NCBI GenBank assembly: GCA_017405115.1
Contig: JAFRBA010000056.1
Location: 94,059 to 158,058 of the forward strand
Length of the DNA: 64,000 nt
Origin: Kiritimatiellia bacterium
Lineage (GTDB): Bacteria; Verrucomicrobiota; Kiritimatiellia; RFP12; UBA1067
Direction: 5' to 3'
Shown piece by piece: positions 1 through 64,000 of this stretch. The notes beneath the pieces were generated by a model. It was not told the DNA's origin, did not search any database, and saw only the letters and a list, made by a program, of their open reading frames with translations. The translations under genes and the position numbers were made by a program. Position 1 is the stretch's first letter; every line of letters starts with the position of its first letter.

Positions 1-1761
1 GCCAGCGCGAACCCCTTTGCGGCGGACGAGGCGTATCGTCTTGTCGTTTCGCCGAAGGAGATCGTGGTCGAGGCTCCCGGCCAAAAGGGAGAGCGCATGG
101 CGCGCGCCACGCTTGCTCAGCTGGTGAAGCTGTCAGACGGCGTCCCGCCGTGTTGCGAAATCGCCGACTGGCCGGCTTGCCGCTGGCGCGGCTTCATGCA
201 CGACTGCGGACGGAACTTTCTGGACAAGGGCGAGATACTCAAGCTGCTCGACCTCATGGCGATGTACAAGCTCAATCTCTTCCACTGGCATCTCACCGAC
301 TACTACGGCTGGCGTCTTGAGTCGAAGAAGTATCCGATGCTACAGGCGCCATGGGCGTTTCGCCGCCAGTTGGGCCGGTACTACACCCAGGATGACTTCA
401 GGGAAGTTGTGGCCTACGCGAAGTCCCGCGGCATCGTCGTAATGCCGGAGCTGGACGTCCCGGGGCATTCGCTGGCGTTTCGCCGCGGCCTTGGCATAGG
501 GCATATGGCTGAGTACAGGGTGTGCGGAATCGTCTCCGACCTCATCGACGAGCTCTGTTCGTTGGCCTCTGCCGAGGACATGCCGTTCATTCACATCGGC
601 ACGGACGAGGCCCGTACGCCGTATGAGATGGTGCCGGACTGGTTCTGTCCGGCATGGGCGAGAAAAATCAGGGACAACGGTCGAACGCCGGTTGCCTGGG
701 CACCGGGCAAGTCTCTCGGTGAATCCGACGGCGACAAGTCCGTGAAAATGGTGTGGCGCGAGAACTACAAAGTCGATCCGCATGCGCCTCTACTGGACAC
801 AGTCCGCTGCTATTTCGGCGGGATCGACCCAATGACGTTCCTGAACGGGGCGGTGTTCTCGAAACCTCTTCGCTACGACATTCCAGACGAGAACAAGCTT
901 GGCGTGGTGCTTTGCTCGTGGCACGACGACTACCTGGGCGAAGACACGTCCCGCGTCTGGGGAGACAACTCGTTTGCGCTGGCCATCGTCAGCTACTGCG
1001 ACTTCCAGTGGTCGGGGCGCGCCAAGGACAGGCCTGAGTACCTTGTCAAGCTGCCCCCGCCGGGCACGGCCGAATTCGCCGAGGCGGCGGCGTTCGAGGA
1101 CGCGATGATAGCCAATAGGGACAAGGTCGTCTTGCCGCTCGGCCTGCCGTTTTCCTACGTCAGACAGACTCCGCTTCGCTTCCGCATATCGAATTCGCGG
1201 GGCGAGGTCGTCGCCACTGACGTCGCGCAGGCCACCATTACGATTGCCGATTGCGGGAGTCACGTTTTGAAGCGCGAATCGTCCTATCTGATGGAAACAC
1301 AGGGCGTTGCGTACGTGGAGACGTGGATACACTCTTCCAAGAGCCAGACAATCGGGGCATGGATTGGATTCACCGGCTTCGGGCGTTCCGGCGGACGCTC
1401 CAACGGCCTGCCTGAGGCCGGGGAGTGGGGCAGGTCACCTGGCACCAAGGTGGAGGTGAACGGAGTCGCGGTTCCTGCTCCGAAATGGGTCAATGCAGGC
1501 CTCAAGTGGATGATGACCCACCCAGAGGAGCCGACGAGTAACAACATAAGCGAAACAGCCTTCACCAACGAGGAGTATTTCATGCGCGAGCCTACGCCTA
1601 TAACGCTAAAAGCCGGCTGGAACCACGTGAAGCTGACGGTTACGAAGACAATTGGAGACCAGTGGGGATACAGGTGGCTGGCCACTTTCGTGCCCGTCAC
1701 GCTCGAACGGCATCCCAGAGAGGTCGAGGGGCTCCGGTTTTCCTCTGAATGCGTCAGGTGA
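1..1761 (+). CDS. GH20 beta-N-acetylhexosaminidase, 5' end outside window
   Basis: The reading frame is open from base 1, so the gene begins upstream and 586 residues are visible. Family GH20 removes terminal GlcNAc or GalNAc from glycans by substrate-assisted catalysis. The first 40 residues resemble the end of the small N-terminal domain that precedes the barrel (EAYRLVVSP, ATLAQL). The barrel follows, with WRGFMHDCGRNF, the strand FHWHLTDYYGWRLE, and the catalytic Asp-Glu pair in HIGTDEAR near visible residue 201. From about residue 390 there is a beta-rich domain (YVETWIHSS, GAWIGFTGFGRSGG) that may bind carbohydrate. The GH109-type gene at the other end of the window also acts on N-acetylhexosamines, which fits mucin or host-glycan feeding. 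Export cannot be judged because the N-terminus is missing. Confidence 0.88.
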   Translation, partial: ASANPFAADEAYRLVVSPKEIVVEAPGQKGERMARATLAQLVKLSDGVPPCCEIADWPACRWRGFMHDCGRNFLDKGEILKLLDLMAMYKLNLFHWHLTDYYGWRLESKKYPMLQAPWAFRRQLGRYYTQDDFREVVAYAKSRGIVVMPELDVPGHSLAFRRGLGIGHMAEYRVCGIVSDLIDELCSLASAEDMPFIHIGTDEARTPYEMVPDWFCPAWARKIRDNGRTPVAWAPGKSLGESDGDKSVKMVWRENYKVDPHAPLLDTVRCYFGGIDPMTFLNGAVFSKPLRYDIPDENKLGVVLCSWHDDYLGEDTSRVWGDNSFALAIVSYCDFQWSGRAKDRPEYLVKLPPPGTAEFAEAAAFEDAMIANRDKVVLPLGLPFSYVRQTPLRFRISNSRGEVVATDVAQATITIADCGSHVLKRESSYLMETQGVAYVETWIHSSKSQTIGAWIGFTGFGRSGGRSNGLPEAGEWGRSPGTKVEVNGVAVPAPKWVNAGLKWMMTHPEEPTSNNISETAFTNEEYFMREPTPITLKAGWNHVKLTVTKTIGDQWGYRWLATFVPVTLERHPREVEGLRFSSECVR

Positions 1762-1783
1762 GGGCGCATCCGCGGGGAAAATA

Positions 1784-1792
1784 TGGTATAAT
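1784..1792 (+). promoter_or_regulatory. Extended -10 promoter TGGTATAAT, near-leaderless
   Basis: TGGTATAAT ends only 11 bases before the ATG of the NifU-like gene at 1804. Initiation about 6-7 bases after the hexamer would leave a 5' leader of roughly 5 bases, with no room for a Shine-Dalgarno sequence. No TTGACA-like -35 is visible at the usual spacing. Confidence 0.7.
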
Positions 1793-1803
1793 AGTGTCCC
1801 GTT

Positions 1804-2376
1804 ATGTGGGATTACTCCGAGAAGGTGATGGACCACTTCCGCAACCCGCGGAACGTGGGCAAGATCGAGGCGCCCGACGGCACGGCGACGGTGGGCTCCC
1901 TCGCATGCGGCGACGCCCTGCAGTTCCAGTTCAAGCTGGGGCCGGACGGCAGGATCGCAGAGGCGAAGTTCATGACGTTCGGCTGCGCGAGCGCGATCGC
2001 GTCCAGCTCTGCCCTTACCGAGATGGTGATAGGCAAGACGCTTGAAGAGGCCAAGAAGATAACCAACAAGGACATAGCCGACTACCTTGGCGGCCTGCCT
2101 CCGCAGAAGATGCACTGCAGCGTCATGGGCCGCGAGGCGATGGAGGCCGCGATCCGCAACTACGAGACGGGCGAGAACGCCGACCGCAACCTCGAGGACA
2201 CGATGCTCTGCACGTGCTACAACGTCTCGGAGAACGAAGTAAGGCGCGTGATAACCGAGAACCAGCTCACCACGGTCGAGGAGGTTACGAACTTCACGAA
2301 GGCCGGCGGAGGCTGCGGGAAGTGCCGTCCGAAGATACAGGCCATTCTCGACGAACTCAACGGAGCCCCGAAATGA
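1804..2376 (+). CDS. nifU: NifU-like Fe-S cluster scaffold (IscU domain plus BFD-type [2Fe-2S] domain)
   Basis: This 190-residue scaffold assembles Fe-S clusters for transfer to apo-proteins in the cytoplasm. Residues 1-125 are the IscU/NifU_N domain with its three ligand cysteines in GSLACGDAL, FGCASAIASSS and MHCSVMG. Residues about 135-185 are a BFD-like [2Fe-2S] domain with CTCYNVS and GGCGKC. The third (Nfu) domain of classical NifU is absent. The start is secure because MWDYSEKVMDHF is the normal N-terminus of the family. The stop overlaps the next ATG (ATGA), so the two genes are co-translated. No cysteine desulfurase lies nearby. The promoter at 1784 implies a leader of only a few bases. 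Confidence 0.92.
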   Translation: MWDYSEKVMDHFRNPRNVGKIEAPDGTATVGSLACGDALQFQFKLGPDGRIAEAKFMTFGCASAIASSSALTEMVIGKTLEEAKKITNKDIADYLGGLPPQKMHCSVMGREAMEAAIRNYETGENADRNLEDTMLCTCYNVSENEVRRVITENQLTTVEEVTNFTKAGGGCGKCRPKIQAILDELNGAPK

Positions 2377-3893
2377 AGGTTGGATTCGACAACGAGAAGT
2401 ACCTGAAGGAGCAGTCGGAGGAGATCCGCCGCCGCGCCGGCAAGTACGGGCGGCTGTACCTGGAGTTCGGCGGCAAGCTGATGAACGACTTCCACGCGGC
2501 GCGCTGCCTTCCGGGCTACGACCCGAACGTGAAGCTCCGCCTGCTCCAGACATTGAAGGACCAGGCCGAGGTCATCCTCTGCCTCTTCGCCGGCGACATA
2601 GAGCGCAAGAAGATGCGCGCCGACTTCGGAATCTCCTACGCCGACGACGCGCTCAAGCTGATCGACGACCTCAGGAGCCTCGGGCTGCTCGTGCGCGGCG
2701 TCGTGATCACCCGCTACCAGGAGCAGCACGCGGTGAAGCTGTTCCGCGCCAAGCTGGAGCACCGCGGAGTCAGGGTCTACTACCACTACAAGACGGCGGG
2801 GTATCCGGCGGACGTGGACACGATCGTCTCCGACATGGGCTACGGCAAGAACGAGTACGTGAAGACCGAGCGCCCGATCGTGGTCGTGACAGCGCCGGGC
2901 CCCGGCTCCGGCAAGTTCGCCACCTGCCTCGCGCAGATCTACCACGAGTACCGCATGGGCAACTTCGCCGGCTACGCGAAGTTCGAGTCCTTCCCCGTGT
3001 GGAACCTGCCGCTCGACCATCCGCTGAACATTGCCTACGAGGCCGCGACGATCGACCTCAACGACCGCAACATGCTCGACCCCTACCACAAGGAGGCGTA
3101 CGGCAAGGACACGGTCAACTACAACCGCGACGTGGACGCGTTCCCGCTGCTGGTGGCTATCTGGCAGAAGATGACGAAGGGGGCGTGCCCGTACCGTTCG
3201 CCCACGGACATGGGCGTGAACCGCATAGGCTTCGGCATAATAGACGACGAGGTCGTGCGCAACGCCTCGAAGCAGGAGATAATCCGCCGCTTCCTCCGCT
3301 ACCAGTGCGCTTTCGCAGAGGGCAGTACCGACCGCTCCATGGTGGAGCGAGCGAAGGAGCTCATGGACTCACTCGGGCTCCGCACGGAGGACCGCGTTGT
3401 CGTAGAGGCGGCGCGGCGCACCGCCGAGGAGGCGCGACTGCAGGGCAAGGGCAAGGCCGGCGGCACGATCGTGTCGGGCGCGGCGATCCAGCTGCGCGAC
3501 GGCCGCATCGTGACGGGCAAGAACTCCGACGAGATGCACGCCGCGGCGGCCATGGTGATGAACGCGGTGAAGACGCTCTCCGGAATCCCGTCGCAGATTC
3601 CGCTCATCGCGCCGAACGTCATCCAGTCGATAGCCCACATGAAGCAGGACATCCTGAAGGTCCCCTACACCTCGCTCAACCTGGACGAGGCCCTCATCGG
3701 GCTTGCGATATCGTCTACGACGAACCCCGCCGCGCAGATAGCGATGGAGAAGATCAACGAGCTCAGGAGCTGCGAGGTCCACATGACCCACATGGTCACG
3801 CCCGGGGACGAAGCAGGCCTCAGGCGTCTCGGCTGCCGGTTCACGTCGGATCCATACTACGCGTCGAACGCGCTCTTCACCGGCGAGAGCTGA
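2373..3893 (+). CDS. DUF1846 (UPF0371) family protein
   Basis: This is a 506-residue cytoplasmic protein of the DUF1846/UPF0371 family, which is widespread in anaerobes and has no agreed function. The N-terminus MKVGFDNEKYLKEQSEEI and the following YLEFGGKLMNDFHAARCLPG are hallmarks of the family, and the length matches its usual ~500 residues. A glycine-rich loop GPGSGKFATCLAQIYHEY near residue 177 looks like a nucleotide-binding turn. A second conserved block is CPYRSPTDMGVNRIGFGI. The start at 2373 overlaps the nifU stop (ATGA) and has GGAG upstream. An earlier in-frame start at 2214 lies inside nifU and has no family similarity. Only six bases separate it from the MurC-MurB gene. Confidence 0.85.
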   Translation: MKVGFDNEKYLKEQSEEIRRRAGKYGRLYLEFGGKLMNDFHAARCLPGYDPNVKLRLLQTLKDQAEVILCLFAGDIERKKMRADFGISYADDALKLIDDLRSLGLLVRGVVITRYQEQHAVKLFRAKLEHRGVRVYYHYKTAGYPADVDTIVSDMGYGKNEYVKTERPIVVVTAPGPGSGKFATCLAQIYHEYRMGNFAGYAKFESFPVWNLPLDHPLNIAYEAATIDLNDRNMLDPYHKEAYGKDTVNYNRDVDAFPLLVAIWQKMTKGACPYRSPTDMGVNRIGFGIIDDEVVRNASKQEIIRRFLRYQCAFAEGSTDRSMVERAKELMDSLGLRTEDRVVVEAARRTAEEARLQGKGKAGGTIVSGAAIQLRDGRIVTGKNSDEMHAAAAMVMNAVKTLSGIPSQIPLIAPNVIQSIAHMKQDILKVPYTSLNLDEALIGLAISSTTNPAAQIAMEKINELRSCEVHMTHMVTPGDEAGLRRLGCRFTSDPYYASNALFTGES

Positions 3894-3899
3894 CGCGGC

Positions 3900-5789
3900 A
3901 TGCGCGAGATGGGCTGCCCGAGGAGAATTCACCTCATTGGCGTCGGCGGGGTCGGAATGGCCGCGCTAGCCGCGCTGCTCAAGTCCCGGGGAAACGACGT
4001 CTCCGGCTGCGACCTGAAGGCCACGGCGCGCACACGCTGGCTCGAGTCGCTCGGCATCCACGTGTCGCTTGGACACGACCCTGCGCACCTACGCGGGGCC
4101 GACATGGTGGTGGCGACTCCCGCCGTGTCGGCGGACGAGCCCGAACGCCTCGAGGCTGAGGGCGCGCGACTTCGCGGCGAAGTGCTCGCCGAAATCGTGT
4201 CGAACCACCCCGACTCGATCGCCGTCTGCGGATCGCACGGCAAGACAACCACGGCGACGTGGACGGCGAAGCTTCTCCGTGCGCTCGGCGAGGACCCCTC
4301 GTGGGCGGTCGGAGGGGAGACGGGCGAGTTCCCAGTCGCCGGCGCGGGGCGCGGTCCGCTCGTGGTGGAGGCCGACGAGTCGGATGGCACGCTCGCCCTC
4401 TACCACGCCGGCTTGCTCGTCGTCACCAACTGCGAATACGACCACCCGGACCACTTCGCCACAAGGGAGGACTACTTCGCGTGCTTCGACGCGGCGAGGC
4501 GGAACGCCCGCGACGTCGTCGAGGCGTCGCAGCTCCCACCGGCTGAGTTCCTTGCGGAGGCGCTCGCGCCGCTTGCGCCGCACAACCGCATGAACGCAAG
4601 GGCGGCGGCTGAGGTGGCGATCCGCCGCGGACATTCCGCTGCTGCCGTCGCCGCCGCCCTGCCGTCTGTCGTCGCGCACCTCCCCGACCGCCGCTTCCAG
4701 TTTCTACCATGGCCTTCAACCTCCAACCTTTCCACATTCCACCTTTCCACCTCTCAACCTCTCCTTGTAGCCGACTACGCGCACCATCCAACCGAGATGG
4801 CGTGCGCAGTGCGCATGGCGCGCGAGGTCTGCCGCGGCGCGCTGCGCGTCCTTTTCCAGCCGCATCGGTATTCCCGCACAAAGGCTCTTCTCGCCGACTT
4901 CCCGGCTTCGTTCGCGGGCGCCGACGAGGTCGTGCTCTGTCCGACGTACGCGGCGTTCGAGGAGCCAGTGGAGGGCGGCGACGTGGCAGACCTCTACGCC
5001 GAGTGCCGAAAGTCACTCTCCGACGTCAGGCTCGCCCGAAGCTGCGAGGAGGCGTGGACGCATGCGAGGCGCAGGGCGAAGACGGGCGACGTCACGCTCG
5101 TCCTGGGCGCGGGCGACATCGTATCGCGTCTCAGGGTTCTGCCGTCGAGGCGCATCTGGATCGGCGCGGGCAGCAACACGTGGCGCAGCGACCTCGACCT
5201 CGGAATCGAGTATAGTCGCACGGACGGTCCGGCGGGGCGTCCGGGCGCGGAACTCGGGATACCGTGGATGGCGGGGATCCCGGGCACTGTCGGCGGATGG
5301 GTAAGGATGAACGCGGGCGCGTTCGGGCATTCCATTTCCGAGGTGGTCTCGCGGGTCAAGGTGGACGGCGAATGGGTCGAGGCGGAGGCCTGCGGCTTCG
5401 GCTATCGAGCTTCGAGTCTCCGCGGCGAGATACAGGACGTCGAGTGGGACGCTGACAGGCTCTCGGCGGCTAGGCGCGAAGGCGCTGCGGCCGACTATCT
5501 TGCGCGTCGGCGGAAGTTCCCCCCAGGGACGTTTGGAAGCGTGTTCAAGAACCCGCCCGGGGATTTCGCCGGGAGGCTGCTGGAGGCGGTGGGGGCCAAG
5601 GGCATGCGCGTCGGCGGCGCATATGTCTGGGACGGGCATGCGAACGTGATAGTCCGCGGCGAGGGCGCCACGCCGTCGGACGTCCTGGCGCTGGCGCGCC
5701 TCATGCGCAACCGCGTCCTGTTTCGGCTAGGCGTCAGTCTGGAGCCGGAAGTCTGCGGCCTTGACGAGGCATTGGGGAAAATAGTATAA
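3900..5789 (+). CDS. murC-murB: MurC-MurB fusion: UDP-MurNAc-alanine ligase / UDP-N-acetylenolpyruvoylglucosamine reductase
   Basis: This 629-residue bifunctional enzyme carries two consecutive cytoplasmic peptidoglycan steps. Residues 1 to about 415 are MurC: HLIGVGGVGMAALA for UDP binding, GSHGKTTTATW as the ATP loop, EADESDGT, and DYAHHPTEM opening the third domain. From about residue 418 comes MurB: WIGAGSN, AGIPGTVGGWVRMNAGAFG, the catalytic-serine block GSVFKNP, HANVIV and LEPEVCG. Both halves are shortened. MurC lacks much of the usual segment after the DHPDHF block. MurB lacks the ~50 residues normally before GAGSN and part of its FAD-binding region. A repeat-like insertion sits just before DYAHHP (4714-4764). 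The frame is uninterrupted, so this is a real fusion. ATG 3909 is an alternative start. Confidence 0.88.
   Translation: MREMGCPRRIHLIGVGGVGMAALAALLKSRGNDVSGCDLKATARTRWLESLGIHVSLGHDPAHLRGADMVVATPAVSADEPERLEAEGARLRGEVLAEIVSNHPDSIAVCGSHGKTTTATWTAKLLRALGEDPSWAVGGETGEFPVAGAGRGPLVVEADESDGTLALYHAGLLVVTNCEYDHPDHFATREDYFACFDAARRNARDVVEASQLPPAEFLAEALAPLAPHNRMNARAAAEVAIRRGHSAAAVAAALPSVVAHLPDRRFQFLPWPSTSNLSTFHLSTSQPLLVADYAHHPTEMACAVRMAREVCRGALRVLFQPHRYSRTKALLADFPASFAGADEVVLCPTYAAFEEPVEGGDVADLYAECRKSLSDVRLARSCEEAWTHARRRAKTGDVTLVLGAGDIVSRLRVLPSRRIWIGAGSNTWRSDLDLGIEYSRTDGPAGRPGAELGIPWMAGIPGTVGGWVRMNAGAFGHSISEVVSRVKVDGEWVEAEACGFGYRASSLRGEIQDVEWDADRLSAARREGAAADYLARRRKFPPGTFGSVFKNPPGDFAGRLLEAVGAKGMRVGGAYVWDGHANVIVRGEGATPSDVLALARLMRNRVLFRLGVSLEPEVCGLDEALGKIV
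4714..4764 (+). repeat. Pyrimidine-rich 7-8 bp minisatellite inside murC-murB
   Basis: Degenerate units of the types TCAACC, TTCCACC and CTCAACC repeat about seven times, with almost no G on this strand. The tract is in frame and encodes a Ser/Thr/Leu-rich stretch (STSNLSTFHLSTSQP) between FQFLPW and LLVADYAHHP. Other MurC proteins have only a short turn there. It looks like an inserted or expanded repeat tolerated in a surface loop. Confidence 0.6.
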
Positions 5790-5790
5790 T
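5785..5790 (+). promoter_or_regulatory. -10 TATAAT for tRNA-Arg
   Basis: TATAAT overlaps the last codons and the stop of murC-murB and lies 36 bases before the tRNA. It lacks the TG of the extended box. It would give a short 5' trailer to be removed by RNase P. Confidence 0.55.
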
Positions 5791-5826
5791 TTCCAGAAAA
5801 ACATGGAGGGGGAATGCATCGGACAA

Positions 5827-5903
5827 GGGCCTGTAGCTCATCAGGATAGAGCAGCGGTTTTCTAAACCGCGGGTAGTGGGTTCGAATCCCGCCAGGCCCG
5901 CCA
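5827..5903 (+). tRNA. tRNA-Arg (anticodon UCU)
   Basis: This is a complete 77-base cloverleaf with encoded CCA. The acceptor stem pairs GGGCCTG with CAGGCCC and the discriminator base is G. The anticodon arm is GCGGT/ACCGC around loop TTTCTAA, which gives anticodon TCT reading AGA/AGG. The T-arm contains GTTCGAATC. No integrase or att duplication is visible beside it. Confidence 0.96.
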
Positions 5904-5933
5904 ATCTCTGTCCGTTAACAAACCGTTTACAAT

Positions 5934-5954
5934 CACCGGGTATAATCTCCGGTG
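5934..5954. promoter_or_regulatory. Perfect inverted repeat CACCGG-N9-CCGGTG enclosing TATAAT
   Basis: CACCGG (5934-5939) and CCGGTG (5949-5954) flank a 9-base loop that contains TATAAT. As RNA it would form a hairpin just downstream of the tRNA and could end that transcript. As DNA it resembles an operator over a -10 box. The stronger TGGTATAAT follows at 5975. Confidence 0.45.
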
Positions 5955-5983
5955 TTCAAATCGCAAGGAGGATGTGGTATAAT
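5955..5983 (+). promoter_or_regulatory. Promoter of the Gld-type exporter operon
   Basis: TTCAAA (5955-5960), a 17-base spacer and TATAAT (5978-5983) preceded by TGG give one of the few promoters here with a plausible -35. The start codon at 6014 follows a leader of about 25 bases containing AGGA. Confidence 0.65.
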
Positions 5984-6013
5984 ACCTGCCACTTTTCTGA
6001 AAGGACAACAGGA

Positions 6014-6754
6014 ATGCTTGAAGTAAAATGCCTGAAGAAGGACTTCGGAGGCTTCCACGCGGTGAAGGGGATATCCTTCTCCGTCGCGGAGGGCGAGGTC
6101 CTTGGGTTCCTCGGCCCGAACGGCGCGGGGAAGTCTACAACGATGAGGATGATCACCGGCTTCCTGCCGCCGACATCCGGATCGGCCGCCATCAACGGCC
6201 ACGACATCTCGTCTGACCCGATCGCGGCCAAGAACGACCTCGGGTACCTGCCAGAGGCGGCTCCGAGCTACCGCGCCATGACGGTCGGCGACTATCTCAA
6301 GTTCATCGCCGAGATACGCGGCTGCAAGGACGTGAAGAAGGCCGTCGCCGACGCGATCGCGAAGGCGCAGCTCGGCAAGCGCGCGAACCAGACGATCGAG
6401 ACGCTCTCGAAGGGCTACCGCCAGCGCACCGCGTTCGCCGCGGCGATCATCAACGACCCGAAGGTGCTCATCATGGACGAGCCGACCGACGGCCTCGACC
6501 CGAACCAGAAGTTCGAGGTGCGCAAGATGATCCGCAAGATGGCGGAGGACGAAAAGAAGGCGGTCGTGATCTCGACGCACATCCTCGAGGAGGTCGACGC
6601 CGTCTGCACGCACGTAGTAATAATCTCCGACGGAGAGGCGAAGACGGGGACGGCGGAGAACGCGAAGATCTCCGTAGCGGAGCTGAAGAAGCTCGACCCC
6701 AGCGGCGACCTCGACGTCATCTTCCGCAAGCTCACGATGGGGGAGGCGAAGTAA
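6014..6754 (+). CDS. ABC transporter ATPase, GldA type
   Basis: This is a 246-residue ABC ATPase that would power the permease encoded directly downstream. Visible motifs are Walker A GPNGAGKST near residue 38, the Q-loop region LGYLPEAAP, signature LSKGYRQRT, Walker B VLIMDEPTDGLDP and the switch His in STHILEEV. The pattern matches the GldA/NatA-like exporter ATPases. ATG 6014 was chosen because MLEVKCLKKDFGG is the normal start of the family. The longer frame back to 5876 runs into the tRNA. One base separates it from the next gene. The substrate is unknown. In Bacteroidota the Gld ABC proteins serve gliding, but similar operons occur in non-gliders. Confidence 0.88.
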   Translation: MLEVKCLKKDFGGFHAVKGISFSVAEGEVLGFLGPNGAGKSTTMRMITGFLPPTSGSAAINGHDISSDPIAAKNDLGYLPEAAPSYRAMTVGDYLKFIAEIRGCKDVKKAVADAIAKAQLGKRANQTIETLSKGYRQRTAFAAAIINDPKVLIMDEPTDGLDPNQKFEVRKMIRKMAEDEKKAVVISTHILEEVDAVCTHVVIISDGEAKTGTAENAKISVAELKKLDPSGDLDVIFRKLTMGEAK

Positions 6755-6755
6755 G

Positions 6756-9338
6756 ATGAAGAACATCAAGTCAGTGTTCAAGCGCGAGTTCAAGGCGTAC
6801 TTCGATTCGCCCGTCGCGTACGTGTTCCTAACGGCGTTCCTCGTGCTGATCGGGTTCCTCACATTCGGCGTCGCCATGTTCTACGAGCGCCGCCAGGCGG
6901 ACCTCACGCCGTTCTTCTTCTGGCATCCGTGGGTGTACCTGCTGCTGGTGCCCGCCGCCACGATGGGCCTCTGGGCCGACGAGCGCCGCAACGGCACGGC
7001 CGAGCTGCTGCTCACGCTCCCGATGACCATGTGGGAGGCACTCATAGGCAAGTTCATCGCCGCGTGGTCCTTCATCGGCATCGCGCTGGCGCTTACGCTC
7101 CCCGTCGCGGCCACGGCCGGCTACCTCGGCTCGCCTGACTGGGGCGTCGTGTTCTGCGGCTACGTCGGGTCCTTCCTGATGGCCGGCGCGGCGGCCGCCA
7201 TCGGCATATTCGCCTCGACGCTGTCGCGGTCGAGCGTCATCGGCTTCGTGGTGTCGCTAGCGATGCTCTTCGCGCTGATGATAGTCGGCTTCGACCCGGT
7301 TACGACGGCCATCGCGAACTGGGGCGTGCCCAGCGCGATCGTGAACGGCATCGCCTCGTGCTCGCTGCTGACGCACTTCGAGTCGATGCGCCGCGGCGTC
7401 GTCGACTTCGCCGACATCGGCTACTACGCCGGCATGGTCGTCTTCATGCTCGCGGCCGCCAAGACCGTGACGGACGGCCGCCGCGGCGCCTCGAAGGGCG
7501 TCGTGGGGCTGGTCGCCCTCGCCGCCATCGTCGTCGCGGCAGACGTCATCCTCTCCGCGCTGCCGCTCAGGATGGACCTCACGGCCGAGCGCTTCTACAC
7601 GCTCTCCAGCGGCTCGAAGGCCGTCCTCTCGAAGCTCGAGGCGGACGTGACGCTCAAGTACTACGTCAGTTCTTCCGCGGCGGACATGCCGATGCAGCTC
7701 AAGACCTACGCCAGCCGGGTTCAGAACCTGCTGAAGGAGTACGAGCGCGCGGCCGGCGGCCATGTAGTCCTCGAGGCGTACGACCCGAAGCCGGACTCCG
7801 ACGCCGAGGAATGGGCGCAGCGCTACGGCATCGAGCCGCAGACCGTGAATCCGTTCGGCTCGCCGATCTACTTCGGCGTGGTGGCTGTCTGCGGGGACAA
7901 CGAGCAGACCCTCGGCACGCTCTCGCCGCGCACGGAGTCGACGCTCGAGTACGACATCACGCGCCTCGTCACGCGCGTCGCGTGGCCTGAGCGCCCGGTT
8001 GTCGGGGTGATGACCTCCCTGCCCGACGTGATGGGCGGCCAGATGAACCCGATGATGATGCAGATGGGGCAGCGTCCGCCCGAGGGCTGGGCCGCGTTCT
8101 CCGAGCTAGGCAAGGACTACGAGGTGCGCACGATCTCGACCGACGTCGACTCGATCGACGAAGAAGTCAAGACGCTCGTCATGGTGCACGCCAAGGACCT
8201 CTCCGACAAGACGCTCTACGCGATCGACCAGTTCGTCCTCAGGGGCGGCAAGCTCATCGCGTGCGTCGACCCGTTCAGCATCAAGGACATGATGGCCAGC
8301 CGCCAGAAGCAGAACCCGATGATGATGCAGATGGGCGGGCAGGACGGCCCCTCGACGCTCGGCAAGCTATTCGACGCGTGGGGCGTGACGTTCGACACCG
8401 GCAAGGTCACCGGCGACCTCGAGGCCGCCACCAAGCTCAACAACGGGCAGGGCGGCGTCGACGATAACCCGGCGTTCCTCTCGCTCTCGCAGGCGAACAT
8501 GGACAAGGGCGACCTGCTCGTCTCGCGCCTCACCCAGGTGATGTTCCCGTTCGCGGGCGCGTTCGTCTTCGAGAAGAAGGGCATGGACATCGCGTTCACC
8601 CCGGTCATAACGACGTCGAAGGACAACTCCTGCTCGGTCGACAAGATGTCGGTCCAGTTCGGCGGCGGCGCCAAGGACATGATCCCCGACGGGCACGAGC
8701 GCGTCCTCGCGGCGCGCCTCGCGGGCACGTTCAAGACCGCGTTCCCGAAGGGCCCCGACGGCACCAACGACGTCTCAAAGGCGCTCAAGGAGGGCAAGGG
8801 CTCGGTGATCCTCTTCGCCGACACGGACTTCCTGGCCGACGACTTCTGCGTGCGGATGATCAAGACGCCGTTCGGGAACATCCCGCAGCTCATAAACGAC
8901 AACCTGACGCTCTTCTCGAACGTGATCGAGCAGTTCGCGGGCCGCGAGGAGCTCATCGGCGTCCGCTCGCGCGGCACCACCGACCGTCCGTTCACCGTCG
9001 TGAACGAGCTTGAGGCGAAGGCGACGCGCCAGTGGCAGCGCAGGGCCGCTGAGTTCGAGGCCGAGCTGCAGACGACGCAGCAGCGCCTGCAGGCCCTGCA
9101 GAAGCAGAAGAGCGGCGACGAGAGGTTCATCCTGTCGAAGGAGCAGCAGGACGAGATACTCAAGCTCCGCAAGGCGCAGGCCGAGACCCGCAAGCAGCTC
9201 AAGAACGTCCGCAAGGAGCTGACGGCCGACATCGACTCGCTGGGCCTCACGCTCAAGTGCATCAACATCGCGCTCATTCCTGCGCTCGTGGTGCTGTTCG
9301 GGCTGTTCCGCGGGCTTTTGAGAAGGAAGAAGCAGTGA
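6756..9338 (+). CDS. Fused ABC permease and GldG-like auxiliary protein
   Basis: This 860-residue protein joins two parts that are usually separate. Residues 1 to about 240 are a six-helix ABC-2 permease of GldF type (FKREFKAYFDSPVAYVF, RRNGTAELLLTLPM). After a further helix (GLVALAAIVVAADVILSAL) comes a GldG-like periplasmic region starting with the diagnostic RMDLTAERFYTLSSGSKAVL. It runs through STLEYDITRLVTRV to about residue 740, then a Gln/Lys-rich coiled coil (about 750-825) and a C-terminal membrane helix. The motif NPMMMQMG occurs twice, from an identical 23-bp repeat at 8046 and 8313. With the ATPase before it and the DUF4340 protein after it, it forms a complete envelope ABC complex. 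What it exports or moves cannot be read from sequence. Confidence 0.85.
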   Translation: MKNIKSVFKREFKAYFDSPVAYVFLTAFLVLIGFLTFGVAMFYERRQADLTPFFFWHPWVYLLLVPAATMGLWADERRNGTAELLLTLPMTMWEALIGKFIAAWSFIGIALALTLPVAATAGYLGSPDWGVVFCGYVGSFLMAGAAAAIGIFASTLSRSSVIGFVVSLAMLFALMIVGFDPVTTAIANWGVPSAIVNGIASCSLLTHFESMRRGVVDFADIGYYAGMVVFMLAAAKTVTDGRRGASKGVVGLVALAAIVVAADVILSALPLRMDLTAERFYTLSSGSKAVLSKLEADVTLKYYVSSSAADMPMQLKTYASRVQNLLKEYERAAGGHVVLEAYDPKPDSDAEEWAQRYGIEPQTVNPFGSPIYFGVVAVCGDNEQTLGTLSPRTESTLEYDITRLVTRVAWPERPVVGVMTSLPDVMGGQMNPMMMQMGQRPPEGWAAFSELGKDYEVRTISTDVDSIDEEVKTLVMVHAKDLSDKTLYAIDQFVLRGGKLIACVDPFSIKDMMASRQKQNPMMMQMGGQDGPSTLGKLFDAWGVTFDTGKVTGDLEAATKLNNGQGGVDDNPAFLSLSQANMDKGDLLVSRLTQVMFPFAGAFVFEKKGMDIAFTPVITTSKDNSCSVDKMSVQFGGGAKDMIPDGHERVLAARLAGTFKTAFPKGPDGTNDVSKALKEGKGSVILFADTDFLADDFCVRMIKTPFGNIPQLINDNLTLFSNVIEQFAGREELIGVRSRGTTDRPFTVVNELEAKATRQWQRRAAEFEAELQTTQQRLQALQKQKSGDERFILSKEQQDEILKLRKAQAETRKQLKNVRKELTADIDSLGLTLKCINIALIPALVVLFGLFRGLLRRKKQ

Positions 9339-9386
9339 AAGTGAAAAGGAAGAAGTAAGAAGGAAGAAGTAAGGAAGTAAGAGGGA
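9339..9386 (+). repeat. Purine-only repeat between exporter genes
   Basis: The spacer after the permease gene consists of units such as GGAAGAAGTAAG and GGAAGTAAGAGG with almost no C. It ends in the AGAGGG ribosome site of the next gene. In base bias it mirrors the pyrimidine repeat in murC-murB read on the other strand. Confidence 0.5.
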
Positions 9387-9392
9387 AAAGCT

Positions 9393-10466
9393 ATGAAGAC
9401 GAAGAACCTCGTTATACTTGCGGTGGTTGCCGCAGTGCTCGGCTGCGCGGCGTATTTCCTGCGCAGCGGCTCGCGTCCGGCGGCGGCGAAGCTCAATGGG
9501 AAGACCGTCCTCCCCGGCCTGAGCGTGGCGGACGTGGCGCGCGTCGAGATCGGCGGCGGCAAGCTCGTGCTCGCCGCGGCCGCCGGCGGATGGAAGGTGG
9601 AGTCGCTCTACGGCTACCCCGCCGACCGCGAGAAGATCGCCGACAACCTCATGAAGCTCGCTGAGCTCAAGGTCGGGCAGGTCGCGCGCGGCCGCAAGCT
9701 TGGAGCCGAGACCGCGGTGGTCCTCAAGGACTCCTCCGGCAAGGAGCTCGCCGCCCTCAAGCTCGGCGACAAGCACATGAAGAAGCCGACGGGACAGGCG
9801 GCGATGTACGGCGGGGGCGGCTATCCCGATGGCCGCTACGCCGAATTCGCCGGCGAGACCGTGCTCGTCAAGGACTCCCTCGACGCCTTCGACGGCGACG
9901 CGAAGAACTGGTGCAACACGCGCATCGCGTCCATCCCGTCCTCCGACGTCAAGGCCGTCTCGTTCCGCCAGGGCAAAGAGCTCGTGGAGCTCGAAAAGGG
10001 CACGAACTCGACATGGGTCCTGAAGGGCCTCGGCCCCAAGGAGGAGCTCGACACGTCAAAGACGTACTCGCTCGACTCGGCCCTGTCCTACCTCGACTTC
10101 AACACGGTCGCCGACCCGAAGCTCACGGAGGCCGAGCTCGGCTTCGCCACCGGCGCCGTATACGCGGTCACCGTGAAGGACGGATCCAACACCGTAAAGC
10201 GCGTGGCGACCGTCGGCAACAAGGTGAAGGACGGAAGCGACCGCTACTTCAAGCTCGACGACGGAAAGTGGATCTTCACGATCTCGTCTTATTCCGCCGA
10301 GAACATGATGAAGAAGCGCTCCGACCTCGTCAAGGCAAAGCCCGAGCCCAAGAAGGAAGAGGCCAAGTCGGACGATTCCAAGAAGGAAGAGCCTAAGAAG
10401 GACGACGCCAAAAAGACCGACGCCAAGAAGGACGACGCCAAGAAGACCGAACCTGCCAAGAAGTAA
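9393..10466 (+). CDS. DUF4340 domain protein of the Gld-type exporter operon
   Basis: This is a 357-residue membrane-anchored protein. A single N-terminal helix (LVILAVVAAVLGCAAYFL) is followed by a periplasmic DUF4340 region (WKVESLYGYPADREKIADNLMKL, VVLKDSSGKELAALKLGD, NWCNTRIASIPSSDVKAVSF). DUF4340 proteins commonly lie beside GldF/GldG-type genes and are thought to be part of the same envelope complex. Their biochemical role is unknown. The last ~45 residues are a highly charged tail of repeated KKEE, KKDDA and KKTDA units, low in complexity and probably disordered. The start follows AGAGGG by seven bases. Confidence 0.8.
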   Translation: MKTKNLVILAVVAAVLGCAAYFLRSGSRPAAAKLNGKTVLPGLSVADVARVEIGGGKLVLAAAAGGWKVESLYGYPADREKIADNLMKLAELKVGQVARGRKLGAETAVVLKDSSGKELAALKLGDKHMKKPTGQAAMYGGGGYPDGRYAEFAGETVLVKDSLDAFDGDAKNWCNTRIASIPSSDVKAVSFRQGKELVELEKGTNSTWVLKGLGPKEELDTSKTYSLDSALSYLDFNTVADPKLTEAELGFATGAVYAVTVKDGSNTVKRVATVGNKVKDGSDRYFKLDDGKWIFTISSYSAENMMKKRSDLVKAKPEPKKEEAKSDDSKKEEPKKDDAKKTDAKKDDAKKTEPAKK

Positions 10467-10505
10467 ACCTGGCGCATTCGGCCGTAGCTGGAGAAAGGGG
10501 AGGCC

Positions 10506-11702
10506 ATGAAGAGGAACATGTCATTGGAATGTGCGCTCGTCGCGACGGCCGCGATTATGTCGCTCGCCGTCTCGGCCGGGCCGAACGGCGACCGTCCCGA
10601 CGAACGCCACGCTTGGGCGGTGCATGACGACAACCGCCCGAACGCCCGCGAGGTGCTTACGGACGAGAAGGGCGTGCCGTCCGACGCAATCGTCCTCTTC
10701 GACGGAACTGAGCAGTCCGTCCGCGACCACTGGTGCGACTCGAAGGGCAACGCCACGAAGTGGATCGTTAAGGACGGGCTTTTCGTCTGCGTGCCGAAGT
10801 CCGGCATGGCCTACGCGCGCGACGTCGTGGGCGACTGCCAGCTGCATGTCGAGTTCCGCATTCCCGATCCGCCGGGCGAGGGCCTCGGCAACTCCGGCGT
10901 GTACGTGCACGGCATCTACGAGATCCAGATTCTCCACAGCTTCCGCAATACCGACAAGTTCCACCCGATCCCTCCGTGGAAGCACGCCAACTACGCCGAC
11001 GGCCAGTGCGGGGCGATCTACGGACAGTCCCCGCCGGCCGTGAACCCCGCGCGGGAGCCGGGAAAGTGGCAGTCGTTCGACATCACGTTCCATCCGGCGG
11101 TCTGGGACGGCGAGACGCTCGTCGAGCCGGCGACGCTTTCCGCATACCTGAACGGCGTGCTGATTCAGGACGAATGGAAGCTCGAGGGCCCGACGTATTA
11201 CGTCCGCCGCACGAGCCATGACGCCAAGAAGGAGATCGCCGAACGCTGCGCGGTCGCCCTGCAGGACCACGGCCATCCGGTGGAGTTCCGCAACATCTGG
11301 GTGCGCAGGATCGCCTCCCGCCGCGCCAACACCGTCCACGGCGGAGACTATTTCAACGCGGCGGACGCCAAGAAGCTGCGCGAAAGGCTCGCCGCCGAGA
11401 CATTGGCCAAGGCGCATGCCGCAGAGAATCCCGCGAGCAGGCTCGCCTGGCTGTGGGAGTCTTACTGCTATAGCGCCAATGCCGAAGTGAAGAAGGAGAT
11501 CGATGACCTCACGCCCAAGTACATCGCCCGCATCTCGGCGTGGAAGGGTGCCGTGGACCCGGCCTTCCGCGAGGAGCTCTCGAACATGAGCGGATTCGTG
11601 GGCATGGGCAAGCGCTGCGGACTGTTCACTGACGATTCGCCTTTGGCGAAGGCCGTGGCCGACGCTCTCAAGGCCACGTCGTCGAACGTGAAGCAGTACT
11701 AG
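10506..11702 (+). CDS. Secreted DUF1080 (3-keto-disaccharide hydrolase-like) protein
   Basis: This is a 398-residue protein with an N-terminal Sec signal (about residues 1-25, ending near SAGP). It then has the concanavalin-like DUF1080 fold: SDAIVLFDGTEQSVRDHW, DCQLHVEFRIP, NSGVYVHGIYEIQILHS, WQSFDITFHPAVWDG, ALQDHGHPVEFRNIWVR. Some members cleave 3-keto-glycosides, and many are uncharacterised secreted glycan-binding proteins of PVC bacteria. The C-terminal ~120 residues are helical and not part of DUF1080. A paralogue at 36266 shares the odd segment DERHAWAVHD-x-NRP directly after the signal. This is the last flank-type gene before the A/T-richer island. Confidence 0.82.
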   Translation: MKRNMSLECALVATAAIMSLAVSAGPNGDRPDERHAWAVHDDNRPNAREVLTDEKGVPSDAIVLFDGTEQSVRDHWCDSKGNATKWIVKDGLFVCVPKSGMAYARDVVGDCQLHVEFRIPDPPGEGLGNSGVYVHGIYEIQILHSFRNTDKFHPIPPWKHANYADGQCGAIYGQSPPAVNPAREPGKWQSFDITFHPAVWDGETLVEPATLSAYLNGVLIQDEWKLEGPTYYVRRTSHDAKKEIAERCAVALQDHGHPVEFRNIWVRRIASRRANTVHGGDYFNAADAKKLRERLAAETLAKAHAAENPASRLAWLWESYCYSANAEVKKEIDDLTPKYIARISAWKGAVDPAFREELSNMSGFVGMGKRCGLFTDDSPLAKAVADALKATSSNVKQY

Positions 11703-11710
11703 ACGCCTCT

Positions 11711-11755
11711 CGGCCGCTTTCTGGAGACGGGGAGCTTGCCATGGCGAAGCGGCCG
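11711..11755. terminator. Inverted repeat CGGCCGCTT / AAGCGGCCG
   Basis: Nine perfectly paired bases (11711-11719 with 11747-11755) enclose a 27-base loop, nine bases after the DUF1080 stop. The position suits a terminator, but no T-run follows on either strand. It could also end a leftward RNA from the minus-strand promoter at 11850. Confidence 0.4.
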
Positions 11756-11849
11756 TCGTGCTTGCGAACGACGTCTTTGGCTTCGGCTATGTCGAGGCGC
11801 TTACATTCCCACCGATCCCGATATTTTAGCCTTTGAACTCACGGCGTAA

Positions 11850-11858
11850 ATTATACCA
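11850..11858 (-). promoter_or_regulatory. Minus-strand extended -10 TGGTATAAT without a gene
   Basis: Read on the minus strand this is an exact copy of the box used upstream of six other genes here. Transcription would run left from about 11843 through the inverted repeat at 11755-11711. No open frame of note lies in its path, so it may drive a small RNA or be left over from a lost gene. Confidence 0.4.
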
Positions 11859-12137
11859 TTTCCACGTTTTCAAAGCCACTTCGTAGCAGGGAAATTGAGG
11901 AGTAGATTCTACGCTTCCACGAATGTGCGTAAGGGGCTCGGAGGCTCCGACAGCCGCGAGCCAGTTGACGGAGTGGAATTGACGCACACAATAATGAAAA
12001 GGGTCGTTTCATCTGTAAGTGGGGTTGCATCCTGGTTTTCCCCTTGATTTTATTGGGTGATATTGCTTTCCACTACCTGTCCTTTGCGCGGCGCGAAGAT
12101 CGCCGTTTGTTTTCAGTGCTAAGTTTCAGAGTAAATA

Positions 12138-12146
12138 TGATATAAT
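12138..12146 (+). promoter_or_regulatory. Extended -10 TGATATAAT for the defence operon
   Basis: TGATATAAT lies 35 bases before the methylase ATG. The predicted leader of about 30 bases carries AAAGGA eight bases before the start. The genes that follow abut or overlap as far as 18472, so this may be the main promoter of the first half of the island. Confidence 0.55.
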
Positions 12147-12181
12147 TCGTTGTAAAAGTTTTTCCGCCCAAAGGACATCAA

Positions 12182-14248
12182 ATGGCAAAGAAATCAAAAG
12201 AAGAAGCCCTTGGCGAAGATCAGTTGATCTGCGTCCTGTCCGGTAATGTGGTGAAGGCAACGCAAAAGGAGCTTAATCTTCAGTCCGTCATCGGGATGAT
12301 GAACGAGGAATACGGCTTCGAGCTTCGGGATATGGAACGGGATTGGTCTGTCGCGTTCGAGGATGAGGACGGGAAGACAAGGCGCACGAAGATAGACCTC
12401 GCCATCTTCGATCAGGACTCCGACCATGAACAGGACAACCTGATCCGGGCGATTGTCGTCAATGACGAGAAAGTCAAGGCCGAGGACAAGAAAAAGGGCG
12501 TCGAGGCGACGCTGGCAAATGTCCTGGAGCATACCGAGTGCGAATTCGGCCTCTGGTCTAACGGCGAGGAGTACCATTTCAAGCAGCGGGTCGAGGACGA
12601 TTACGGCAATGTCGAGGCTGATGACATTGCGGACTTCCCTGCGCGGGGCCAGACGATTGAGGATTTGGAGAATGCAGGCGACCGCGTGCCGCCGCGCAAG
12701 CCCGCGAACGATTCCCTTGTCCGCACATTCAAGCGCTGCCACGACTACATCTACGCAAACGAAGGCATGAAGAAGACTGCCTTCTGGGAACTGTTGAACC
12801 TAATCTTCTGCAAGATCTACGACGAGAAGCGCCGCTTCATGACGAACACAGGCGAATCCTACCGGCGCAGGTTCTGGGTTGGCGTGAGGGAGAAGAACTC
12901 GGAGGAGGGGCTTAAGGCGATCTGGAAGCGCATCAATTCGCTGTTCGACGAGCTGAAGAGCGATGGCGTGTTCTCCGAGGTGTTCGACGGCAATGAGCGC
13001 ATCAACCTGTCGGAGCGCGGGCTTGCTTTTGTGGCGGGCGAACTGGCCAAGTATTCGTTTCTGGATGCGACCGTCGATGTGAAGGGAACGGCCTACGAGA
13101 CGATTGTCTCGAATACGCTCAAACAGGAGGCCGGACAGTTCTTCACGCCCCGGAATGCGATCCGGTGCATGGTGCAGATGATGGACCCCGACGAGAAATG
13201 TCGCGTGTTGGATCCGGCCTGCGGCTCCGGCGGCTTCCTCGTGATGGTGCTGGATCATGTCCGCCGGAAAATCGCGAAGGAGATGTATCCTGAACTTGAC
13301 GAGCTGCATCTCGAGCAGAGATACAATTCCAGCCAGGTCAACGCGCGGGTGAAGAAGTACGCCGAGAACATGCTCTTCGGCTTCGACTTCGACCCGGACC
13401 TCAAGAAGGCCGCGCGGATGAACATGGTGATGGCCGGCGACGGCCACGCCAATATCTTCAACATCAATTCGCTGGAATATCCGCAAGGCGACAAGCCGGA
13501 CGTCGCCAAGGTCGGCCCGAAGGTCAAGTCAAGCGTGCAGAAAGCCGGGGACAAGGCAAGCTGCGAGGCGGACAAGGCGCTTGACAACGCGCTTGGCAAG
13601 TTCGACCTCATCTTCACCAATCCGCCTTTCGGCGCGAAGGTGAAAGTGGACCTCGCGATCTCGCGCAAGTACGCATTGGGCAGGAACTGGAAGAAGGAGG
13701 CGGATGGAACGTTCTCCTCGTCCGAGTCTTCTTCGAGCGAAGCGCCGGAAGTGCTTTTCATCGAACAATGCGAACGCTTCCTCAAGCCGGGCGGAAGGCT
13801 GGCGATCGTCCTTCCCGACGGCATTCTCGGCAATCCCGATTCCGAATCGATCCGCCATTGGATTCTCCGGCATTTCAAGCTGCTGGCGTCCGTCGACCTG
13901 CCGGTGGAGATGTTCCTTCCCCAGGTAGGGGTGCAGGCGTCGTTCCTGTTCCTCCAGAAAAAGACCGAAGCGGAAAAACTGGCCGCAGCCAACGGACGGG
14001 AGGACTACGATGTCTTTATGGCGATTGCGGAGGCTGTTGGAAAGGATCGCCGCGGGCAGCCCATCTACGTGCGCGACGACGACGGCGCGGAAATGACGTT
14101 CGAGGAAGAGAAGAAGACGTTGCTTGTTGACCAGAACGGGCATGAGCGCATTATCCGCAAGCGTGTGACCGTCAAGCATCTCGATGACGACCTCCCAAAT
14201 ATAGCCGTCGCATACGGCAAGTTCCTCAAGAAGGTGGGGAAGGCGTGA
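12182..14248 (+). CDS. hsdM: Type I-like N6-adenine DNA methyltransferase with HSDR_N-like N-terminus
   Basis: This 688-residue protein should methylate adenine in the host's own DNA as the modification subunit of a type I-like system. Residues 1 to about 160 resemble the N-terminal domain found in HsdR and some large HsdM proteins (TKIDLAIFD, EFGLWSNGEEYHF). The expected E-x-K active site is replaced by VVNDEK, so this part is probably not a nuclease. The methylase proper has EAGQFFTPRNAIRCMVQM, motif I DPACGSGGF near residue 343 and catalytic motif IV NPPF near residue 480. Its stop overlaps the GTG of the specificity gene (GTGA). No HsdR translocase-nuclease lies nearby. Instead the operon continues with kinases and ATPases, which points to self-marking in a non-classical system. 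Confidence 0.87.
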   Translation: MAKKSKEEALGEDQLICVLSGNVVKATQKELNLQSVIGMMNEEYGFELRDMERDWSVAFEDEDGKTRRTKIDLAIFDQDSDHEQDNLIRAIVVNDEKVKAEDKKKGVEATLANVLEHTECEFGLWSNGEEYHFKQRVEDDYGNVEADDIADFPARGQTIEDLENAGDRVPPRKPANDSLVRTFKRCHDYIYANEGMKKTAFWELLNLIFCKIYDEKRRFMTNTGESYRRRFWVGVREKNSEEGLKAIWKRINSLFDELKSDGVFSEVFDGNERINLSERGLAFVAGELAKYSFLDATVDVKGTAYETIVSNTLKQEAGQFFTPRNAIRCMVQMMDPDEKCRVLDPACGSGGFLVMVLDHVRRKIAKEMYPELDELHLEQRYNSSQVNARVKKYAENMLFGFDFDPDLKKAARMNMVMAGDGHANIFNINSLEYPQGDKPDVAKVGPKVKSSVQKAGDKASCEADKALDNALGKFDLIFTNPPFGAKVKVDLAISRKYALGRNWKKEADGTFSSSESSSSEAPEVLFIEQCERFLKPGGRLAIVLPDGILGNPDSESIRHWILRHFKLLASVDLPVEMFLPQVGVQASFLFLQKKTEAEKLAAANGREDYDVFMAIAEAVGKDRRGQPIYVRDDDGAEMTFEEEKKTLLVDQNGHERIIRKRVTVKHLDDDLPNIAVAYGKFLKKVGKA

Positions 14249-15678
14249 AGACGACCGCTGTCACCTTGAGCGCAGTATTGCGTTCAGACGGAGAACGATT
14301 CAACCCGCCATATTTCTTAAATGCGGCGGTTGACTATTACAATGGACTGACGCATTGTTCATACAGTGTCACTACACTTGGACAGGAATGTGAAGATGCA
14401 TTTGCCGGGAACATTTTCTCGCGACGTTTTGTGAAGGACAAGGAACATGGGGTTCCTTATCTGACACCAACAGAGATGTTGAAAGCCGATATGTCGCAGG
14501 CAAAGCTACTATCGAAGAAACAGGCTGATGCTTTGTCGTACTTGAGAGTTAGATCAGGATGGATTTTGATATCGTGTTCTGGTTCAGCCGCACTTGGATC
14601 GGTGGCATTGGCGAATGAACGTCACGAACAGATGATAGCCACTCACGACCTAATTCGGTTTGTCCCCCAAGAGAGAAATCTAAAGGTCGGTGTTATATTT
14701 GCATTCTTGCGAAGCAAATATGGCAAAACAACCCTAACACATTCACAATACGGTTCCTGTATTCTTCACATCATTCCTGATCATGTGAAGTCGATTCAAA
14801 TCCCCGTATTTCCAGCTGCTTTTCAGAAGAAGGTGCATGAGCGGATCATGGAATCGGCGAGATTGCGCGAAGAAGCGGATGCAGAAGAAAAAGAGGCTGA
14901 TAGAAAACTTCTCGACTATACAAGGTTGCGGCCACTAACACCAGAGGGCTATAATTATTTTGGCCCGAGGTCATCAAGAAGGACTATCAGCACGTTTTCC
15001 CTCAAGATCGGGTCTGTGACTGAGTTGTCGATAAATGCGTTCAATTATTCTGAACGAATGCGAAAGACGGTTGATTATGTCAGATCGACATGCGAGACCA
15101 TACCATTGTCCGAGACATTGTCCGGGGGAGGATTTTTCTCAACGGGTTCTTTCCCGCGAATGGAACTTGATTCCCCAAAATCTTTATTGTTGATAAACCA
15201 GTCGGACATCTTTAACGCTAGACTTACCGGGAAGAAGATAGCGCGTCGAGGAGTGAAGGCAAAATCGTTAGTTGAATACGGCGAGGTGATTATTGCTGGG
15301 GTTGGAACGCTCGGTGAGACTGAGTCATTTTGTCGTGTCGTGTTTGCGAATGAATCGCTGGTGGGGCAGCTTATCTCTGGTGAATTTATTCGGATGAAGA
15401 CGACTGACAAGATCCCGCCGGGATATCTATACGCTTGGCTCCATTCTGATTATGGCTTTCGGATGATTAGATCCACACAGGCGGGGACGAAATTGTGTCG
15501 ACCTATACAGAAATTGTTGTTGCTGATGCCAGTTCCGGTTTTGGGGAGTTCGCAAATGAATGAGATTAATCAACTGGTACTTACTTCTCAAACGAAAAGA
15601 GCCCGAGCGGCGGATTTGGAGAACGAGGCGATAGATATGGTCGAACGTGAAATCGAATCTTGGCAGGAGGGCGATTGA
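14245..15678 (+). CDS. hsdS: Type I-like specificity subunit (HsdS)
   Basis: This 477-residue protein should select the DNA sequence methylated by the partner HsdM. It has two target-recognition halves (about residues 35-190 and 280-440). Each ends in a helical spacer typical of HsdS, for example FQKKVHERIMESARLREEADAEEKEADRKLL and MNEINQLVLTSQTKRARAADLENEA. Segments such as VPYLTPTEM and VIIAGVGTLGETESF are typical of TRDs. The start is GTG, overlapping the hsdM stop. The gene is visibly more A/T-rich than hsdM, as expected for fast-exchanging TRD regions. The two halves differ, implying a bipartite target that cannot be predicted from sequence. Confidence 0.82.
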   Translation: MKTTAVTLSAVLRSDGERFNPPYFLNAAVDYYNGLTHCSYSVTTLGQECEDAFAGNIFSRRFVKDKEHGVPYLTPTEMLKADMSQAKLLSKKQADALSYLRVRSGWILISCSGSAALGSVALANERHEQMIATHDLIRFVPQERNLKVGVIFAFLRSKYGKTTLTHSQYGSCILHIIPDHVKSIQIPVFPAAFQKKVHERIMESARLREEADAEEKEADRKLLDYTRLRPLTPEGYNYFGPRSSRRTISTFSLKIGSVTELSINAFNYSERMRKTVDYVRSTCETIPLSETLSGGGFFSTGSFPRMELDSPKSLLLINQSDIFNARLTGKKIARRGVKAKSLVEYGEVIIAGVGTLGETESFCRVVFANESLVGQLISGEFIRMKTTDKIPPGYLYAWLHSDYGFRMIRSTQAGTKLCRPIQKLLLLMPVPVLGSSQMNEINQLVLTSQTKRARAADLENEAIDMVEREIESWQEGD

Positions 15679-15679
15679 C

Positions 15680-16420
15680 ATGTGCATGCTACATTTTAGG
15701 CATAGCGATTCAAGCGTGCGATATCGCAGCAGACCTGTCAAGGATGGGCCTGAAGCACGCATGCTTGAGACTTTTATGTCCCAATACGAGAAACGGTTGA
15801 AAGGTGACGGCGGCGACTATGCGATCTTCTACGAGCCGCAGATGCCAACTGGATACCCTGATTGCGTCATTGTGAAATTCGATGCTTCAGCCTATGACGG
15901 TTGGAGTAGAAACGCTGTACCATTGTCCGATACCGACCTGAAAATATTGCATGTCATTATCCGGTCGGGCGGGCTGACAGCAGGAACATTGGCACGTACA
16001 ATCGGATTTGAGCTGGATGCTGTAAATAGGGCTCTGTCGAATCTGCACGGGCGCGGTTTTGTAGAGGCACGTGGGTCCCGCTGGGTGGCGGCACCTCGCA
16101 AAAGATGTTCGGGGATACGCAACATCTTGTCGATTGAGGCGAAGATGTCTGATTGCAGCGGGGTACTTGACCAGGCGGTGTTGAACAAGACATTCGCAAA
16201 CTCGTCGTGCGTCCTCATGCCGACGAGACGCCCGTCACATGAGACGCTTTCAGTAGCCATGGAGACCGGTCTTGGAATCTATCTTCAGCCAGAGCAAGGG
16301 CATGCGGAACAGGTTCTTAAGCCCTGCTTGTACGGTGGCCTGAGAGCGTCATACGCGGTTTGGCGTTTGAACGAATGGATCGGGCGCAGACTTGCAAAAA
16401 CCAGGAGGAATACAAGATGA
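15680..16420 (+). CDS. Winged-helix protein of the defence operon, function unknown
   Basis: This 246-residue protein lies between hsdS and a kinase gene. Residues about 80-140 look like a winged helix (LSDTDLKILHVIIRSGGLTAGTLARTIGFELDAVNRALSNLHGRGFVE... with the wing SRWVAA). The N-terminal ~70 residues include EARMLETFMSQYEKRL and DYAIFYEPQ, which resembles a small alpha/beta domain. The C-terminal third has no recognised motif. The start at 15680 has GGAGGG eight bases upstream. The stop overlaps the kinase ATG (ATGA), so the two are translationally coupled. It could be a regulator or a DNA-sensing adaptor, and neither is proven. Confidence 0.6.
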   Translation: MCMLHFRHSDSSVRYRSRPVKDGPEARMLETFMSQYEKRLKGDGGDYAIFYEPQMPTGYPDCVIVKFDASAYDGWSRNAVPLSDTDLKILHVIIRSGGLTAGTLARTIGFELDAVNRALSNLHGRGFVEARGSRWVAAPRKRCSGIRNILSIEAKMSDCSGVLDQAVLNKTFANSSCVLMPTRRPSHETLSVAMETGLGIYLQPEQGHAEQVLKPCLYGGLRASYAVWRLNEWIGRRLAKTRRNTR

Positions 16421-17274
16421 GCGGATTCAAAATCGCAGTAGATCAAGTTCAGTTACAGTCGTCATTCCCTAGGCTTAGCGGTCTGCGGGTTTTGAAGAGC
16501 GGCGGGCAAAAGGATGTCTATGCGGCGGAGAGCGCCGACTACGGCCCTGTCGTCCTAAAGCTGATGCCGATAGGCCCAAACGGGCTGTCGCCACGTATTT
16601 GCCGCGAAATCGAGATTGTCACCTCGCGCACTTTCACGGGTGTGCCCCGGATATTCGAGCAAGGAACCGTTTCGGTTGGCAGCGTCGATGCCGCATTCAT
16701 CATTGAACAGCGGATCGAGGGAAGGGAACTGCGGGCAATTCTCGTGGACGAAGGCAAGCAGTCGAAGGAATTTGTCGTCGCGATGATGAAGTCGCTTCTT
16801 GTGACGCTTTGCGAATTAGAACAGAATAGGATTGTCCATCGAGACATCAAGCCGGACAACATTGTCGTTGATGGGGAGGGGAAGTTCTGGTTGTTGGATT
16901 TCGGGATCGCCCGCGATCTTGATGCGGTGTCCTTGACGATGACGAGCGAGAAAATGGGGCCTCTCTCGCCTGGTTATGCCGCGCCAGAGCAAGTGATGAA
17001 CTTCAAGCGCCAGATTGACACGCGGTCGGACTTGTTTTCTGTTGGTGTAACTGCGTATGAACTGCTGGCAGGGCGTCATCCGTTCGCGGTGGCCAATGCG
17101 AATCCGCTTGCCGTGATCGTCCAGTCGGTGACAACGGACGTCGATACGCTGGATATCGACGACGACCCCAAGGGTGAATTGGCGGCGTTTGTCAAGACGC
17201 TTATGAACAAACAGCAGACTTTTCGTCCGCCAACGGCGAAGATGGCGCTGGAATGGCTGAATTCCATATCGTGA
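16417..17274 (+). CDS. Serine/threonine protein kinase of the defence operon
   Basis: This is a 285-residue cytoplasmic Hanks-type kinase with every catalytic element visible: a glycine-rich loop (SGGQKDVYAA), the ATP-anchoring Lys in VVLKLMP near residue 48, HRDIKPDN (141-148), DFG (161-163) and AAPEQ. It is only the catalytic domain, with no membrane helix or sensor, so input must come from a partner. Overlap with the winged-helix gene (ATGA) and the later kinase-containing protein at 19030 suggest a phosphorylation cascade within the system. Active kinases also occur in Pgl (PglW) and in MADS-type defence. The start follows AGGAGG at the usual distance. Confidence 0.88.
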   Translation: MSGFKIAVDQVQLQSSFPRLSGLRVLKSGGQKDVYAAESADYGPVVLKLMPIGPNGLSPRICREIEIVTSRTFTGVPRIFEQGTVSVGSVDAAFIIEQRIEGRELRAILVDEGKQSKEFVVAMMKSLLVTLCELEQNRIVHRDIKPDNIVVDGEGKFWLLDFGIARDLDAVSLTMTSEKMGPLSPGYAAPEQVMNFKRQIDTRSDLFSVGVTAYELLAGRHPFAVANANPLAVIVQSVTTDVDTLDIDDDPKGELAAFVKTLMNKQQTFRPPTAKMALEWLNSIS

Positions 17275-17284
17275 GGGGGTGATG

Positions 17285-18472
17285 ATGAAACTCTTTTTCC
17301 AGTGCGGAAGTGGCGTCAAAAAGCTTTCAAAACGGCTGTCGGAGACAATGCCGGGAGGCACGTATATTCTGAGTCCCCGGGACTTGAGCCAGAAGAGTCA
17401 AGTTTCATTTGCAAAAGAATTGCGAAAGAGCGGCAACAGCACGTTGTTTGATCCGCAATTGTACGCGCCACACAGCGACAAGAAGAATTTTCAGACATAC
17501 ACCTACTGGCCGAAAGATTTCAATACGGCAGAGGCCCCTTGGAAAGAGATTGTCATCAGTCTTGCGGAATTCAACGAGGTGCTTGGAACCTCTGCGTATA
17601 TCTTGCCGGGGATGCCATGTGAGCATGTCGGCGGTACGTATCTTCGTCTGCACGAGAGCATTTTCGACGCTGCGTCTGACTTTGCTAACGAGAAATTGGC
17701 GACGGTCTGCCTGAAACAGAATGTCCTTCTTGATACGATGCAAGTGGAGAAATTGCTTGTTGCGACCGAACAGTGGCCCGTGGCGGGCGTTTATCTCATT
17801 GCGGAACATCCAGACGATGACTATTTTGTTGACAGTCCAGTATGGATGTTGAATCTTCTGAAGCTTTGTTCTGGCTTGACCATCCAGAGGAAGAAAGTCG
17901 TCCTTGGCTACTCGAACCACCAGATGCTTCCTGTGGCTTGCGCGGGTGTTCATGCCATTGCATCCGGCAATTGGATGAACGCACGTTCGTTCACATTCGA
18001 CAAGTTCTTCGATTCGGATGAAATCAAGCGCCATAAAATGTGGTATTATGCGCCACAGGCATACACGGAATTCTCTCCTGCATACCTTGATCTTGCCAAA
18101 AATGTGGGTAAATTGCCAATACTGGCACCTCCCAATGGCGTTGACACGCCGGCGTCGATACTTTTCTCGGGAGCGATGCCCTCGTCCGTCAACTATACGA
18201 ACGAGATGTCCTTTTGGCATTACCTGTACTGCCTGGACCGACAGGTGAGGGAGGTCTCCGCTCCGTATACATTCCAAGGACGAGTGGCCAAATGCCGTGA
18301 ATCCGCCGAGGCGGCCAAGAAGAGACTTGAGTTCCTGCACAAATACCGTATCAATGGACAGAATAGAGATTTCTTGGATTATTTTGACGTAAATGCCACG
18401 GCTCTTGATCTTTTTGAGAGCCAGGCTGGCGCACTCCTATCACGCATGAATCATCTATATAGGGAAGCATGA
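17285..18472 (+). CDS. Conserved hypothetical protein of the defence operon
   Basis: This protein of 395 residues is of unrecognised function. It begins MKLFFQCGSGVKKLSKRL and reads like a compact alpha/beta enzyme, with alternating hydrophobic strands (TYILSPRDL, KEIVISLAEF, AGVYLIAEHPDDDYF, KKVVLGYSNHQ, GVHAIASGNWMNARSF, WYYAPQAYTEFSP) in the rhythm of a TIM barrel. The blocks GGTYILSPRDL, LFDPQLY and HAIASGNWMNARSF might allow recognition by profile search. A distant tRNA-guanine-transglycosylase-like barrel is one possibility but I cannot confirm it. ATG codons at 17282 and 17285 and a GTG at 17279 are all possible starts. 17285 has the best spacing from the GAGGGGG site. Confidence 0.55.
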   Translation: MKLFFQCGSGVKKLSKRLSETMPGGTYILSPRDLSQKSQVSFAKELRKSGNSTLFDPQLYAPHSDKKNFQTYTYWPKDFNTAEAPWKEIVISLAEFNEVLGTSAYILPGMPCEHVGGTYLRLHESIFDAASDFANEKLATVCLKQNVLLDTMQVEKLLVATEQWPVAGVYLIAEHPDDDYFVDSPVWMLNLLKLCSGLTIQRKKVVLGYSNHQMLPVACAGVHAIASGNWMNARSFTFDKFFDSDEIKRHKMWYYAPQAYTEFSPAYLDLAKNVGKLPILAPPNGVDTPASILFSGAMPSSVNYTNEMSFWHYLYCLDRQVREVSAPYTFQGRVAKCRESAEAAKKRLEFLHKYRINGQNRDFLDYFDVNATALDLFESQAGALLSRMNHLYREA

Positions 18473-18473
18473 A

Positions 18474-19008
18474 ATGGCCGTTGCAGAGTACATGGAACTC
18501 ACTGGGGTTAAGCGAAATACGGCGACGGCGGACCTTGTTGCGCTGGCGAAGGCGGGTGTGGTCAAGCGCGTTGGCGCGGGACGCGGTGCAACATACGTTC
18601 TTCAGAAATGCACAATAAATGCACAAAATGCACAATCCAATGTCAATGCGGCGAAAAAGAGCGTGAATATTGTGGAAAATGGCAGAATATATGCTGAAAA
18701 TGGCAGACTAGGAGATGGAATAAATGAGGGAATAACGGGTCATGATGCCGCAAATGAGGGAATAACGAGTGGGGATAATGTTCGTCCGGACAATAAGCTG
18801 GACAATAATCGGACAATAAACCGGACATTAGATGATGTTGTCATTGAAGTGATTAGAATGTCACCTGGGATAAACAGAGCTGGGGTTACTTACGGAGGCG
18901 GTTGGCAGACGGAGATCCGTTGTCGCCGAGGCAATTGCAAGGCTGAAGGTTGCTGGCAAGATTGAGTATCGCGGCAGTAAGAAAACGGGTGGGTATTTCG
19001 CGCTATGA
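18474..19008 (+). pseudogene. Truncated, frameshifted AlbA/Fic-type C-terminal winged-helix remnant
   Basis: The frame from 18474 begins directly within a winged helix (VAEYMELTGVKRNTATADLVALAKAGVVKRVG), as found at the C-terminus of AlbA_2 (RecG-like) or Fic-type regulators. The N-terminal domains are missing. Near 18876-18882 the frame breaks. In the original frame translation ends at 18965. In the +1 frame the normal family ending follows (TEAVGRRRSVVAEAIARL, then KIEYRGSKKTGGYF) to a stop at 19008. One lost base restores a continuous domain. The Asn-rich centre is repetitive (ENGRIYAENGRLGDG, DNKLDNNRTINRT). It sits between intact defence genes and splits the island into two blocks. Confidence 0.7.
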
Positions 19009-19029
19009 TAGACACGTAGGAGTGAACTT

Positions 19030-22000
19030 ATGGCAAAGGTCATCTATTCGTCGTTTGTAGATCGGGATGCGGCTCAGGTCGGTGAGCGCCGGCTGGTGAA
19101 GTTCTTGGAGGAGAGGCTTCCCAATTCCTACATGATCATTCCGAACGCGGAATACCCGAGCAATTTCTGCGGCGTGGTGCAATGCTGGGAATATGACTGT
19201 ATCGTGGTGGCGCCGCACGGAATCTACAACATCGAGAACAAGGACTGGCGGGGGGATGTCGGCGGAACGGACCAGGTGTGGTATCACAATGGGGTTCGGT
19301 GCAACAATCCGCTCAAGACATGTCGGCACAAGACAGGCGTGCTTGTGGGATTGTTGAAGGACTACGACCCTGCACTTAGGGCGGCCTGGGTCGATTCGCT
19401 TGTTACACTCTCCAATCCACACCAGACCGATAAGCATGGGTTCAGCAAGTCCAGCCATTCGTACGATCGCATCTTCATTCTCGGGGACGAACTCATCGCG
19501 CATCTGACCGATCCGGCGAGAATCGGAAAAACCGAGAACTGCATCTTGCATCTAATGAGCAAACTGATGAACTGCCTCGTCTGGGAGGATCGCGATCTTC
19601 CGTCCGCGGGCAGCCAGTCGAACATCCTTGAGTTCTCCATCAAGACGCTGGTGCACGACGAGACGCCCGAGAAGCCGTGGCGCGAGTACATCGCCGAGAC
19701 GCAGGGACTCGTCAAGACGGAGAAGGTCATTCGCGCTTATCGGCTCGACCCGCCTGCGCTCACGGAGGGCGAGCGACGGGTCCGGACGGAGCAGATCCGC
19801 AACCAGAGCTATGCGCTGGAGAAGGTCGGAGCGCACCCGAACATCTTCCCGACCGATTCGCGCATCATGGAAAGCGCACAGCAGTTCTTCGAGATTTTCG
19901 ACTATCTGCCGGGAGCAACGTTGCGCGAGGTCTGGAAGAAGCGAGAACTGACGTGCGAAGAGAAGCTTGAGATCGTCTTCGGGCTGTGCGCGGCGCTCAA
20001 GGCTGCGCATGAAGCGAAGGTCATCCACCGCGCGGTGTGTCCGGAAAACGTGATCTACAATTCCAGAGTCGCCCGGCTCGCTAATTTCTCCGGCGCGTTC
20101 TTCGACGAGCATGTACAGGCGGGCTTCACGATTCCGCGCCCAATAGACGAGAGCACGGTGTCGGCCTACGATGCGCCAGAACTCGCCGAACACAAGATGA
20201 CCGCGGCGAGCGACATATATTCCTTTGGCGTCCTGTTGTATGAGCTGTATCTCGGAAAGGTGCCGGTCGCGAACTTTTACCAGTTGAACCAGCTTGGGGG
20301 AGCGTTGCCCGACAATCTGATGCCGACGAAGGTCAACGTTCTTCTGCCGCCTTGGCTCGACACGGTTGTCCGCAAGTCGGTGGTGCTTGACCCGAATGGC
20401 CGGTGGCAGAGCGTTTCCGAGATTCACGACTTCATACGGAGCGAAATCAGCGCGTCCGTCACGCCGGGCACGAGAGAGGTTGCGGCGACGGCGGAACAGG
20501 AGCTGGCGCCTGGGATGATGGCCACGCCAGAGCTGTTCCTCGTCGAACAGCTGGGATCCGGCGGGTACTCGAAGGTCTTCAGGGCGCACCACCGGCTGCA
20601 GGACTGCGATTTTGCGCTTAAGGTGTATAACGAGAGCGTGTCCATCCGCAGCGCGACGGACGAATACAGGGTCTTGAGCGCGCTTAGCCACAAGAACATC
20701 GTGAAGTTCGTCTACAACGGACTGACGAACAACGGACGGTTCTACACGATGATGGAACTTGTGAAGGGGCCGAACCTCTCCAAGTTCACGGGGCAGGGCG
20801 ATCTGCACCTGCCCTTGCGAGACGTCTACCGGCTTGCGGACAATGTGCTTGACGCCCTGACATATCTCCAGTCGATGAAGGCGCCGGTGTTCCATCGCGA
20901 CATCAAGCCGCAGAACATCCTTCACGACGAGGCGCGAGACCAGTTTGTGCTGACCGATTTCAACATCTCGGCTGTTGCGGACGCCGACAGTGATCTTGTC
21001 GGGACTCAGCCGTACATTCCGCCGGACCTGATTCGCGACGGCACGAAAGTCAACTGGGACAAGAGCGCGGATCCTTTTGCCTTCGGCATTACGCTCTACG
21101 AACTCGTCTGTCGGGCGTATCCGTGGTCTGGCGTCCGGATGCCGCAGCTTGGCGTCAAGCCTGAGGATCCGCGGAAGCACAATCCGAAGGTCAGCCCCGC
21201 GTTTGCCGCGTTCCTCTTGAAGAGCATTGGTTGCGCGCGAGACGCGCGCTTTGCGAATGCCCGGGAGATGTGGGACGCATTGAAGGCCATCGGCCCCGAG
21301 GGAATTTGGGCGAACGTGCAGCGGGCGGTTCCCAGTGACGCGGGTGAAGTCGAGACCGGGGAGTTCGTCCGATATCTCAACACGCTTTACAGCCAGAGCA
21401 AGTTCGGTAACTGCGGGACGAGGTGTGCGGCGGAGGCGAACCCCCTTGACGAGGCAACCTACATCCAGACGAAGCTAGACACGAAGCTCCTGACGGCGAT
21501 TTGCGACGGTACCTACAAGCTGGTGATCATCACTGGCAACGCGGGCGACGGCAAGACGGCGTTCCTTCGCAAGATCGAGGCTGGGGCTGAGAATGTCAAG
21601 AGACTCGAGCATTCCAACGGCGCGACGTTCACGATCGCGGGAATTCCATTCGAGAGCAACTACGACGGCTCGCAGGATGAGGAAGCCAAGGTGAACGACG
21701 ACGTCCTTATGGCCTTCTTCCGTCCGTTTGCCGGGCTCGAGGATTTTTCGGAGGCGAACGAAGGGCGCGTGATCGCCATCAACGAGGGCAAGCTCGCGGA
21801 TTTTCTTGCAAAGGAGAAGTCGCTTGCCGCGCTGAGCGATGTAATCGACAGGTATTTCAACTCCGAAGGGAAGGTCGAGTTGCCGAAGGGGCTGATGGTG
21901 ATAAATCTCAACCTTCGAAGCGTCACGGCTCCTGACGAGGACGGAGAGTCGCTGTTCCGCAAGCAGCTCCGGGCGTTCTGTGATTCGAGATTCTGGAGCC

Positions 22001-23139
22001 GCTGTGCCGAGTGTCCGTGCCGCAAGTACTGTTTCATCAGGTACAATGTGCAGACCATGATAGATCCAGCGTCAGGCGAGGCCGTTGTGACGCGGCTTGA
22101 ATGGCTGCTTCGGATGGTCGGCTATCGTCGCGAACTGCATCTCACCATACGCGACATCAGGAGCTTCATTTCTTTTCTGATCACCGCAGACGAACGTTGC
22201 GAGAATGTGCAGAGGCTGTATTTGCAAACGAAGGACTCTTCTCCGGAGAGATACTGGATGCATTTCTACTTCAACATTCTCGCCGATGACGGAATCCCGT
22301 CTCAGGATCGGCTGGTGAGCCTGGTTAGGGAAACCGATGTCGCCCGAGTGGCGATTCCGAACATCGACCGCGATCTGTATTTCAACCTTCATGACGGGAA
22401 GAACTACAACGGTTTCGACGTCCGCGACTGCGACATACTCGAGGACTTCAACAGGGTCAAGCGGGAGAACTCCGTCCGAGGCGCGGACGAGCGACTTGTC
22501 CGAAAGCTGAAGATGCGGCATCGCATCCAGATCCGGCATCATTTCTTCGAGGGGGACTTCGACGCGTATGGAGCGAGGCAGGGGTTTTTCGCACGGCTGC
22601 CCTACCGTTCGCTTTCGGACTTCCGCGAGCTTCTGTCCAACACGGACGCCGAGAAGCTGGTCGAGTCGAAGGCGGCGCTTGCGGCGGCGGTCTCGCTGAG
22701 CGAGGGGTGCAAGTCCGGGAGGTTCGCGAAAAAGTACCTCCTGTTGGCCTCGTCCCATGTCTCCGATCCGCGAGCAAGGACCTATCGGCGCTTCAAGCTT
22801 GAGGATTTCGAGCTGATAATCGAGAAGCCGGGGCACTTGGTCTCGTTCATCGAGTACGAAAACGACAGCATTCTGTTCCGCAGTAAGTCCGATCCCAGCG
22901 TTCGCCTGGCGGTCACGCTTGACTTATACGAGATGCTTGAGTACATCAAACGTGGGTATTCGCCGTCGGTGAACGACCTCCAGGGCCATTTCCTCGAGCT
23001 CAAGGTGTTCAAGACGTTGCTTGAGAACAAGCGCTACGACGAGATCTTGGTGACGAGGAACGACCGGGATTTCAATCTGGTGTCCCTTGATTCCCAGACA
23101 AACAGAATCAGCGTGAAGCCGTTGGCAGAGGAGGTGTAA
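19030..23139 (+). CDS. NERD - pseudokinase - Ser/Thr kinase - P-loop ATPase fusion
   Basis: This 1369-residue cytoplasmic protein has four parts. Residues about 10-130 are a NERD nuclease-related domain (GERRLVKFLEERLPNSY, DCIVVAPHGIYNIENKDW). About 220-480 is a kinase fold whose catalytic HRD is HRA (HRAVCPEN, 333-340) and whose DFG is NFS, so it is a pseudokinase. About 505-750 is a second kinase with GSGGYSKVF, ALK, HRDIKPQN (622-629) and DFN in place of DFG. From about 800 an ATPase begins, with Walker A GNAGDGKT near 836 and a Cys cluster CAECPCRKYC. NERD plus kinase recalls PglW, while the ATPase part recalls DptF. The ORF has AGGAG before ATG and is followed four bases later by the next gene. 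A signalling or sensor ATPase role is inferred. Confidence 0.8.
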   Translation: MAKVIYSSFVDRDAAQVGERRLVKFLEERLPNSYMIIPNAEYPSNFCGVVQCWEYDCIVVAPHGIYNIENKDWRGDVGGTDQVWYHNGVRCNNPLKTCRHKTGVLVGLLKDYDPALRAAWVDSLVTLSNPHQTDKHGFSKSSHSYDRIFILGDELIAHLTDPARIGKTENCILHLMSKLMNCLVWEDRDLPSAGSQSNILEFSIKTLVHDETPEKPWREYIAETQGLVKTEKVIRAYRLDPPALTEGERRVRTEQIRNQSYALEKVGAHPNIFPTDSRIMESAQQFFEIFDYLPGATLREVWKKRELTCEEKLEIVFGLCAALKAAHEAKVIHRAVCPENVIYNSRVARLANFSGAFFDEHVQAGFTIPRPIDESTVSAYDAPELAEHKMTAASDIYSFGVLLYELYLGKVPVANFYQLNQLGGALPDNLMPTKVNVLLPPWLDTVVRKSVVLDPNGRWQSVSEIHDFIRSEISASVTPGTREVAATAEQELAPGMMATPELFLVEQLGSGGYSKVFRAHHRLQDCDFALKVYNESVSIRSATDEYRVLSALSHKNIVKFVYNGLTNNGRFYTMMELVKGPNLSKFTGQGDLHLPLRDVYRLADNVLDALTYLQSMKAPVFHRDIKPQNILHDEARDQFVLTDFNISAVADADSDLVGTQPYIPPDLIRDGTKVNWDKSADPFAFGITLYELVCRAYPWSGVRMPQLGVKPEDPRKHNPKVSPAFAAFLLKSIGCARDARFANAREMWDALKAIGPEGIWANVQRAVPSDAGEVETGEFVRYLNTLYSQSKFGNCGTRCAAEANPLDEATYIQTKLDTKLLTAICDGTYKLVIITGNAGDGKTAFLRKIEAGAENVKRLEHSNGATFTIAGIPFESNYDGSQDEEAKVNDDVLMAFFRPFAGLEDFSEANEGRVIAINEGKLADFLAKEKSLAALSDVIDRYFNSEGKVELPKGLMVINLNLRSVTAPDEDGESLFRKQLRAFCDSRFWSRCAECPCRKYCFIRYNVQTMIDPASGEAVVTRLEWLLRMVGYRRELHLTIRDIRSFISFLITADERCENVQRLYLQTKDSSPERYWMHFYFNILADDGIPSQDRLVSLVRETDVARVAIPNIDRDLYFNLHDGKNYNGFDVRDCDILEDFNRVKRENSVRGADERLVRKLKMRHRIQIRHHFFEGDFDAYGARQGFFARLPYRSLSDFRELLSNTDAEKLVESKAALAAAVSLSEGCKSGRFAKKYLLLASSHVSDPRARTYRRFKLEDFELIIEKPGHLVSFIEYENDSILFRSKSDPSVRLAVTLDLYEMLEYIKRGYSPSVNDLQGHFLELKVFKTLLENKRYDEILVTRNDRDFNLVSLDSQTNRISVKPLAEEV

Positions 23140-23142
23140 GTC

Positions 23143-24696
23143 ATGGCCGTGCATCTCAACAAGGAAGAGTCGGTTTTCCGCAACGAGCTTGTTTTTGCGC
23201 CAGACGCAAAGGCGGTGAATCTCGAGAACACGCTCACCAACCTGTTCATGCAGATTCGCTACGACGGGAACCGCGTCAAGTCGAAGGTCCGCAGTGAGCA
23301 CACGCTCGATTCGCTGTACGGCTACATGTGCGCCTGCGAGCGGGACGGAAGCATGTCTGGCGTGGCGGAGAACAAGGACGCGGTCGAGGCATGGCTGCGC
23401 TGCAACCTGGCCAACTTGGTGTTTCGCGGCAATCTTTCGAAGGAGAAGCTTTCGTCGCTTCGTCCAATGCACCTTGAGGCGTTCAGGATCCGCAACCTTA
23501 AGCATACGCGCGACTACTTCACGGCCGACCAGGTGTATCAGATGCTGAAGTCCAGGCCTGAGATACTCGCCAGACTGAAGGAGTATCTGGCCCGGGGATT
23601 TGACCCGGCGACGAACTTCATCACGCAGGGGCAGCAGCTGGACATTGACACCGTGGCGATTCTCCATCTGGTCAAGAACGTGAAGATGGATGTCCGTTCG
23701 ACGACCAGGCTTAGGCAAACGACGCCGTTCCTGAAGAGACAGGCCGAACTGTTCTGCGATGACGTCCTGCGTCTTCTCTGGTATCAGGATGTCGTTCCTA
23801 AGTCCGTGATGATCGAATATCTCAGGGTGCTTGTGGGGTTCCACCTCGCCCTCTATGCCTACAGGCTGATTGCGCTGATGCCGAAGATGGCAGTGGAAGG
23901 CAGCCGGGACGTGGTGGACGACTGGAGCATGGTCGTGGATGCGAGCGGCCGGCTCGACAGCCCTCTTGAGGCGGTGGCGTGTGCGGACGTAGAGCGCAGC
24001 ATAAACGGCCTCAACGACTATTTCAGGGCGATTTTCGCTTTCAACGTCGTGCAGAGCAAGCTTCAGAACACTGGGCATGAAGACGATGTCGATTACATTC
24101 TGCGCGAGCTCAAGGAGCGGCCTGCCGACCTGCTGGCGTATGCGAAAATGAGGATGGACGATGTATTCCGCAGATTCTCGGAAGACGAGGAGGAGGAGGA
24201 GTCGGATCTTCGCCGGCACATCCAGTACGAAAAAGACGACTTCGAGAGGTACGTTGCGATACTGACGCGGGTCAAGGGCCCGTACCAGTACAAGTTCTAC
24301 CAGAAGTTTCTTGATAACGTGTCGATGAAGAACTCTGACAGCGCGTTTATGTCGGGTGGTAGGAGCACGAAGCACGCCCGACGCGGCGTATTGGGCGCCA
24401 AGCTTGCGGAACTCCTTGTGCAGCTGCTGGTCCTCAAGGAGCGGGCAGGCGAAGGCGGATTTGAGACAAGGGCGCTTTCGGTTTCGGAGCTGATCCGCGC
24501 GATCAGGGATCGTTATGGGCTGATCATCGACGGGACGCACGAGGATCGTTTCTCAAAGTCAGATGTGCAGACCCAGCTCGCGTTCCGGGCGAATGTCGAG
24601 GCGTTCAAGGACAAGCTTCGTCAGATAGGGTTTTACACAGATTTGAGCGACGCTGGAACGCTACAGAAAATCCGTCCACGTTACAACAAGGCGTAA
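23143..24696 (+). CDS. Conserved hypothetical protein in the DptG-like position
   Basis: This is a 517-residue mostly helical cytoplasmic protein with no recognised catalytic motif. It lies between the kinase/ATPase gene (4-base gap) and the HerA-like gene (4-base gap), so the three are one translation block. In DptFGH-type phosphorothioation-dependent restriction the same order is DptF ATPase, DptG (a helical protein of about 430-450 residues), DptH (about 1700 residues). This protein takes the DptG place by position and character, though I could not confirm homology. An acidic run EDEEEEESDLRR lies near residue 350. A structural or scaffold role for the neighbouring ATPases is a reasonable guess. 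Confidence 0.55.
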   Translation: MAVHLNKEESVFRNELVFAPDAKAVNLENTLTNLFMQIRYDGNRVKSKVRSEHTLDSLYGYMCACERDGSMSGVAENKDAVEAWLRCNLANLVFRGNLSKEKLSSLRPMHLEAFRIRNLKHTRDYFTADQVYQMLKSRPEILARLKEYLARGFDPATNFITQGQQLDIDTVAILHLVKNVKMDVRSTTRLRQTTPFLKRQAELFCDDVLRLLWYQDVVPKSVMIEYLRVLVGFHLALYAYRLIALMPKMAVEGSRDVVDDWSMVVDASGRLDSPLEAVACADVERSINGLNDYFRAIFAFNVVQSKLQNTGHEDDVDYILRELKERPADLLAYAKMRMDDVFRRFSEDEEEEESDLRRHIQYEKDDFERYVAILTRVKGPYQYKFYQKFLDNVSMKNSDSAFMSGGRSTKHARRGVLGAKLAELLVQLLVLKERAGEGGFETRALSVSELIRAIRDRYGLIIDGTHEDRFSKSDVQTQLAFRANVEAFKDKLRQIGFYTDLSDAGTLQKIRPRYNKA

Positions 24697-24699
24697 GTC

Positions 24700-27600
24700 A
24701 TGCAGAACATCCAGAAATTATATCGCGAGGAATTGAGGCGGTCCGTTCTCGAAGAGTTTTCCGGGGCCTTCAGCGAAGCCTCTGCCGGAACCTGCATGAA
24801 GTTGACCGGTCTTCCTCTGGACGACTTGGTTGCGATTCGCGAAATGATTGTCCGCGATTATCCGTCGCTCAAGGTTGTGGTGCTGACAGACGGCGGCTTT
24901 TCCGCCGATTACGCCATAACGGCAACCAAGCTGATAGAGCTAAGAAACATGGGGCAGGATCCAATTCTCGTGCTGATTCCGTCGGCGCTTCAGACGCCGG
25001 CGGAAGACTCCTACGGGAACGCAACTTTCAAGGAGCTGTCGATCGCCGGAATCGATGACAGGATCTTGTCTAAGCTAAATGCGGAAACTCCGGAAGATGT
25101 CGCCGTGCTTGCGAAGGAGGTTGTGGATTTTGCCCAGGAGGCGACTAAAATCGACCGTATCAGCTATCTGCTTGCGTTGCGACATCGCGGCTGGGATCGG
25201 ATTGGCGTCGGCGAGGAGATGAACTGGATTGGACTGATTCCGGACACGGGGGTTCCAGCCGATGCGGCAAAATGGCGGACCCGCCTGTACTACAACAGGA
25301 TGTGCTCGGTCATCTTGAGCGATTTTGCGCTTTTGGTACCAGATCGGGTCGCAAAGCTACCTGTCAGACCCGAGACAATCCAGCCGCTTGTTGCACAGTT
25401 CCTTGGTGGGTGTCCGGCAAGAGACAGGCTCGGAATCATGTGCGGTATTCGCGAGGCTGACAATTTTGCCGAGCTCGATTTCGCCAGGTGGCAGATACCC
25501 GAGATAGAGGACTGCAGACAGCTCAACCTTCAGATCGTCGCAAGCGAATTGTCGTCCCCGCACATACGCATTCAGGACGGCGACAAGACGCTAGTTCTGA
25601 AGCAGGGGCAGACGGCGACGCTTAAGATGCGGCTTGCCATTAATCCGCCGCCAAATGACTTCCCGGAGCTGAAGGTCTTCAGAATCATGTTGGTGTCGAC
25701 GGATGGTAATGTTGAGATACAGGAGGCGAAGCGGGCAAAGGTTACCAGCAATGCGCGTTCTTACCGCGACATATCTATCAAGGTGTCTTCCGAGTCGTTT
25801 GAAGAGGGAACCTACTATCTTCGTGTCTACGGTGAGGACGAGGTCGGCAATGTCCTCAACAGGGAAGACGATTTCAAGAATGCCGAGGTTCAGGAGGCGT
25901 GGTTGGCCAAGCGTAGGGTCGATGGCGACGCCAGCCATGCGGAATTCAAGGCGGAGACCTCTGCAAAGACAGTGAACGAGACGGAGGACGTGTATTTCAG
26001 CTTCAGCGCCGACGAACAGGAAGGCGAAGACGAACAGGACGAAAGTGAGAAGGCGTTGCGCAAGGACAAGCTTGACGCGGCATATCAGGCCTATTTCAAG
26101 TATCGTCTTGGTCTGCTGAAGAACGATAAGGAGCTGGATTTCCCAGTGCTGGACGCGCGTGCGACAGGGTGGATGGCACCGAAGGGGGCCGGACAGCAGA
26201 AAGTCTATCGCCTCAAGTTCGGTGCGGCCGACAATTACCAGATATCGGTCTCCAGCAAGCTGTTCGTGCTGGAGTCGGAGCTGCTGAAGAACGGCAATGC
26301 GTTCGGAAGCATCAAATGCCGAACATTTGCAAACCCGAACCATACGGCGTTTGATTCGGTAGAATTTGTTCCTTGCGCAGATCCAAAGCTGCTTAGCATT
26401 GCCGACAAGCGAAAGAGGTTATTTGACTTGATCCGCGCGTCGGCGAGCGACGATTCTGGCATATTCGAGACGTGGCTTGATTTCTGCAGAAGCGATAACA
26501 TTGAATTGGTCAAGGACTATGTGACCGCCTACCTAGACGCCATCAACGAAATCAACGCAGACGTGCGGAACCATGCTGGGGATGCCGCAGCGCTTAAACG
26601 TCTGGCAGACATTCAGAATCTTGATACGGTCTATCTTGAATCTCCGGTCGGAGGAAGGCGAGATTGTTCGGTGAAATTGATGACGCCGATTCATCCGTTG
26701 AGATTGGCCTGGTTCGTCGATTTGTTCGAGCTGTATTCGAATTGGGAACAGAAGACAGCAGAAGATGCGTCTCATCGAAAGGAGTGGACGGCCGCGACGG
26801 CAGCAATCTTCCTCGGAGGGGTGTATCCCTCGAACAATCCGCTGATTATAGCACAGTCGACGTCAAGGTATTACCAGTATTCGGGGGAGATAGTTTTCGG
26901 CTGGGGGGCTTGGGTGCCGAATGACGACGCCCACAGGACCGTGAACCTTTCCAGCGAAAGGCAGGTGAAGGTCCATGTCGCCGAACAGCTCAATCTTCCG
27001 TGCGATGCGCGCATTGACACTGACGTGAGCGAGACGATGATCGTCCGCTATGTCCGAAACTACGTGAAACAGCATCCGTACGCAGACAAGCTCGTAATCA
27101 ATGTCTTCAATCCCGGTGACGGTGCTTCTTTTGTAAGGTCGTTGATTGATTTAGAGCAAAGGGCTCCTGATCGCTACCAGTATGAATTCAGGCTCTATTG
27201 CGAAGACGACTTTGTCGTTCCCGGCGAGGCCTTCAGGGAATTGATGAATCCGGAGAGCGTCATTTCGGAAAAGGCGGAGGCGTTTTCCGAGGCGGCGGCG
27301 AATCGTCTTTTCCCGAAGATGCGGTTCTCGCTGAATCGAATATCTGATTATTCCGAGCATGCGCAGGACTATACGGCGAATTTGTCCTTTTTGGTCAATC
27401 CCTTCGTTTCTCGGTGCAAGTTGGTCACGCCTGATTCGAATCATCGTTCGGATGCGTTGGACGGAGTGGTCGTGCAGCCCGTCACTTCCTTTGAGAAGCA
27501 GGCAGGCGATTTGCTGTGGAGCAAGTCTGTGTTTTGCGATGAAGGCACAGACGGGGCGCGGGCATTCTACCATGAGGGGAATCGGCTGCTTAACAGCTGG

Positions 27601-30090
27601 CAGAAACTGACGGCAATGGTCATGAACCCAGTGCCGTTAGATGTTGTGCCTGGTACTTCCGTCAGGATCGGTGTGGCGGAAAAGGCGATGATCACTCAGA
27701 TACATGCATATTCGGACTGGGTGATCACGTTTGACAAGTGCATAGGCCCCGAGATTTTTGACTCCCAAAACAGCGAAGACACCTGTCCGTATCTGCTTGA
27801 CTATGTGCCAGGCGGAGAGTTGTTCGGCGTTTCGGCGTTTTTGACGACAAGACCGGGATTTGAGGCCTACCGGTTCCTGGAGCCCTATTTAAACGAGGCG
27901 GGACTGCAGTCGCTGGCGATTCGGGAGAACATGCTTCGCATGCTTGAGGACATTCGGACGATTAGTGGGTCGTTGCTTTTGCAGGCGATTGCTACCGACA
28001 ACAAGGCGTTTGAAGTAATTGGACTTGCCTTGACCAAGCGGATGCTCGAGAAGAAGGGATATCTGCGAGGGGCGTTTCTGGTCCCGATCGACTTGCACAA
28101 GGAGCTGTTTGATGTCCAGGACGATGAATCAAGGGAACGCGCCGATCTTGTGCTGGCGAGACTGGATGTCGAGAATCGGGAGATTCATTTTGATGTAGTA
28201 GAGGTCAAGTGCCGGACTGTCTTGACCGAAGTGATGCAGGAGTCCCTTGAGGAGAAGGTCTTTGCCCAGATTGAACATTCCATAAAGGCGTTCAGGACTC
28301 ACTTCGAAATCGGATATCAGCCTGGCCCAGACAGGATTGATCGTCCCGTAAAGAATCTAGAACTGCGAAAGTTGCTGGAGTTCTATATCGAGCGAGCCTT
28401 CCGCTTTGGACAGATGGATCCGCAGGTTCGGCGCGATTACCTAGCCTTCTGTGCGTCTCTTGACGAAGGATATTCGATGTCTTTCGATCCGCTTGAAATT
28501 ATCTACAATTTCTCGGCGGAACAGGCTCACAAGAAGGAGGTGACCGATCGGTTTACGCGCTACACGATAGGCAAGTCGCTGATCGCCGACATTATGGACC
28601 AGCAGTGTGATTTGAATACGCTGCGGCTGGAAGAGACATTGCGTCGCATGGATCCAGTACCTTTGTGTCCTCCGCCGGTGAGCCACGGCAATGAAGCTTC
28701 GGCATTACAGAATGTCGATGGCGAATTGGAGGCCGGACCTGAAGTACAGGAACCTGCGAGGATCGCGCCTGACGGTATTGAAACACAAGATTTGTCCGAG
28801 AAGTCGGTAGATTCCGAGGTGCCGGAGCATGTTGCATCGACGTGTGGTAGTGGCGCGCCGTCATCTAGTGGCCAAATGCCATCTGTAGATTTTGATACCC
28901 TTGTTGGAGGGAATGCCGCCCCGGGTCAGTTTGGATTGCTGGGGGTGCAAAAGGCCAATGGGCGTCGAATCGCATTGGATTTGTCCGAGACGACAACCAT
29001 TAGCCTGTTTGGAGTCCAGGGCGCGGGCAAGAGCTATACGATTGGAACGATAGCGGAGATGGTGTTGAAGCAAATACCGAACGTGAATCATCTGCCGTCG
29101 CCTCTCGCTGGAGTGATCTTTCATTATAGCGAGAGCATGGACTATGCGCCCGAGTTCACCTCAATGAACAGGCCGAACGATAAGGCGACGGATGTTCAGA
29201 AGCTTCTTGAGCAGTATCATGCATCGCCAAATGCAGTGGAAGATATTGTCTTATTGACGCCAAGAGCTAAGATGCAAGAGCGCAAGACGCAGTATCCCGA
29301 GATCGAAGTGCGGCCTATTGCATTCAAGTCTTCGGAGTTGAATGTCAAGGATTGGCAGTTCCTCCTTGGGGCGGTCGGCAATGATTCGATGTACATCAAG
29401 CAGATCAACTCGATCATGCGCAATATTCGTAATAATCTTTCCCTTGAAACGTTAAGGACCGCCGTGCAGAATTCGGCGTTGCTTACTAACACCCAAAAAG
29501 CTTTGGCTGCACAACGTTTTCAGTTTGCCGAAGAGTACATCGACGATACGGCGGAATTAAGTTCTGTGCTTAAGCCTGGTCGCCTTGTTATTGTGGATTT
29601 ACGTGATGAGTTTATCCAGAAGGACGAGGCCCTGGGACTGTTTGTGGTGATGCTGAACATTTTCTCCAGCGTCACCGAGAATGAGGGGCGGCGTTTCAAT
29701 AAGTTCATTGTGTTTGACGAGGCGCATAAATACATGGATAACAAGGATTTGACGAACAACATCGTCACCGCGATTCGCGAGATGCGGCATAAAGGTGTAT
29801 CGTTGATGATTGCCAGTCAGGATCCGCCGAGCTTACCGTCCGAGATCATTGAACTGAGTAGCGTTGTACTTATGCATAAATTCAATAGCCCGTCTTGGCT
29901 GAAACACATTCAGAAATCGACTACTTCGCTTTCGCATGTTCAAAATACGGAAATGGCGGCACTCTCGCCGGGAGAGGCTTTCCTTTGGGCTAATAAATCT
30001 ACAGATAGGCAAATTGAGACCCGGCCAGTTAAAATCGTAACTCGACCGAGGGTCACAAAACATGGCGGAGCTACCGTCACGGCTGTGTAG
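24700..30090 (+). CDS. HerA-like (DptH-like) ATPase with PD-(D/E)XK nuclease-like motif
   Basis: This is a 1796-residue protein. The C-terminal ~370 residues are a HerA/FtsK-type motor: LFGVQGAGKSYTIGTIAE (Walker A near residue 1440), KFIVFDEAHKYM (Walker B near 1670), MIASQDPPSLP as sensor, and a basic terminal region. Around residues 1145-1175 the segment ADLVLARLDVENREIHFDVVEVKCR matches the D...(D/E)-x-K core of PD-(D/E)XK nucleases. The first ~1100 residues are large and uncharacterised, with an alpha/beta start (LKVVVLTDGGF, DPILVLIPSALQ) and an Ig-like part near residues 290-380. Size, order and motor match DptH. If the nuclease motif is active, this is the likely DNA-cutting effector that replaces the missing HsdR. 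Confidence 0.75.
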   Translation: MQNIQKLYREELRRSVLEEFSGAFSEASAGTCMKLTGLPLDDLVAIREMIVRDYPSLKVVVLTDGGFSADYAITATKLIELRNMGQDPILVLIPSALQTPAEDSYGNATFKELSIAGIDDRILSKLNAETPEDVAVLAKEVVDFAQEATKIDRISYLLALRHRGWDRIGVGEEMNWIGLIPDTGVPADAAKWRTRLYYNRMCSVILSDFALLVPDRVAKLPVRPETIQPLVAQFLGGCPARDRLGIMCGIREADNFAELDFARWQIPEIEDCRQLNLQIVASELSSPHIRIQDGDKTLVLKQGQTATLKMRLAINPPPNDFPELKVFRIMLVSTDGNVEIQEAKRAKVTSNARSYRDISIKVSSESFEEGTYYLRVYGEDEVGNVLNREDDFKNAEVQEAWLAKRRVDGDASHAEFKAETSAKTVNETEDVYFSFSADEQEGEDEQDESEKALRKDKLDAAYQAYFKYRLGLLKNDKELDFPVLDARATGWMAPKGAGQQKVYRLKFGAADNYQISVSSKLFVLESELLKNGNAFGSIKCRTFANPNHTAFDSVEFVPCADPKLLSIADKRKRLFDLIRASASDDSGIFETWLDFCRSDNIELVKDYVTAYLDAINEINADVRNHAGDAAALKRLADIQNLDTVYLESPVGGRRDCSVKLMTPIHPLRLAWFVDLFELYSNWEQKTAEDASHRKEWTAATAAIFLGGVYPSNNPLIIAQSTSRYYQYSGEIVFGWGAWVPNDDAHRTVNLSSERQVKVHVAEQLNLPCDARIDTDVSETMIVRYVRNYVKQHPYADKLVINVFNPGDGASFVRSLIDLEQRAPDRYQYEFRLYCEDDFVVPGEAFRELMNPESVISEKAEAFSEAAANRLFPKMRFSLNRISDYSEHAQDYTANLSFLVNPFVSRCKLVTPDSNHRSDALDGVVVQPVTSFEKQAGDLLWSKSVFCDEGTDGARAFYHEGNRLLNSWQKLTAMVMNPVPLDVVPGTSVRIGVAEKAMITQIHAYSDWVITFDKCIGPEIFDSQNSEDTCPYLLDYVPGGELFGVSAFLTTRPGFEAYRFLEPYLNEAGLQSLAIRENMLRMLEDIRTISGSLLLQAIATDNKAFEVIGLALTKRMLEKKGYLRGAFLVPIDLHKELFDVQDDESRERADLVLARLDVENREIHFDVVEVKCRTVLTEVMQESLEEKVFAQIEHSIKAFRTHFEIGYQPGPDRIDRPVKNLELRKLLEFYIERAFRFGQMDPQVRRDYLAFCASLDEGYSMSFDPLEIIYNFSAEQAHKKEVTDRFTRYTIGKSLIADIMDQQCDLNTLRLEETLRRMDPVPLCPPPVSHGNEASALQNVDGELEAGPEVQEPARIAPDGIETQDLSEKSVDSEVPEHVASTCGSGAPSSSGQMPSVDFDTLVGGNAAPGQFGLLGVQKANGRRIALDLSETTTISLFGVQGAGKSYTIGTIAEMVLKQIPNVNHLPSPLAGVIFHYSESMDYAPEFTSMNRPNDKATDVQKLLEQYHASPNAVEDIVLLTPRAKMQERKTQYPEIEVRPIAFKSSELNVKDWQFLLGAVGNDSMYIKQINSIMRNIRNNLSLETLRTAVQNSALLTNTQKALAAQRFQFAEEYIDDTAELSSVLKPGRLVIVDLRDEFIQKDEALGLFVVMLNIFSSVTENEGRRFNKFIVFDEAHKYMDNKDLTNNIVTAIREMRHKGVSLMIASQDPPSLPSEIIELSSVVLMHKFNSPSWLKHIQKSTTSLSHVQNTEMAALSPGEAFLWANKSTDRQIETRPVKIVTRPRVTKHGGATVTAV

Positions 30091-30107
30091 AAAAGGTTTC
30101 AAGTCCT

Positions 30108-30431
30108 ATGGCATGTCAGTCTAATCCCGAAACATACGCAATCGTGATAAGGCTCCCGATTGAGGAGGGCGCGGCGTTGAAGTCGTTGGCTGATTCAAAG
30201 GGGGTCGCGGTCAGCGCTTTTGTCGCTGGTATGGTTCACGAAAGGGTCAAGGGACACAAACTTGACGTCGCCGAACGGGCCTGGATCGCCGAGCATCTGG
30301 AGATGAACTTGATCCGCCGTGCCAAGGCCGATGCCAAGACAGCGGCTGGCTACTACAAGCGCAAACGGCGTGGCCGCCCGCGCAAGCCGGGTCCGAAAGG
30401 GAAAAAGCGAAAAGCGTGTGTGAGATTGTGA
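30108..30431 (+). CDS. Small basic protein with ribbon-helix-helix-like N-terminus and AT-hook tail
   Basis: This 107-residue protein starts 17 bases after the HerA-like gene. The N-terminal part (TYAIVIRLPIEEGAALKSLADSKGVAVSAFVAGMVHERV) has the strand-helix-helix pattern of ribbon-helix-helix DNA-binding proteins. The C-terminus is strongly basic with KRRGRPRKPGPKGKKRK, a classical AT-hook core (RGRP). Together these suggest a DNA-binding protein, possibly a regulator or architectural partner of the defence operon. No toxin partner with a known motif is adjacent. The ribosome-binding site is weak (AAGTCC), which may mean translation is coupled to the gene before. Confidence 0.6.
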   Translation: MACQSNPETYAIVIRLPIEEGAALKSLADSKGVAVSAFVAGMVHERVKGHKLDVAERAWIAEHLEMNLIRRAKADAKTAAGYYKRKRRGRPRKPGPKGKKRKACVRL

Positions 30432-30467
30432 AATTCAACTGGAAATGAAGAGATGGGAGGATCAATC

Positions 30468-31136
30468 ATGATGGATAAATTCATGGCGTTCTTGGCGGGG
30501 GAGCCGCACAAGATGGACGAAGACTGGCAGCAGACCTGGGCGTACTTCGTCGGGTGCAAGATGCCACACATTCTTCGCGACTGGTACGACTCGACTTTTA
30601 AGGAAGGCGACGTCTGGAAGAAGGACGGAGCGTATTATGAGAACGTCCGTCAGAGGCTGGCGGCAATGTCGGCGTTCAGGAAAAAATGTGTCGACGAAGA
30701 TGAGACGCTTCGGGCATTGAAACTGCTGGTGGAGTTCTTCGCTGACGAAAAGAGCAAGGAAGAACAAGAGAAGCGGACGACTGGCCTGCCGAAACGGGGC
30801 GGACGAGTGAAGAAGCTGTGTGCGAAGGAAAAAGACAAAGATTTTGACAACTTGGTTGCCAGCATCTCGAAGATGGCCAAGTCGCTGGCGGGGCTTTACG
30901 AACAGGCCTGTGCCTTACTAAAACCGATAATTGATGATGCTTGCCGGAATCCCGGTTCGTACGGCGAAAAGGAAATCGAGCGGATTTTCGATCAGATACT
31001 GAATGTGTCGTGCAGTAGGAAGGGGAAGCGGCTCTTCGACCGATTGTGCAAGTGTTTTATGCCGATCTACCCTGATGTGGTTCGATTCTACATCAACGCT
31101 GATAAGGAAATGTACGGTGACGAAAATGACACTTGA
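30468..31136 (+). CDS. Hypothetical protein at the end of the defence island
   Basis: This 222-residue soluble protein is not recognised. It is helical and charged, with MDKFMAFLAGEPHKMDEDWQQTW at the N-terminus, a basic central linker (TGLPKRGGRVKKLCAKEKDKD) and a Cys-containing C-terminal part (FDQILNVSCSRKGKRLFDRLCKCF). ATG 30468 was chosen because GGGAGG lies seven bases upstream. An earlier in-frame start at 30453 has no such site. The downstream AlbA fragment begins inside its last codons. It may belong to the island or be a separate passenger gene. Confidence 0.5.
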   Translation: MMDKFMAFLAGEPHKMDEDWQQTWAYFVGCKMPHILRDWYDSTFKEGDVWKKDGAYYENVRQRLAAMSAFRKKCVDEDETLRALKLLVEFFADEKSKEEQEKRTTGLPKRGGRVKKLCAKEKDKDFDNLVASISKMAKSLAGLYEQACALLKPIIDDACRNPGSYGEKEIERIFDQILNVSCSRKGKRLFDRLCKCFMPIYPDVVRFYINADKEMYGDENDT

Positions 31137-31236
31137 AGAACTAAAGAAACTGATTGCCGACGATGAGGGCGAGACGGTGGAGGTGAAAGAGACCACAGGG
31201 CGACGCTCGGGAATGGTTCTGGCAAATGTTGTATAA
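31126..31236 (+). pseudogene. AlbA_2 N-terminal fragment
   Basis: Thirty-six residues (MTLEELKKLIADDEGETVEVKETTG, then RRSGMVLANVV and stop) match the opening of AlbA_2/RecG-like ATP-binding regulators, whose next conserved block is missing. It overlaps the preceding gene by 11 bases. Its stop coincides with a TATAAT box (31232-31237) that serves the next open frame. Confidence 0.55.
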
Positions 31237-31237
31237 T
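31232..31237 (+). promoter_or_regulatory. -10 TATAAT before the AlbA-derived gene
   Basis: TATAAT overlaps the stop of the AlbA fragment and lies 25 bases before ATG 31263, which has CGGAGG six bases upstream. Confidence 0.45.
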
Positions 31238-31262
31238 CTATGTGAATAATCGGAGGATGGAA

Positions 31263-31820
31263 ATGACTTCAGACGAGAAAAAGGCTACACTTCTTTCCCT
31301 CTTGGCCAATTGGGAAAACGAAGTCGTCGAGTTCAAGAGCGGCGGGAAGGGCTTTTCGAGCGACGAGATTGTGAAGTACTTCTCAGCGTTGTCGAATGAA
31401 GCGACCCTGCGTGGTCTTGAGGATGTCGGTCTATTGGATCGGATTCAAAAGAATTTGGCCGTTACTGCTGCGGCGGTCGCCCATTTGAGGCGAGAGGGGT
31501 TGATTGAGGGACGGATGCCGCATCCGCATATTTCGGCGGTAGTTGCCGAGGCTACGGGACAGCAGGCGGAATACATGAGAAAGAAGGAGTTGCCAGGTTC
31601 CAGATACAGGGCCATGCTCATTGACTACATTGGAAAATTCAATGGATTAACTCGGAAGCAAATCAATGATTACATGATTCCAGAGATCAGAGGGGAACTT
31701 TCCACCGAAGAGAAAATCGCAAAAATATCCAATTTGCTGACTTATATGCGGAGATTGGGCGAAATTACTAACACTGGGAGTGCGACAAAGCCTCTCTGGA
31801 AACTCTCTGACAATCAATAA
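31263..31820 (+). pseudogene. Internally deleted AlbA_2-type transcriptional regulator
   Basis: The open frame (185 residues) starts like an AlbA_2 protein (LLANWENEVVEFKSG, FSSDEIVKYFSALSNEATLRG). It then jumps straight to the end region of such proteins (LLDRIQKN, LRREGLIEGRMPHPHISAVVAEATGQQAEYM, then a winged-helix tail ending GSATKPLWKLSDNQ). The ~250 central residues of the ATP-binding domain are missing. The frame is intact, so a short product may be made from its own promoter. Whether it is a decayed gene or a functional mini-regulator is open. It is the third AlbA-type piece in the region, with 18474 and 31126. Confidence 0.6.
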
Positions 31821-32132
31821 ATTCCAATGTAAATGTCAGAGAGAATGTCAGAGAGGTTGTCAGTGACAATGGTTGATATTTGCCGTTATCTGGAGAATCG
31901 TTTCGGAAGAGGAGCGACATTGTCGAGCCAATTGACAGGGTTCGGTTTCTCGGGGCAGCAAGAAGACTGGCGGATACTATGCAATATAGTTTTTCAAGAG
32001 TGGCTCCATGAACACATGTCTCTTCAACTCAATCCCATTTCAGACGGGCAGGAAAAGCTCCTACGCTACCATCGTGAAAATGTATTCCAGAATACTTCTT
32101 GCAGAAGGGCGCTGCGGAAAGGAAGCATCGCA
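31821..32132 (+). other. Remnant stretch with CTCTCTGAC / GTCAGAGAG inverted and tandem repeats
   Basis: This stretch of about 310 bases has no clear gene. CTCTCTGAC (31803-31811, end of the AlbA-derived frame) pairs perfectly with GTCAGAGAG (31835-31843). The 12-base unit AATGTCAGAGAG occurs twice in tandem (31832-31855). In one frame it reads NVRENVREVV, the repeat common in C-terminal linkers of AlbA or Fic proteins, so the stretch is probably gene debris. An open frame through it joins the phosphoesterase but has no recognisable content. Confidence 0.45.
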
Positions 32133-32822
32133 ATGAGAATAATGGCGACATCGGACTTGCATGGCAACCTTGAGGGGCTTGACCCCAAAGGCGCGGACGT
32201 TGTTGTGCTGGCGGGCGACATCGCGCCTCTGCGCGGGCGCGGACCGTGGCACATCAACGACCAGAAGAAGTGGATCAACAGGAAGTTCAAGGAATGGACG
32301 GCATCGTATCCCAACATCCAGTTCGTCGTCATCCCCGGCAACCACGACTTCTATCCGATTGCTCACATACTCTTCAAGGGGCATGGAATCGACTGGAAGT
32401 ACGAGTTCTCGCCAAACGTCCATTTCCTTGGCGACAGGGGGACGGAAATCGACGGCGTCAAGTTCTACGGGACGCCTTGGGTTCCGATCATTTCCTACTC
32501 GTGGGCTTTCGAGGGCGAACCGGACATGCTGAAGAGCTGGTTCTCGAAGATTCCCGCCGACCTTGACGTGCTCGTCACACATTCACCTCCGCGCATTCCG
32601 GGAAGTGACGTTGACCGTTCGCTCCAGACAGACTCGGAGCATTTCGGATCGTCGGAGCTGACCGAGGTCATAATCGAGAAGCGTCCGCGCCTCCTCTTCT
32701 GCGGACATATCCACACGGGGCAGCACGGCGGAGTAGATTTCGAGGGAAGCCGAATCTACAACGTCTCCCGCCTTGACGAACGCTACGAAATCTCCTACGA
32801 GCCGACGTGGGTGGAAGTCTGA
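32133..32822 (+). CDS. Calcineurin-like metallophosphoesterase
   Basis: This 229-residue cytoplasmic enzyme would hydrolyse a phosphoester using two metal ions. The signature blocks are present in order: D-x-H in ATSDLHGNL, GD in VLAGDIAP, GNHD in IPGNHDFYP, the late His in LVTHSPP and GHIHTG. The start ATG 32133 (MRIMATSDLHGN) is the normal family start. An in-frame extension to 31833 has no similarity and contains the repeat debris. The substrate cannot be predicted. It lies 35 bases before the sigma-54 activator and may share its transcript. Confidence 0.85.
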   Translation: MRIMATSDLHGNLEGLDPKGADVVVLAGDIAPLRGRGPWHINDQKKWINRKFKEWTASYPNIQFVVIPGNHDFYPIAHILFKGHGIDWKYEFSPNVHFLGDRGTEIDGVKFYGTPWVPIISYSWAFEGEPDMLKSWFSKIPADLDVLVTHSPPRIPGSDVDRSLQTDSEHFGSSELTEVIIEKRPRLLFCGHIHTGQHGGVDFEGSRIYNVSRLDERYEISYEPTWVEV

Positions 32823-32857
32823 ACAATGGTCTAAAGGGAAAAGCGAAAGGCAGGAAC

Positions 32858-34432
32858 TTGAACAAGAAATTGATTCTGACAGGCTGGTCTAAGAACGTCT
32901 ACATGACGGCCGCCGCCGCCGCGCTTGAGGCTCTGAAGTGGAAGGCCGACGTGGCCGGTGTGTCGATGGATGCGCTGGTGGGTGCCCTGAAGGATCGTGC
33001 GCCCAACTACAAGACGGTCTACGTCCTGGGTGTCGGGCTCAAGAAGAACATAGCGCAGACAGTCGCGACGTTGATGGAGCTCAAGACCAAGGGGGTTAGA
33101 ACCGTCTGGCTTAGCTCGATGTCCGTCGCGCCCGAGTTCTCGGCGGAGGTCTGCCTTGAAGGCGTCGATCCGGCCACGCGGGGCTTTGACGAGCTGGTGG
33201 ACGAGGAAAGGCCCTCGCTGCTGGACGTGGTGGTCGACTATTTCGGCATCCCCGACGCGGACGCAAAGTTCTACCGCGCCTACATCGAGGACGTGCAGGA
33301 CCGCGCCTCGTCCGTAGGGATGTACCAGACGCTGATGGACGCAGCCGGGTACATGCATCGCACGCGGAGGGACGATTCGATCTACGAACTGGCCATACGC
33401 GCCCTCAGCAAGCGCGTGAAGCCCGCGCTATGGGATTCCAGGATCAAGGAGGCGCGCGAAGACTACATTCGCTTCGGGCGCCGCGAGCTTGGAGGCGCCA
33501 GCAAGAAGATAGCCGGGGTCCGTAAGCGGATTCTCAAGGCGGCCAAATACGAACGTGCCCGCGTGTTGATCCTTGGAGAGAGCGGCACGGGCAAGGAGAC
33601 CGTGGCCGAGCAGATACACGCCCACAGCCCCCGCAAGAACTTCGGCTTCGTCGCATTCAATTGCGCAAGCGTGGCCAAGGAGCTTCTCGAGGATCGGTTC
33701 TTCGGGCATGAGAAGGGCGCGTTTACCGGCGCAGACCGGCAGACCAAGGGCCTTTTCGAGCGGGCCGACCACGGCACGCTGTTCCTTGACGAGATCGGCG
33801 AGATGCCGCTTGAGGCCCAGGGCATCCTGCTCCGCGCGATAGAGGAGGGGAAGATCATCCGCGTGGGCGGCACCGAGGAGATATCCGTCAACGTCAGGCT
33901 CGTGGTCGCAACCAACAGGAACCTGCCGAGGATGGTGCGCGAGGGGAAGTTCCGTGCGGACCTCTACCAACGGCTTTCGACGATCGTCATAAACATCGCG
34001 CCGCTGCGGGAGCACAAGGAGGACATCGCGGAAATCGCCGACGGGTTCTGGATGGACATGTTCGGCTGCCACCTCCGCAAAGACCAGTGCGATGCGCTTG
34101 TCGAATACGACTATCCGGGCAATGTCCGCGAGCTCATCAACATCCTGGACAGAGCGCGGGCCCTGGAAGAGGACGACTTCGGGAAGCTCATCAAGGAGCA
34201 CCGGGAGATCAATCGCGAGCTTTTGTACTCGGACGGCTCCGACAGGGAAGGGGGGTATCCCGACAATCTTGAGAAGGCGATCAGGATGCACGCCAAAGCC
34301 GTCTTCAAGAAGTATGGTGGGAGCCTTGCCGCCGCCCGAGAGGCGCTTGGCATATCCGCCAACACGCTCAAGAAGTACCTGGGAAGTCCCGTCAAGCCTT
34401 CAGGCGATGCGGCAATGAACTCCGAGAGCTAG
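32858..34432 (+). CDS. Sigma-54-dependent activator with unusual N-terminal domain
   Basis: This protein of about 524 residues is predicted to activate sigma-54 RNA polymerase. The central AAA+ domain has Walker A GESGTGKET, the sigma-54-contacting loop GAFTGA, Walker B LFLDEIGEM and an arginine-rich sensor block (KFRADLYQRLS). The C-terminus is a Fis-type helix-turn-helix (GGSLAAAREALGISANTLKKYL). The N-terminal ~215 residues are not a receiver domain. They read as an alpha/beta domain (YVLGVGLKKNIAQTVATL, KGVRTVWLSSM) faintly like DHH-type phosphoesterases without the DHH residues. TTG 32858 (MNKKLILTGWSKN) after AGGCAGG is the preferred start, and GTG 32807 would add 17 residues. The target genes are unknown. 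Confidence 0.78.
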   Translation: MNKKLILTGWSKNVYMTAAAAALEALKWKADVAGVSMDALVGALKDRAPNYKTVYVLGVGLKKNIAQTVATLMELKTKGVRTVWLSSMSVAPEFSAEVCLEGVDPATRGFDELVDEERPSLLDVVVDYFGIPDADAKFYRAYIEDVQDRASSVGMYQTLMDAAGYMHRTRRDDSIYELAIRALSKRVKPALWDSRIKEAREDYIRFGRRELGGASKKIAGVRKRILKAAKYERARVLILGESGTGKETVAEQIHAHSPRKNFGFVAFNCASVAKELLEDRFFGHEKGAFTGADRQTKGLFERADHGTLFLDEIGEMPLEAQGILLRAIEEGKIIRVGGTEEISVNVRLVVATNRNLPRMVREGKFRADLYQRLSTIVINIAPLREHKEDIAEIADGFWMDMFGCHLRKDQCDALVEYDYPGNVRELINILDRARALEEDDFGKLIKEHREINRELLYSDGSDREGGYPDNLEKAIRMHAKAVFKKYGGSLAAAREALGISANTLKKYLGSPVKPSGDAAMNSES

Positions 34433-34522
34433 GGCTCTCGCCGGCGCTTCGCAACTGCTTCAGGGATGTTCGCATCGGGCAGCCTCCAGGAGCGCGGGCG
34501 CATTGCACACGGGGGCGAAGTT

Positions 34523-34531
34523 TGGTATCAT
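34523..34531 (+). promoter_or_regulatory. Extended -10 variant TGGTATCAT before ettA
   Basis: One mismatch from the shared TGGTATAAT box. It lies 23 bases before ATG 34555, giving a leader of about 17 bases that carries AAAGGA. Confidence 0.5.
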
Positions 34532-34554
34532 ATCGTGCGAAAGGAACAGGCTAC

Positions 34555-36159
34555 ATGGCGGGAGAGTATCAATTCAGCCTCATCGACGTGACGAAGCAGC
34601 AGGGCGCCAAGACGATCCTGAAGGACGTCAACCTGAGCTTCTTCTATGGCGCGCACATCGGCGTAATCGGCGCGAACGGCGCAGGCAAGTCGTCGCTCCT
34701 CAAGATCCTCGCCGGGCTGGACACCGAGCTCATCGGCACCGTCCAGGTCGCAAAGGGCACCAAGGTCGGCTTCTTGCCGCAGGAGCCCGAGCTGGACGAC
34801 TCCAAGACGGTGCTGGAGACGGTCATGGAGGGCGTCGCGGACGCGCAGGCGATGGTTACTCGCTACGAGGACCTCTGCTGCGAGCTCGACGACCCCAAGA
34901 AGGCCGCCGAGATGGAGCGCCTGCAGGAGATCATCGACGCGAACGACTACTGGAACCTCGAGAACCTCGTGGAGCGGCGCATGGCCGACCTTGGCTGCCC
35001 GGACGGCTCGAAGCCAGTTGCCGTGCTTTCCGGCGGCGAGCGGCGCAGGGTCGCGATAGCGCGCCTGCTGCTGACCAATCCCGACGTGCTTCTCCTCGAC
35101 GAGCCCACGAACCACCTGGACGCCGAGACGACCTACCGCCTCGAGGCCTACCTCAAGGACTTCAAGGGCACGCTGATCGTGGTGACGCACGACCGCTACT
35201 TCCTTTCGGACGTCACCGACTGGATACTCGAGCTTGACCACGGCATCTGCTATCCCTACAAGGGGAACTACGAGGAATGGCTCAAGCAGAAGGAGGCGAT
35301 GCTCCAGCGCGAGGCTAAGGTCGAGAAGTCGCGCCAGAAGCTGCTGGAGAACGAGCTCAAGTGGATACAGACGAATCCCTCCGGGCGCCACGCAAAGGCC
35401 AAGGCCCGTGTCGAGCGCTACGAGGAGCTGCAGAAGCAGGAGGTCTCGACCCGCGAGGACGACCTTGTGATCCGCATCCCGCCGGGACCCAGGCTCGGCG
35501 ACCTAGTCGTCAGGGCGGAGCACGTGAAGATGGCCTTCGACGACCAGGTTCTGTACGACGACCTCTGCTTCGACCTGCCTCGCGGCGGCATCGTCGGCAT
35601 AATCGGAGCGAACGGCGCGGGGAAGACGACGCTGTTCAGGCTGATAACCGGGCAGCTCAAGCCGGTCTCCGGCACGCTGAGGGTCGGGGACACGGTGAAG
35701 CTCAGCTACGTCGACCAGACGCGCAGCGAGCTGAAGCCCGACGAGACGGTCTACGAGGCGATCACCGGCGGCGGAGAGTTCGTGAGGCTGGCGGGGTCCG
35801 CCATGATGAACGGGCGCGCCTACTGCTCTCGATTCAACTTCCGCGGCCCTGAGCAGCAGAAGAAGGTCGGCGTGCTCTCCGGCGGCGAACGCAACCGTGT
35901 GCATCTCGCGAAGCTCCTCACCAGCGGCGGCAACCTGCTCCTCCTCGACGAGCCCACGAACGACCTCGACGTCGCGACCCTCCGTTCCCTGGAGGAGGGC
36001 CTCCAGGACTTCGGCGGCTGCGTGATGGTCGTGAGCCACGACCGCTGGTTCCTCGATCGCATCGCGACCCACATCCTCGCCTTCGAGGGCGGCGGCCGCA
36101 CGACATGGTTCGAGGGCAGCTACTCCGAGTACCACGAAATGCTCGCCGGGCGCAGGTGA
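34555..36159 (+). CDS. ettA: ABC-F protein EttA (energy-dependent translational throttle)
   Basis: This is a 534-residue soluble ABC-F ATPase that binds the ribosomal E site and gates the first elongation steps according to ADP/ATP level. Two ATPase cassettes are visible: GANGAGKSSLLKIL, LSGGERRRVA and LLLDEPTNHLDAE; then GANGAGKTTLFRLI, LSGGERNRVH and LLLDEPTNDLDVA. Between them lies the linker with NPSGRHAKAKARVERYEEL, typical of EttA. The arm segment (DYWNLENLVERRMADLG) also fits EttA rather than Uup. ATG 34555 was chosen for its AAAGGA site and match to the EttA start (MAGEYQFSLIDVTK). It is a single-gene unit between its own promoter and that at 36189. Confidence 0.9.
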   Translation: MAGEYQFSLIDVTKQQGAKTILKDVNLSFFYGAHIGVIGANGAGKSSLLKILAGLDTELIGTVQVAKGTKVGFLPQEPELDDSKTVLETVMEGVADAQAMVTRYEDLCCELDDPKKAAEMERLQEIIDANDYWNLENLVERRMADLGCPDGSKPVAVLSGGERRRVAIARLLLTNPDVLLLDEPTNHLDAETTYRLEAYLKDFKGTLIVVTHDRYFLSDVTDWILELDHGICYPYKGNYEEWLKQKEAMLQREAKVEKSRQKLLENELKWIQTNPSGRHAKAKARVERYEELQKQEVSTREDDLVIRIPPGPRLGDLVVRAEHVKMAFDDQVLYDDLCFDLPRGGIVGIIGANGAGKTTLFRLITGQLKPVSGTLRVGDTVKLSYVDQTRSELKPDETVYEAITGGGEFVRLAGSAMMNGRAYCSRFNFRGPEQQKKVGVLSGGERNRVHLAKLLTSGGNLLLLDEPTNDLDVATLRSLEEGLQDFGGCVMVVSHDRWFLDRIATHILAFEGGGRTTWFEGSYSEYHEMLAGRR

Positions 36160-36188
36160 CGTCCAGCGGCCCGTTCGGCCCGTCGTTA

Positions 36189-36197
36189 TGGTATAAT
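36189..36197 (+). promoter_or_regulatory. Extended -10 TGGTATAAT before the second DUF1080 gene
   Basis: Exact TGGTATAAT, 68 bases before the ATG at 36266, with AAGGAAAGGA just upstream of the start. No -35 is apparent. Confidence 0.6.
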
Positions 36198-36265
36198 ACA
36201 CGCAGCGCAGCCGGGGCCTGGGAATCCGGCGACCGCAGTCGTCAAGCCTAAGGAAAGGAAAAGAC

Positions 36266-37378
36266 ATGTTATCGTTAGCCGCATTGGCCGTCTTCGCAGC
36301 AGTGTACGGAGACACGCCGGACGAGAGGCACGCATGGGCCGTGCACGACTGGAACCGCCCGAAGCCCGTCAAGGTCGAGCCGGCCCCGTACGTCAAGACG
36401 TCCGCGCCCTCCGACGCCGTCGTCCTGTTCGACGGCACGCGCGAGTCCTTCGAGCGCAACTGGCGCGACGCGAAGGGCGGCAAGCCGGGCTGGAGCTATT
36501 CCGACGAGGGCTACTTCTACTGCGTCCCCGGCGGGAAGAACGGCGGTTCGCTGTACTCCCGCGAAGAGTTCGGCGACTGCCAGCTCCACATCGAGTTCCG
36601 CCACGACCCCGACGCGATCTTCTCCGACAAGGGGCCGCAGATGCGCGGCAACTCCGGCGTGTTCCTCATGGGCACGTCCACCGGCCACGAAGTGCAGATA
36701 CTGGAGTCCTATTTCACGTGCCGCGAGCTCGAGGGCAAGGAGGGGTTCGTCGACAACTACGCAGACGGGCAGGCCGGCTCCATCTACGCAGAGGCGCCTC
36801 CGCTCGTCAACCCCCAGCGCCGGCCCGGGGAGTGGCAGGTCTACGACATCGTGTTCCACCAGCCCGTGTGGGACGGGGACAGGCTCGTCCATCCGGGCAG
36901 CCTCACCGTGTTCTTCAACGGGGTCCTGGTGCAGGACCACTGGGAGATGGAGGGCATAACCACCCACTGCCGCCGCAAGCCGCTCGTGCCGCATGCGAAG
37001 AAGGGCCCTCTCGGCCTGCAGGACCACGGCTGCCTGGTGCAGTTCCGCAACATCTGGTATCGTCCGCTCGCCTCGCGCTGGGACAACAAGACCCATTCGT
37101 CCATGTCGGCCGACCCCGCTGCGGTCATGGCGCTGCGCCGCGAGACCGCGGCCAGGCTGTACGCGAAGATATCGGACCCTGCGGCGGTCGACGTGCCCAC
37201 GCTGAAGGCGCTTGCGGAAGTGATATCCTACGCGAACGAGGGCGAATACAAGGCGTCGTTCGACGCATGCCTGTCCGCGGCGCGCGGCAAGTTCGGCGAG
37301 AAGGAGCGTGCCGACGCCAACAAGGCCATCGACGTCCTCGTGAGAAACGGAGTCCTTCCCGAAACGGCCCGGCTCTGA
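36266..37378 (+). CDS. Secreted DUF1080 (3-keto-disaccharide hydrolase-like) protein, paralogue
   Basis: This 370-residue protein is paralogous to the one at 10506. A short hydrophobic N-terminus (MLSLAALAVFAAVYG) is likely a Sec signal. The shared segment DERHAWAVHD-x-NRP follows, then DUF1080 blocks: SDAVVLFDGTRESFERNW, DCQLHIEFRHDPDA, NSGVFLMGTSTGHEVQILESY, WQVYDIVFHQPVWDG, LGLQDHGCLVQFRNIWY. Conservation of the HAWAVHD segment in both copies suggests it matters for function or for sorting after export. Glycan hydrolysis or binding outside the cytoplasm is the probable role. It has its own promoter. Confidence 0.82.
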   Translation: MLSLAALAVFAAVYGDTPDERHAWAVHDWNRPKPVKVEPAPYVKTSAPSDAVVLFDGTRESFERNWRDAKGGKPGWSYSDEGYFYCVPGGKNGGSLYSREEFGDCQLHIEFRHDPDAIFSDKGPQMRGNSGVFLMGTSTGHEVQILESYFTCRELEGKEGFVDNYADGQAGSIYAEAPPLVNPQRRPGEWQVYDIVFHQPVWDGDRLVHPGSLTVFFNGVLVQDHWEMEGITTHCRRKPLVPHAKKGPLGLQDHGCLVQFRNIWYRPLASRWDNKTHSSMSADPAAVMALRRETAARLYAKISDPAAVDVPTLKALAEVISYANEGEYKASFDACLSAARGKFGEKERADANKAIDVLVRNGVLPETARL

Positions 37379-37403
37379 GCCGGCGCCAACGGATACTGAC
37401 ACG

Positions 37404-38357
37404 ATGAGAGGCAACAGCGAAATCCGCGAAAGCGCGTGGCGCCTGCTGTGGCAGGGAAACTGGTTCTGGAAGCTCCTTGGCGGGGCAATCCTGCTGAACG
37501 TCTGCTCGCAGGTCGTCTATGCCGTGCTGAACGGCTTGCTCTACAGGTTCGGCGTGTTCGGGATGACGGCCCTTACCAACGCCATGGAGGAATATGCGAA
37601 GAACCGCACGCCGCTGCCGGATGTGACGCCAAGCCTCGTCGCGCAGTTCGCCTCGTCGACGGCGCTCACGCTCTTCTTCGGGTTCATCATGGCAGGCATA
37701 GCGGCCTACGGGAACTCGACGCTGCTTCTCCGCGCGACGGACGAAAAAAACGAGGGCTGGCTGAAGGCGGCATTTGGCGGCTTCGCCATTCCGCTGGACC
37801 TTGCCTGGCTCCTCTTCAGGGTGTCACTCATCTTCGTCTTCTGGAACATCGTGGCGCTGGTCCCGTCCGGCGCCGTGGTCTGGACGGCCGTCAAGGTCGA
37901 GCCGCCCGCCCCGACGTACTTTCTGGCAGTCTTCGCGGCATTGAGCATGTATGTCGCCATCATGTGCATTCCGTTCTACCGCTACCGCTACCTTTTCAGG
38001 ATCAAGGCCGACCATCCGGACTGGGCGGCTGGCCGCTGCATCGGGGAATGCGCCGCGCTGACCGAGGGATCCAAGTGGCGCTGCTTCGTCCACGACTGCT
38101 CATACTGGAAGATACTGCTCGCGCCGCTTTTTCTGCTGCTTGTCTGCGCGGTCGGGGTCTGCGGAGCCACGATCCCCGCCGTGAGGCAGCTGTGCCCCGA
38201 AGGCGCCCGCATGGTCGTCGCGGCGGCAGGCGCACTCCTCTTTGTCGTCTCCTACCTTGTGTTCATCGTCTTCGCCGTCGTCATCGGCTTCTACATCGGA
38301 GTCGGGCAGACGCTGCTCTACAGGGACGTCTTGCAGGAAAAGGCAAGTCAACAATAA
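37404..38357 (+). CDS. DUF975-like integral membrane protein
   Basis: This 317-residue protein has about six hydrophobic segments, among them LLGGAILLNVCSQVVYAVL, LTLFFGFIMAGIAAYG, FLAVFAALSMYVAIMCI, ILLAPLFLLLVCAVGVCG and LFVVSYLVFIVFAVVIGFYIG. The pattern of an N-terminal L-x-GNWFWK, a central YRYRYLFRIKADHP and GSKWRCFVHDCSYWKILL resembles DUF975 family proteins of unknown role. It is followed after 25 bases by a DUF805 protein, another small membrane family of unknown function, and both may share the promoter at 36189. It could influence envelope physiology, but nothing in the sequence proves it. Confidence 0.6.
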   Translation: MRGNSEIRESAWRLLWQGNWFWKLLGGAILLNVCSQVVYAVLNGLLYRFGVFGMTALTNAMEEYAKNRTPLPDVTPSLVAQFASSTALTLFFGFIMAGIAAYGNSTLLLRATDEKNEGWLKAAFGGFAIPLDLAWLLFRVSLIFVFWNIVALVPSGAVVWTAVKVEPPAPTYFLAVFAALSMYVAIMCIPFYRYRYLFRIKADHPDWAAGRCIGECAALTEGSKWRCFVHDCSYWKILLAPLFLLLVCAVGVCGATIPAVRQLCPEGARMVVAAAGALLFVVSYLVFIVFAVVIGFYIGVGQTLLYRDVLQEKASQQ

Positions 38358-38382
38358 CAACAAACAACAGAAAGGATAGACC

Positions 38383-38742
38383 ATGAACTGGTACATAGGA
38401 TGCTGGAAGAAATACGTCGAGTTCTCGGGGCGCGCGCGCCGCAGGGAATTCTGGATTTTCTGTCTGTTCAACATCTTGGCCGGCATCGTGGCCTGCGTGC
38501 TCGACGGCGTCCTCGGAACTGGGGCGATGTTGAACGGCGCATACTCGCTCGCCGCCCTCCTGCCCGGGCTCGCGGTCACGGTCCGCAGGCTTCACGACAC
38601 GGACCGCAGCGGATGGTGGTATCTGCTGGCATTCCTGCCGATCGTCGGCTGGATCGTCCTGCTTGTGTTCGCCTGCCTTGATTCGACGCCTGGCGACAAC
38701 CGCTTCGGCCCGAACCCGAAGGGGGCGGCCGCGGCGGCGTAG
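38383..38742 (+). CDS. DUF805 family small membrane protein
   Basis: This 119-residue inner-membrane protein has about four hydrophobic segments. The family hallmarks are visible: WYIGCWKKYVEFSGRARRREFWIF at the N-terminus, VTVRRLHDTDRSGWW in the middle and GDNRFGPNP near the end. DUF805 proteins (E. coli YhaH/YhaI type) have no assigned biochemical function. The gene follows the DUF975-like gene by 25 bases and starts after AGAAAGGA. Confidence 0.88.
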   Translation: MNWYIGCWKKYVEFSGRARRREFWIFCLFNILAGIVACVLDGVLGTGAMLNGAYSLAALLPGLAVTVRRLHDTDRSGWWYLLAFLPIVGWIVLLVFACLDSTPGDNRFGPNPKGAAAAA

Positions 38743-38773
38743 GAATGCCGGGCTCTCCGGGGCTCGGGTTTTA

Positions 38774-38782
38774 TGCTATAAT
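38774..38782 (+). promoter_or_regulatory. Extended -10 TGCTATAAT before the PIG-L/coaD/metXW/nusB/ribD cluster
   Basis: TGCTATAAT lies 39 bases before ATG 38822, with AAGGGA at the usual distance from the start. The five following genes overlap or nearly touch, so this may drive the whole run to 43281. Confidence 0.55.
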
Positions 38783-38821
38783 GTCTACTCAACAAACGCA
38801 ACCAAATGAAGGGAACCAAAA

Positions 38822-39526
38822 ATGAACGTTCTGGCAATCGGCTGTCATCCAGACGATGTTGAAATCTGCTGCGCAGGCACGCTCGCGAAGTGCGTCAAGC
38901 GCGGCGACAAGGTGATTGTGGCGCACCTCTGCACCGGCTCGCTCGGGCATGTGGTGATTCCGCCGGAGGAGCTCGTGCCCATGCGCGCGGCGGAGGCCCG
39001 CGAGGCCGGCAAGCTCGCGGGCATCGAGGTGCTCGACGGCGTCTTCGGAGACCTCGACATCTACGCCGACAACGCGGAGAGCCGCAACAAGGTGGTCGAG
39101 ATAATCCAGTACGCCCAGCCGGACTTCATCATCACCCAGAACCCCGACGACTACATGCCCGACCATGTTGCCACCTCCAAGCTCGTCTTCGACGCGGCGT
39201 TCACGGCGACCCTGCCGAACTGGCCGTCCAAGACGAAGAAAGCGGCGAAGCTCGTGCCGATCTACTACATGGACACGCTCGCCGGCGTCAACTTCGTGCC
39301 GGACGAGTTCGTCGACATCTCCGACGAGATCGACCTGAAGATCCAGATGCTCGAGTGCCACCACTCGCAGCTCGACTGGATGCGCGAGCACGACCACATC
39401 GACTTCGCGGACATGGTGCGCACCTGCAGCCGCTACCGCGGCTACCAGTGCGGCGCCGACTACGCCGAGGGCTTCAAGATGTGCAAGGCGTACCTCAAGG
39501 GGACGACGAAGCGACTGCTGCCATGA
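38822..39526 (+). CDS. PIG-L/LmbE family deacetylase
   Basis: This 234-residue zinc-dependent enzyme belongs to a family that removes acetyl groups from N-acetylglucosaminyl substrates. The metal-binding signature is present as GCHPDDVEI at the N-terminus, with NPDDYMPDHVAT and the late ECHHSQLDW. The family member BshB acts in bacillithiol synthesis, while others act on glycolipids or antibiotics. Nothing here picks one. Its stop overlaps the coaD start (ATGA), so it is translated together with coenzyme A synthesis. No bacillithiol genes are seen. Confidence 0.85.
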   Translation: MNVLAIGCHPDDVEICCAGTLAKCVKRGDKVIVAHLCTGSLGHVVIPPEELVPMRAAEAREAGKLAGIEVLDGVFGDLDIYADNAESRNKVVEIIQYAQPDFIITQNPDDYMPDHVATSKLVFDAAFTATLPNWPSKTKKAAKLVPIYYMDTLAGVNFVPDEFVDISDEIDLKIQMLECHHSQLDWMREHDHIDFADMVRTCSRYRGYQCGADYAEGFKMCKAYLKGTTKRLLP

Positions 39527-40011
39527 CCAAGGCCGTCTATCCCGGAACGTTTGACCCGATGACGCTCGGGCACTTCGACCTCATCCGCCGGGCGTCGAAG
39601 CTCTACGACTTGCTCGTCGTGGCGGTCGCCGCGACGAGCAAGAAGCAGGGCGCTCTCTTCAACGCGAGGGAGCGGATGGCGATGATCCGGGAAGACGTCC
39701 GCAGGGCGGGTCTTGAGAATGTCAAGGTCAAGCTGCTCGACTGCCTGCTAGTCGACTTCTGCCGCCGGGAGGGGGCGCACGTCGTAATCCGCGGCGTGCG
39801 CGTCTACTCCGACTTCGAGTACGAGTTCCAGATGGCGCTGACGAACCGGCGGATGGCGCCGGAGATAGAGACGCTGTTCATGATGCCCAGCGAGAGCCTG
39901 GCCTACGTGACGGCGTCGACGGTCCGGGAGATCGCCTCCTACGGCGGCGACACCGAGCCGTTCGTGACGGAGGCCGTGCAGAAGCGCCTCAGGAAGAAGT
40001 CCTCCCGCTGA
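39523..40011 (+). CDS. coaD: Phosphopantetheine adenylyltransferase
   Basis: This 162-residue cytoplasmic enzyme transfers AMP to 4'-phosphopantetheine, the fourth step of coenzyme A synthesis. The N-terminus AVYPGTFDPMTLGHFDLI holds the T/HxGH nucleotidyl-transfer motif. VIRGVRVYSDFEYEFQMALTNRRM and the C-terminal TASTVREIASYGG are also characteristic. The length is standard. The start overlaps the PIG-L gene stop (ATGA). panC, an earlier step of the same cofactor pathway, lies alone at 60333. Confidence 0.95.
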   Translation: MTKAVYPGTFDPMTLGHFDLIRRASKLYDLLVVAVAATSKKQGALFNARERMAMIREDVRRAGLENVKVKLLDCLLVDFCRREGAHVVIRGVRVYSDFEYEFQMALTNRRMAPEIETLFMMPSESLAYVTASTVREIASYGGDTEPFVTEAVQKRLRKKSSR

Positions 40012-40022
40012 ATCGAGGAACG

Positions 40023-41792
40023 ATGGAAGACGGTCTTGGAGTAGTGGAGCCCAGAAAGCTCCGTCTTGAACTGCCAGATGGCGGCCTAAAGCTTGCCTAC
40101 GGCGGAGTGCTGACGGAGGTCGAGGTCGCCTACGAGATGTGCGGGGCGCCGATCGGGGATTCCAACGTAATATACATCTGCCACGCGCTGACGGGCGATT
40201 CGCACGTGGCCGGAATGAGGCCCGGCGAGACGAAGCCGAGCGGATGGTGGGAGGGCATGGTCGGCCCCGGCCGCGCAATCGACACGAACCGCTTCTGCGT
40301 CGTGTGCGCGAACGTCATCGGCGGCTGCAGCGGAACGACCGGCCCGATGTCCGTGAACCCGGCGACCGGCCGTCCCTACGGCTCCTCGTTCCCGCAGTAC
40401 ACGTTCGACGACGCGATAGACGTGTTCAGGCTCTTCCTGCGCCAGCTCGGCGTTAAGCACCTCGTGGCCCTCATCGGGGGCAGCTACGGCGGCATGCAGG
40501 TCGTGAACTGGATGACGCGCTATCCCGACGACATGGACAAGGTCTGCCTCATCGCGACCAGCGCGAACCTCAACACGCAGGCGATAGCCTTCAGCGTGAT
40601 GAGCCGCAACTCCATAACCGACGACCCGAACTGGAAGGGCGGCGACTACTACCTTGAGGGGGACGGCAAGGGCCCCAAGGCCGGACTCGCCTCCGCCCGC
40701 CAGCTCGCCCACATAACGTACCTCTCGCGCGAGCTTCTGCAGGAGAAGTTCCAGCGCGGGCTGCAGGCCAACTTCGTGCACGCCCCGATTGAGGAGCGCG
40801 CCGAGCGCGACCGGCTCTTCAAGACCTACTTCCAGATAGAGAGCTACCTCGACTACCAGGCGATGAAGTTCGTCCGCCGGTTCGACGCGAACAGTTACCT
40901 CCACATAACGCGCTCGATGGACCTCGCGGACCCGTGCGACCGCTACGGCACGCTGGACGACGCATTCGCCCGCGTCAAGGCGAAGACGCTCGTCGTCTCG
41001 TACGAGGGCGACATACTCTTCCCCGTGTGGCAGTCGAAGGAAATCGCCGCGTCCCTCAAGAAGGCCGGAAAGTCCGTCACCTACTGCCACCTCGAGAGCG
41101 GCCGCGGGCACGACTCGTTCCTGACCGACATAGCGGACCTCTCCAAGCTCGTCGGAGGCTTCCTCTGCACGCGCGAGCCCAAGGTGATGAAGTGGCAGGA
41201 GCGCCTCTACCACAACGTCGTGGACATGGTGCGCGAGGGGTCGCGCGTCATCGACATAGGCTGTGGCGACGGCACGCTCCTCAACGTGCTGCGCGCCCGC
41301 AAGGGCGTCGTCGGCGACGGCGTCGAGATTGACGTCGAGCGTTTCGAGGAGGCACTTGCCGACGGCCACGACATGCTCTGGGAGGACGCCGACGAGGGGC
41401 TGACCGTCGTACCCGACGGACACTACGACACAGCCATAGTCTCCGACACGCTGCAGGAGGTGAAGAACCCTCGCGGGCTCCTCCACGAGGCCCTGCGCAT
41501 CGCCGACGAGGCGATAGTGACATTTCCGAACTTCGCGGCGTACCGCATCCGCCTGACGCTGGCGCTTACCGGGAGGCTCCCGGTCTCGAAGCAGCTTCCG
41601 TTCCAGTGGTACGACACGCCAAACATCCACTGCATAACGCTGAAGGACTTCCGTGCGCTGTGCGAGAAGGAGGGGATAAGGATCCTCGAGGTGCGCGCCG
41701 AGTCGCGCCATTTCCTGGGACGCATCCTCCTTGCGCTTGGCCTCAAGAACCTCGGCGCGTCCCGCATCGTCGCAAGAATAGCCAGAAAATGA
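40023..41792 (+). CDS. metX-metW: MetX-MetW fusion: homoserine O-acyltransferase with methionine biosynthesis protein MetW
   Basis: This 589-residue cytoplasmic protein has residues 1 to about 383 as MetX, an alpha/beta-hydrolase fold enzyme that acylates homoserine for methionine synthesis. It shows CHALTGDSHV, the nucleophile elbow GGSYGGMQ, the acid Asp in YEGDILFPVWQ and the catalytic His in SGRGHDSF. Residues about 386-589 are MetW, a small methyltransferase-like protein (VREGSRVIDIGCGDGTLLNVL, NFAAYRIRL, WYDTPNIHCITLKDF). metX and metW are commonly adjacent genes, and here they are one chain. The join is uninterrupted. The nusB ATG overlaps its stop (ATGA). It has GAGGA before the ATG. 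Confidence 0.93.
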   Translation: MEDGLGVVEPRKLRLELPDGGLKLAYGGVLTEVEVAYEMCGAPIGDSNVIYICHALTGDSHVAGMRPGETKPSGWWEGMVGPGRAIDTNRFCVVCANVIGGCSGTTGPMSVNPATGRPYGSSFPQYTFDDAIDVFRLFLRQLGVKHLVALIGGSYGGMQVVNWMTRYPDDMDKVCLIATSANLNTQAIAFSVMSRNSITDDPNWKGGDYYLEGDGKGPKAGLASARQLAHITYLSRELLQEKFQRGLQANFVHAPIEERAERDRLFKTYFQIESYLDYQAMKFVRRFDANSYLHITRSMDLADPCDRYGTLDDAFARVKAKTLVVSYEGDILFPVWQSKEIAASLKKAGKSVTYCHLESGRGHDSFLTDIADLSKLVGGFLCTREPKVMKWQERLYHNVVDMVREGSRVIDIGCGDGTLLNVLRARKGVVGDGVEIDVERFEEALADGHDMLWEDADEGLTVVPDGHYDTAIVSDTLQEVKNPRGLLHEALRIADEAIVTFPNFAAYRIRLTLALTGRLPVSKQLPFQWYDTPNIHCITLKDFRALCEKEGIRILEVRAESRHFLGRILLALGLKNLGASRIVARIARK

Positions 41793-42223
41793 CGGCAACG
41801 CGCAGACAGGCCCGCGAATGGGCTGTTCAGATGCTCGTCGCGGCGGACTTGAACCCCCCGGACGACGTCCCGGCCTTCATGGCCGCATACTGGAACCAGG
41901 TGCTCGACCTCGACGACTCCGACGGAGGGCCCGTCGTGCCGCCGCGTCCGCTGAAGGAATTCGCCGAGGAAAGGGTCGTCGGCGTCCTCGCTTCGCTGAA
42001 GGAGATAGACGACGCGCTGGTCGGCCTCCTGGACAGGTGGGACCTCTATCGGCTGGGCACCGTGGAGCGTGTCGTGCTGCGCATGGGCATATGGGAGATG
42101 AAGTACACCGATGTTCCCAAGCCGGTTGTCATAAACGAGGCCATAGACCTTTCGAACTGGTTTTCCTCCCCACGTTCGCGCACGCTCGTAAACGGTGTCC
42201 TCGACAGGTTCGCCAAGAGGTGA
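41789..42223 (+). CDS. nusB: Transcription antitermination factor NusB
   Basis: This 144-residue all-helical protein works with NusE (S10) in rRNA transcription antitermination. Family features include the N-terminal RRQAREWAVQML, ERVVLRMGIWEM, VVINEAIDLSNWF and the ending NGVLDRFAKR. The start overlaps the metX-metW stop (ATGA), and its own stop overlaps the GTG of ribD (GTGA). In many genomes nusB lies next to riboflavin genes, as here. Confidence 0.92.
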   Translation: MTATRRQAREWAVQMLVAADLNPPDDVPAFMAAYWNQVLDLDDSDGGPVVPPRPLKEFAEERVVGVLASLKEIDDALVGLLDRWDLYRLGTVERVVLRMGIWEMKYTDVPKPVVINEAIDLSNWFSSPRSRTLVNGVLDRFAKR

Positions 42224-43281
42224 GAAACGAGTCGGAGTTCATGTTCCGCGCTCTCGAGCTGGCGCGTCGCGGGCTGGGCCACACGCGCCCCAACCCCCCC
42301 GTGGGCGCGGTGGTCGTCCGAAACGGCAGGATCATAGGCGAGGGCTGGCACAGGCGCGCCGGCACGGACCATGCCGAGGTTGCCGCAATAGGGAACGCCC
42401 TGCGGAAGTCCGAAGCCCTCGGCTCCTCGACGCTCTACGTAACTCTTGAGCCGTGCTCGAAGCCGGGGCGCGTCGGCGCATGCACGGACGCAATCGTCGA
42501 GGCGGGAATCGGCCATGTCGTCTACGCGGTTCCCGATCCCAATTCAAAGAACCGCGGCAAGGCGAAGCGCGCCCTTGCCAAATGCGGCGTTTCGTGCGAG
42601 TGCTGGGCGCACGACAAGGCTGCGATGAACCGCGACACGAACGACGAGGAGCTGCTCCGCAGGCAGGCGGCGGTTTCTTCAGCCCGCAGGATCATAGCGC
42701 CGTTCGCCAAGCACGTGGCTACCGGGCTGCCGTATGTCGTCGTGAAGATCGCGATGTCGCTTGACGGAAGGACATGTGACAGCAAAGGCAATGCGAAGTG
42801 GATTTCGTCCGCCGGATCGCGCCGGATGACGGGCTGGATGCGAAGCGAAGTCGATGCTATCATGGTGGGTGCGGAGACCGTTCGCCGCGACAATCCGTCG
42901 CTCCTCTGCCATCAGAAGAGGAACGACGACCTCGTCCGCGTCGTCGTGTCGAAGAGCGGACGACTTCCGAAGAATGCGCAGGTGTTCGCCGACGGAGCGC
43001 CGAATGCAACGCTCGTCTTCGACGACGCTAAGAAGGCGCTCGTCGAGCTCGGCAAGCGCGGCATCACGTCCGTACTATGCGAGGGAGGCCTCGCGCTTGC
43101 GAGGTCGCTGGCGGACCAAGGACTTGTCGACGAGTGGCTCACCGTCCTCGCGCCGGTTGTGATCGGATCGCGTCCTATTTCCAGAGCGACGCGCTTCAAA
43201 GCCGGCAGCTACGGCCTCAGCGACCCGAATGTAGGCGACGTCGTCAGCACGTGCAGCCGGAACGGCGTCTGCGCATTCTGA
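42220..43281 (+). CDS. ribD: Riboflavin biosynthesis deaminase/reductase RibD
   Basis: This 353-residue bifunctional enzyme performs the deamination and reduction of the pyrimidine intermediate in riboflavin synthesis. The deaminase half has NPPVGAVVV, the zinc site HAEVAAI and EPCSKPGRVGAC (His-His of the usual CSHHGR is replaced by Lys-Pro). The reductase half from about residue 155 has VVVKIAMSLDGRTCD, AIMVGAETVRRDNPSLL and a late CEGGLALARSL. GTG 42220 gives MRNESEFMFRALELA, the usual spacing from start to the ALELA helix. ATG 42241 is an alternative. No other riboflavin gene follows. It ends facing the AraC gene. Confidence 0.92.
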   Translation: MRNESEFMFRALELARRGLGHTRPNPPVGAVVVRNGRIIGEGWHRRAGTDHAEVAAIGNALRKSEALGSSTLYVTLEPCSKPGRVGACTDAIVEAGIGHVVYAVPDPNSKNRGKAKRALAKCGVSCECWAHDKAAMNRDTNDEELLRRQAAVSSARRIIAPFAKHVATGLPYVVVKIAMSLDGRTCDSKGNAKWISSAGSRRMTGWMRSEVDAIMVGAETVRRDNPSLLCHQKRNDDLVRVVVSKSGRLPKNAQVFADGAPNATLVFDDAKKALVELGKRGITSVLCEGGLALARSLADQGLVDEWLTVLAPVVIGSRPISRATRFKAGSYGLSDPNVGDVVSTCSRNGVCAF

Positions 43282-43341
43282 CGCTGTGTCCGCATGTTGA
43301 TGTGAGCACAAGTGTCAATTGCGTTTTGTGGGCAGTCGTAG

Positions 43342-44223
43342 TCAACTGGTGCTTTTAAGCTGCCGCCAGCGCATGGGTGTGAGGCCGGTCATCTTCTTGA
43401 AGAGGCGGCAGAAGTGGGCGGGGTCGCCCAGTCCGCAGATTTTTGCGATTTCAGCGGCGGTCTGCGACGACTCGGAAAGAAGTTCCTTGGCTTTGTCGAT
43501 GCGGATGCCGCGCAGGTATTCGCCGGGGGTCTGCCCGGTGTAGTCCTTGAACAGAGAGAGCAGCCGAACGCGCGAGTAGCCTACGAATGACATCAGATCG
43601 TCGATATTGATGCTGTTCGCGATGTTCTTCAGAAGCCATTTCTTCGCTTCCTCGATGATTTCGCGGGAGGCCTTGACCGGCGTCCGCTCCGTCGGCGATT
43701 CGCACTCGCATAGAAGCTGGCAGACGAGAAGCCTGGTTTTCGGGATGTTGAAGTCGGGACGCCCTGCCTTGTGGCGGCAGATGAGCTTCCACAAGCTTGT
43801 CGTGGCCATCTTCTGCATTGGCGACAAACTGAGCCTTGTGCCTTGCAGCTCAAGAAGTCTGTCGTAGACGAGCTTGTACTCTGCCGGTGTCAGTGCTCCG
43901 GCCCGCATGCCGTGCATACTTCGCTTCAGGTGCAGGCTGAATCTGTTGCCGGGCGCATCTATCGCGTCGCGGAGCCGGTGCCATGTGCGGGGCGGTATGC
44001 ACACGAATGAGTTGCCGTCCACGTCGACCGGCTTGGCATCCCTGAATTCGTAGTGGAAATTGCCGCGTATAGGAAAGATAACCTCTATCTCGTCGTGTTC
44101 ATGCCAGTCCAGAGGCCTGGCGGCCGGATAGTCGTTGATGGACACAGAGCTCAGCCAGTCGAGCCGCAGTTCCTTCCCCTTGATCAGGCATGTGTAGTGC
44201 GGAAGTCGGTTTCTTCTTTTCAT
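43342..44223 (-). CDS. AraC family transcriptional regulator
   Basis: This 293-residue DNA-binding regulator has an N-terminal cupin-like sensor half (WHEHDEIEVIFPIRGNFHYEF, CIPPRTWHRL) and a C-terminal pair of helix-turn-helix motifs (NSINIDDLMSFVGYSRVRLLSLFKDYTGQTP and TAAEIAKICGLGDPAHFCRLFKKMTGLTP). The sensor type usually binds a small sugar or related ligand. It is divergent from the long glycan-type operon beginning at 44401, which it probably controls. ATG 44223 gives MKRRNRLPHY. A longer frame to 44262 would run through the promoter region. Confidence 0.9.
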   Translation of the reverse strand: MKRRNRLPHYTCLIKGKELRLDWLSSVSINDYPAARPLDWHEHDEIEVIFPIRGNFHYEFRDAKPVDVDGNSFVCIPPRTWHRLRDAIDAPGNRFSLHLKRSMHGMRAGALTPAEYKLVYDRLLELQGTRLSLSPMQKMATTSLWKLICRHKAGRPDFNIPKTRLLVCQLLCECESPTERTPVKASREIIEEAKKWLLKNIANSINIDDLMSFVGYSRVRLLSLFKDYTGQTPGEYLRGIRIDKAKELLSESSQTAAEIAKICGLGDPAHFCRLFKKMTGLTPMRWRQLKSTS

Positions 44224-44233
44224 GGCGCAGAGG

Positions 44234-44263
44234 ATTGTATCATATTGTCTTTTAGTATACAAT
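44234..44263. promoter_or_regulatory. Inverted repeat ATTGTAT-N16-ATACAAT in the divergent promoter
   Basis: Two perfect 7-base half-sites lie just upstream of the AraC gene and overlap its likely promoter (TTGTAT, 17 bases, TACAAT on the minus strand). They may be an operator for the AraC protein or a second regulator. Confidence 0.45.
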
Positions 44264-44294
44264 ACGAAAAGTCAATGAATCGCGCGGCGGGATT

Positions 44295-44303
44295 TGGTAT
44301 AAT
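44295..44303 (+). promoter_or_regulatory. Extended -10 TGGTATAAT of the 44401-58567 operon
   Basis: Exact copy of the shared box, about 100 bases before the first start codon. The lack of a recognisable -35 fits dependence on an activator such as the divergent AraC protein. Confidence 0.6.
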
Positions 44304-44358
44304 TCGCGGCAAAGATGAACTACCCACAATACGACCTGCAAAACAAGCAAGGGAACTG

Positions 44359-44398
44359 CCAAGCCGATGTGTCAGTTGCCGGCATTGCCCCGGCTTGG
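44359..44398 (+). promoter_or_regulatory. Leader hairpin CCAAGCCG / CGGCTTGG ending at the start codon
   Basis: An 8-base perfect stem (44359-44366 with 44391-44398) encloses a 24-base loop that itself contains the palindrome TGCCGGCA. The 3' arm ends two bases before ATG 44401, in the ribosome-binding region, so it could control translation of the operon's first gene. Confidence 0.45.
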
Positions 44399-44400
44399 TG

Positions 44401-45462
44401 ATGATCATGGAGACTCGGCGACAGTTCCTTTTGGATGCGGCAACCCTTGGCGCGGGCCTTGCCTTCGGTGCCGCGCCGGCAGCATGCCGCAAACCGCTGC
44501 TCCGGGTCGGGATCGCAAGCGATCTCCATATTCGTCGGAGCGCAAGCGTCGACACGGGGAAGGACAACTGGAGCTCGGACCGATTCGAGAGGGTCCTCTC
44601 TGTCTACAGGGACCTCGGTGCAGATGCGATCATGGTGCCGGGCGACATCGCCGACTGGGGCCTCGTCTCGCAGCTCGTCGAGGCGGGGCTCGCATGGGAC
44701 CGCGTCTTCCCCGGCGGGCGTGGACTTGGAGGAAAGAAAGTCGAGAAGCTCTTCATCTACGGCAATCATGACTATTTCCCCGCGTTCCGCTTTTCCGAGA
44801 AGCCGCTCGTGAAGAAGTATCTTGGGCTTGATGCCGAGTCCGCCCGCTGCGCATACGCGAAGACGGACGGCATTTCAAACGACTACGCAAAGGCATGGGA
44901 GACGGCTTTCCACGAACCATGGACGCCGACATTCGCGAAGACCGTCAACGGCTTCACGTTCTTCGGCGCGAACTGGGGCAGCGAAGGAAAGTCCCTGGCG
45001 AAGCTTGTCGGGGAGATGGCGCCGACGCTTGATTCCAGCAGACCGTTCTTCATCTTCCAGCATCGTGCCTTCTCCGGGACATGCTGGTCGGACTGTGGGA
45101 TTTCGCCGCGAGCGCTTGACGCGGACGACGGTTCGACCACGGCCGTCCTGAGGAAGTACCCGAACGCATTCGCCTTCTCGGGGCACAATCACTACACGCT
45201 GGCGGACCGCGGCGAGTTCTGGGGCGGACCGTTCGCGGCGTTTGGCTGCTCGTCGCTTCGCTTCCTCGCCAAGGTGCCGCCGCCCGGCGGCTGGCCGAAG
45301 GGCACGGAGTTCTGGGACAGCCATATCCCGAAGGCCTACCAGTCGCTATTCCTGTCCGTCTACGACGACGAGGTCGTCGTAGAGGCGCATGAATGGCGTG
45401 ATGGATCGGCCGATCGCCTGGATGTCGTGCCCGCCTGGCACATACGACGAACTGTCTCTTGA
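44401..45462 (+). CDS. Tat-exported metallophosphoesterase-like protein
   Basis: This 353-residue protein is first in the operon. The N-terminus has a twin-arginine signal (ETRRQFLLDAATLGAGLAFG, then AAC). The mature part is a calcineurin-like phosphoesterase: VGIASDLHIR, MVPGDIADWG, IYGNHDYFPAF, a later His in FIFQHRAFSG and FSGHNHYTL. The metal-binding Asp and His residues appear intact. It should act outside the cytoplasm on a phosphoester. A second Tat-exported member is at 61185. ATG 44401 and 44407 are both possible. There is no good ribosome site, and the leader hairpin covers the region. Confidence 0.82.
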   Translation: MIMETRRQFLLDAATLGAGLAFGAAPAACRKPLLRVGIASDLHIRRSASVDTGKDNWSSDRFERVLSVYRDLGADAIMVPGDIADWGLVSQLVEAGLAWDRVFPGGRGLGGKKVEKLFIYGNHDYFPAFRFSEKPLVKKYLGLDAESARCAYAKTDGISNDYAKAWETAFHEPWTPTFAKTVNGFTFFGANWGSEGKSLAKLVGEMAPTLDSSRPFFIFQHRAFSGTCWSDCGISPRALDADDGSTTAVLRKYPNAFAFSGHNHYTLADRGEFWGGPFAAFGCSSLRFLAKVPPPGGWPKGTEFWDSHIPKAYQSLFLSVYDDEVVVEAHEWRDGSADRLDVVPAWHIRRTVS

Positions 45463-45496
45463 TTGTACATTTAACATGCAAAACAAGGAGGATCAC

Positions 45497-46582
45497 ATGG
45501 AGTTGTCACGCCGTAATTTCATTTCTGGCTGCACGTCCGCCGCCGTCGCCACCGCAGGGCTCGCCGTCCGCGCTGATTCCGCGGTTGCGCCAGCCGTCCG
45601 CAAGGAGGGTTTCCGCTGGGGCATCTACCAGCAGCTGGGCTCGCACATGTGGAATACCGCCGTCAAGGTCCCGCTGGCCGAGAACGGACACTACTGCGGC
45701 GAGACGACGCTCATAGACGACGGCTCGTGGGAGCGCCGAATGGCGAAAGCCGCCGAATGCGGCATGAACATGATGAGCATCGATCTCGCGGAGGGCCTCG
45801 TCTATCCGAGCCATCCAGAGCTGGCGGTCCAGGGGTCTCGATCGGCGGAGTGGATGAACGCTCGGGTGCGCAAGCTGCGCGATCTTGGCATCGAGGCGAT
45901 TCCGTGCCTCAACTTCTCAACGGCGCACCATTTCTGGCTCGGCGCCTGGTCGCGCCGCGTCGCGACGCCGGAATACTACAAGACCGTTGCCGAGCTTCTG
46001 GCGGACGCCTACGACATATTCGAGAAGCCGTCGATCATGGGAATGGGCATGGACGAGGAGAATCCCGACAACACGGCCAAGTGCGTGCATTGCCTGCGCC
46101 GGCAGGGCGACCTGCTGTGGCATGACATCGACTTCTACGCCAGGACAATCTCGAAGCTCGGCGCCCGTCCGAGCATGTCGGCAGATTACGTCTGGTGGCG
46201 GCGCGAAGACTACCTGAAGCACGTCTCCAAGGAGATCATCCAGGACAACTGGTACTACGGCGTCAACTTCGACTACCTGAACATGAAGCGTCCGCGCCGG
46301 ACGTATGTGGAGGCGTATCTGTGGCTCAACGAGGCCGGCTACGACCAGATGCCCGGATGCGGCAACTACCTCGAGTGGTACGACAAGGAGGACGGCCTCA
46401 AGGAGAATGTCCTCAACGTTCCGCGCACGATCGAGTTTGCGCTCAAGCACATCGATTCGCGGCATCTGCTGGGCATCCGCTGCTCGTGCTGGAGCGGGAC
46501 GAGCCCGCGGGGCGACAAGAGCTGGTTCGACGCCTGCGACCAGTTCGCGCGGGCAAAGAACAGCGTCACCCGCAACTCATAA
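45497..46582 (+). CDS. Tat-exported TIM-barrel-like protein, probable glycoside-active family
   Basis: This 361-residue protein has a twin-arginine-type signal (SRRNFISGCTSAAVATAGLA). The mature part has the rhythm of a beta/alpha barrel: FRWGIYQQLGSHMW, MNMMSIDLAEGLVY, IEAIPCLNFSTAHHFWLG, MGMGMDEENPD, SMSADYVWW, YGVNFDYLN, GIRCSCWSGTSP. Acidic residues in MDEEN and MSADYVWW are candidates for catalysis. I cannot name the GH family. Similar Tat-exported barrels are common in PVC bacteria beside glycan-degrading genes. It starts after a strong AAGGAGG and is 13 bases from the next gene in the same operon. Confidence 0.6.
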   Translation: MELSRRNFISGCTSAAVATAGLAVRADSAVAPAVRKEGFRWGIYQQLGSHMWNTAVKVPLAENGHYCGETTLIDDGSWERRMAKAAECGMNMMSIDLAEGLVYPSHPELAVQGSRSAEWMNARVRKLRDLGIEAIPCLNFSTAHHFWLGAWSRRVATPEYYKTVAELLADAYDIFEKPSIMGMGMDEENPDNTAKCVHCLRRQGDLLWHDIDFYARTISKLGARPSMSADYVWWRREDYLKHVSKEIIQDNWYYGVNFDYLNMKRPRRTYVEAYLWLNEAGYDQMPGCGNYLEWYDKEDGLKENVLNVPRTIEFALKHIDSRHLLGIRCSCWSGTSPRGDKSWFDACDQFARAKNSVTRNS

Positions 46583-46594
46583 GGAAAGTGGACA

Positions 46595-49345
46595 ATGAAA
46601 AAGCTGATTGCTTGGCTGGTTCTCCTGGCGGCGACTGCGGGTCTGCGCGCCGCCGAATGGCAGAACGACGACGGAGTCGTCAAGACGTGGAACGCCGGCA
46701 GGTTCCTGCCGCCGGAGTACCGGCGCGGCTTAGACGGATTCGAGGACGTCGTCGTGCTGCCCAACACGCAGCTCGCAGACGTCGAGGTGGTGTCGTCCCA
46801 GGCGAACGCCAACAACTGGACGAGCGCCGACATCCGGACCGACTGGTTCCGCAGGACGCTCTTCCCATATTGCGTCACGCAGACTTCCGGAACGGAGGTC
46901 AACATGCTCATGATGAACAGTCCGACATGGCCGTCGAGCTACAATCCCGGCTCGACGGCCGAAGTGCAGCTGTTCCTCTACCAGAAGGGGGATGACGTCT
47001 GCGCGACCGTCGGCGCGGCGCGATATGTGTTCTACTACAACTTCTGCGGCATCGACATCCTGACCGACCCGTTTGTCTCTGCCAACTACCAAGTAAATTC
47101 GCTGTCGATTGCCGGCGCGGGCGACGGATCCGGCTTCGGAATCGACCAGCTGACGTTTTCGGTCAAGCCGTCGAAGGGCAAGAAGACCGTGGCTGCAGCC
47201 GAAACGATCGCGGCCGGCGAGGCGCTGTTCGTGGGAACTAATGTCGCGCTGACGGTCGATGTAGCCCAGATGATTGCGACGCCAAAGACGCTGGACCAGT
47301 CGGTTGCCTTTGGCCCGGGAGCGGAAATCGCCTACCAGGGCTTCAACCGGGCGACGACAACCATAGACTCGGGCTTTTCCGGACACGGCGCGTCGGTGAC
47401 ATTCCGGGCGGACCTTTCGCCAATCGACACGGACCCGACGGGACTCGTCATCGATCCAGTCCGCATCCCGAACGTCAGGCTTTCCGAAATCACGGGTGCG
47501 ACCGTGGCGAAAGGCAAGAAATATCCGCGCGGCGGCGACAACTATATGGACGACGCGAACTGGGTGAACGATGTCACAGTATGCCATTTCCGCAAGAACT
47601 TCGACGGCACCAGCGCCTCCTTCCAGGCGCAGTACATGCAGGGTGCTGTTCGGTGCGTCATCGTCACGATGACCCAGGATGGAGACGACGTTGTCTGCAG
47701 CTACGCGGCTCGGACATGCGGCGAAGTGGATATCGGCTTTGACTTTGAAAGTGCCGGGCGTGGCTGGATTACACCTGCACCTACAACACTGAACATCTGG
47801 CATGAGGAGTGGGCAGAGCCAGGCAACACACAGCTCTTTCTTGGTTTGCGCGGCATACGGCTGCTGCGGGACGACCGCTTTGCGATGGGAGAGGAGAAAT
47901 ACAATTCGCCGAGGATCCGCAACGTCAAGCTGGCGGATGTCACCAACATCGCGTGCGCACAGGGCAGGGTCGTTACCGGGTCCGGGAACATCACCTATCC
48001 GCTGACCTGCTTCTGGAACAAGACGGACTCCGCCATCAAATGCCAGATCCAGTTCCCGCAGGGGAATTACACCCGGTGCGTGAAGGTCACTGCGACGCAG
48101 AGCGGAGACGACATCGCGCTGAGCTATCTGGGATATACCGCAGAATGCGCGGTAGGCGAATATGCCTTCGACGGCACTTTGGCTGAGACCCGGTTCAGCA
48201 TCGCAGGCGAGACCGGAATCGGTCTGGGCGTGATCGGTCTGTGGCTCGAGATCGACCCGGCGACGGCCGCTGCGAAGCGTCCGCTGCTGATCAGCGCGGC
48301 GACGGCGGCGACGAATGAGATGTACATGTCCGACATGAACGTCGACGGCGACGTGTCGCTGACGCTGTCGGGCGACAGCCGGGATTTCGTGAAGATCCTG
48401 CCGGACGGAGCGTGGCTGAACGTGACGAACGGCGCGGAGCTCGTCATTTATCATTCAAACGGACGCAACATGCAGGGCTGGTATCTTGACCACAGCTGCG
48501 GCTTCCGGATTGCCAATGGCTCGACAATGATTCTGGAGGAGACGCCGGCACCGCTCGACAATTTCATGCCCATAGAGCTCAACGGCGGCGAACTGCGAAT
48601 CGGCGGCGTTGCTCCGACGGCGGGCGACTTCAACTGCTACATGCAGAACCTGACGTTCCGCGGCGGGGTGATGACTGGCAAGAGGCCGGTGGTCGGCTAT
48701 AACACGAGCGGCAGGTGGTTCATCCGCGGCACGACGCCGTCCACCTGCGAAACTGGCGTAAGGCTTCAGGGTGAAACCCGAGCCGCCGCCGGAATCGGCC
48801 CTCGGCATTTCAATCTGGTTGTCGAGGACGTGACGGGCGATGCGGATGTTGACTTCACGATGTCCGGCGCGATCGGCAACTCTACTACGCCAAACGGTTC
48901 GGGAATCGTCAAGAAAGGCCCCGGGACGGCACTGCTCTCGGCCGCAAACACGTATGACGGCGAGACGCGCATAGAGGAGGGCGTATTGCGCTTTGGCGTC
49001 AGCGATGCCGTCCTGGCAACGAACGTCGTCCGTATGACCGGCGGCACTCTTTCGCTTGCGGCCGGGACGGCGACGACGCTGTCCGCGCTGGCGTTTGCGG
49101 ATGCGGCGGAGGCGACAATAGACTTCGGTGATGGTGCGACGCTCGTGCTTACGGAGGGGTTTGACTGCACCGGCCTCAGGCGGCTCAACTTCACTGGCGC
49201 GTTCACCGAGAATTCCGTGCGCATTTCCGCGACATGTCCGCCGTCGGCCTTCTCAAGGGTGCGATTCGGCAATCTGCACGTGATGCAGAACGACAGCGGC
49301 TACCTTGTTCCGTATACGCCTGGCATGAGCCTCATCTTCCGGTAG
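46595..49345 (+). CDS. Large secreted repeat protein with autotransporter-type PATR repeat
   Basis: This 916-residue protein has a Sec signal (KKLIAWLVLLAATAGLRA). It contains at least two copies of a ~150-residue beta-rich unit, recognisable by RIPNVRLSEITGATVAKGKKY / RIRNVKLADVTNIACAQGRVV and VTMTQDGDDVVCSY / VTATQSGDDIALSY. A weaker first copy starts near LPNTQLADVEVVSS. Toward the C-terminus GSGIVKKGPGTALLSAANTYDG is a PATR (autotransporter-associated) repeat, implying a beta-helix stalk. No beta-barrel or PEP-CTERM tail was seen, so surface attachment is uncertain. It probably binds or processes a polysaccharide, given its place among hydrolases. Confidence 0.65.
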   Translation: MKKLIAWLVLLAATAGLRAAEWQNDDGVVKTWNAGRFLPPEYRRGLDGFEDVVVLPNTQLADVEVVSSQANANNWTSADIRTDWFRRTLFPYCVTQTSGTEVNMLMMNSPTWPSSYNPGSTAEVQLFLYQKGDDVCATVGAARYVFYYNFCGIDILTDPFVSANYQVNSLSIAGAGDGSGFGIDQLTFSVKPSKGKKTVAAAETIAAGEALFVGTNVALTVDVAQMIATPKTLDQSVAFGPGAEIAYQGFNRATTTIDSGFSGHGASVTFRADLSPIDTDPTGLVIDPVRIPNVRLSEITGATVAKGKKYPRGGDNYMDDANWVNDVTVCHFRKNFDGTSASFQAQYMQGAVRCVIVTMTQDGDDVVCSYAARTCGEVDIGFDFESAGRGWITPAPTTLNIWHEEWAEPGNTQLFLGLRGIRLLRDDRFAMGEEKYNSPRIRNVKLADVTNIACAQGRVVTGSGNITYPLTCFWNKTDSAIKCQIQFPQGNYTRCVKVTATQSGDDIALSYLGYTAECAVGEYAFDGTLAETRFSIAGETGIGLGVIGLWLEIDPATAAAKRPLLISAATAATNEMYMSDMNVDGDVSLTLSGDSRDFVKILPDGAWLNVTNGAELVIYHSNGRNMQGWYLDHSCGFRIANGSTMILEETPAPLDNFMPIELNGGELRIGGVAPTAGDFNCYMQNLTFRGGVMTGKRPVVGYNTSGRWFIRGTTPSTCETGVRLQGETRAAAGIGPRHFNLVVEDVTGDADVDFTMSGAIGNSTTPNGSGIVKKGPGTALLSAANTYDGETRIEEGVLRFGVSDAVLATNVVRMTGGTLSLAAGTATTLSALAFADAAEATIDFGDGATLVLTEGFDCTGLRRLNFTGAFTENSVRISATCPPSAFSRVRFGNLHVMQNDSGYLVPYTPGMSLIFR

Positions 49346-49349
49346 GAAA

Positions 49350-50672
49350 ATGAACAATCGAATCAAAGCGAAGCGAGCGCTTCTGTCCGGCCTTTGCTGC
49401 GTCTTTGTCGCTTTGGCGGTGCCGGCGCTCGACTTCAGGGTCGCCCGCAGTCACGCGGACTGTCTCTACAGGTGCGGCGAGACTGCCGTCTTCACCGTCA
49501 CGGCGTACGAGACGAACGACGTGCCTGCGACGTCCGGAACGGTCGCGTGGACGCTTGACGGATTCGAGCCGGGCAAGATTGTCGCCTCCGGCACGATCGA
49601 CCTGGCGCAGAAGAACCCCTTCGTCATCTCCGGCTCCCGCTCGACGCCGGGATTCCTCAAGATACTGTTGACGGCAGACGGGTACAGTCCTCGCTGGAAC
49701 GTGGCCGGATGGTCGGTCGGCTACGAACCGCTGATGATTCGCAAGGCGGCACCGACGCCGGATGACTTCGACGCGTTCTGGGCCGGGGCCCGCGCCCGCC
49801 TGGCGCGCGAGGTGCCTCTCGACGTCCGTCTGACGCCGTATCCGGAGAAGAGCACGGCGGACTACGACTACAGCCGCATTTCGTTCGCGACGTTCGGCCG
49901 GCGCATCTACGGGTTTCTCTCGGTGCCGAAGGACAGGTCGCGGCGATACCCCGCGCGCGTGCAGGTGGCATCGGCCGGGTGGGGCAGCTGGACGAACTTC
50001 CAGCCAGGCATGAAGGGGAGGGTTCTTCTGTGGCTGAGCGTATATCCGTTCGAGCCTTCCTGGGAATGGGAGACGGACGGTTCGACGGCGAAGTACCAGG
50101 CGATGAACAGGGAGTGCCGCGCGAAGTGGGGCTATGGCGACTACGCGAACGCGGGCTTCTCCGGTTCTCGCGAAGATCCGTTCTTCTACAGCGTCGTCCT
50201 CGGCATCGACCGCGCGGTCGACTGGCTGGCGCAGCATCCCGCCGTCGACGCCTCCGACATGACGTATCAGGGCGGTTCGCAGTCCGGCGGGCTTGGGCTG
50301 TATCTGCTCGGGCTCAACCATCGATTCCGCAAGGGCGTGACGACCGTCCCGGCGCTTACAGACGTGATGGGATACCGGCTTGGCCGCGTGAGCGGCTGGC
50401 CGACGCCGTGGGAAAGCGCAAACACGCCGGAGCGCAAGGCGCGCGTCGACGCTAACCTGCCGTACTACGACGCGGCGAACTTCGCTTCGCGAGTGACGTG
50501 CCCCATTCGGCTGTCGGTCGGCTTCCGCGACAAGATATGTCCGCCGCCGTGCGTCTACGCCGCATACAACGAGATCAAGTCCGAGAAAGACATCTACAAT
50601 GCCGTCGACAGCGGCCATGGAATGCCGGACAAGATGCACTCCGGCTTCGCGCGTTGGTTGTCGGAAAAATAA
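49350..50672 (+). CDS. Secreted CE7-type acetyl-xylan esterase family protein
   Basis: This 440-residue protein has a Sec signal (ALLSGLCCVFVALAVPA). It has an N-terminal beta domain of about 110 residues (CLYRCGETAVFTVTAYE) and then an AXE1/CE7 alpha/beta-hydrolase. The catalytic set is visible: nucleophile Ser in QGGSQSGGL, Asp in SVGFRDKICPP and His in SGHGMPDK. The block PTPDDFDAFWAGARARL opens the family domain. CE7 enzymes remove acetyl esters from sugars, which would help the glycosidases in the same operon. It begins four bases after the repeat-protein gene. Confidence 0.85.
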   Translation: MNNRIKAKRALLSGLCCVFVALAVPALDFRVARSHADCLYRCGETAVFTVTAYETNDVPATSGTVAWTLDGFEPGKIVASGTIDLAQKNPFVISGSRSTPGFLKILLTADGYSPRWNVAGWSVGYEPLMIRKAAPTPDDFDAFWAGARARLAREVPLDVRLTPYPEKSTADYDYSRISFATFGRRIYGFLSVPKDRSRRYPARVQVASAGWGSWTNFQPGMKGRVLLWLSVYPFEPSWEWETDGSTAKYQAMNRECRAKWGYGDYANAGFSGSREDPFFYSVVLGIDRAVDWLAQHPAVDASDMTYQGGSQSGGLGLYLLGLNHRFRKGVTTVPALTDVMGYRLGRVSGWPTPWESANTPERKARVDANLPYYDAANFASRVTCPIRLSVGFRDKICPPPCVYAAYNEIKSEKDIYNAVDSGHGMPDKMHSGFARWLSEK

Positions 50673-50692
50673 TCTGAGAGAGGAGTGTTGGA

Positions 50693-52105
50693 ATGGAAAT
50701 CAGCAAACGCGAATTCCTGAGAAAGCTGGGCGTCGGCGGCATTGCGTTAGCAGGCGGCATTGCCTTCGGTGACGAGGGCACAGGAAAAAAGGGATCGAAA
50801 ATTACGGGCGAGGGAGATCCCTTCTACCCGAACTGCAACAACATCCATACGATTCCGCATATGCCGACGGACGTGGAGAGCGCGACGCTCCGGGACGGGA
50901 AGGTGATACAGCCTGCGCGTGAAGTTCCGGTGTTCCACGAGACGGACGTCGTGGTCGTCGGTGGCGGTCCGGCCGGCTATGCTGCGGCGGTGGCTTCGGC
51001 GCGCACGGGTGCGAAGACGGCCCTCATCGAGCGCTACGGCAGTCTGGGAGGGCTTTTCTCGAACGGCATGGTGCTGATTCTCATCGGTAGCGGCGACATT
51101 CGCCCTGGCCATTGCGAGCTGGTGACGCGCGGCCTTATGGAGGATCTCATCGAGAAGGCGAAGGCGATGGGGCCGCACGCCTATTACACGGACAAGCGTC
51201 ATACCGTCACGCAGCCGACGATTGGCGCAGAGGCGATAAAGGTCATAATGGACCGCACATGCCGCGCCGAGAAGAACCTGGAGGTGTTCTTCCACGCATG
51301 GGGCGTAGACGTCATCCAGACCGGCAACGTCGTGCGCGGCGTTGTCTTCGAGTCCAAGCAGGGTCGGCAGGCAATACTGGCCAGGCGCGTCGTCGACTGC
51401 ACTGGCGACGGCGACGTATTCTTCCAGGCCGGCGCGAACTACCGCCAGATATCGCATTCGATTGGCTACGTCTACCAGATCGGCGGACTGGACACCGTTC
51501 CTCGGGAGTCGGCGATGTCGCGCGAGGCGCGCCAGGCGTATTTCCCCGTTGGGAGGAATCAGCCGCTTCCTGGTGCATACTGGAGCAACAATGGCGGCCA
51601 GGTTGGAAACGGCCTGGACATCCGCACACTCACGGCCGTCGAGTTCGAGATGCGAGAGAAGGCGTGGACGCAGACGGACAAGATGCGCAAGACGCCAGGC
51701 TACGAGAATACGTTCCTTATGAACACCTGCTCCCAGATTGGTGTTCGTGCGACGCGTCTGCTGGAGGCGGAGCATGTGCTGACCAAGGCCGAGGCCGAGG
51801 CGGAGATGAAGTTTGACGATGCGATCGGCATGTCGGGTGACGACTGCCGCCTGCGTCCGCCGTTTCAGATTCCCTACCGTGCGCTTCTCCCGAAAAACCT
51901 GGAGAATCTGCTTGTCGCGGGCCGGTGCGCCGGGTATGCGCCGGATCTCATCGACAGAACGCGCCTCATTCCTGTATGTGTCGTGACTGGACAGGCCGCC
52001 GGAACGGCGGCGGCCCTGTCGGTGTTGTCCGGCAAGTCGGTGCGCGAGGTCGATACGGCGCGCCTCCGCCAGCAGCTTGAGAAGGACGGAGCGTACATCG
52101 CATGA
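50693..52105 (+). CDS. Tat-exported FAD-dependent oxidoreductase
   Basis: This 470-residue protein starts with a Tat-like signal (SKREFLRKLGVGGIALAGG, with Lys-Arg in place of Arg-Arg). The Rossmann FAD site follows (TDVVVVGGGPAGYAAAVASAR, ERYGSLGG), and late conserved blocks are VDCTGDGDVF, NLLVAGRCAG and VTGQAAGTAAALS. This is the FAD_oxidored (PF12831) family, abundant near glycan genes of Planctomycetes and relatives. The substrate is unknown, and oxidation of a sugar or a cyclitol is plausible. The stop overlaps the start of the GH31 fusion (ATGA), so the two are co-translated. Confidence 0.82.
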   Translation: MEISKREFLRKLGVGGIALAGGIAFGDEGTGKKGSKITGEGDPFYPNCNNIHTIPHMPTDVESATLRDGKVIQPAREVPVFHETDVVVVGGGPAGYAAAVASARTGAKTALIERYGSLGGLFSNGMVLILIGSGDIRPGHCELVTRGLMEDLIEKAKAMGPHAYYTDKRHTVTQPTIGAEAIKVIMDRTCRAEKNLEVFFHAWGVDVIQTGNVVRGVVFESKQGRQAILARRVVDCTGDGDVFFQAGANYRQISHSIGYVYQIGGLDTVPRESAMSREARQAYFPVGRNQPLPGAYWSNNGGQVGNGLDIRTLTAVEFEMREKAWTQTDKMRKTPGYENTFLMNTCSQIGVRATRLLEAEHVLTKAEAEAEMKFDDAIGMSGDDCRLRPPFQIPYRALLPKNLENLLVAGRCAGYAPDLIDRTRLIPVCVVTGQAAGTAAALSVLSGKSVREVDTARLRQQLEKDGAYIA

Positions 52106-55100
52106 AGCGACTTCTTTTTTGCCTGTCGCTCTTGTCCGCTGGCGCAGGCCTGTCGGAAGCGCTTGATCCCAAAGCTGATGCTGCGGCTGAAGTGCGCGTC
52201 GGCAATGCGCGCTTCACAGTCCTTACAGATAGATTGCTGCGTATGGAATGGAGCGAGGACGGGCGCTTCGAGGACCGTGCCACGCTGACGTTTGTCAATC
52301 GCCGCCTTCCGGTTCCGAAGTTCAAGGTTGTGCGGAAAGGGGATGGCGTTGTCATTGATACTGGACGGCTGAAACTCGTTTACCGCGGAGGCCGCTTTGC
52401 GCCGGAGACTCTTTCTGTTGACGGCTGGAAGTTTGGAGATGCTGATGCGGGAAATCTTCTCGGCACGGCTCGGACAGTTGACGAAGTCGGTTCGTTGGAC
52501 GCTCTTTTGCCGCGCATGGAGAAGGGAATTCTTTCGCGGAATGGCTGGGCTGTCGTGGATGATTCCACGAACCATGTTTTCGTTGCCTCGCATAACCATT
52601 GGAAGAGTTGGGTCGAACCGCGTCCGCAGGGCGACAGGATAGATCTATACTATTTCGGATATGGACATGACTACAAGGGTGCACTCGCCGACTATGTGAA
52701 GGTCGCCGGACGCATTGCCTTGCCTCCTAAATGGTGCTTTGGCTACTGGTGGAGCCGATATTGGCTTTATTCCGACCGTGAAGTCAAGGAGCTTGTTTCT
52801 ACAATCAAGTCAATGGACGTGCCGATGGACGTGATGATTCTCGATATGGACTGGCACGAGACATGGGAATGTGGCAAGTATGGCTTGGGCAAGGCTTGTC
52901 CACGCGACGAGTTTGGCCAAAAGCCCGGCTGGACGGGCTATACGTGGAATCGTCGTCTCTTTCCGAATCCAAGCGAGACGCTTGGCTGGCTGCATGCGCA
53001 TGGTCTCAAAGTCGGTGCAAATCTCCATCCGGCAAGCGGTATCGAGCCACGCGAGGACTGCTACGCCGCGTTCAAGCGCGACTATGGCTGGGCGGGAGAT
53101 GGCTCAATTCCTTATCGCATGACAGATCCGAAGTGGGCGGATGTGTATTTCAAGGATGTCCTTGGACCGATAGAGCGCCAGGGCATTGACTTCTGGTGGC
53201 TCGACTGGCAGCAGTGGCTGACGGACAAGGACGTGCCGGGCCTCTCGAACACTTTTTGGCTCAATCATGTTTTTGCGCACCACCAGACGGAGCGGGGTAC
53301 GGGGAATTTGCGCCCGTTCATCTACCATCGCTGGGGAGGACTTGGCTCGCACCGATATCAAATCGGTTTTTCGGGCGACAGCATTGTCTCTTGGGATACG
53401 CTCGCCTATATGCCGTGGTTCACAGCGACGTCATCGAATGTCGGCTATGGCTATTGGGGACATGATCTCGGCGGGCACATGGCTCCCGTTAAGCCGACGC
53501 TCGGCAAGGACGGCGACCTGTTCCTTCGGTGGCTGCAGGCAGGCGTGTTTCAGCCGATCTTTAAGACGCATTCAAGCTGTGACCCAAGCATCGAACGACG
53601 TTTCTGGCAGTATCCCGAGGAGATGAACGAATTGCGCTCGGCCATTCGTCTGCGATATCGGCTTGTCCCATACATCTATACCCAGGCGCGGACGGCGTGG
53701 GAAACAGGGGTCTCGCTCTGCAGGCCGATGTACTACGACTGGCCAGAAGATGGACGGGCCTACGAGACGACGACGCGCCAGTATATGTTCGGTGACAAAA
53801 TTCTCGCAGGGACGATTGCCGCGCCTAAGGATCCTGTGACGCACCTTTCTACGTGTACGTTCTGGCTGCCGAAAGGGGATTGGTTTGATGTAGAGACGGG
53901 AACCATCCTAAAGGGAAACTGCACGCGTGTTTTTCTGCGTACGAAGCGAGAGAATACTTGGTTCGTAAAGGCTGGCACAATTCTGCCGCTTTATCCAGAC
54001 GATCTTACAAGCATCCAGACGGCCAATCCGGAGAAGATGGTGCTTGCGGTCTGCCCTGGTGCCACTATGGGCGATGGTGAACTATACGAGGATGCGGGTG
54101 CCTCCGCCGACTATGCGACGGCATTTGCGAAGACACGATTCGCGGGAAGCCAGAAAGGAACGACTTACACGCTTAGCATCGGTGCGATACAGGGCACATT
54201 TCCGGGATTGCCCGAGACGCGCACATGGGAGATTCGCTTTGTGAACCGGATGCCTCCTCGTGCTGTCACAGTCAATGGCCGTCCATCAAGTTGGACGTAT
54301 GTGGGCGACGACCTGACGCTCGTAGTTAGGACACCATCAGTTCGGACTGATGCAGAGACGGTGATTGAAGTCTCATGGACGGAGCGAGACTTGGCGGACG
54401 AACGCCGTCTTGACGGCAAACGCGGATTGCTCAATCGAGCACTTGATGCAGGTGCTGAACTTAAGGTCCAGACGCGGCAGGTCTTTGTCGGCGCAAACTT
54501 GCCGAACGAGTTCCTTGATTTTTCGCAGCTTGGATCTCAGTTGTCGACTTGGCCTGAACGGGCGCACGAGCTACTGGATGAATTCGATGCGGCATTTCAG
54601 GCATTCCCGGCTGTTTTTGCCCAGCGTTCGGGTCGCTTTGACCAGGACTTCGTGCGGCGGTTCCGTATCCAGCTCGGGCTTTTTTCGGAACCGTATGCTG
54701 ACGATGAGGTGTTTGTCGGCCATTATCGAGAGGCGGCGCTTGCGCTGGCAAAGCAGAAGACACGCGAACTTGGCGGCGGGCGCATTGCCGTTGGCGGCAA
54801 GTTCAGAGGTCATTTCCAGGGCGATGCAGTGTCGAGCGTCTTCTGGGCAATCGAGACGAAGAAGGGGGAGTTCCCGATAACCGAGACGCTGGACAACTTC
54901 TACCGCTTCGCCGATTCCGACGGATTCATCAACCGCGAGTACGCAGAGGACGGCACTCCGGTCTGGAACAGTGCGCATCCGATTTCGTTTATCACGCCGA
55001 TGCTCGCCTGGGGCGAACTGGCAATTGCAGACAGCCCAACGCACGCCGAGCCGGGACGGTTGGCAAGTGTCTATCCGGCATTGGTCAGGCATCATGCCGT

Positions 55101-55947
55101 TTGCCGAAGCCGCTGGCGTCGTGCCGACGGGATGTATTATTCTTCGCCGCTCGGCAGCGGACTGGACGATTTGCCGCGTTGGCCACGTGGCTGGACGAAG
55201 GAACAGTTGGCGGACGGCGGAATTCCCTTCACGAGGGAATGCCTGACGCCAAGGTTTTCGCATATGTGGGACGAATGGGCTAAAGGGCATGCGTGGATGG
55301 AGGGGTGGAACAAGCAGATTGGCTGGATAGACATTTCGTCTGCCATGGCCCTGGATGCGAAGTGCCTGGCGGAAATAGCCGACCGCCTCGGACGCTTGGA
55401 CGAAGCCGCATCTTACCGACGGGAACATGCCGAGCTCAGGGAACTCATCAACCGGCTGTGCTGGGACGAGGACCTTGGCTTTTACTGCGACGTGATGTCC
55501 GACGGCACGACAGTGAAGCGTCGTCATCTGGGAGCGTTGTGGACACTTGTCGCCGGAGTCGCGACGCCAGAACGCGTCCGGCGCATGATGGAATCGCTCT
55601 TCGATCCAAATGTCTTCTACCGCACTGTTCCGCTTGCCTCGCTCGAGCGCGGCGATCCTGACTACGTTTCCGAGCGGTTCTACTGGCGTGGTCCGGCTTG
55701 GCCGCGTCTCAACAACCTGGCGATTCGCGGGCTCTTGTCCTATGGGTTCAGGGCTGAAGCCGAACGTCTGGCGCGGAGGTGGTATGATGCGTGTGCGTCT
55801 CTGTTCGTGCGGTTTGGTGGCTTTTACGAGAATGTTTCCTCGGAACAGCTCGACTGTCCGAAGACCCATATGTGTGCGCCAGACTACACGGGCGATGCTT
55901 GCCTGACGCCGGTTGCGTTCCCGGAGCTGTTCAGATGGGGAAAGTGA
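52102..55947 (+). CDS. Secreted GH31 alpha-glycosidase fused to an alpha/alpha-barrel (GH63/trehalase-like) glycosidase
   Basis: This 1281-residue protein has a Sec signal (RLLFCLSLLSAGAGLSEA). Residues about 25-780 are a GH31 enzyme: VPMDVMILDMDWHETW, the nucleophile Asp in FWWLDWQQW, the acid/base Asp in IGFSGDSIVSW, and a C-terminal beta domain. From about residue 800 a second catalytic-type module appears, an (alpha/alpha)6 barrel related to GH63/GH37/trehalase. Its blocks are GGKFRGHFQGDAVSSVFWAIE, GLDDLPRW, QIGWIDISSAMALDAKCLAEIA, DLGFYCDV, FYWRGPAWPRLNNLAI and YENVSSEQL. Both modules usually exist as separate proteins that cleave alpha-linked gluco-type sugars. The fusion suggests stepwise attack on one substrate. 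The start overlaps the oxidoreductase stop. Confidence 0.84.
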   Translation: MKRLLFCLSLLSAGAGLSEALDPKADAAAEVRVGNARFTVLTDRLLRMEWSEDGRFEDRATLTFVNRRLPVPKFKVVRKGDGVVIDTGRLKLVYRGGRFAPETLSVDGWKFGDADAGNLLGTARTVDEVGSLDALLPRMEKGILSRNGWAVVDDSTNHVFVASHNHWKSWVEPRPQGDRIDLYYFGYGHDYKGALADYVKVAGRIALPPKWCFGYWWSRYWLYSDREVKELVSTIKSMDVPMDVMILDMDWHETWECGKYGLGKACPRDEFGQKPGWTGYTWNRRLFPNPSETLGWLHAHGLKVGANLHPASGIEPREDCYAAFKRDYGWAGDGSIPYRMTDPKWADVYFKDVLGPIERQGIDFWWLDWQQWLTDKDVPGLSNTFWLNHVFAHHQTERGTGNLRPFIYHRWGGLGSHRYQIGFSGDSIVSWDTLAYMPWFTATSSNVGYGYWGHDLGGHMAPVKPTLGKDGDLFLRWLQAGVFQPIFKTHSSCDPSIERRFWQYPEEMNELRSAIRLRYRLVPYIYTQARTAWETGVSLCRPMYYDWPEDGRAYETTTRQYMFGDKILAGTIAAPKDPVTHLSTCTFWLPKGDWFDVETGTILKGNCTRVFLRTKRENTWFVKAGTILPLYPDDLTSIQTANPEKMVLAVCPGATMGDGELYEDAGASADYATAFAKTRFAGSQKGTTYTLSIGAIQGTFPGLPETRTWEIRFVNRMPPRAVTVNGRPSSWTYVGDDLTLVVRTPSVRTDAETVIEVSWTERDLADERRLDGKRGLLNRALDAGAELKVQTRQVFVGANLPNEFLDFSQLGSQLSTWPERAHELLDEFDAAFQAFPAVFAQRSGRFDQDFVRRFRIQLGLFSEPYADDEVFVGHYREAALALAKQKTRELGGGRIAVGGKFRGHFQGDAVSSVFWAIETKKGEFPITETLDNFYRFADSDGFINREYAEDGTPVWNSAHPISFITPMLAWGELAIADSPTHAEPGRLASVYPALVRHHAVCRSRWRRADGMYYSSPLGSGLDDLPRWPRGWTKEQLADGGIPFTRECLTPRFSHMWDEWAKGHAWMEGWNKQIGWIDISSAMALDAKCLAEIADRLGRLDEAASYRREHAELRELINRLCWDEDLGFYCDVMSDGTTVKRRHLGALWTLVAGVATPERVRRMMESLFDPNVFYRTVPLASLERGDPDYVSERFYWRGPAWPRLNNLAIRGLLSYGFRAEAERLARRWYDACASLFVRFGGFYENVSSEQLDCPKTHMCAPDYTGDACLTPVAFPELFRWGK

Positions 55948-55981
55948 AATGGCAATTGACTTTCGTGAAAGGAGAAATGCA

Positions 55982-57424
55982 ATGAAGTTGAAAGTTGCCT
56001 CTCTGAGGCGTTTGGGCGTCTGCTGCCTTGCGTGGACGTCGGTCTGCGGGGCCGTTTTCGCCACCGAATTCCCGACGGTGAAGGTGAAGTGGTTCGAGAC
56101 GGCAATCACTCCAGAGATTGGCACTCTCATCGCCGGCTACGAGGAGCACGACGTCTCGACGAGCAAGTTCGACGACCTCATGGCGATCGGGCTGTGCGTT
56201 AATGACGGATCGAACAAGGTGATGCTCGTTTCGCTCGACCTCATCGGACTCGACGCGGAGTCCATCGCGGAGATCCGCCGCAGGGTCTCCGCCGCCACCG
56301 GCGTTCCCGCCGGCGGCGTCATGGTGACGTGCACTCACACGCATCAGGGCCCGCACACGCGCATCTACTCGAGACGCAACGCCATCACGGGCGAGAAGAC
56401 CGCCTACGACGACCGGCCCGGCAGCATCGATTCGCAGTACATGGAGTTCCTGTTCGCCCGCATAGAGGAGGCCGCGAAGGGACTGGAGGCGCGCGAATGG
56501 GAGCCGTGCAGCGTCGGATACTATTCGCAGAGCTGCGACGAGAACCGCAACCGCCGCTACACGACGAGCGAGAACAGGGCGTCGTTCAATGCGCATCGCC
56601 CGTTCCTGCACCGCATAACCGACGGCATCGCGGACAAGGAGCTTGGAACGGTCGTCTTCCTCGACAAGGACTTCCGTCCGGTCTACGTCATAGGGAACTA
56701 CGCCGCACATGCGCTGACGGCGCACGCCCCCGGCGCGGGCGGACTCCGCATATCATCCGACTTTCCGGGCTTCTACCGGCGCTACATCAGGACGGAGACC
56801 GGCGCGAAGGCGATGTTCGTGCAGGGCGCGGCGGGCGATCTCGTGACGAAGGACGACGAGTGCGGCAGCGCCGCCGCCCGCAAGGTCGGCGAAAACCTGG
56901 CGATGGCCTCGATCACGGGCATCATCTCGGTCCAGCGGTGCTACGAGCGCTACGGGCTTGCGAAGCCACGCGTCGGCTGGGATCTCCGGTCCTTCACGTC
57001 GCCGCTCCGCAGGAAGTGGCGGGAGATGACGGGGAACGCCGAGCAGTCGTTCGACGTGCAGTGTCTGGCGATCGGCGATGTCTGCTTCGTGGGATTCCCC
57101 GGCGAGCTCGTAAGCGAGCTGGGGCTGGAGGTGAAGTGGAACAGCCCGTTCGCCCGGACGTACATCGCCTATCTGGCGACCGGCTACTGCGGCTATATCG
57201 TTCCGCCCAACCTGATGGCCGCCGGAGGCTACGAAGCGCAGAGCCAGCGCTTTGCCTCGCGGGACGTCCTGAAGATGGTCAAGACGGCGTCAGACGCGAT
57301 GTTCGACCTCCGTTCCCGGCTGTTCCCGGAGGATGATGTCGGGGACGACCCGTATCCGGACAACCGGAATGCGCCGCTTGTAGACGTGCCTGGCATGCAC
57401 AAGGGCTCGAAGTGGGACCGGTGA
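55982..57424 (+). CDS. Neutral/alkaline ceramidase family protein, secreted
   Basis: This 480-residue protein has an N-terminal signal (RRLGVCCLAWTSVCGAVFA). The mature part fits the catalytic domain of the neutral/alkaline non-lysosomal ceramidase family: AITPEIGTLIAGYEEHD, MLVSLDLIGLD, the zinc-type block VTCTHTHQGPHTR, NYAAHA, FVQGAAGDLVTKDDE and GFPGELVSELG. It lacks the C-terminal Ig-like domain of full ceramidases (usual length 650 or more). Such short homologues are frequent in PVC genomes, and their real substrates are mostly untested. It sits in the operon after the GH31 fusion and four bases before the acyltransferase gene. An in-frame extension to 55913 lacks a ribosome site. Confidence 0.82.
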   Translation: MKLKVASLRRLGVCCLAWTSVCGAVFATEFPTVKVKWFETAITPEIGTLIAGYEEHDVSTSKFDDLMAIGLCVNDGSNKVMLVSLDLIGLDAESIAEIRRRVSAATGVPAGGVMVTCTHTHQGPHTRIYSRRNAITGEKTAYDDRPGSIDSQYMEFLFARIEEAAKGLEAREWEPCSVGYYSQSCDENRNRRYTTSENRASFNAHRPFLHRITDGIADKELGTVVFLDKDFRPVYVIGNYAAHALTAHAPGAGGLRISSDFPGFYRRYIRTETGAKAMFVQGAAGDLVTKDDECGSAAARKVGENLAMASITGIISVQRCYERYGLAKPRVGWDLRSFTSPLRRKWREMTGNAEQSFDVQCLAIGDVCFVGFPGELVSELGLEVKWNSPFARTYIAYLATGYCGYIVPPNLMAAGGYEAQSQRFASRDVLKMVKTASDAMFDLRSRLFPEDDVGDDPYPDNRNAPLVDVPGMHKGSKWDR

Positions 57425-57427
57425 GGG

Positions 57428-58567
57428 ATGAACAGGGAGAATCGACTCGAGTCGCTTGACGTCCTTCGCGGCTTCGACATGTTCTTCATACTGCTGCCCG
57501 ACCCCGTGCCGTGCATCGTGGTCACGTTCCTTGCGATGTTCGGACTCGAGCATTCGGCGTTCGCGCTGCAGTTCGACCACTGTGCATGGAACGGACTCAG
57601 GTTCTACGACTGCATATTCCCGCTCTTCCTGTTCATATCAGGCGTGACGTTTCCGTTCTCGCTCGCCTCGCAGCGGGCATGGGGGGTGCCGACGGCGCGG
57701 ATCGCGCTCAGGATTCTGCGCCGGGCGGCGGTCCTGTTCCTCATGGGCGCGATGCTGTGGACCGTCATAGACGGGACGCTGGAGAAGAACGTCCTCTCCT
57801 TCGAGTGGGAGCATTTCCGCGTATGGAGCGTCATCGGGCGTATCGGGATCGCATGGGGCGCGGCGGCTCTCCTCCATGTATTTCTCGGGAAGGGGGCGCG
57901 CATTGGCGTCGCGGCCGCCATACTGGTCGGCATGTGGATCGTGATGCGATTCGCGACTGCGCCGGGAGCGCCGGCGGGAGTGAACCCGATGGAGGCGCGG
58001 GAATGGCTCTTCTGCGACTGGGTGGACGTGAACTTCCTGACGACGGCGCACAGGCCGGAAGGCGGCTTCACCACGATCACCATGGTCGCGACGGCGATGT
58101 TCGGTATGTTCGCGGGCGAGATCCTGACTTCGCAATCCTCCCAGCGGCAGAAGGCCGCACAGCTTGTCCTTTTCGCGCTAGGCCTTGTATCGTCCGGCCT
58201 TCTCATGGCGTTCGCCTTCGGGCCGTATTCGCTTCCGGTAAACAAGCCGGTGTGGACGAGTTCCTTCGCTTTGGTCGCCGGCGGAATATCGGCCGGGCTT
58301 CTCGCGCTCTTCTACTGGGTCGTAGATATTCTCGGCTGGCGCAGATGGGGCTTCTTCTTCAAGGTAATCGGAATGAACGCGATAACGGCATATATCCTTG
58401 TGCGCACCATATTCAACTGGCAGTTCGAGTCGCAGTATTTCTTCGGAGGCATCGCCTCCCTGCTGCCGCAGGCTGTGGGCGATTTCGTCACCCAGGCGGG
58501 GATGATGGCGATTGTCTGGCTGTTCCTCTACTGGCTCTATCGGAAAGGCGCGTTCCTGCGCGTCTGA
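57428..58567 (+). CDS. HGSNAT-type membrane acyltransferase (DUF5009/COG4299)
   Basis: This 379-residue inner-membrane protein has about ten hydrophobic segments. The opening ENRLESLDVLRGFDMFFILL and the block HCAWNGLRFYDCIFPLFLFISGVTFPFS are characteristic of the family containing human heparan-alpha-glucosaminide N-acetyltransferase. In bacteria these proteins are thought to move acyl groups across the membrane onto periplasmic amino sugars. The gene ends the operon that starts at 44401, so acetylation of a glucosamine unit before or after cleavage is a reasonable idea, but unproven. Confidence 0.82.
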   Translation: MNRENRLESLDVLRGFDMFFILLPDPVPCIVVTFLAMFGLEHSAFALQFDHCAWNGLRFYDCIFPLFLFISGVTFPFSLASQRAWGVPTARIALRILRRAAVLFLMGAMLWTVIDGTLEKNVLSFEWEHFRVWSVIGRIGIAWGAAALLHVFLGKGARIGVAAAILVGMWIVMRFATAPGAPAGVNPMEAREWLFCDWVDVNFLTTAHRPEGGFTTITMVATAMFGMFAGEILTSQSSQRQKAAQLVLFALGLVSSGLLMAFAFGPYSLPVNKPVWTSSFALVAGGISAGLLALFYWVVDILGWRRWGFFFKVIGMNAITAYILVRTIFNWQFESQYFFGGIASLLPQAVGDFVTQAGMMAIVWLFLYWLYRKGAFLRV

Positions 58568-58594
58568 CCGCTGTCGCACGTCTGCGCGGATTTA

Positions 58595-58603
58595 TGGTAT
58601 AAT
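58595..58603 (+). promoter_or_regulatory. Extended -10 TGGTATAAT of a leaderless gene
   Basis: The box ends just seven bases before ATG 58611. Normal initiation 6-8 bases after the hexamer falls on or next to the A of the ATG, so the mRNA should be leaderless. Confidence 0.7.
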
Positions 58604-58610
58604 CTTAGGC

Positions 58611-60176
58611 ATGGAAAAGGTTGCGACAGACATATACACGTTTGCAGAACTGCGCAACGCGGGGTTCACGTACGTCGACAAGACCGACGAACTCTATGCG
58701 ATGGCGCATGGGGATTTCGGAAAGCAGTTCTTCATGGCGCGGCCGAGACGGTTCGGCAAGTCTCTCGCAGTTTCCACGCTGAAGGCGCTCTTCGAGGGAC
58801 GGCGTGACCTTTTCGAGGGGCTTGCCGTCGAGTCGAAGTGGGACTGGTCGAAGAAGTGGCCCGTGCTGCACCTCGACATGGGATCCATGCAGGCAGTGGA
58901 CGTCGCAGAGTTCCGCAAGCTGCTGGCGAGCCACCTGAAGGATCGCGCAAGGGAGCTGGGGGTCGGGGATGCAGAGGGGGACACGCCCGCCATAATGTTC
59001 AAGCGGCTCATCGACGCCCTCGCCGCGAAGTCGCCGGATGGCCGCATGGTGCTCCTGGTGGACGAGTACGACAAGCCGATCCTCGGCCACCTGATGAAGC
59101 CGGACGTCACTGAGTTCCGCGATGCGCTCAAGGCGTTCTACTCCGTCATAAAGACGCTTGAGTCGAAGCAGCGGTTCGCATTCATAACGGGCGTCAGCAA
59201 GTTCTCGAAGGTTTCCATTTTCTCCGACCTAAACAACCTGAACGACTGGACGATGGACGCCCGTTCGGCGACGCTGTTCGGATATACGCACGAAGAAGTG
59301 CTGAAATACTTCCCCGGGTGTATCCATGCCCTTGCGAAGGCGAACGGCATGACGGACGAGGCCGCTTTCGCCGAAGTGGTCAATTGGTACGACGGCTACA
59401 AGTTCGAGGAGAACGCCGAGCCTGTCATAAACCCCGTCTCGCTGGGACTGTGTTTTCAGAAGTGCAAGTTCGCCAACTACTGGTCGCAGACCGCGATGCC
59501 GACATTTCTCGTTGACATCCTGAAGAGCCGGCCGCTCGACTTCTCCTGCATCGACATCGACGAATCCGAACTCGGCAACTACGAGCCGGACAGGCCCAAG
59601 GGTGTGACGCTTCTCTATCAGACGGGATATCTGACGATAAAGTCCTTCCGCCAGATGCGAACATCGCGCCGCTACACACTGAAGTTCCCCAACCTTGAGG
59701 TCGAGAACTCGTTTCTCAAGGATATAGTGGGCGCGTACACGGGGCAGGATGACGGCAGGACTTCCGGATTTGCCTTTGCCGCCGGCGATGCGCTGTATGC
59801 CCACGACATGCCGAAGTTCATGAAGGCTCTGAAGTCGTTTTTCTCGGACATTCCCTATAGCCTCACCGACCGCCAGAACGAGCAGATGTGGCAGACGATC
59901 GTGTACGTCGTGCTTCGCTCCATCGGAGTGAACGTGGACGGCGAGGTGCAGACGAACGACGGGCGCATCGACATGGTCGTCGACCTCCCCGGCGACATCT
60001 ATATCGTGGAGTTCAAGCTCGACCGCCCCGCCGCAGAGGCGATGGAGCAGATCAAGGGCAAGGACTACGCGGGGAAGTATGCGCTTTCAGGGAAGCGCAT
60101 CACGCTGGTCGGCATTTCATTCTCCGCCGAGAAGCGCACGATTGTGGAAGATCTCGTCGAAGAACTTCATGCCTGA
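58611..60176 (+). CDS. AAA-ATPase-like protein with C-terminal PD-(D/E)XK nuclease domain
   Basis: This is a 521-residue cytoplasmic protein. The N-terminal AAA-ATPase_like domain starts with FAELRNAGFTYVDKTDELY and has a Walker-type loop ARPRRFGKSLAVSTL and LLVDEYDKPI. The C-terminal ~110 residues are a PDDEXK_9-type domain with DGRIDMVVDLP and YIVEFKLDRPA, giving the D...E-x-K core. These proteins occur in many copies in gut Bacteroidota and PVC genomes. Their function is unknown, and defence or mobile-element links have been suggested. The start MEKVATDIYTFAELR matches the family, which supports leaderless expression from 58595. It is separate from the operon before it. Confidence 0.86.
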   Translation: MEKVATDIYTFAELRNAGFTYVDKTDELYAMAHGDFGKQFFMARPRRFGKSLAVSTLKALFEGRRDLFEGLAVESKWDWSKKWPVLHLDMGSMQAVDVAEFRKLLASHLKDRARELGVGDAEGDTPAIMFKRLIDALAAKSPDGRMVLLVDEYDKPILGHLMKPDVTEFRDALKAFYSVIKTLESKQRFAFITGVSKFSKVSIFSDLNNLNDWTMDARSATLFGYTHEEVLKYFPGCIHALAKANGMTDEAAFAEVVNWYDGYKFEENAEPVINPVSLGLCFQKCKFANYWSQTAMPTFLVDILKSRPLDFSCIDIDESELGNYEPDRPKGVTLLYQTGYLTIKSFRQMRTSRRYTLKFPNLEVENSFLKDIVGAYTGQDDGRTSGFAFAAGDALYAHDMPKFMKALKSFFSDIPYSLTDRQNEQMWQTIVYVVLRSIGVNVDGEVQTNDGRIDMVVDLPGDIYIVEFKLDRPAAEAMEQIKGKDYAGKYALSGKRITLVGISFSAEKRTIVEDLVEELHA

Positions 60177-60242
60177 CGCTGTGGGCATAACTGACGCCAT
60201 GAACTTCGGCTACGCCTTAGAAAAGGTCTCTTGCGCATTCTT

Positions 60243-60275
60243 GCGGGCTGCGCATTGAAAACATGCAGAGCCCGC
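60243..60275 (+). terminator. Stem-loop downstream of the AAA/PD-(D/E)XK gene
   Basis: GCGGGCT (60243-60249) pairs with AGCCCGC (60269-60275), with a nested GCAT/ATGC stem (60252-60255 with 60263-60266). It lies 66 bases after the stop and before the panC promoter. There is no T-run, so termination is likely but not certain. Confidence 0.4.
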
Positions 60276-60297
60276 GGCGGACTTTCTCCCGTCGTTT

Positions 60298-60306
60298 TGG
60301 TATAAT
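60298..60306 (+). promoter_or_regulatory. Extended -10 TGGTATAAT before panC
   Basis: Exact copy of the shared box. The predicted start near 60313 gives a leader of about 20 bases with GGGAG before ATG 60333. This excludes GTG 60312 as the start. Confidence 0.6.
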
Positions 60307-60332
60307 ACGCAGTGGAAGAGGGAGCGAAGACG

Positions 60333-61136
60333 ATGAAAACATTCAAGGAACCTGAAAAGCTGCAGCGCTGGTGCCGCCAGCAAAAGCTCGCAGGGCGCAG
60401 AATCGCGCTTGTGCCGACCATGGGCTATCTCCACGAGGGCCATATGTCGCTCATAGCGGCCGCGAAGCACCGCGGGGCGGACGAGATCGTGGTCAGCGTG
60501 TTCGTCAACCCGGTGCAGTTCGGCCCGAACGAGGACTACGCGAAGTATCCGCGCGACGAGCGCGCCGACCTCGCCAAGTGCCGCCTTGCAGGCGCGACGG
60601 CCGTGTTCTTCCCGACACCGGAGAACATGTACCTGCCTCGCCACTCCGTCTACGTGAACGAGGAGGACCTGTCGAAAGGCCTCTGCGGGGCAAGGCGCCC
60701 CGGGCACTTCCGCGGCGTCTGCACCGTTGTCGCCAAGCTGTTCAACCTCGCGCATCCCGACTTCGCGGTCTTCGGGCAGAAGGACTACCAGCAGGCGCAG
60801 GTGATCCGGCGCATGGTCCGCGACCTCAACTTCGACCTCGACGTCGTGGTCGCTCCGATAGTCCGCGAGGATTCCGGATTGGCGATGTCGAGCCGCAACA
60901 CCTACCTTTCGGCCGAGGAGCGCGAAAAGGCCCTGGCGATCTCGAAGGGGCTGCGCGAATTCCGCTCTGTCGCAAAGCTCCGCCGCGACCTCGAGCGCGC
61001 AGGCCTGAGGGTGGACTATGTGGAATGCGTCGACGCGGAGACGCTCGAGCCACGCAAGCGGCCGGAGAAGGGGTGCTGCGTGCTGGTCGCCGCCTATAGC
61101 GGAAAGACGCGGCTGATAGACAACGCGCTGCTCTGA
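60333..61136 (+). CDS. panC: Pantothenate synthetase
   Basis: This 267-residue cytoplasmic enzyme joins pantoate and beta-alanine with ATP to give pantothenate. The sequence shows VPTMGYLHEGHMSLI (with the HxGH motif), VVSVFVNPVQFGPNEDY, GHFRGVCTVVAKLFN, FGQKDYQQAQVI and the SSRN block LAMSSRNTYLS. Length is slightly below the usual 280. ATG 60333 was chosen because the -10 box and ribosome site fit it, while the GTG at 60312 lies too close to the -10. It is apparently monocistronic, with a 48-base gap to the next gene. Confidence 0.94.
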   Translation: MKTFKEPEKLQRWCRQQKLAGRRIALVPTMGYLHEGHMSLIAAAKHRGADEIVVSVFVNPVQFGPNEDYAKYPRDERADLAKCRLAGATAVFFPTPENMYLPRHSVYVNEEDLSKGLCGARRPGHFRGVCTVVAKLFNLAHPDFAVFGQKDYQQAQVIRRMVRDLNFDLDVVVAPIVREDSGLAMSSRNTYLSAEEREKALAISKGLREFRSVAKLRRDLERAGLRVDYVECVDAETLEPRKRPEKGCCVLVAAYSGKTRLIDNALL

Positions 61137-61184
61137 TGCGGCGGCCTTTTTTGACACACCGAACAGGACAATGGAGAAACCTCG

Positions 61185-62138
61185 ATGAACAGACGTGAAT
61201 TCCTTGGCGGAGCGGCTCTTCTAGGGGCCGCCGCAGCCACGGGAAGCTGCATGGCGACTCAGTCTCCGTCCGGCCGCCGGGGCGGAGAGACGACGGTCCT
61301 CATCTCCGACTTGCATGTCGGGGGGGCGAACAAGCAGCTGGAGTACACGCAGTCTCGCCTCGGAAAGGTCGTCGACGCCATTCTCGCCATGAGACCTCGC
61401 CCCAGGCGCGTCGTCTGCTTCGGAGATGTCGCGATGTCGTATGGCCTCGCCGTCGACTATGCAGCCTCAAAGCCGATTCTAAGGAGAATCGTGGATGCGG
61501 GAATCGAGCTGCACCTCACGATGGGCAACCACGACCGCAGGTCGACGTTCTTCCGCGAATGGCCCGAGTACGCGGAGAGCCAGACTGTCCCCGGGCGTTG
61601 CACGCGGGTCGTGGACCTCGGCGGGTGCGATCTTGTCCTGCTCGACACGCTGAAGGGCGCCGACGACCGCGCCGAGAACGACATGGGGCCTGTCGAAGGA
61701 ACGATCGACGACGTTCAGCTCGAATGGTTCGAGACGTGGGTCGCCGCCGCGAAGCGTCCTTTCTTCGTCGGCTCCCACCAGTTCCGAGACCTCTACATCA
61801 AGGGCGACAAGCCGATAAAGCGCGCGGCCAAGAGCGGCTGGTTCTGCGGCTGGATATACGGCCACGACCACTCGTGGTGCCCGGACATCGCGGTCACGAG
61901 CTGGGGGCAGTCGAAGATAGTCCCCACGCTGGCGCTACCGTCTACCGGCCTTTGGGGCGACATCGGCTACGTCGTGCTCACGACCACTGCCACGGAGGCG
62001 GTTGCCGAGCTCCACCAGGACGACTTCTACTTCACCACCCCCACGTCCGTGGTGCCGCGGCCCAGGTTCTGGGACGCCCGCGTCGCCTCCAACCAGGGCC
62101 TGAAGGCCATCTACCCGCTGCCTGCGGCGGCTCTATAG
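61185..62138 (+). CDS. Tat-exported metallophosphoesterase
   Basis: This 317-residue protein starts with a clear twin-arginine signal (NRREFLGGAALLGAAAATG, with Cys after it as a possible lipobox-like site SCMA). The mature part is calcineurin-like: LISDLHVGG, VVCFGDVAMS, LTMGNHDRRSTF, FVGSHQFRDL and WIYGHDHSW. All expected metal ligands can be found. It resembles in type, though not closely in sequence, the Tat-exported enzyme at 44401. It lies 21 bases before the GH109-type gene, also Tat-exported, and probably in one operon. Confidence 0.84.
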   Translation: MNRREFLGGAALLGAAAATGSCMATQSPSGRRGGETTVLISDLHVGGANKQLEYTQSRLGKVVDAILAMRPRPRRVVCFGDVAMSYGLAVDYAASKPILRRIVDAGIELHLTMGNHDRRSTFFREWPEYAESQTVPGRCTRVVDLGGCDLVLLDTLKGADDRAENDMGPVEGTIDDVQLEWFETWVAAAKRPFFVGSHQFRDLYIKGDKPIKRAAKSGWFCGWIYGHDHSWCPDIAVTSWGQSKIVPTLALPSTGLWGDIGYVVLTTTATEAVAELHQDDFYFTTPTSVVPRPRFWDARVASNQGLKAIYPLPAAAL

Positions 62139-62159
62139 AAATCAACCAGGAGAAAAGGC

Positions 62160-63602
62160 ATGAAGTCTGGAAGAAGGGAGTTTCTGAAGGGGGTGGCCAT
62201 GACGGCCGGCGCGTCGTGCGTCGCAGGCGCCGCCGCCGGATGCGCCACGAAGGGCGTAGCCAATGCCGGGGAAGGCGCGCCCATGCGCAACTTCAGGTGC
62301 GCGCCGATGGACCGCGTCCGCGTAGGCGTAGTGGGGCTCGGCGCGCGCGGGTCCTCCGCCGTGAACAGGCTGCTGACCGTGCCCGGCGTGGAGGTGGCGG
62401 CGGTTTGCGACATCCGCCCCGGGTTGGCCGACAAGGCTGTGGCCGCAGTCGTTGAGAAGACTGGGGTGAAGCCGGCCGCATTCTCCGGCGGAGCCGACGA
62501 GTTCATGCGCCTGTGCGACCTTCCGCAGGTCGACGTGGTGTACAACTGCACGTCGTGGAACGCCCACGCCAGGGTCTCGCTCCGCGCGATGGAGTGCGGC
62601 AAGCACACGCTCGTCGAGGTGCCGAGCGCGCTCACGATCGACGAGTGCTGGGCGTTCGTCGAGACGGCCGAGCGCACGAAGCGCCACTGCATGCAGCTCG
62701 AGAACTGCTGTTACGGCGAACAGGAGCTCCTTGCCCTGAACCTCTGCAAGCTGGGGCTCCTTGGCGAGCTGCTGCACGGAGAGGGCGCGTACATCCACGA
62801 CAGGCGCTGGCAGATATTCAACGACTCGCAGTGGGAGAGATGGCGCAACCACTGGAACGAAGCCCACGCCGGAAACCAGTATCCGACCCACGGTCTCGGG
62901 CCGATTGCGCTCGACATGGGCATCAACAGGGGCGACAGGTTCGACTACCTCGTCTCCGTCGACGGCGTCCAGAGGGGCTACGAGGCGTTCGCCGCGGCGA
63001 CCATGCCGGCCGGCAGCCCCGCGCGCGCCCAGCGATTCGCCATGGCCGACATGAACGTGACGACCATTCGCACAGCCCTCGGGCGCACGATAATGCTGCA
63101 GCACGACGTGACGAGCCCTCGCCCCTATTCGCGCCTCAACCTCATCGCGGGGACAAAGGGCGTCCTGCGCGGATACCCCCGCCTCGAGATATGCCTGGAG
63201 GGCGCGGACGAGTGGCCGACGACCGGCGGACACCACTCCTTCAAGGACGAGAAGACCGAGGAGATCCGCGCAAGGTACATGCATCCACTGCAGAAGGCCC
63301 TCGGGGAGCTCGCGACGAGGGATGGCGGACACGGCGGCATGGACTTCGTGATGGACTTCCGCTGGTCCTACTGCATGCGGCGCGGTCTGCCGCTGGACAT
63401 GGACGTCTACGACCTCGCCAGCTGGTGCGCGGTGTGCGAGCTTTCCGAACGCAGCGCACGCGGGAGGTCGGCGCCGGTCGACTTCCCCGACTTCACCCGC
63501 GGCGCATGGAAGGCGAAGTCGCGCTGCAATCTGATGGACGCCGACGTGCCGGCTTCCGAGCTGCTGGCCTGCGCCACGCCTTCCGCCGCCGCTCGGTGCT
63601 GA
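62160..63602 (+). CDS. Tat-exported Gfo/Idh/MocA protein of GH109 type (alpha-N-acetylgalactosaminidase-like)
   Basis: This 480-residue protein has a twin-arginine signal (GRREFLKGVAMTAGASCVAG, then AAAGC). The Rossmann NAD-binding site is VRVGVVGLGARGSSAVNRL with VCDIRPG. The region LENCCYGEQELLALNLCK, LLGELLHGEGAYIHD and NQYPTHGLGPIALDMGINRG is characteristic of GH109, where enzymes use bound NAD to remove alpha-linked GalNAc, as from blood-group A antigen or mucin. The Tat signal fits, since these enzymes fold with cofactor before export. With the GH20 gene at base 1 it suggests feeding on host-type glycans. It could also be a related oxidoreductase without glycosidase activity. Confidence 0.85.
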   Translation: MKSGRREFLKGVAMTAGASCVAGAAAGCATKGVANAGEGAPMRNFRCAPMDRVRVGVVGLGARGSSAVNRLLTVPGVEVAAVCDIRPGLADKAVAAVVEKTGVKPAAFSGGADEFMRLCDLPQVDVVYNCTSWNAHARVSLRAMECGKHTLVEVPSALTIDECWAFVETAERTKRHCMQLENCCYGEQELLALNLCKLGLLGELLHGEGAYIHDRRWQIFNDSQWERWRNHWNEAHAGNQYPTHGLGPIALDMGINRGDRFDYLVSVDGVQRGYEAFAAATMPAGSPARAQRFAMADMNVTTIRTALGRTIMLQHDVTSPRPYSRLNLIAGTKGVLRGYPRLEICLEGADEWPTTGGHHSFKDEKTEEIRARYMHPLQKALGELATRDGGHGGMDFVMDFRWSYCMRRGLPLDMDVYDLASWCAVCELSERSARGRSAPVDFPDFTRGAWKAKSRCNLMDADVPASELLACATPSAAARC

Positions 63603-63611
63603 AGCTGGGTC

Positions 63612-64000
63612 ATGCGAACGACCGATGATTTCAAGGCTGTCCGCGCCGACGACGCCGGCCTTGCCGCCGCCGCCGCGACGCTGAATGGCGGCGGGGTGGC
63701 GGTCATCCCGACGGACACCGTGTACGGGCTTGCCGCGCGCCCGGACCACCCTGGCGCGGTCGCGCGCCTCTACTCGATAAAGGCGCGTGCTGCGCAAAAG
63801 CCGATCGCGCTTCTGGCAAGTGACGCGGAAGGGGCTGCAGGCTTCGTAGGCGCCGACGCCGCGAGAGTCGGCGCGAAGCATTGGCCTGGGGCGCTTACCG
63901 TCGTAGGCCGCGGCGAGGGCGTACGCGTGCCTGCTCATGAATGGACGCGGCGGCTGGTCGCGGCGTGCGGCGGCGCGCTGCGCGTTACGAGCGCAAACCT
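63612..64000 (+). CDS. tsaC: L-threonylcarbamoyladenylate synthase (TsaC/Sua5/YrdC), 3' end outside window
   Basis: The first 129 residues are visible and the frame stays open to the window end. The enzyme makes threonylcarbamoyl-AMP for the t6A modification of tRNAs that read ANN codons. The fold's landmarks are GGGVAVIPTDTVYGLAA, KARAAQKPIALL, WPGALTVV and RVTSAN. The ATG at 63612 has GAAGCTGGG upstream and starts ten bases after the GH109-type gene, so it may be transcribed with it although its role is housekeeping. Only the short or N-terminal domain is visible, so TsaC and Sua5 types cannot be separated. Confidence 0.88.
   Translation, partial: MRTTDDFKAVRADDAGLAAAAATLNGGGVAVIPTDTVYGLAARPDHPGAVARLYSIKARAAQKPIALLASDAEGAAGFVGADAARVGAKHWPGALTVVGRGEGVRVPAHEWTRRLVAACGGALRVTSAN

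Follow-up and report, generated by a model that had tools for sequence, protein, structure and literature searches.

The defence locus fills positions 12182–30090 of the 64 kb stretch of DNA analysed here (the window, within which the coordinates in Table 1 are given) and comprises nine plus-strand open reading frames (ORFs) with overlaps or short gaps between them. Genes of a methylation-associated defence system (MADS) are arranged in the order mad2-mad5-(insert)-mad6-mad7-mad8, the insert being made up of three genes, here called the trio, and a short ORF of HTH type. The one-strand gene block that an earlier note had described from the letters of the DNA was found where that note had placed it. 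The domain calls of the note also stood (N6-methylase, specificity subunit, winged helix, Ser/Thr kinase, NERD/inactive kinase/active kinase/P-loop, helical protein and HerA-like ATPase), and its gene list was incomplete, with the 163-aa HTH ORF omitted.

Table 1 Features of the defence locus in the window
Feature	Position	Strand	Evidence
mad2, adenine-specific DNA methyltransferase, 688 aa	12182..14248	+	NF047738 814 bits, cut-off 720; Pfam N6_Mtase 7e-34
mad5, specificity subunit, 477 aa	14245..15678	+	NF047740 472 bits, cut-off 400
trio gene 1, predicted PD-(D/E)xK nuclease, winged helix inserted in fold	15680..16420	+	conserved residues and model
trio gene 2, Ser/Thr kinase	16417..17274	+	Pfam Pkinase 2.5e-27; catalytic motifs present
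trio gene 3, predicted tRNA-guanine-transglycosylase (TGT) fold, without family model	17285..18472	+	predicted fold
HTH-type ORF, 163 aa	18474..18965	+	Pfam DIP2311-like_C 33.8 bits, cut-off 27
mad6, NERD nuclease, pseudokinase, kinase, DndF-like P-loop domain, 1369 aa	19030..23139	+	NF047741 559 bits, cut-off 460
mad7, DndG/SspG-like	23143..24696	+	NF047733 542 bits, cut-off 410; PADLOC mad7 4e-51; SspG 30 bits
mad8, DndH-like, restriction-nuclease motif and HerA/FtsK-type ATPase, 1796 aa	24700..30090	+	NF047742 157 bits, below cut-off 175; PADLOC mad8 5.5e-38 over C-terminal ATPase

As first called, the ORFs encode 688, 477, 257, 304, 397, 163, 1369, 517 and 1796 aa, in this order. Better starts lie downstream for the winged-helix ORF (15680, two bases past the mad5 stop), the kinase ORF (16417, with an ATG that overlaps the preceding stop) and the 397-aa ORF (17285 or 17282). 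The HTH-like tail of the 163-aa ORF goes on downstream in another frame, and the ORF is probably the broken C-terminal end of some other gene; a plasmid search gave no match to it. An origin from an SLFN_AlbA_2 gene, an idea taken from a related locus on a viral contig (L138), is possible at most, the blastp match having an E-value of 0.02 over just 23 residues.

The G+C content of the defence genes (0.46–0.58) is lower than that of the flanks (0.64 and 0.62). Third-position G+C is 0.76–0.78 in mad2, mad6 and mad7, and 0.57–0.66 in the trio; mad8 (0.63) is trio-like and mad5 (0.47) lower still, so that composition is no proof of insertion. Pattern scans gave no clear excess over shuffled sequences for sigma-70 promoters (15 against 11.0, s.d. 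3.4) or terminators (18 against 18.7, s.d. 4.7).

The MADS frame and its relatives

Full MADS is an eight-gene set, and the gene names used here were taken from NCBIfam and PADLOC. Maestri et al. 2024 is reportedly the founding description, with an eight-gene content that agrees with these names. The curated NCBIfam cut-offs are passed by MAD2, MAD5, MAD6 and MAD7 (four of the five proteins), and MAD8, which scores below its cut-off, aligns with the MAD8 proteins of eight loci. The five E-values of the MADS-model matches, from 4.6e-46 to 6.9e-245, rule out chance. The assignment to a MADS-related system made in the earlier note is thus borne out by four models above cut-off. Searches of the window with proteins of four MADS loci (L081, L082, L129 and L130) did not find mad1, mad3 or mad4 (best E-value 0.11), and the locus is therefore classed as a MADS variant and not as full MADS.

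Residues 34–142 of MAD2 match Pfam HSDR_N_2 (26.2 bits, cut-off 25), a nuclease-like N-terminal domain of R subunits. This weak match and the adjoining HsdM- and HsdS-like genes would suit an ordinary type I restriction-modification system that has lost HsdR, a reading that we reject as exceedingly improbable, since both genes score above cut-offs specific to MADS and have MAD6-7-8 downstream. The absence of an HsdR gene, also claimed previously, holds for the whole 64 kb, in which three type I HsdR queries (identified by Pfam) gave nothing better than an E-value of 0.13.

Two sets of MADS loci were compared with the window. A Piscinibacter plasmid (L082) carries genes for an HTH protein, methylase, AAA ATPase, small protein, S subunit, kinase, MAD7 and MAD8, in which the labels mad1 (HTH), mad3 (ATPase) and mad4 (small protein) were assigned by position; three further loci (L122, L129 and L130) resemble it from mad2 through mad8. 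The second set, without a mad3 or mad4 match, comprises plasmids of Bacteroides finegoldii (L081), Hymenobacter (L139) and Phocaeicola (L140, where the mad2 frame is split into two ORFs) and the viral contig L138. The MAD2 protein of the window is 57–64% identical over the best piece to this second set, as against 38–39% to L082, L122, L129 and L130.

In seven of the eight other MADS loci with a visible mad5–mad6 junction, the two genes overlap or lie no more than 26 bases apart. On the viral contig L138, a full SLFN_AlbA_2/HATPase_c_4 gene (positions 3904–5673 of that contig) lies between mad5 and mad6, which is the slot of the trio in the window. Sixteen loci with MADS or MAD7 were examined (L081, L082, L122–L132 and L138–L140), and none has the trio.

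Surveys with the MAD7 model NF047733 found matches above the cut-off in 2 of 337 genomes, in none of 96 (an overlapping set from the same phylum), in none of 395 and in 3 of 398. Among the 11 regions fetched from them, L122, L129 and L130 hold full MADS and L123 ends inside mad6. Two more (L125 and L131) are rearranged MADS-like loci, with the C-terminal part of mad6 and mad7 followed by mad2 and mad5, and neither matched the kinase half of MAD6; the remainder (L124, L126–L128 and L132) are weakly MADS-related only. Within the nearest order, none of 161 genomes gave a MAD7 match and none of 155 a match to the TGT-fold family, in searches without a positive-control signal, and a search aimed at Bacteroidota relatives gave no matches among just 8 genomes. 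The PVC-type host proposed in the earlier note fits the result for a flank protein, which had best identities of 70–77% in 115 genomes of a single phylum, chosen by way of a Victivallales locus. An empty-site search recovered two regions (L144 and L145) in which the synteny of three left-flank genes stops before the island.

A PP2C-type phosphatase gene directly follows mad8 in L081 (annotated), L138 and L140 (32% and 41% matches), three of the four MADS loci nearest to the window; the window gives no match to it. Such a phosphatase may balance the kinases.

Catalytic motifs of MAD6 and MAD8 were followed in an alignment of the window proteins with eight relatives (nine rows). All nine MAD6 rows keep the NERD motif D..[ED]-x-K, the HxD aspartate and DFN of the second kinase (HRD in five) and the Walker A and asparagine-type Walker B motifs. 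In the window, the HRD motif of the first MAD6 kinase reads HRA; three relatives retain HRD at this point. The D..E-x-K, Walker A and DE[AC]H motifs of MAD8 are likewise common to all nine aligned proteins.

MAD6-7-8 fit the plan of DndF, DndG and DndH as given in PMC10853773, in which DndF carries NERD, an inactive and an active kinase, and DndH a nuclease and a HerA/FtsK ATPase. The DptFGH-like ATPase block of the earlier note is accordingly MAD6-7-8, on the PADLOC and NCBIfam matches and this published plan. The block differs from DndFGH/SspFGH in being coupled to an adenine methylase and a specificity subunit. PglW of type 2 BREX shares the N-terminal NERD/kinase half (PMC12839542), and the order of NERD, inactive kinase and active kinase is the same, with PglW matches of 204–207 bits over the N-terminal half of MAD6; however, the C-terminal half of MAD6 is DndF-like, and neither PglZ nor BrxC is among the matches listed for the nine proteins. 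The closest likeness is to MADS itself, with mad2, mad5, mad6, mad7 and mad8 in the same order and on the same strand and with their motifs kept; the differences are the undetected mad1, mad3 and mad4, the trio between mad5 and mad6, and a MAD8 score under the NCBI cut-off. The frame is thus a MADS variant, and what is new here is the trio.

Going by their families, MAD2 and MAD5 would methylate adenines at chosen sites, and MAD6-7-8, a DndFGH-like machine, would recognise invading DNA without this mark. Movement along the DNA may be driven by the HerA-like ATPase, with cutting by the putative MAD8 nuclease, and the NERD and kinase domains of MAD6 could be extra effectors or switches.

The three genes between mad5 and mad6

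Trio gene 1 is predicted, from its conserved residues and a structural model, to encode a PD-(D/E)xK nuclease with a winged helix in the fold. D72 is kept in 73 of 74 rows and E164 and K166 in all 74, the full residue set being present in 72–74 of 74, and the order of strands and helices in the model puts D and E-x-K on core strands. The kinase encoded by gene 2 keeps K67, E83, HRD (160–162), N167 and DFG (180–182) in 73–77 of 77 rows, and all of them are present in the window protein.

The 397-aa protein of gene 3 is predicted to adopt a TGT fold, with other TIM barrels placed close behind TGT by Foldseek. Kinship with TGTs was not found at the sequence level (hhalign probability of 0.2%), and PF01702 is absent from the 11 families listed for 32 members of the family at E-values up to 1. 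Of the 40 conserved positions, twelve lie among 48 residues that follow barrel strands (P 0.001) and none among 42 that precede them, a clustering that makes an active-site pattern. From the strand order and TGT motifs, D58 may match the general base, and the nucleophile position looks lost.

The predicted fold raises the question of a DpdA-like modifier of DNA bases, which would set a 7-deazaguanine self mark while the nuclease restricts unmarked DNA. Dpd and BRC systems, as described in PMC12839542, pair TGTs with restriction genes and so resemble the trio in having a TGT-fold protein beside a nuclease. Moreover, 7-deazaguanines should often be available, since 26 of 27 trio genomes have a canonical tgt gene and 18 of the 27 a queC match over the cut-off (six more have one under it). 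This reading is nevertheless unlikely, and a marking role is the less likely one for the TGT-fold protein, given that no sequence similarity to TGTs was found and that no other neighbour gene is widely conserved across trio loci. From the Dpd and BRC systems, the trio differs in these two respects and in its dedicated kinase. The three trio genomes in which queC is unmatched, two of them isolates (Flagellimonas and Streptococcus cristatus), also count against it, a point weakened by incomplete genomes and salvage.

Relatives of the trio were collected with a profile of the 397-aa protein and a pattern scan over one genome each from 84,980 species, which gave 89 relatives, of which 80 loci were kept; these numbers are a lower bound. 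Beside the TGT-fold gene there is a kinase match in 79 of the 80 loci and a nuclease match in 74, some of the kinase matches being partial (77 and 71 loci, respectively, with stricter clustering). The sole kinase miss (L072) is at a contig end, as are four of the nuclease misses (L006, L028, L050 and L072); the other two (L061 and L073) may be true absences. L063, L071 and L078 have the nuclease gene next to the others but in reverse orientation. No further gene cluster reaches more than five of the 80 loci, and four of these five are almost identical copies from Bacteroidota.

These copies (L037, L039, L040 and L041), labelled as four genera, have near-identical trios and common neighbours and look like a recently moved element.

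By record title, the hosts belong to many bacterial phyla and include one Thermoplasmatales archaeon. The trio tree requires 32 changes of phylum label, between the minimum of 20 and the 47.9 of shuffled labels, so that vertical signal and probable transfers are both present. Each of the five viral contigs recovered has the complete trio (two of them, L133 and L136, are nearly the same), and the TGT-fold protein had no tblastn match among 50,697 phage records. Plasmids yielded one distant TGT-fold match (24%, L083), with a kinase match beside it.

Genes 1 and 3 are named as a defence system by none of PADLOC 2023, NCBIfam 2026 and Pfam, and the locus points to an unnamed three-gene module in many phyla. 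No MADS model names the trio genes of the insert as such, the kinase matching mad6 via the kinase domain only, and no description of the trio was found in the openly available literature searched, including PMC13092281.

The earlier note had taken the proteins encoded by the trio (winged-helix, kinase and unknown) as parts of one composite operon. Contrary to this, the trio stands in 80 loci without a match to MAD5, MAD7 or MAD8 as fetched (at most 10 kb per side, often less), three of them within type-3 BREX. The trio could still be integral to this particular MADS, filling the roles of the missing mad3-mad4 (the AAA ATPase and its partner): coupling is tight, with starts that overlap or lie a few bases from the preceding stop, and an insert of similar size is present where mad3-mad4 were not found. 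We consider this improbable, however, because L081, L139 and L140 are MADS without mad3-mad4 that do without the trio as well. It is probable instead that an independent three-gene module entered a restriction system of MADS type at the mad5–mad6 junction, as a second line, and that this system lacks mad1, mad3 and mad4. What seemed a bespoke nine-gene operon would then resolve into two separable systems.

Nesting in BREX and a proposed defensive role

Three of the loci (L003, L022 and L056) have the trio between pglX and the helicase gene of a type-3 BREX system, in the same gene order as in the window and directly after the methylase gene, the host system being BREX rather than MADS. PglZ_3 is matched there with 876, 858 and 846 bits (cut-off 250), PADLOC PglXI with 1441, 1510 and 1023 bits and BrxHI/II with 1582, 1522 and 1395 bits, respectively. 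PADLOC BrxC scores 2116 bits in L003 and 1867 in L056, and BrxA 324 in L003; the remaining BREX set of L022 and L056 was matched by tblastn from L003. The N-terminal part of the TGT-fold gene is out of frame in L056. Gene content and BREX nesting are well supported, and nesting of the trio is so far seen once in MADS and three times in BREX. Backup nucleases within BREX loci are described in general terms in PMC12839542.

The BREX-nested trios fall within one supported branch of seven rows, and each has neighbours in the tree that gave no BREX match (L001, L011, L018 and L019; of these, L011 and L019 are short contigs). This interleaving suggests that nesting was gained or lost more than once. 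The window trio has a long branch and its placement in the tree is not firm. A close tie to the BREX-nested clade is not claimed: the nearest rows by path are L056, L022 and L003, and one clade is not rejected (p 0.68), but the branch is long and the group was defined once the first tree had been inspected.

Neighbouring genes were compared with PADLOC families at 1e-15. Matches to 85 families were made by 109 of 365 trio-neighbour ORFs, against 12 families by 117 control ORFs, counts that refer to families and not genes, with heavily overlapping methylase models. Of 20 control stretches, 17 were long enough to be used, and they included a pPIWI locus; one sampled trio neighbour was the BREX pglX of L056. 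The comparison lends mild support to the trio neighbourhood as a defence island. MAD2-type methylase matches lie near the trio in L012, L062, L067 and L068, and type I HsdR genes in L024, L062 and L068. A methylase motif scan says little, since it flagged four of the 80 loci and missed known methylases in L012, L022 and L056. From this company and from the enzyme types, we infer that the trio is defensive.

The kinase and the winged-helix protein might instead mainly control the operon, in the style of CapK–CapS. Kinase-repressor pairs that switch immune operons exist (PMC13373217), and gene 1 does carry a winged helix. This is very unlikely, because the nuclease residue set of gene 1 is conserved, no downstream operon is common to the trio loci, and the trio proteins differ from CapK and CapS, which are a GHKL kinase and a STAS protein, respectively.

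We favour a sequence of sensing, relaying and cutting. The TGT-fold protein, by its conservation and fold, would be a sensor that binds or alters a nucleic-acid base; the kinase would relay the signal, and the winged-helix nuclease would cut DNA. Within one operon with the MADS genes, the trio may act on its own as a second defence, of use against phages that block the system based on methylation. More broadly, we propose tentatively, with a little less than even confidence, that the trio, which occurs across bacteria and into archaea, is an as yet unnamed anti-phage system able to stand alone, with a TGT-fold sensor, a relaying kinase and a winged-helix nuclease. As a plug-in, it would have been inserted more than once right after the modification genes of systems based on methylation (three type-3 BREX and one MADS), and its TGT fold would read or alter a base in invading nucleic acid without the usual chemistry. 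If the trio is defensive, its position behind methylase genes in two systems offers a direct test case for how bacteria back up restriction in the face of phages that counter it, and the pairing of a TGT fold with a Ser/Thr kinase would be a new combination in immunity.

Genes flanking the defence block

Downstream of mad8, an ORF at 31242–31820 resembles, by a motif, the start and end of an SLFN_AlbA_2 protein with the middle missing; it has no Pfam hit and no good match to the SLFN_AlbA_2 protein of L138. At 31833–34432, 1.7 kb past mad8, a metallophosphoesterase gene (PADLOC PDC-S10, 148 bits) overlaps the start of a gene for a sigma-54 activator (RtcR-type CARF models, 286 bits). Two fused genes lie further on, one combining an alpha/beta hydrolase with a MetW domain (40023–41792) and the other GH31 with an MGH1-like glycoside hydrolase (52102–55947). 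Genes for 3-keto-disaccharide hydrolases are present on both sides of the defence block (10506–11702 and 36266–37378).
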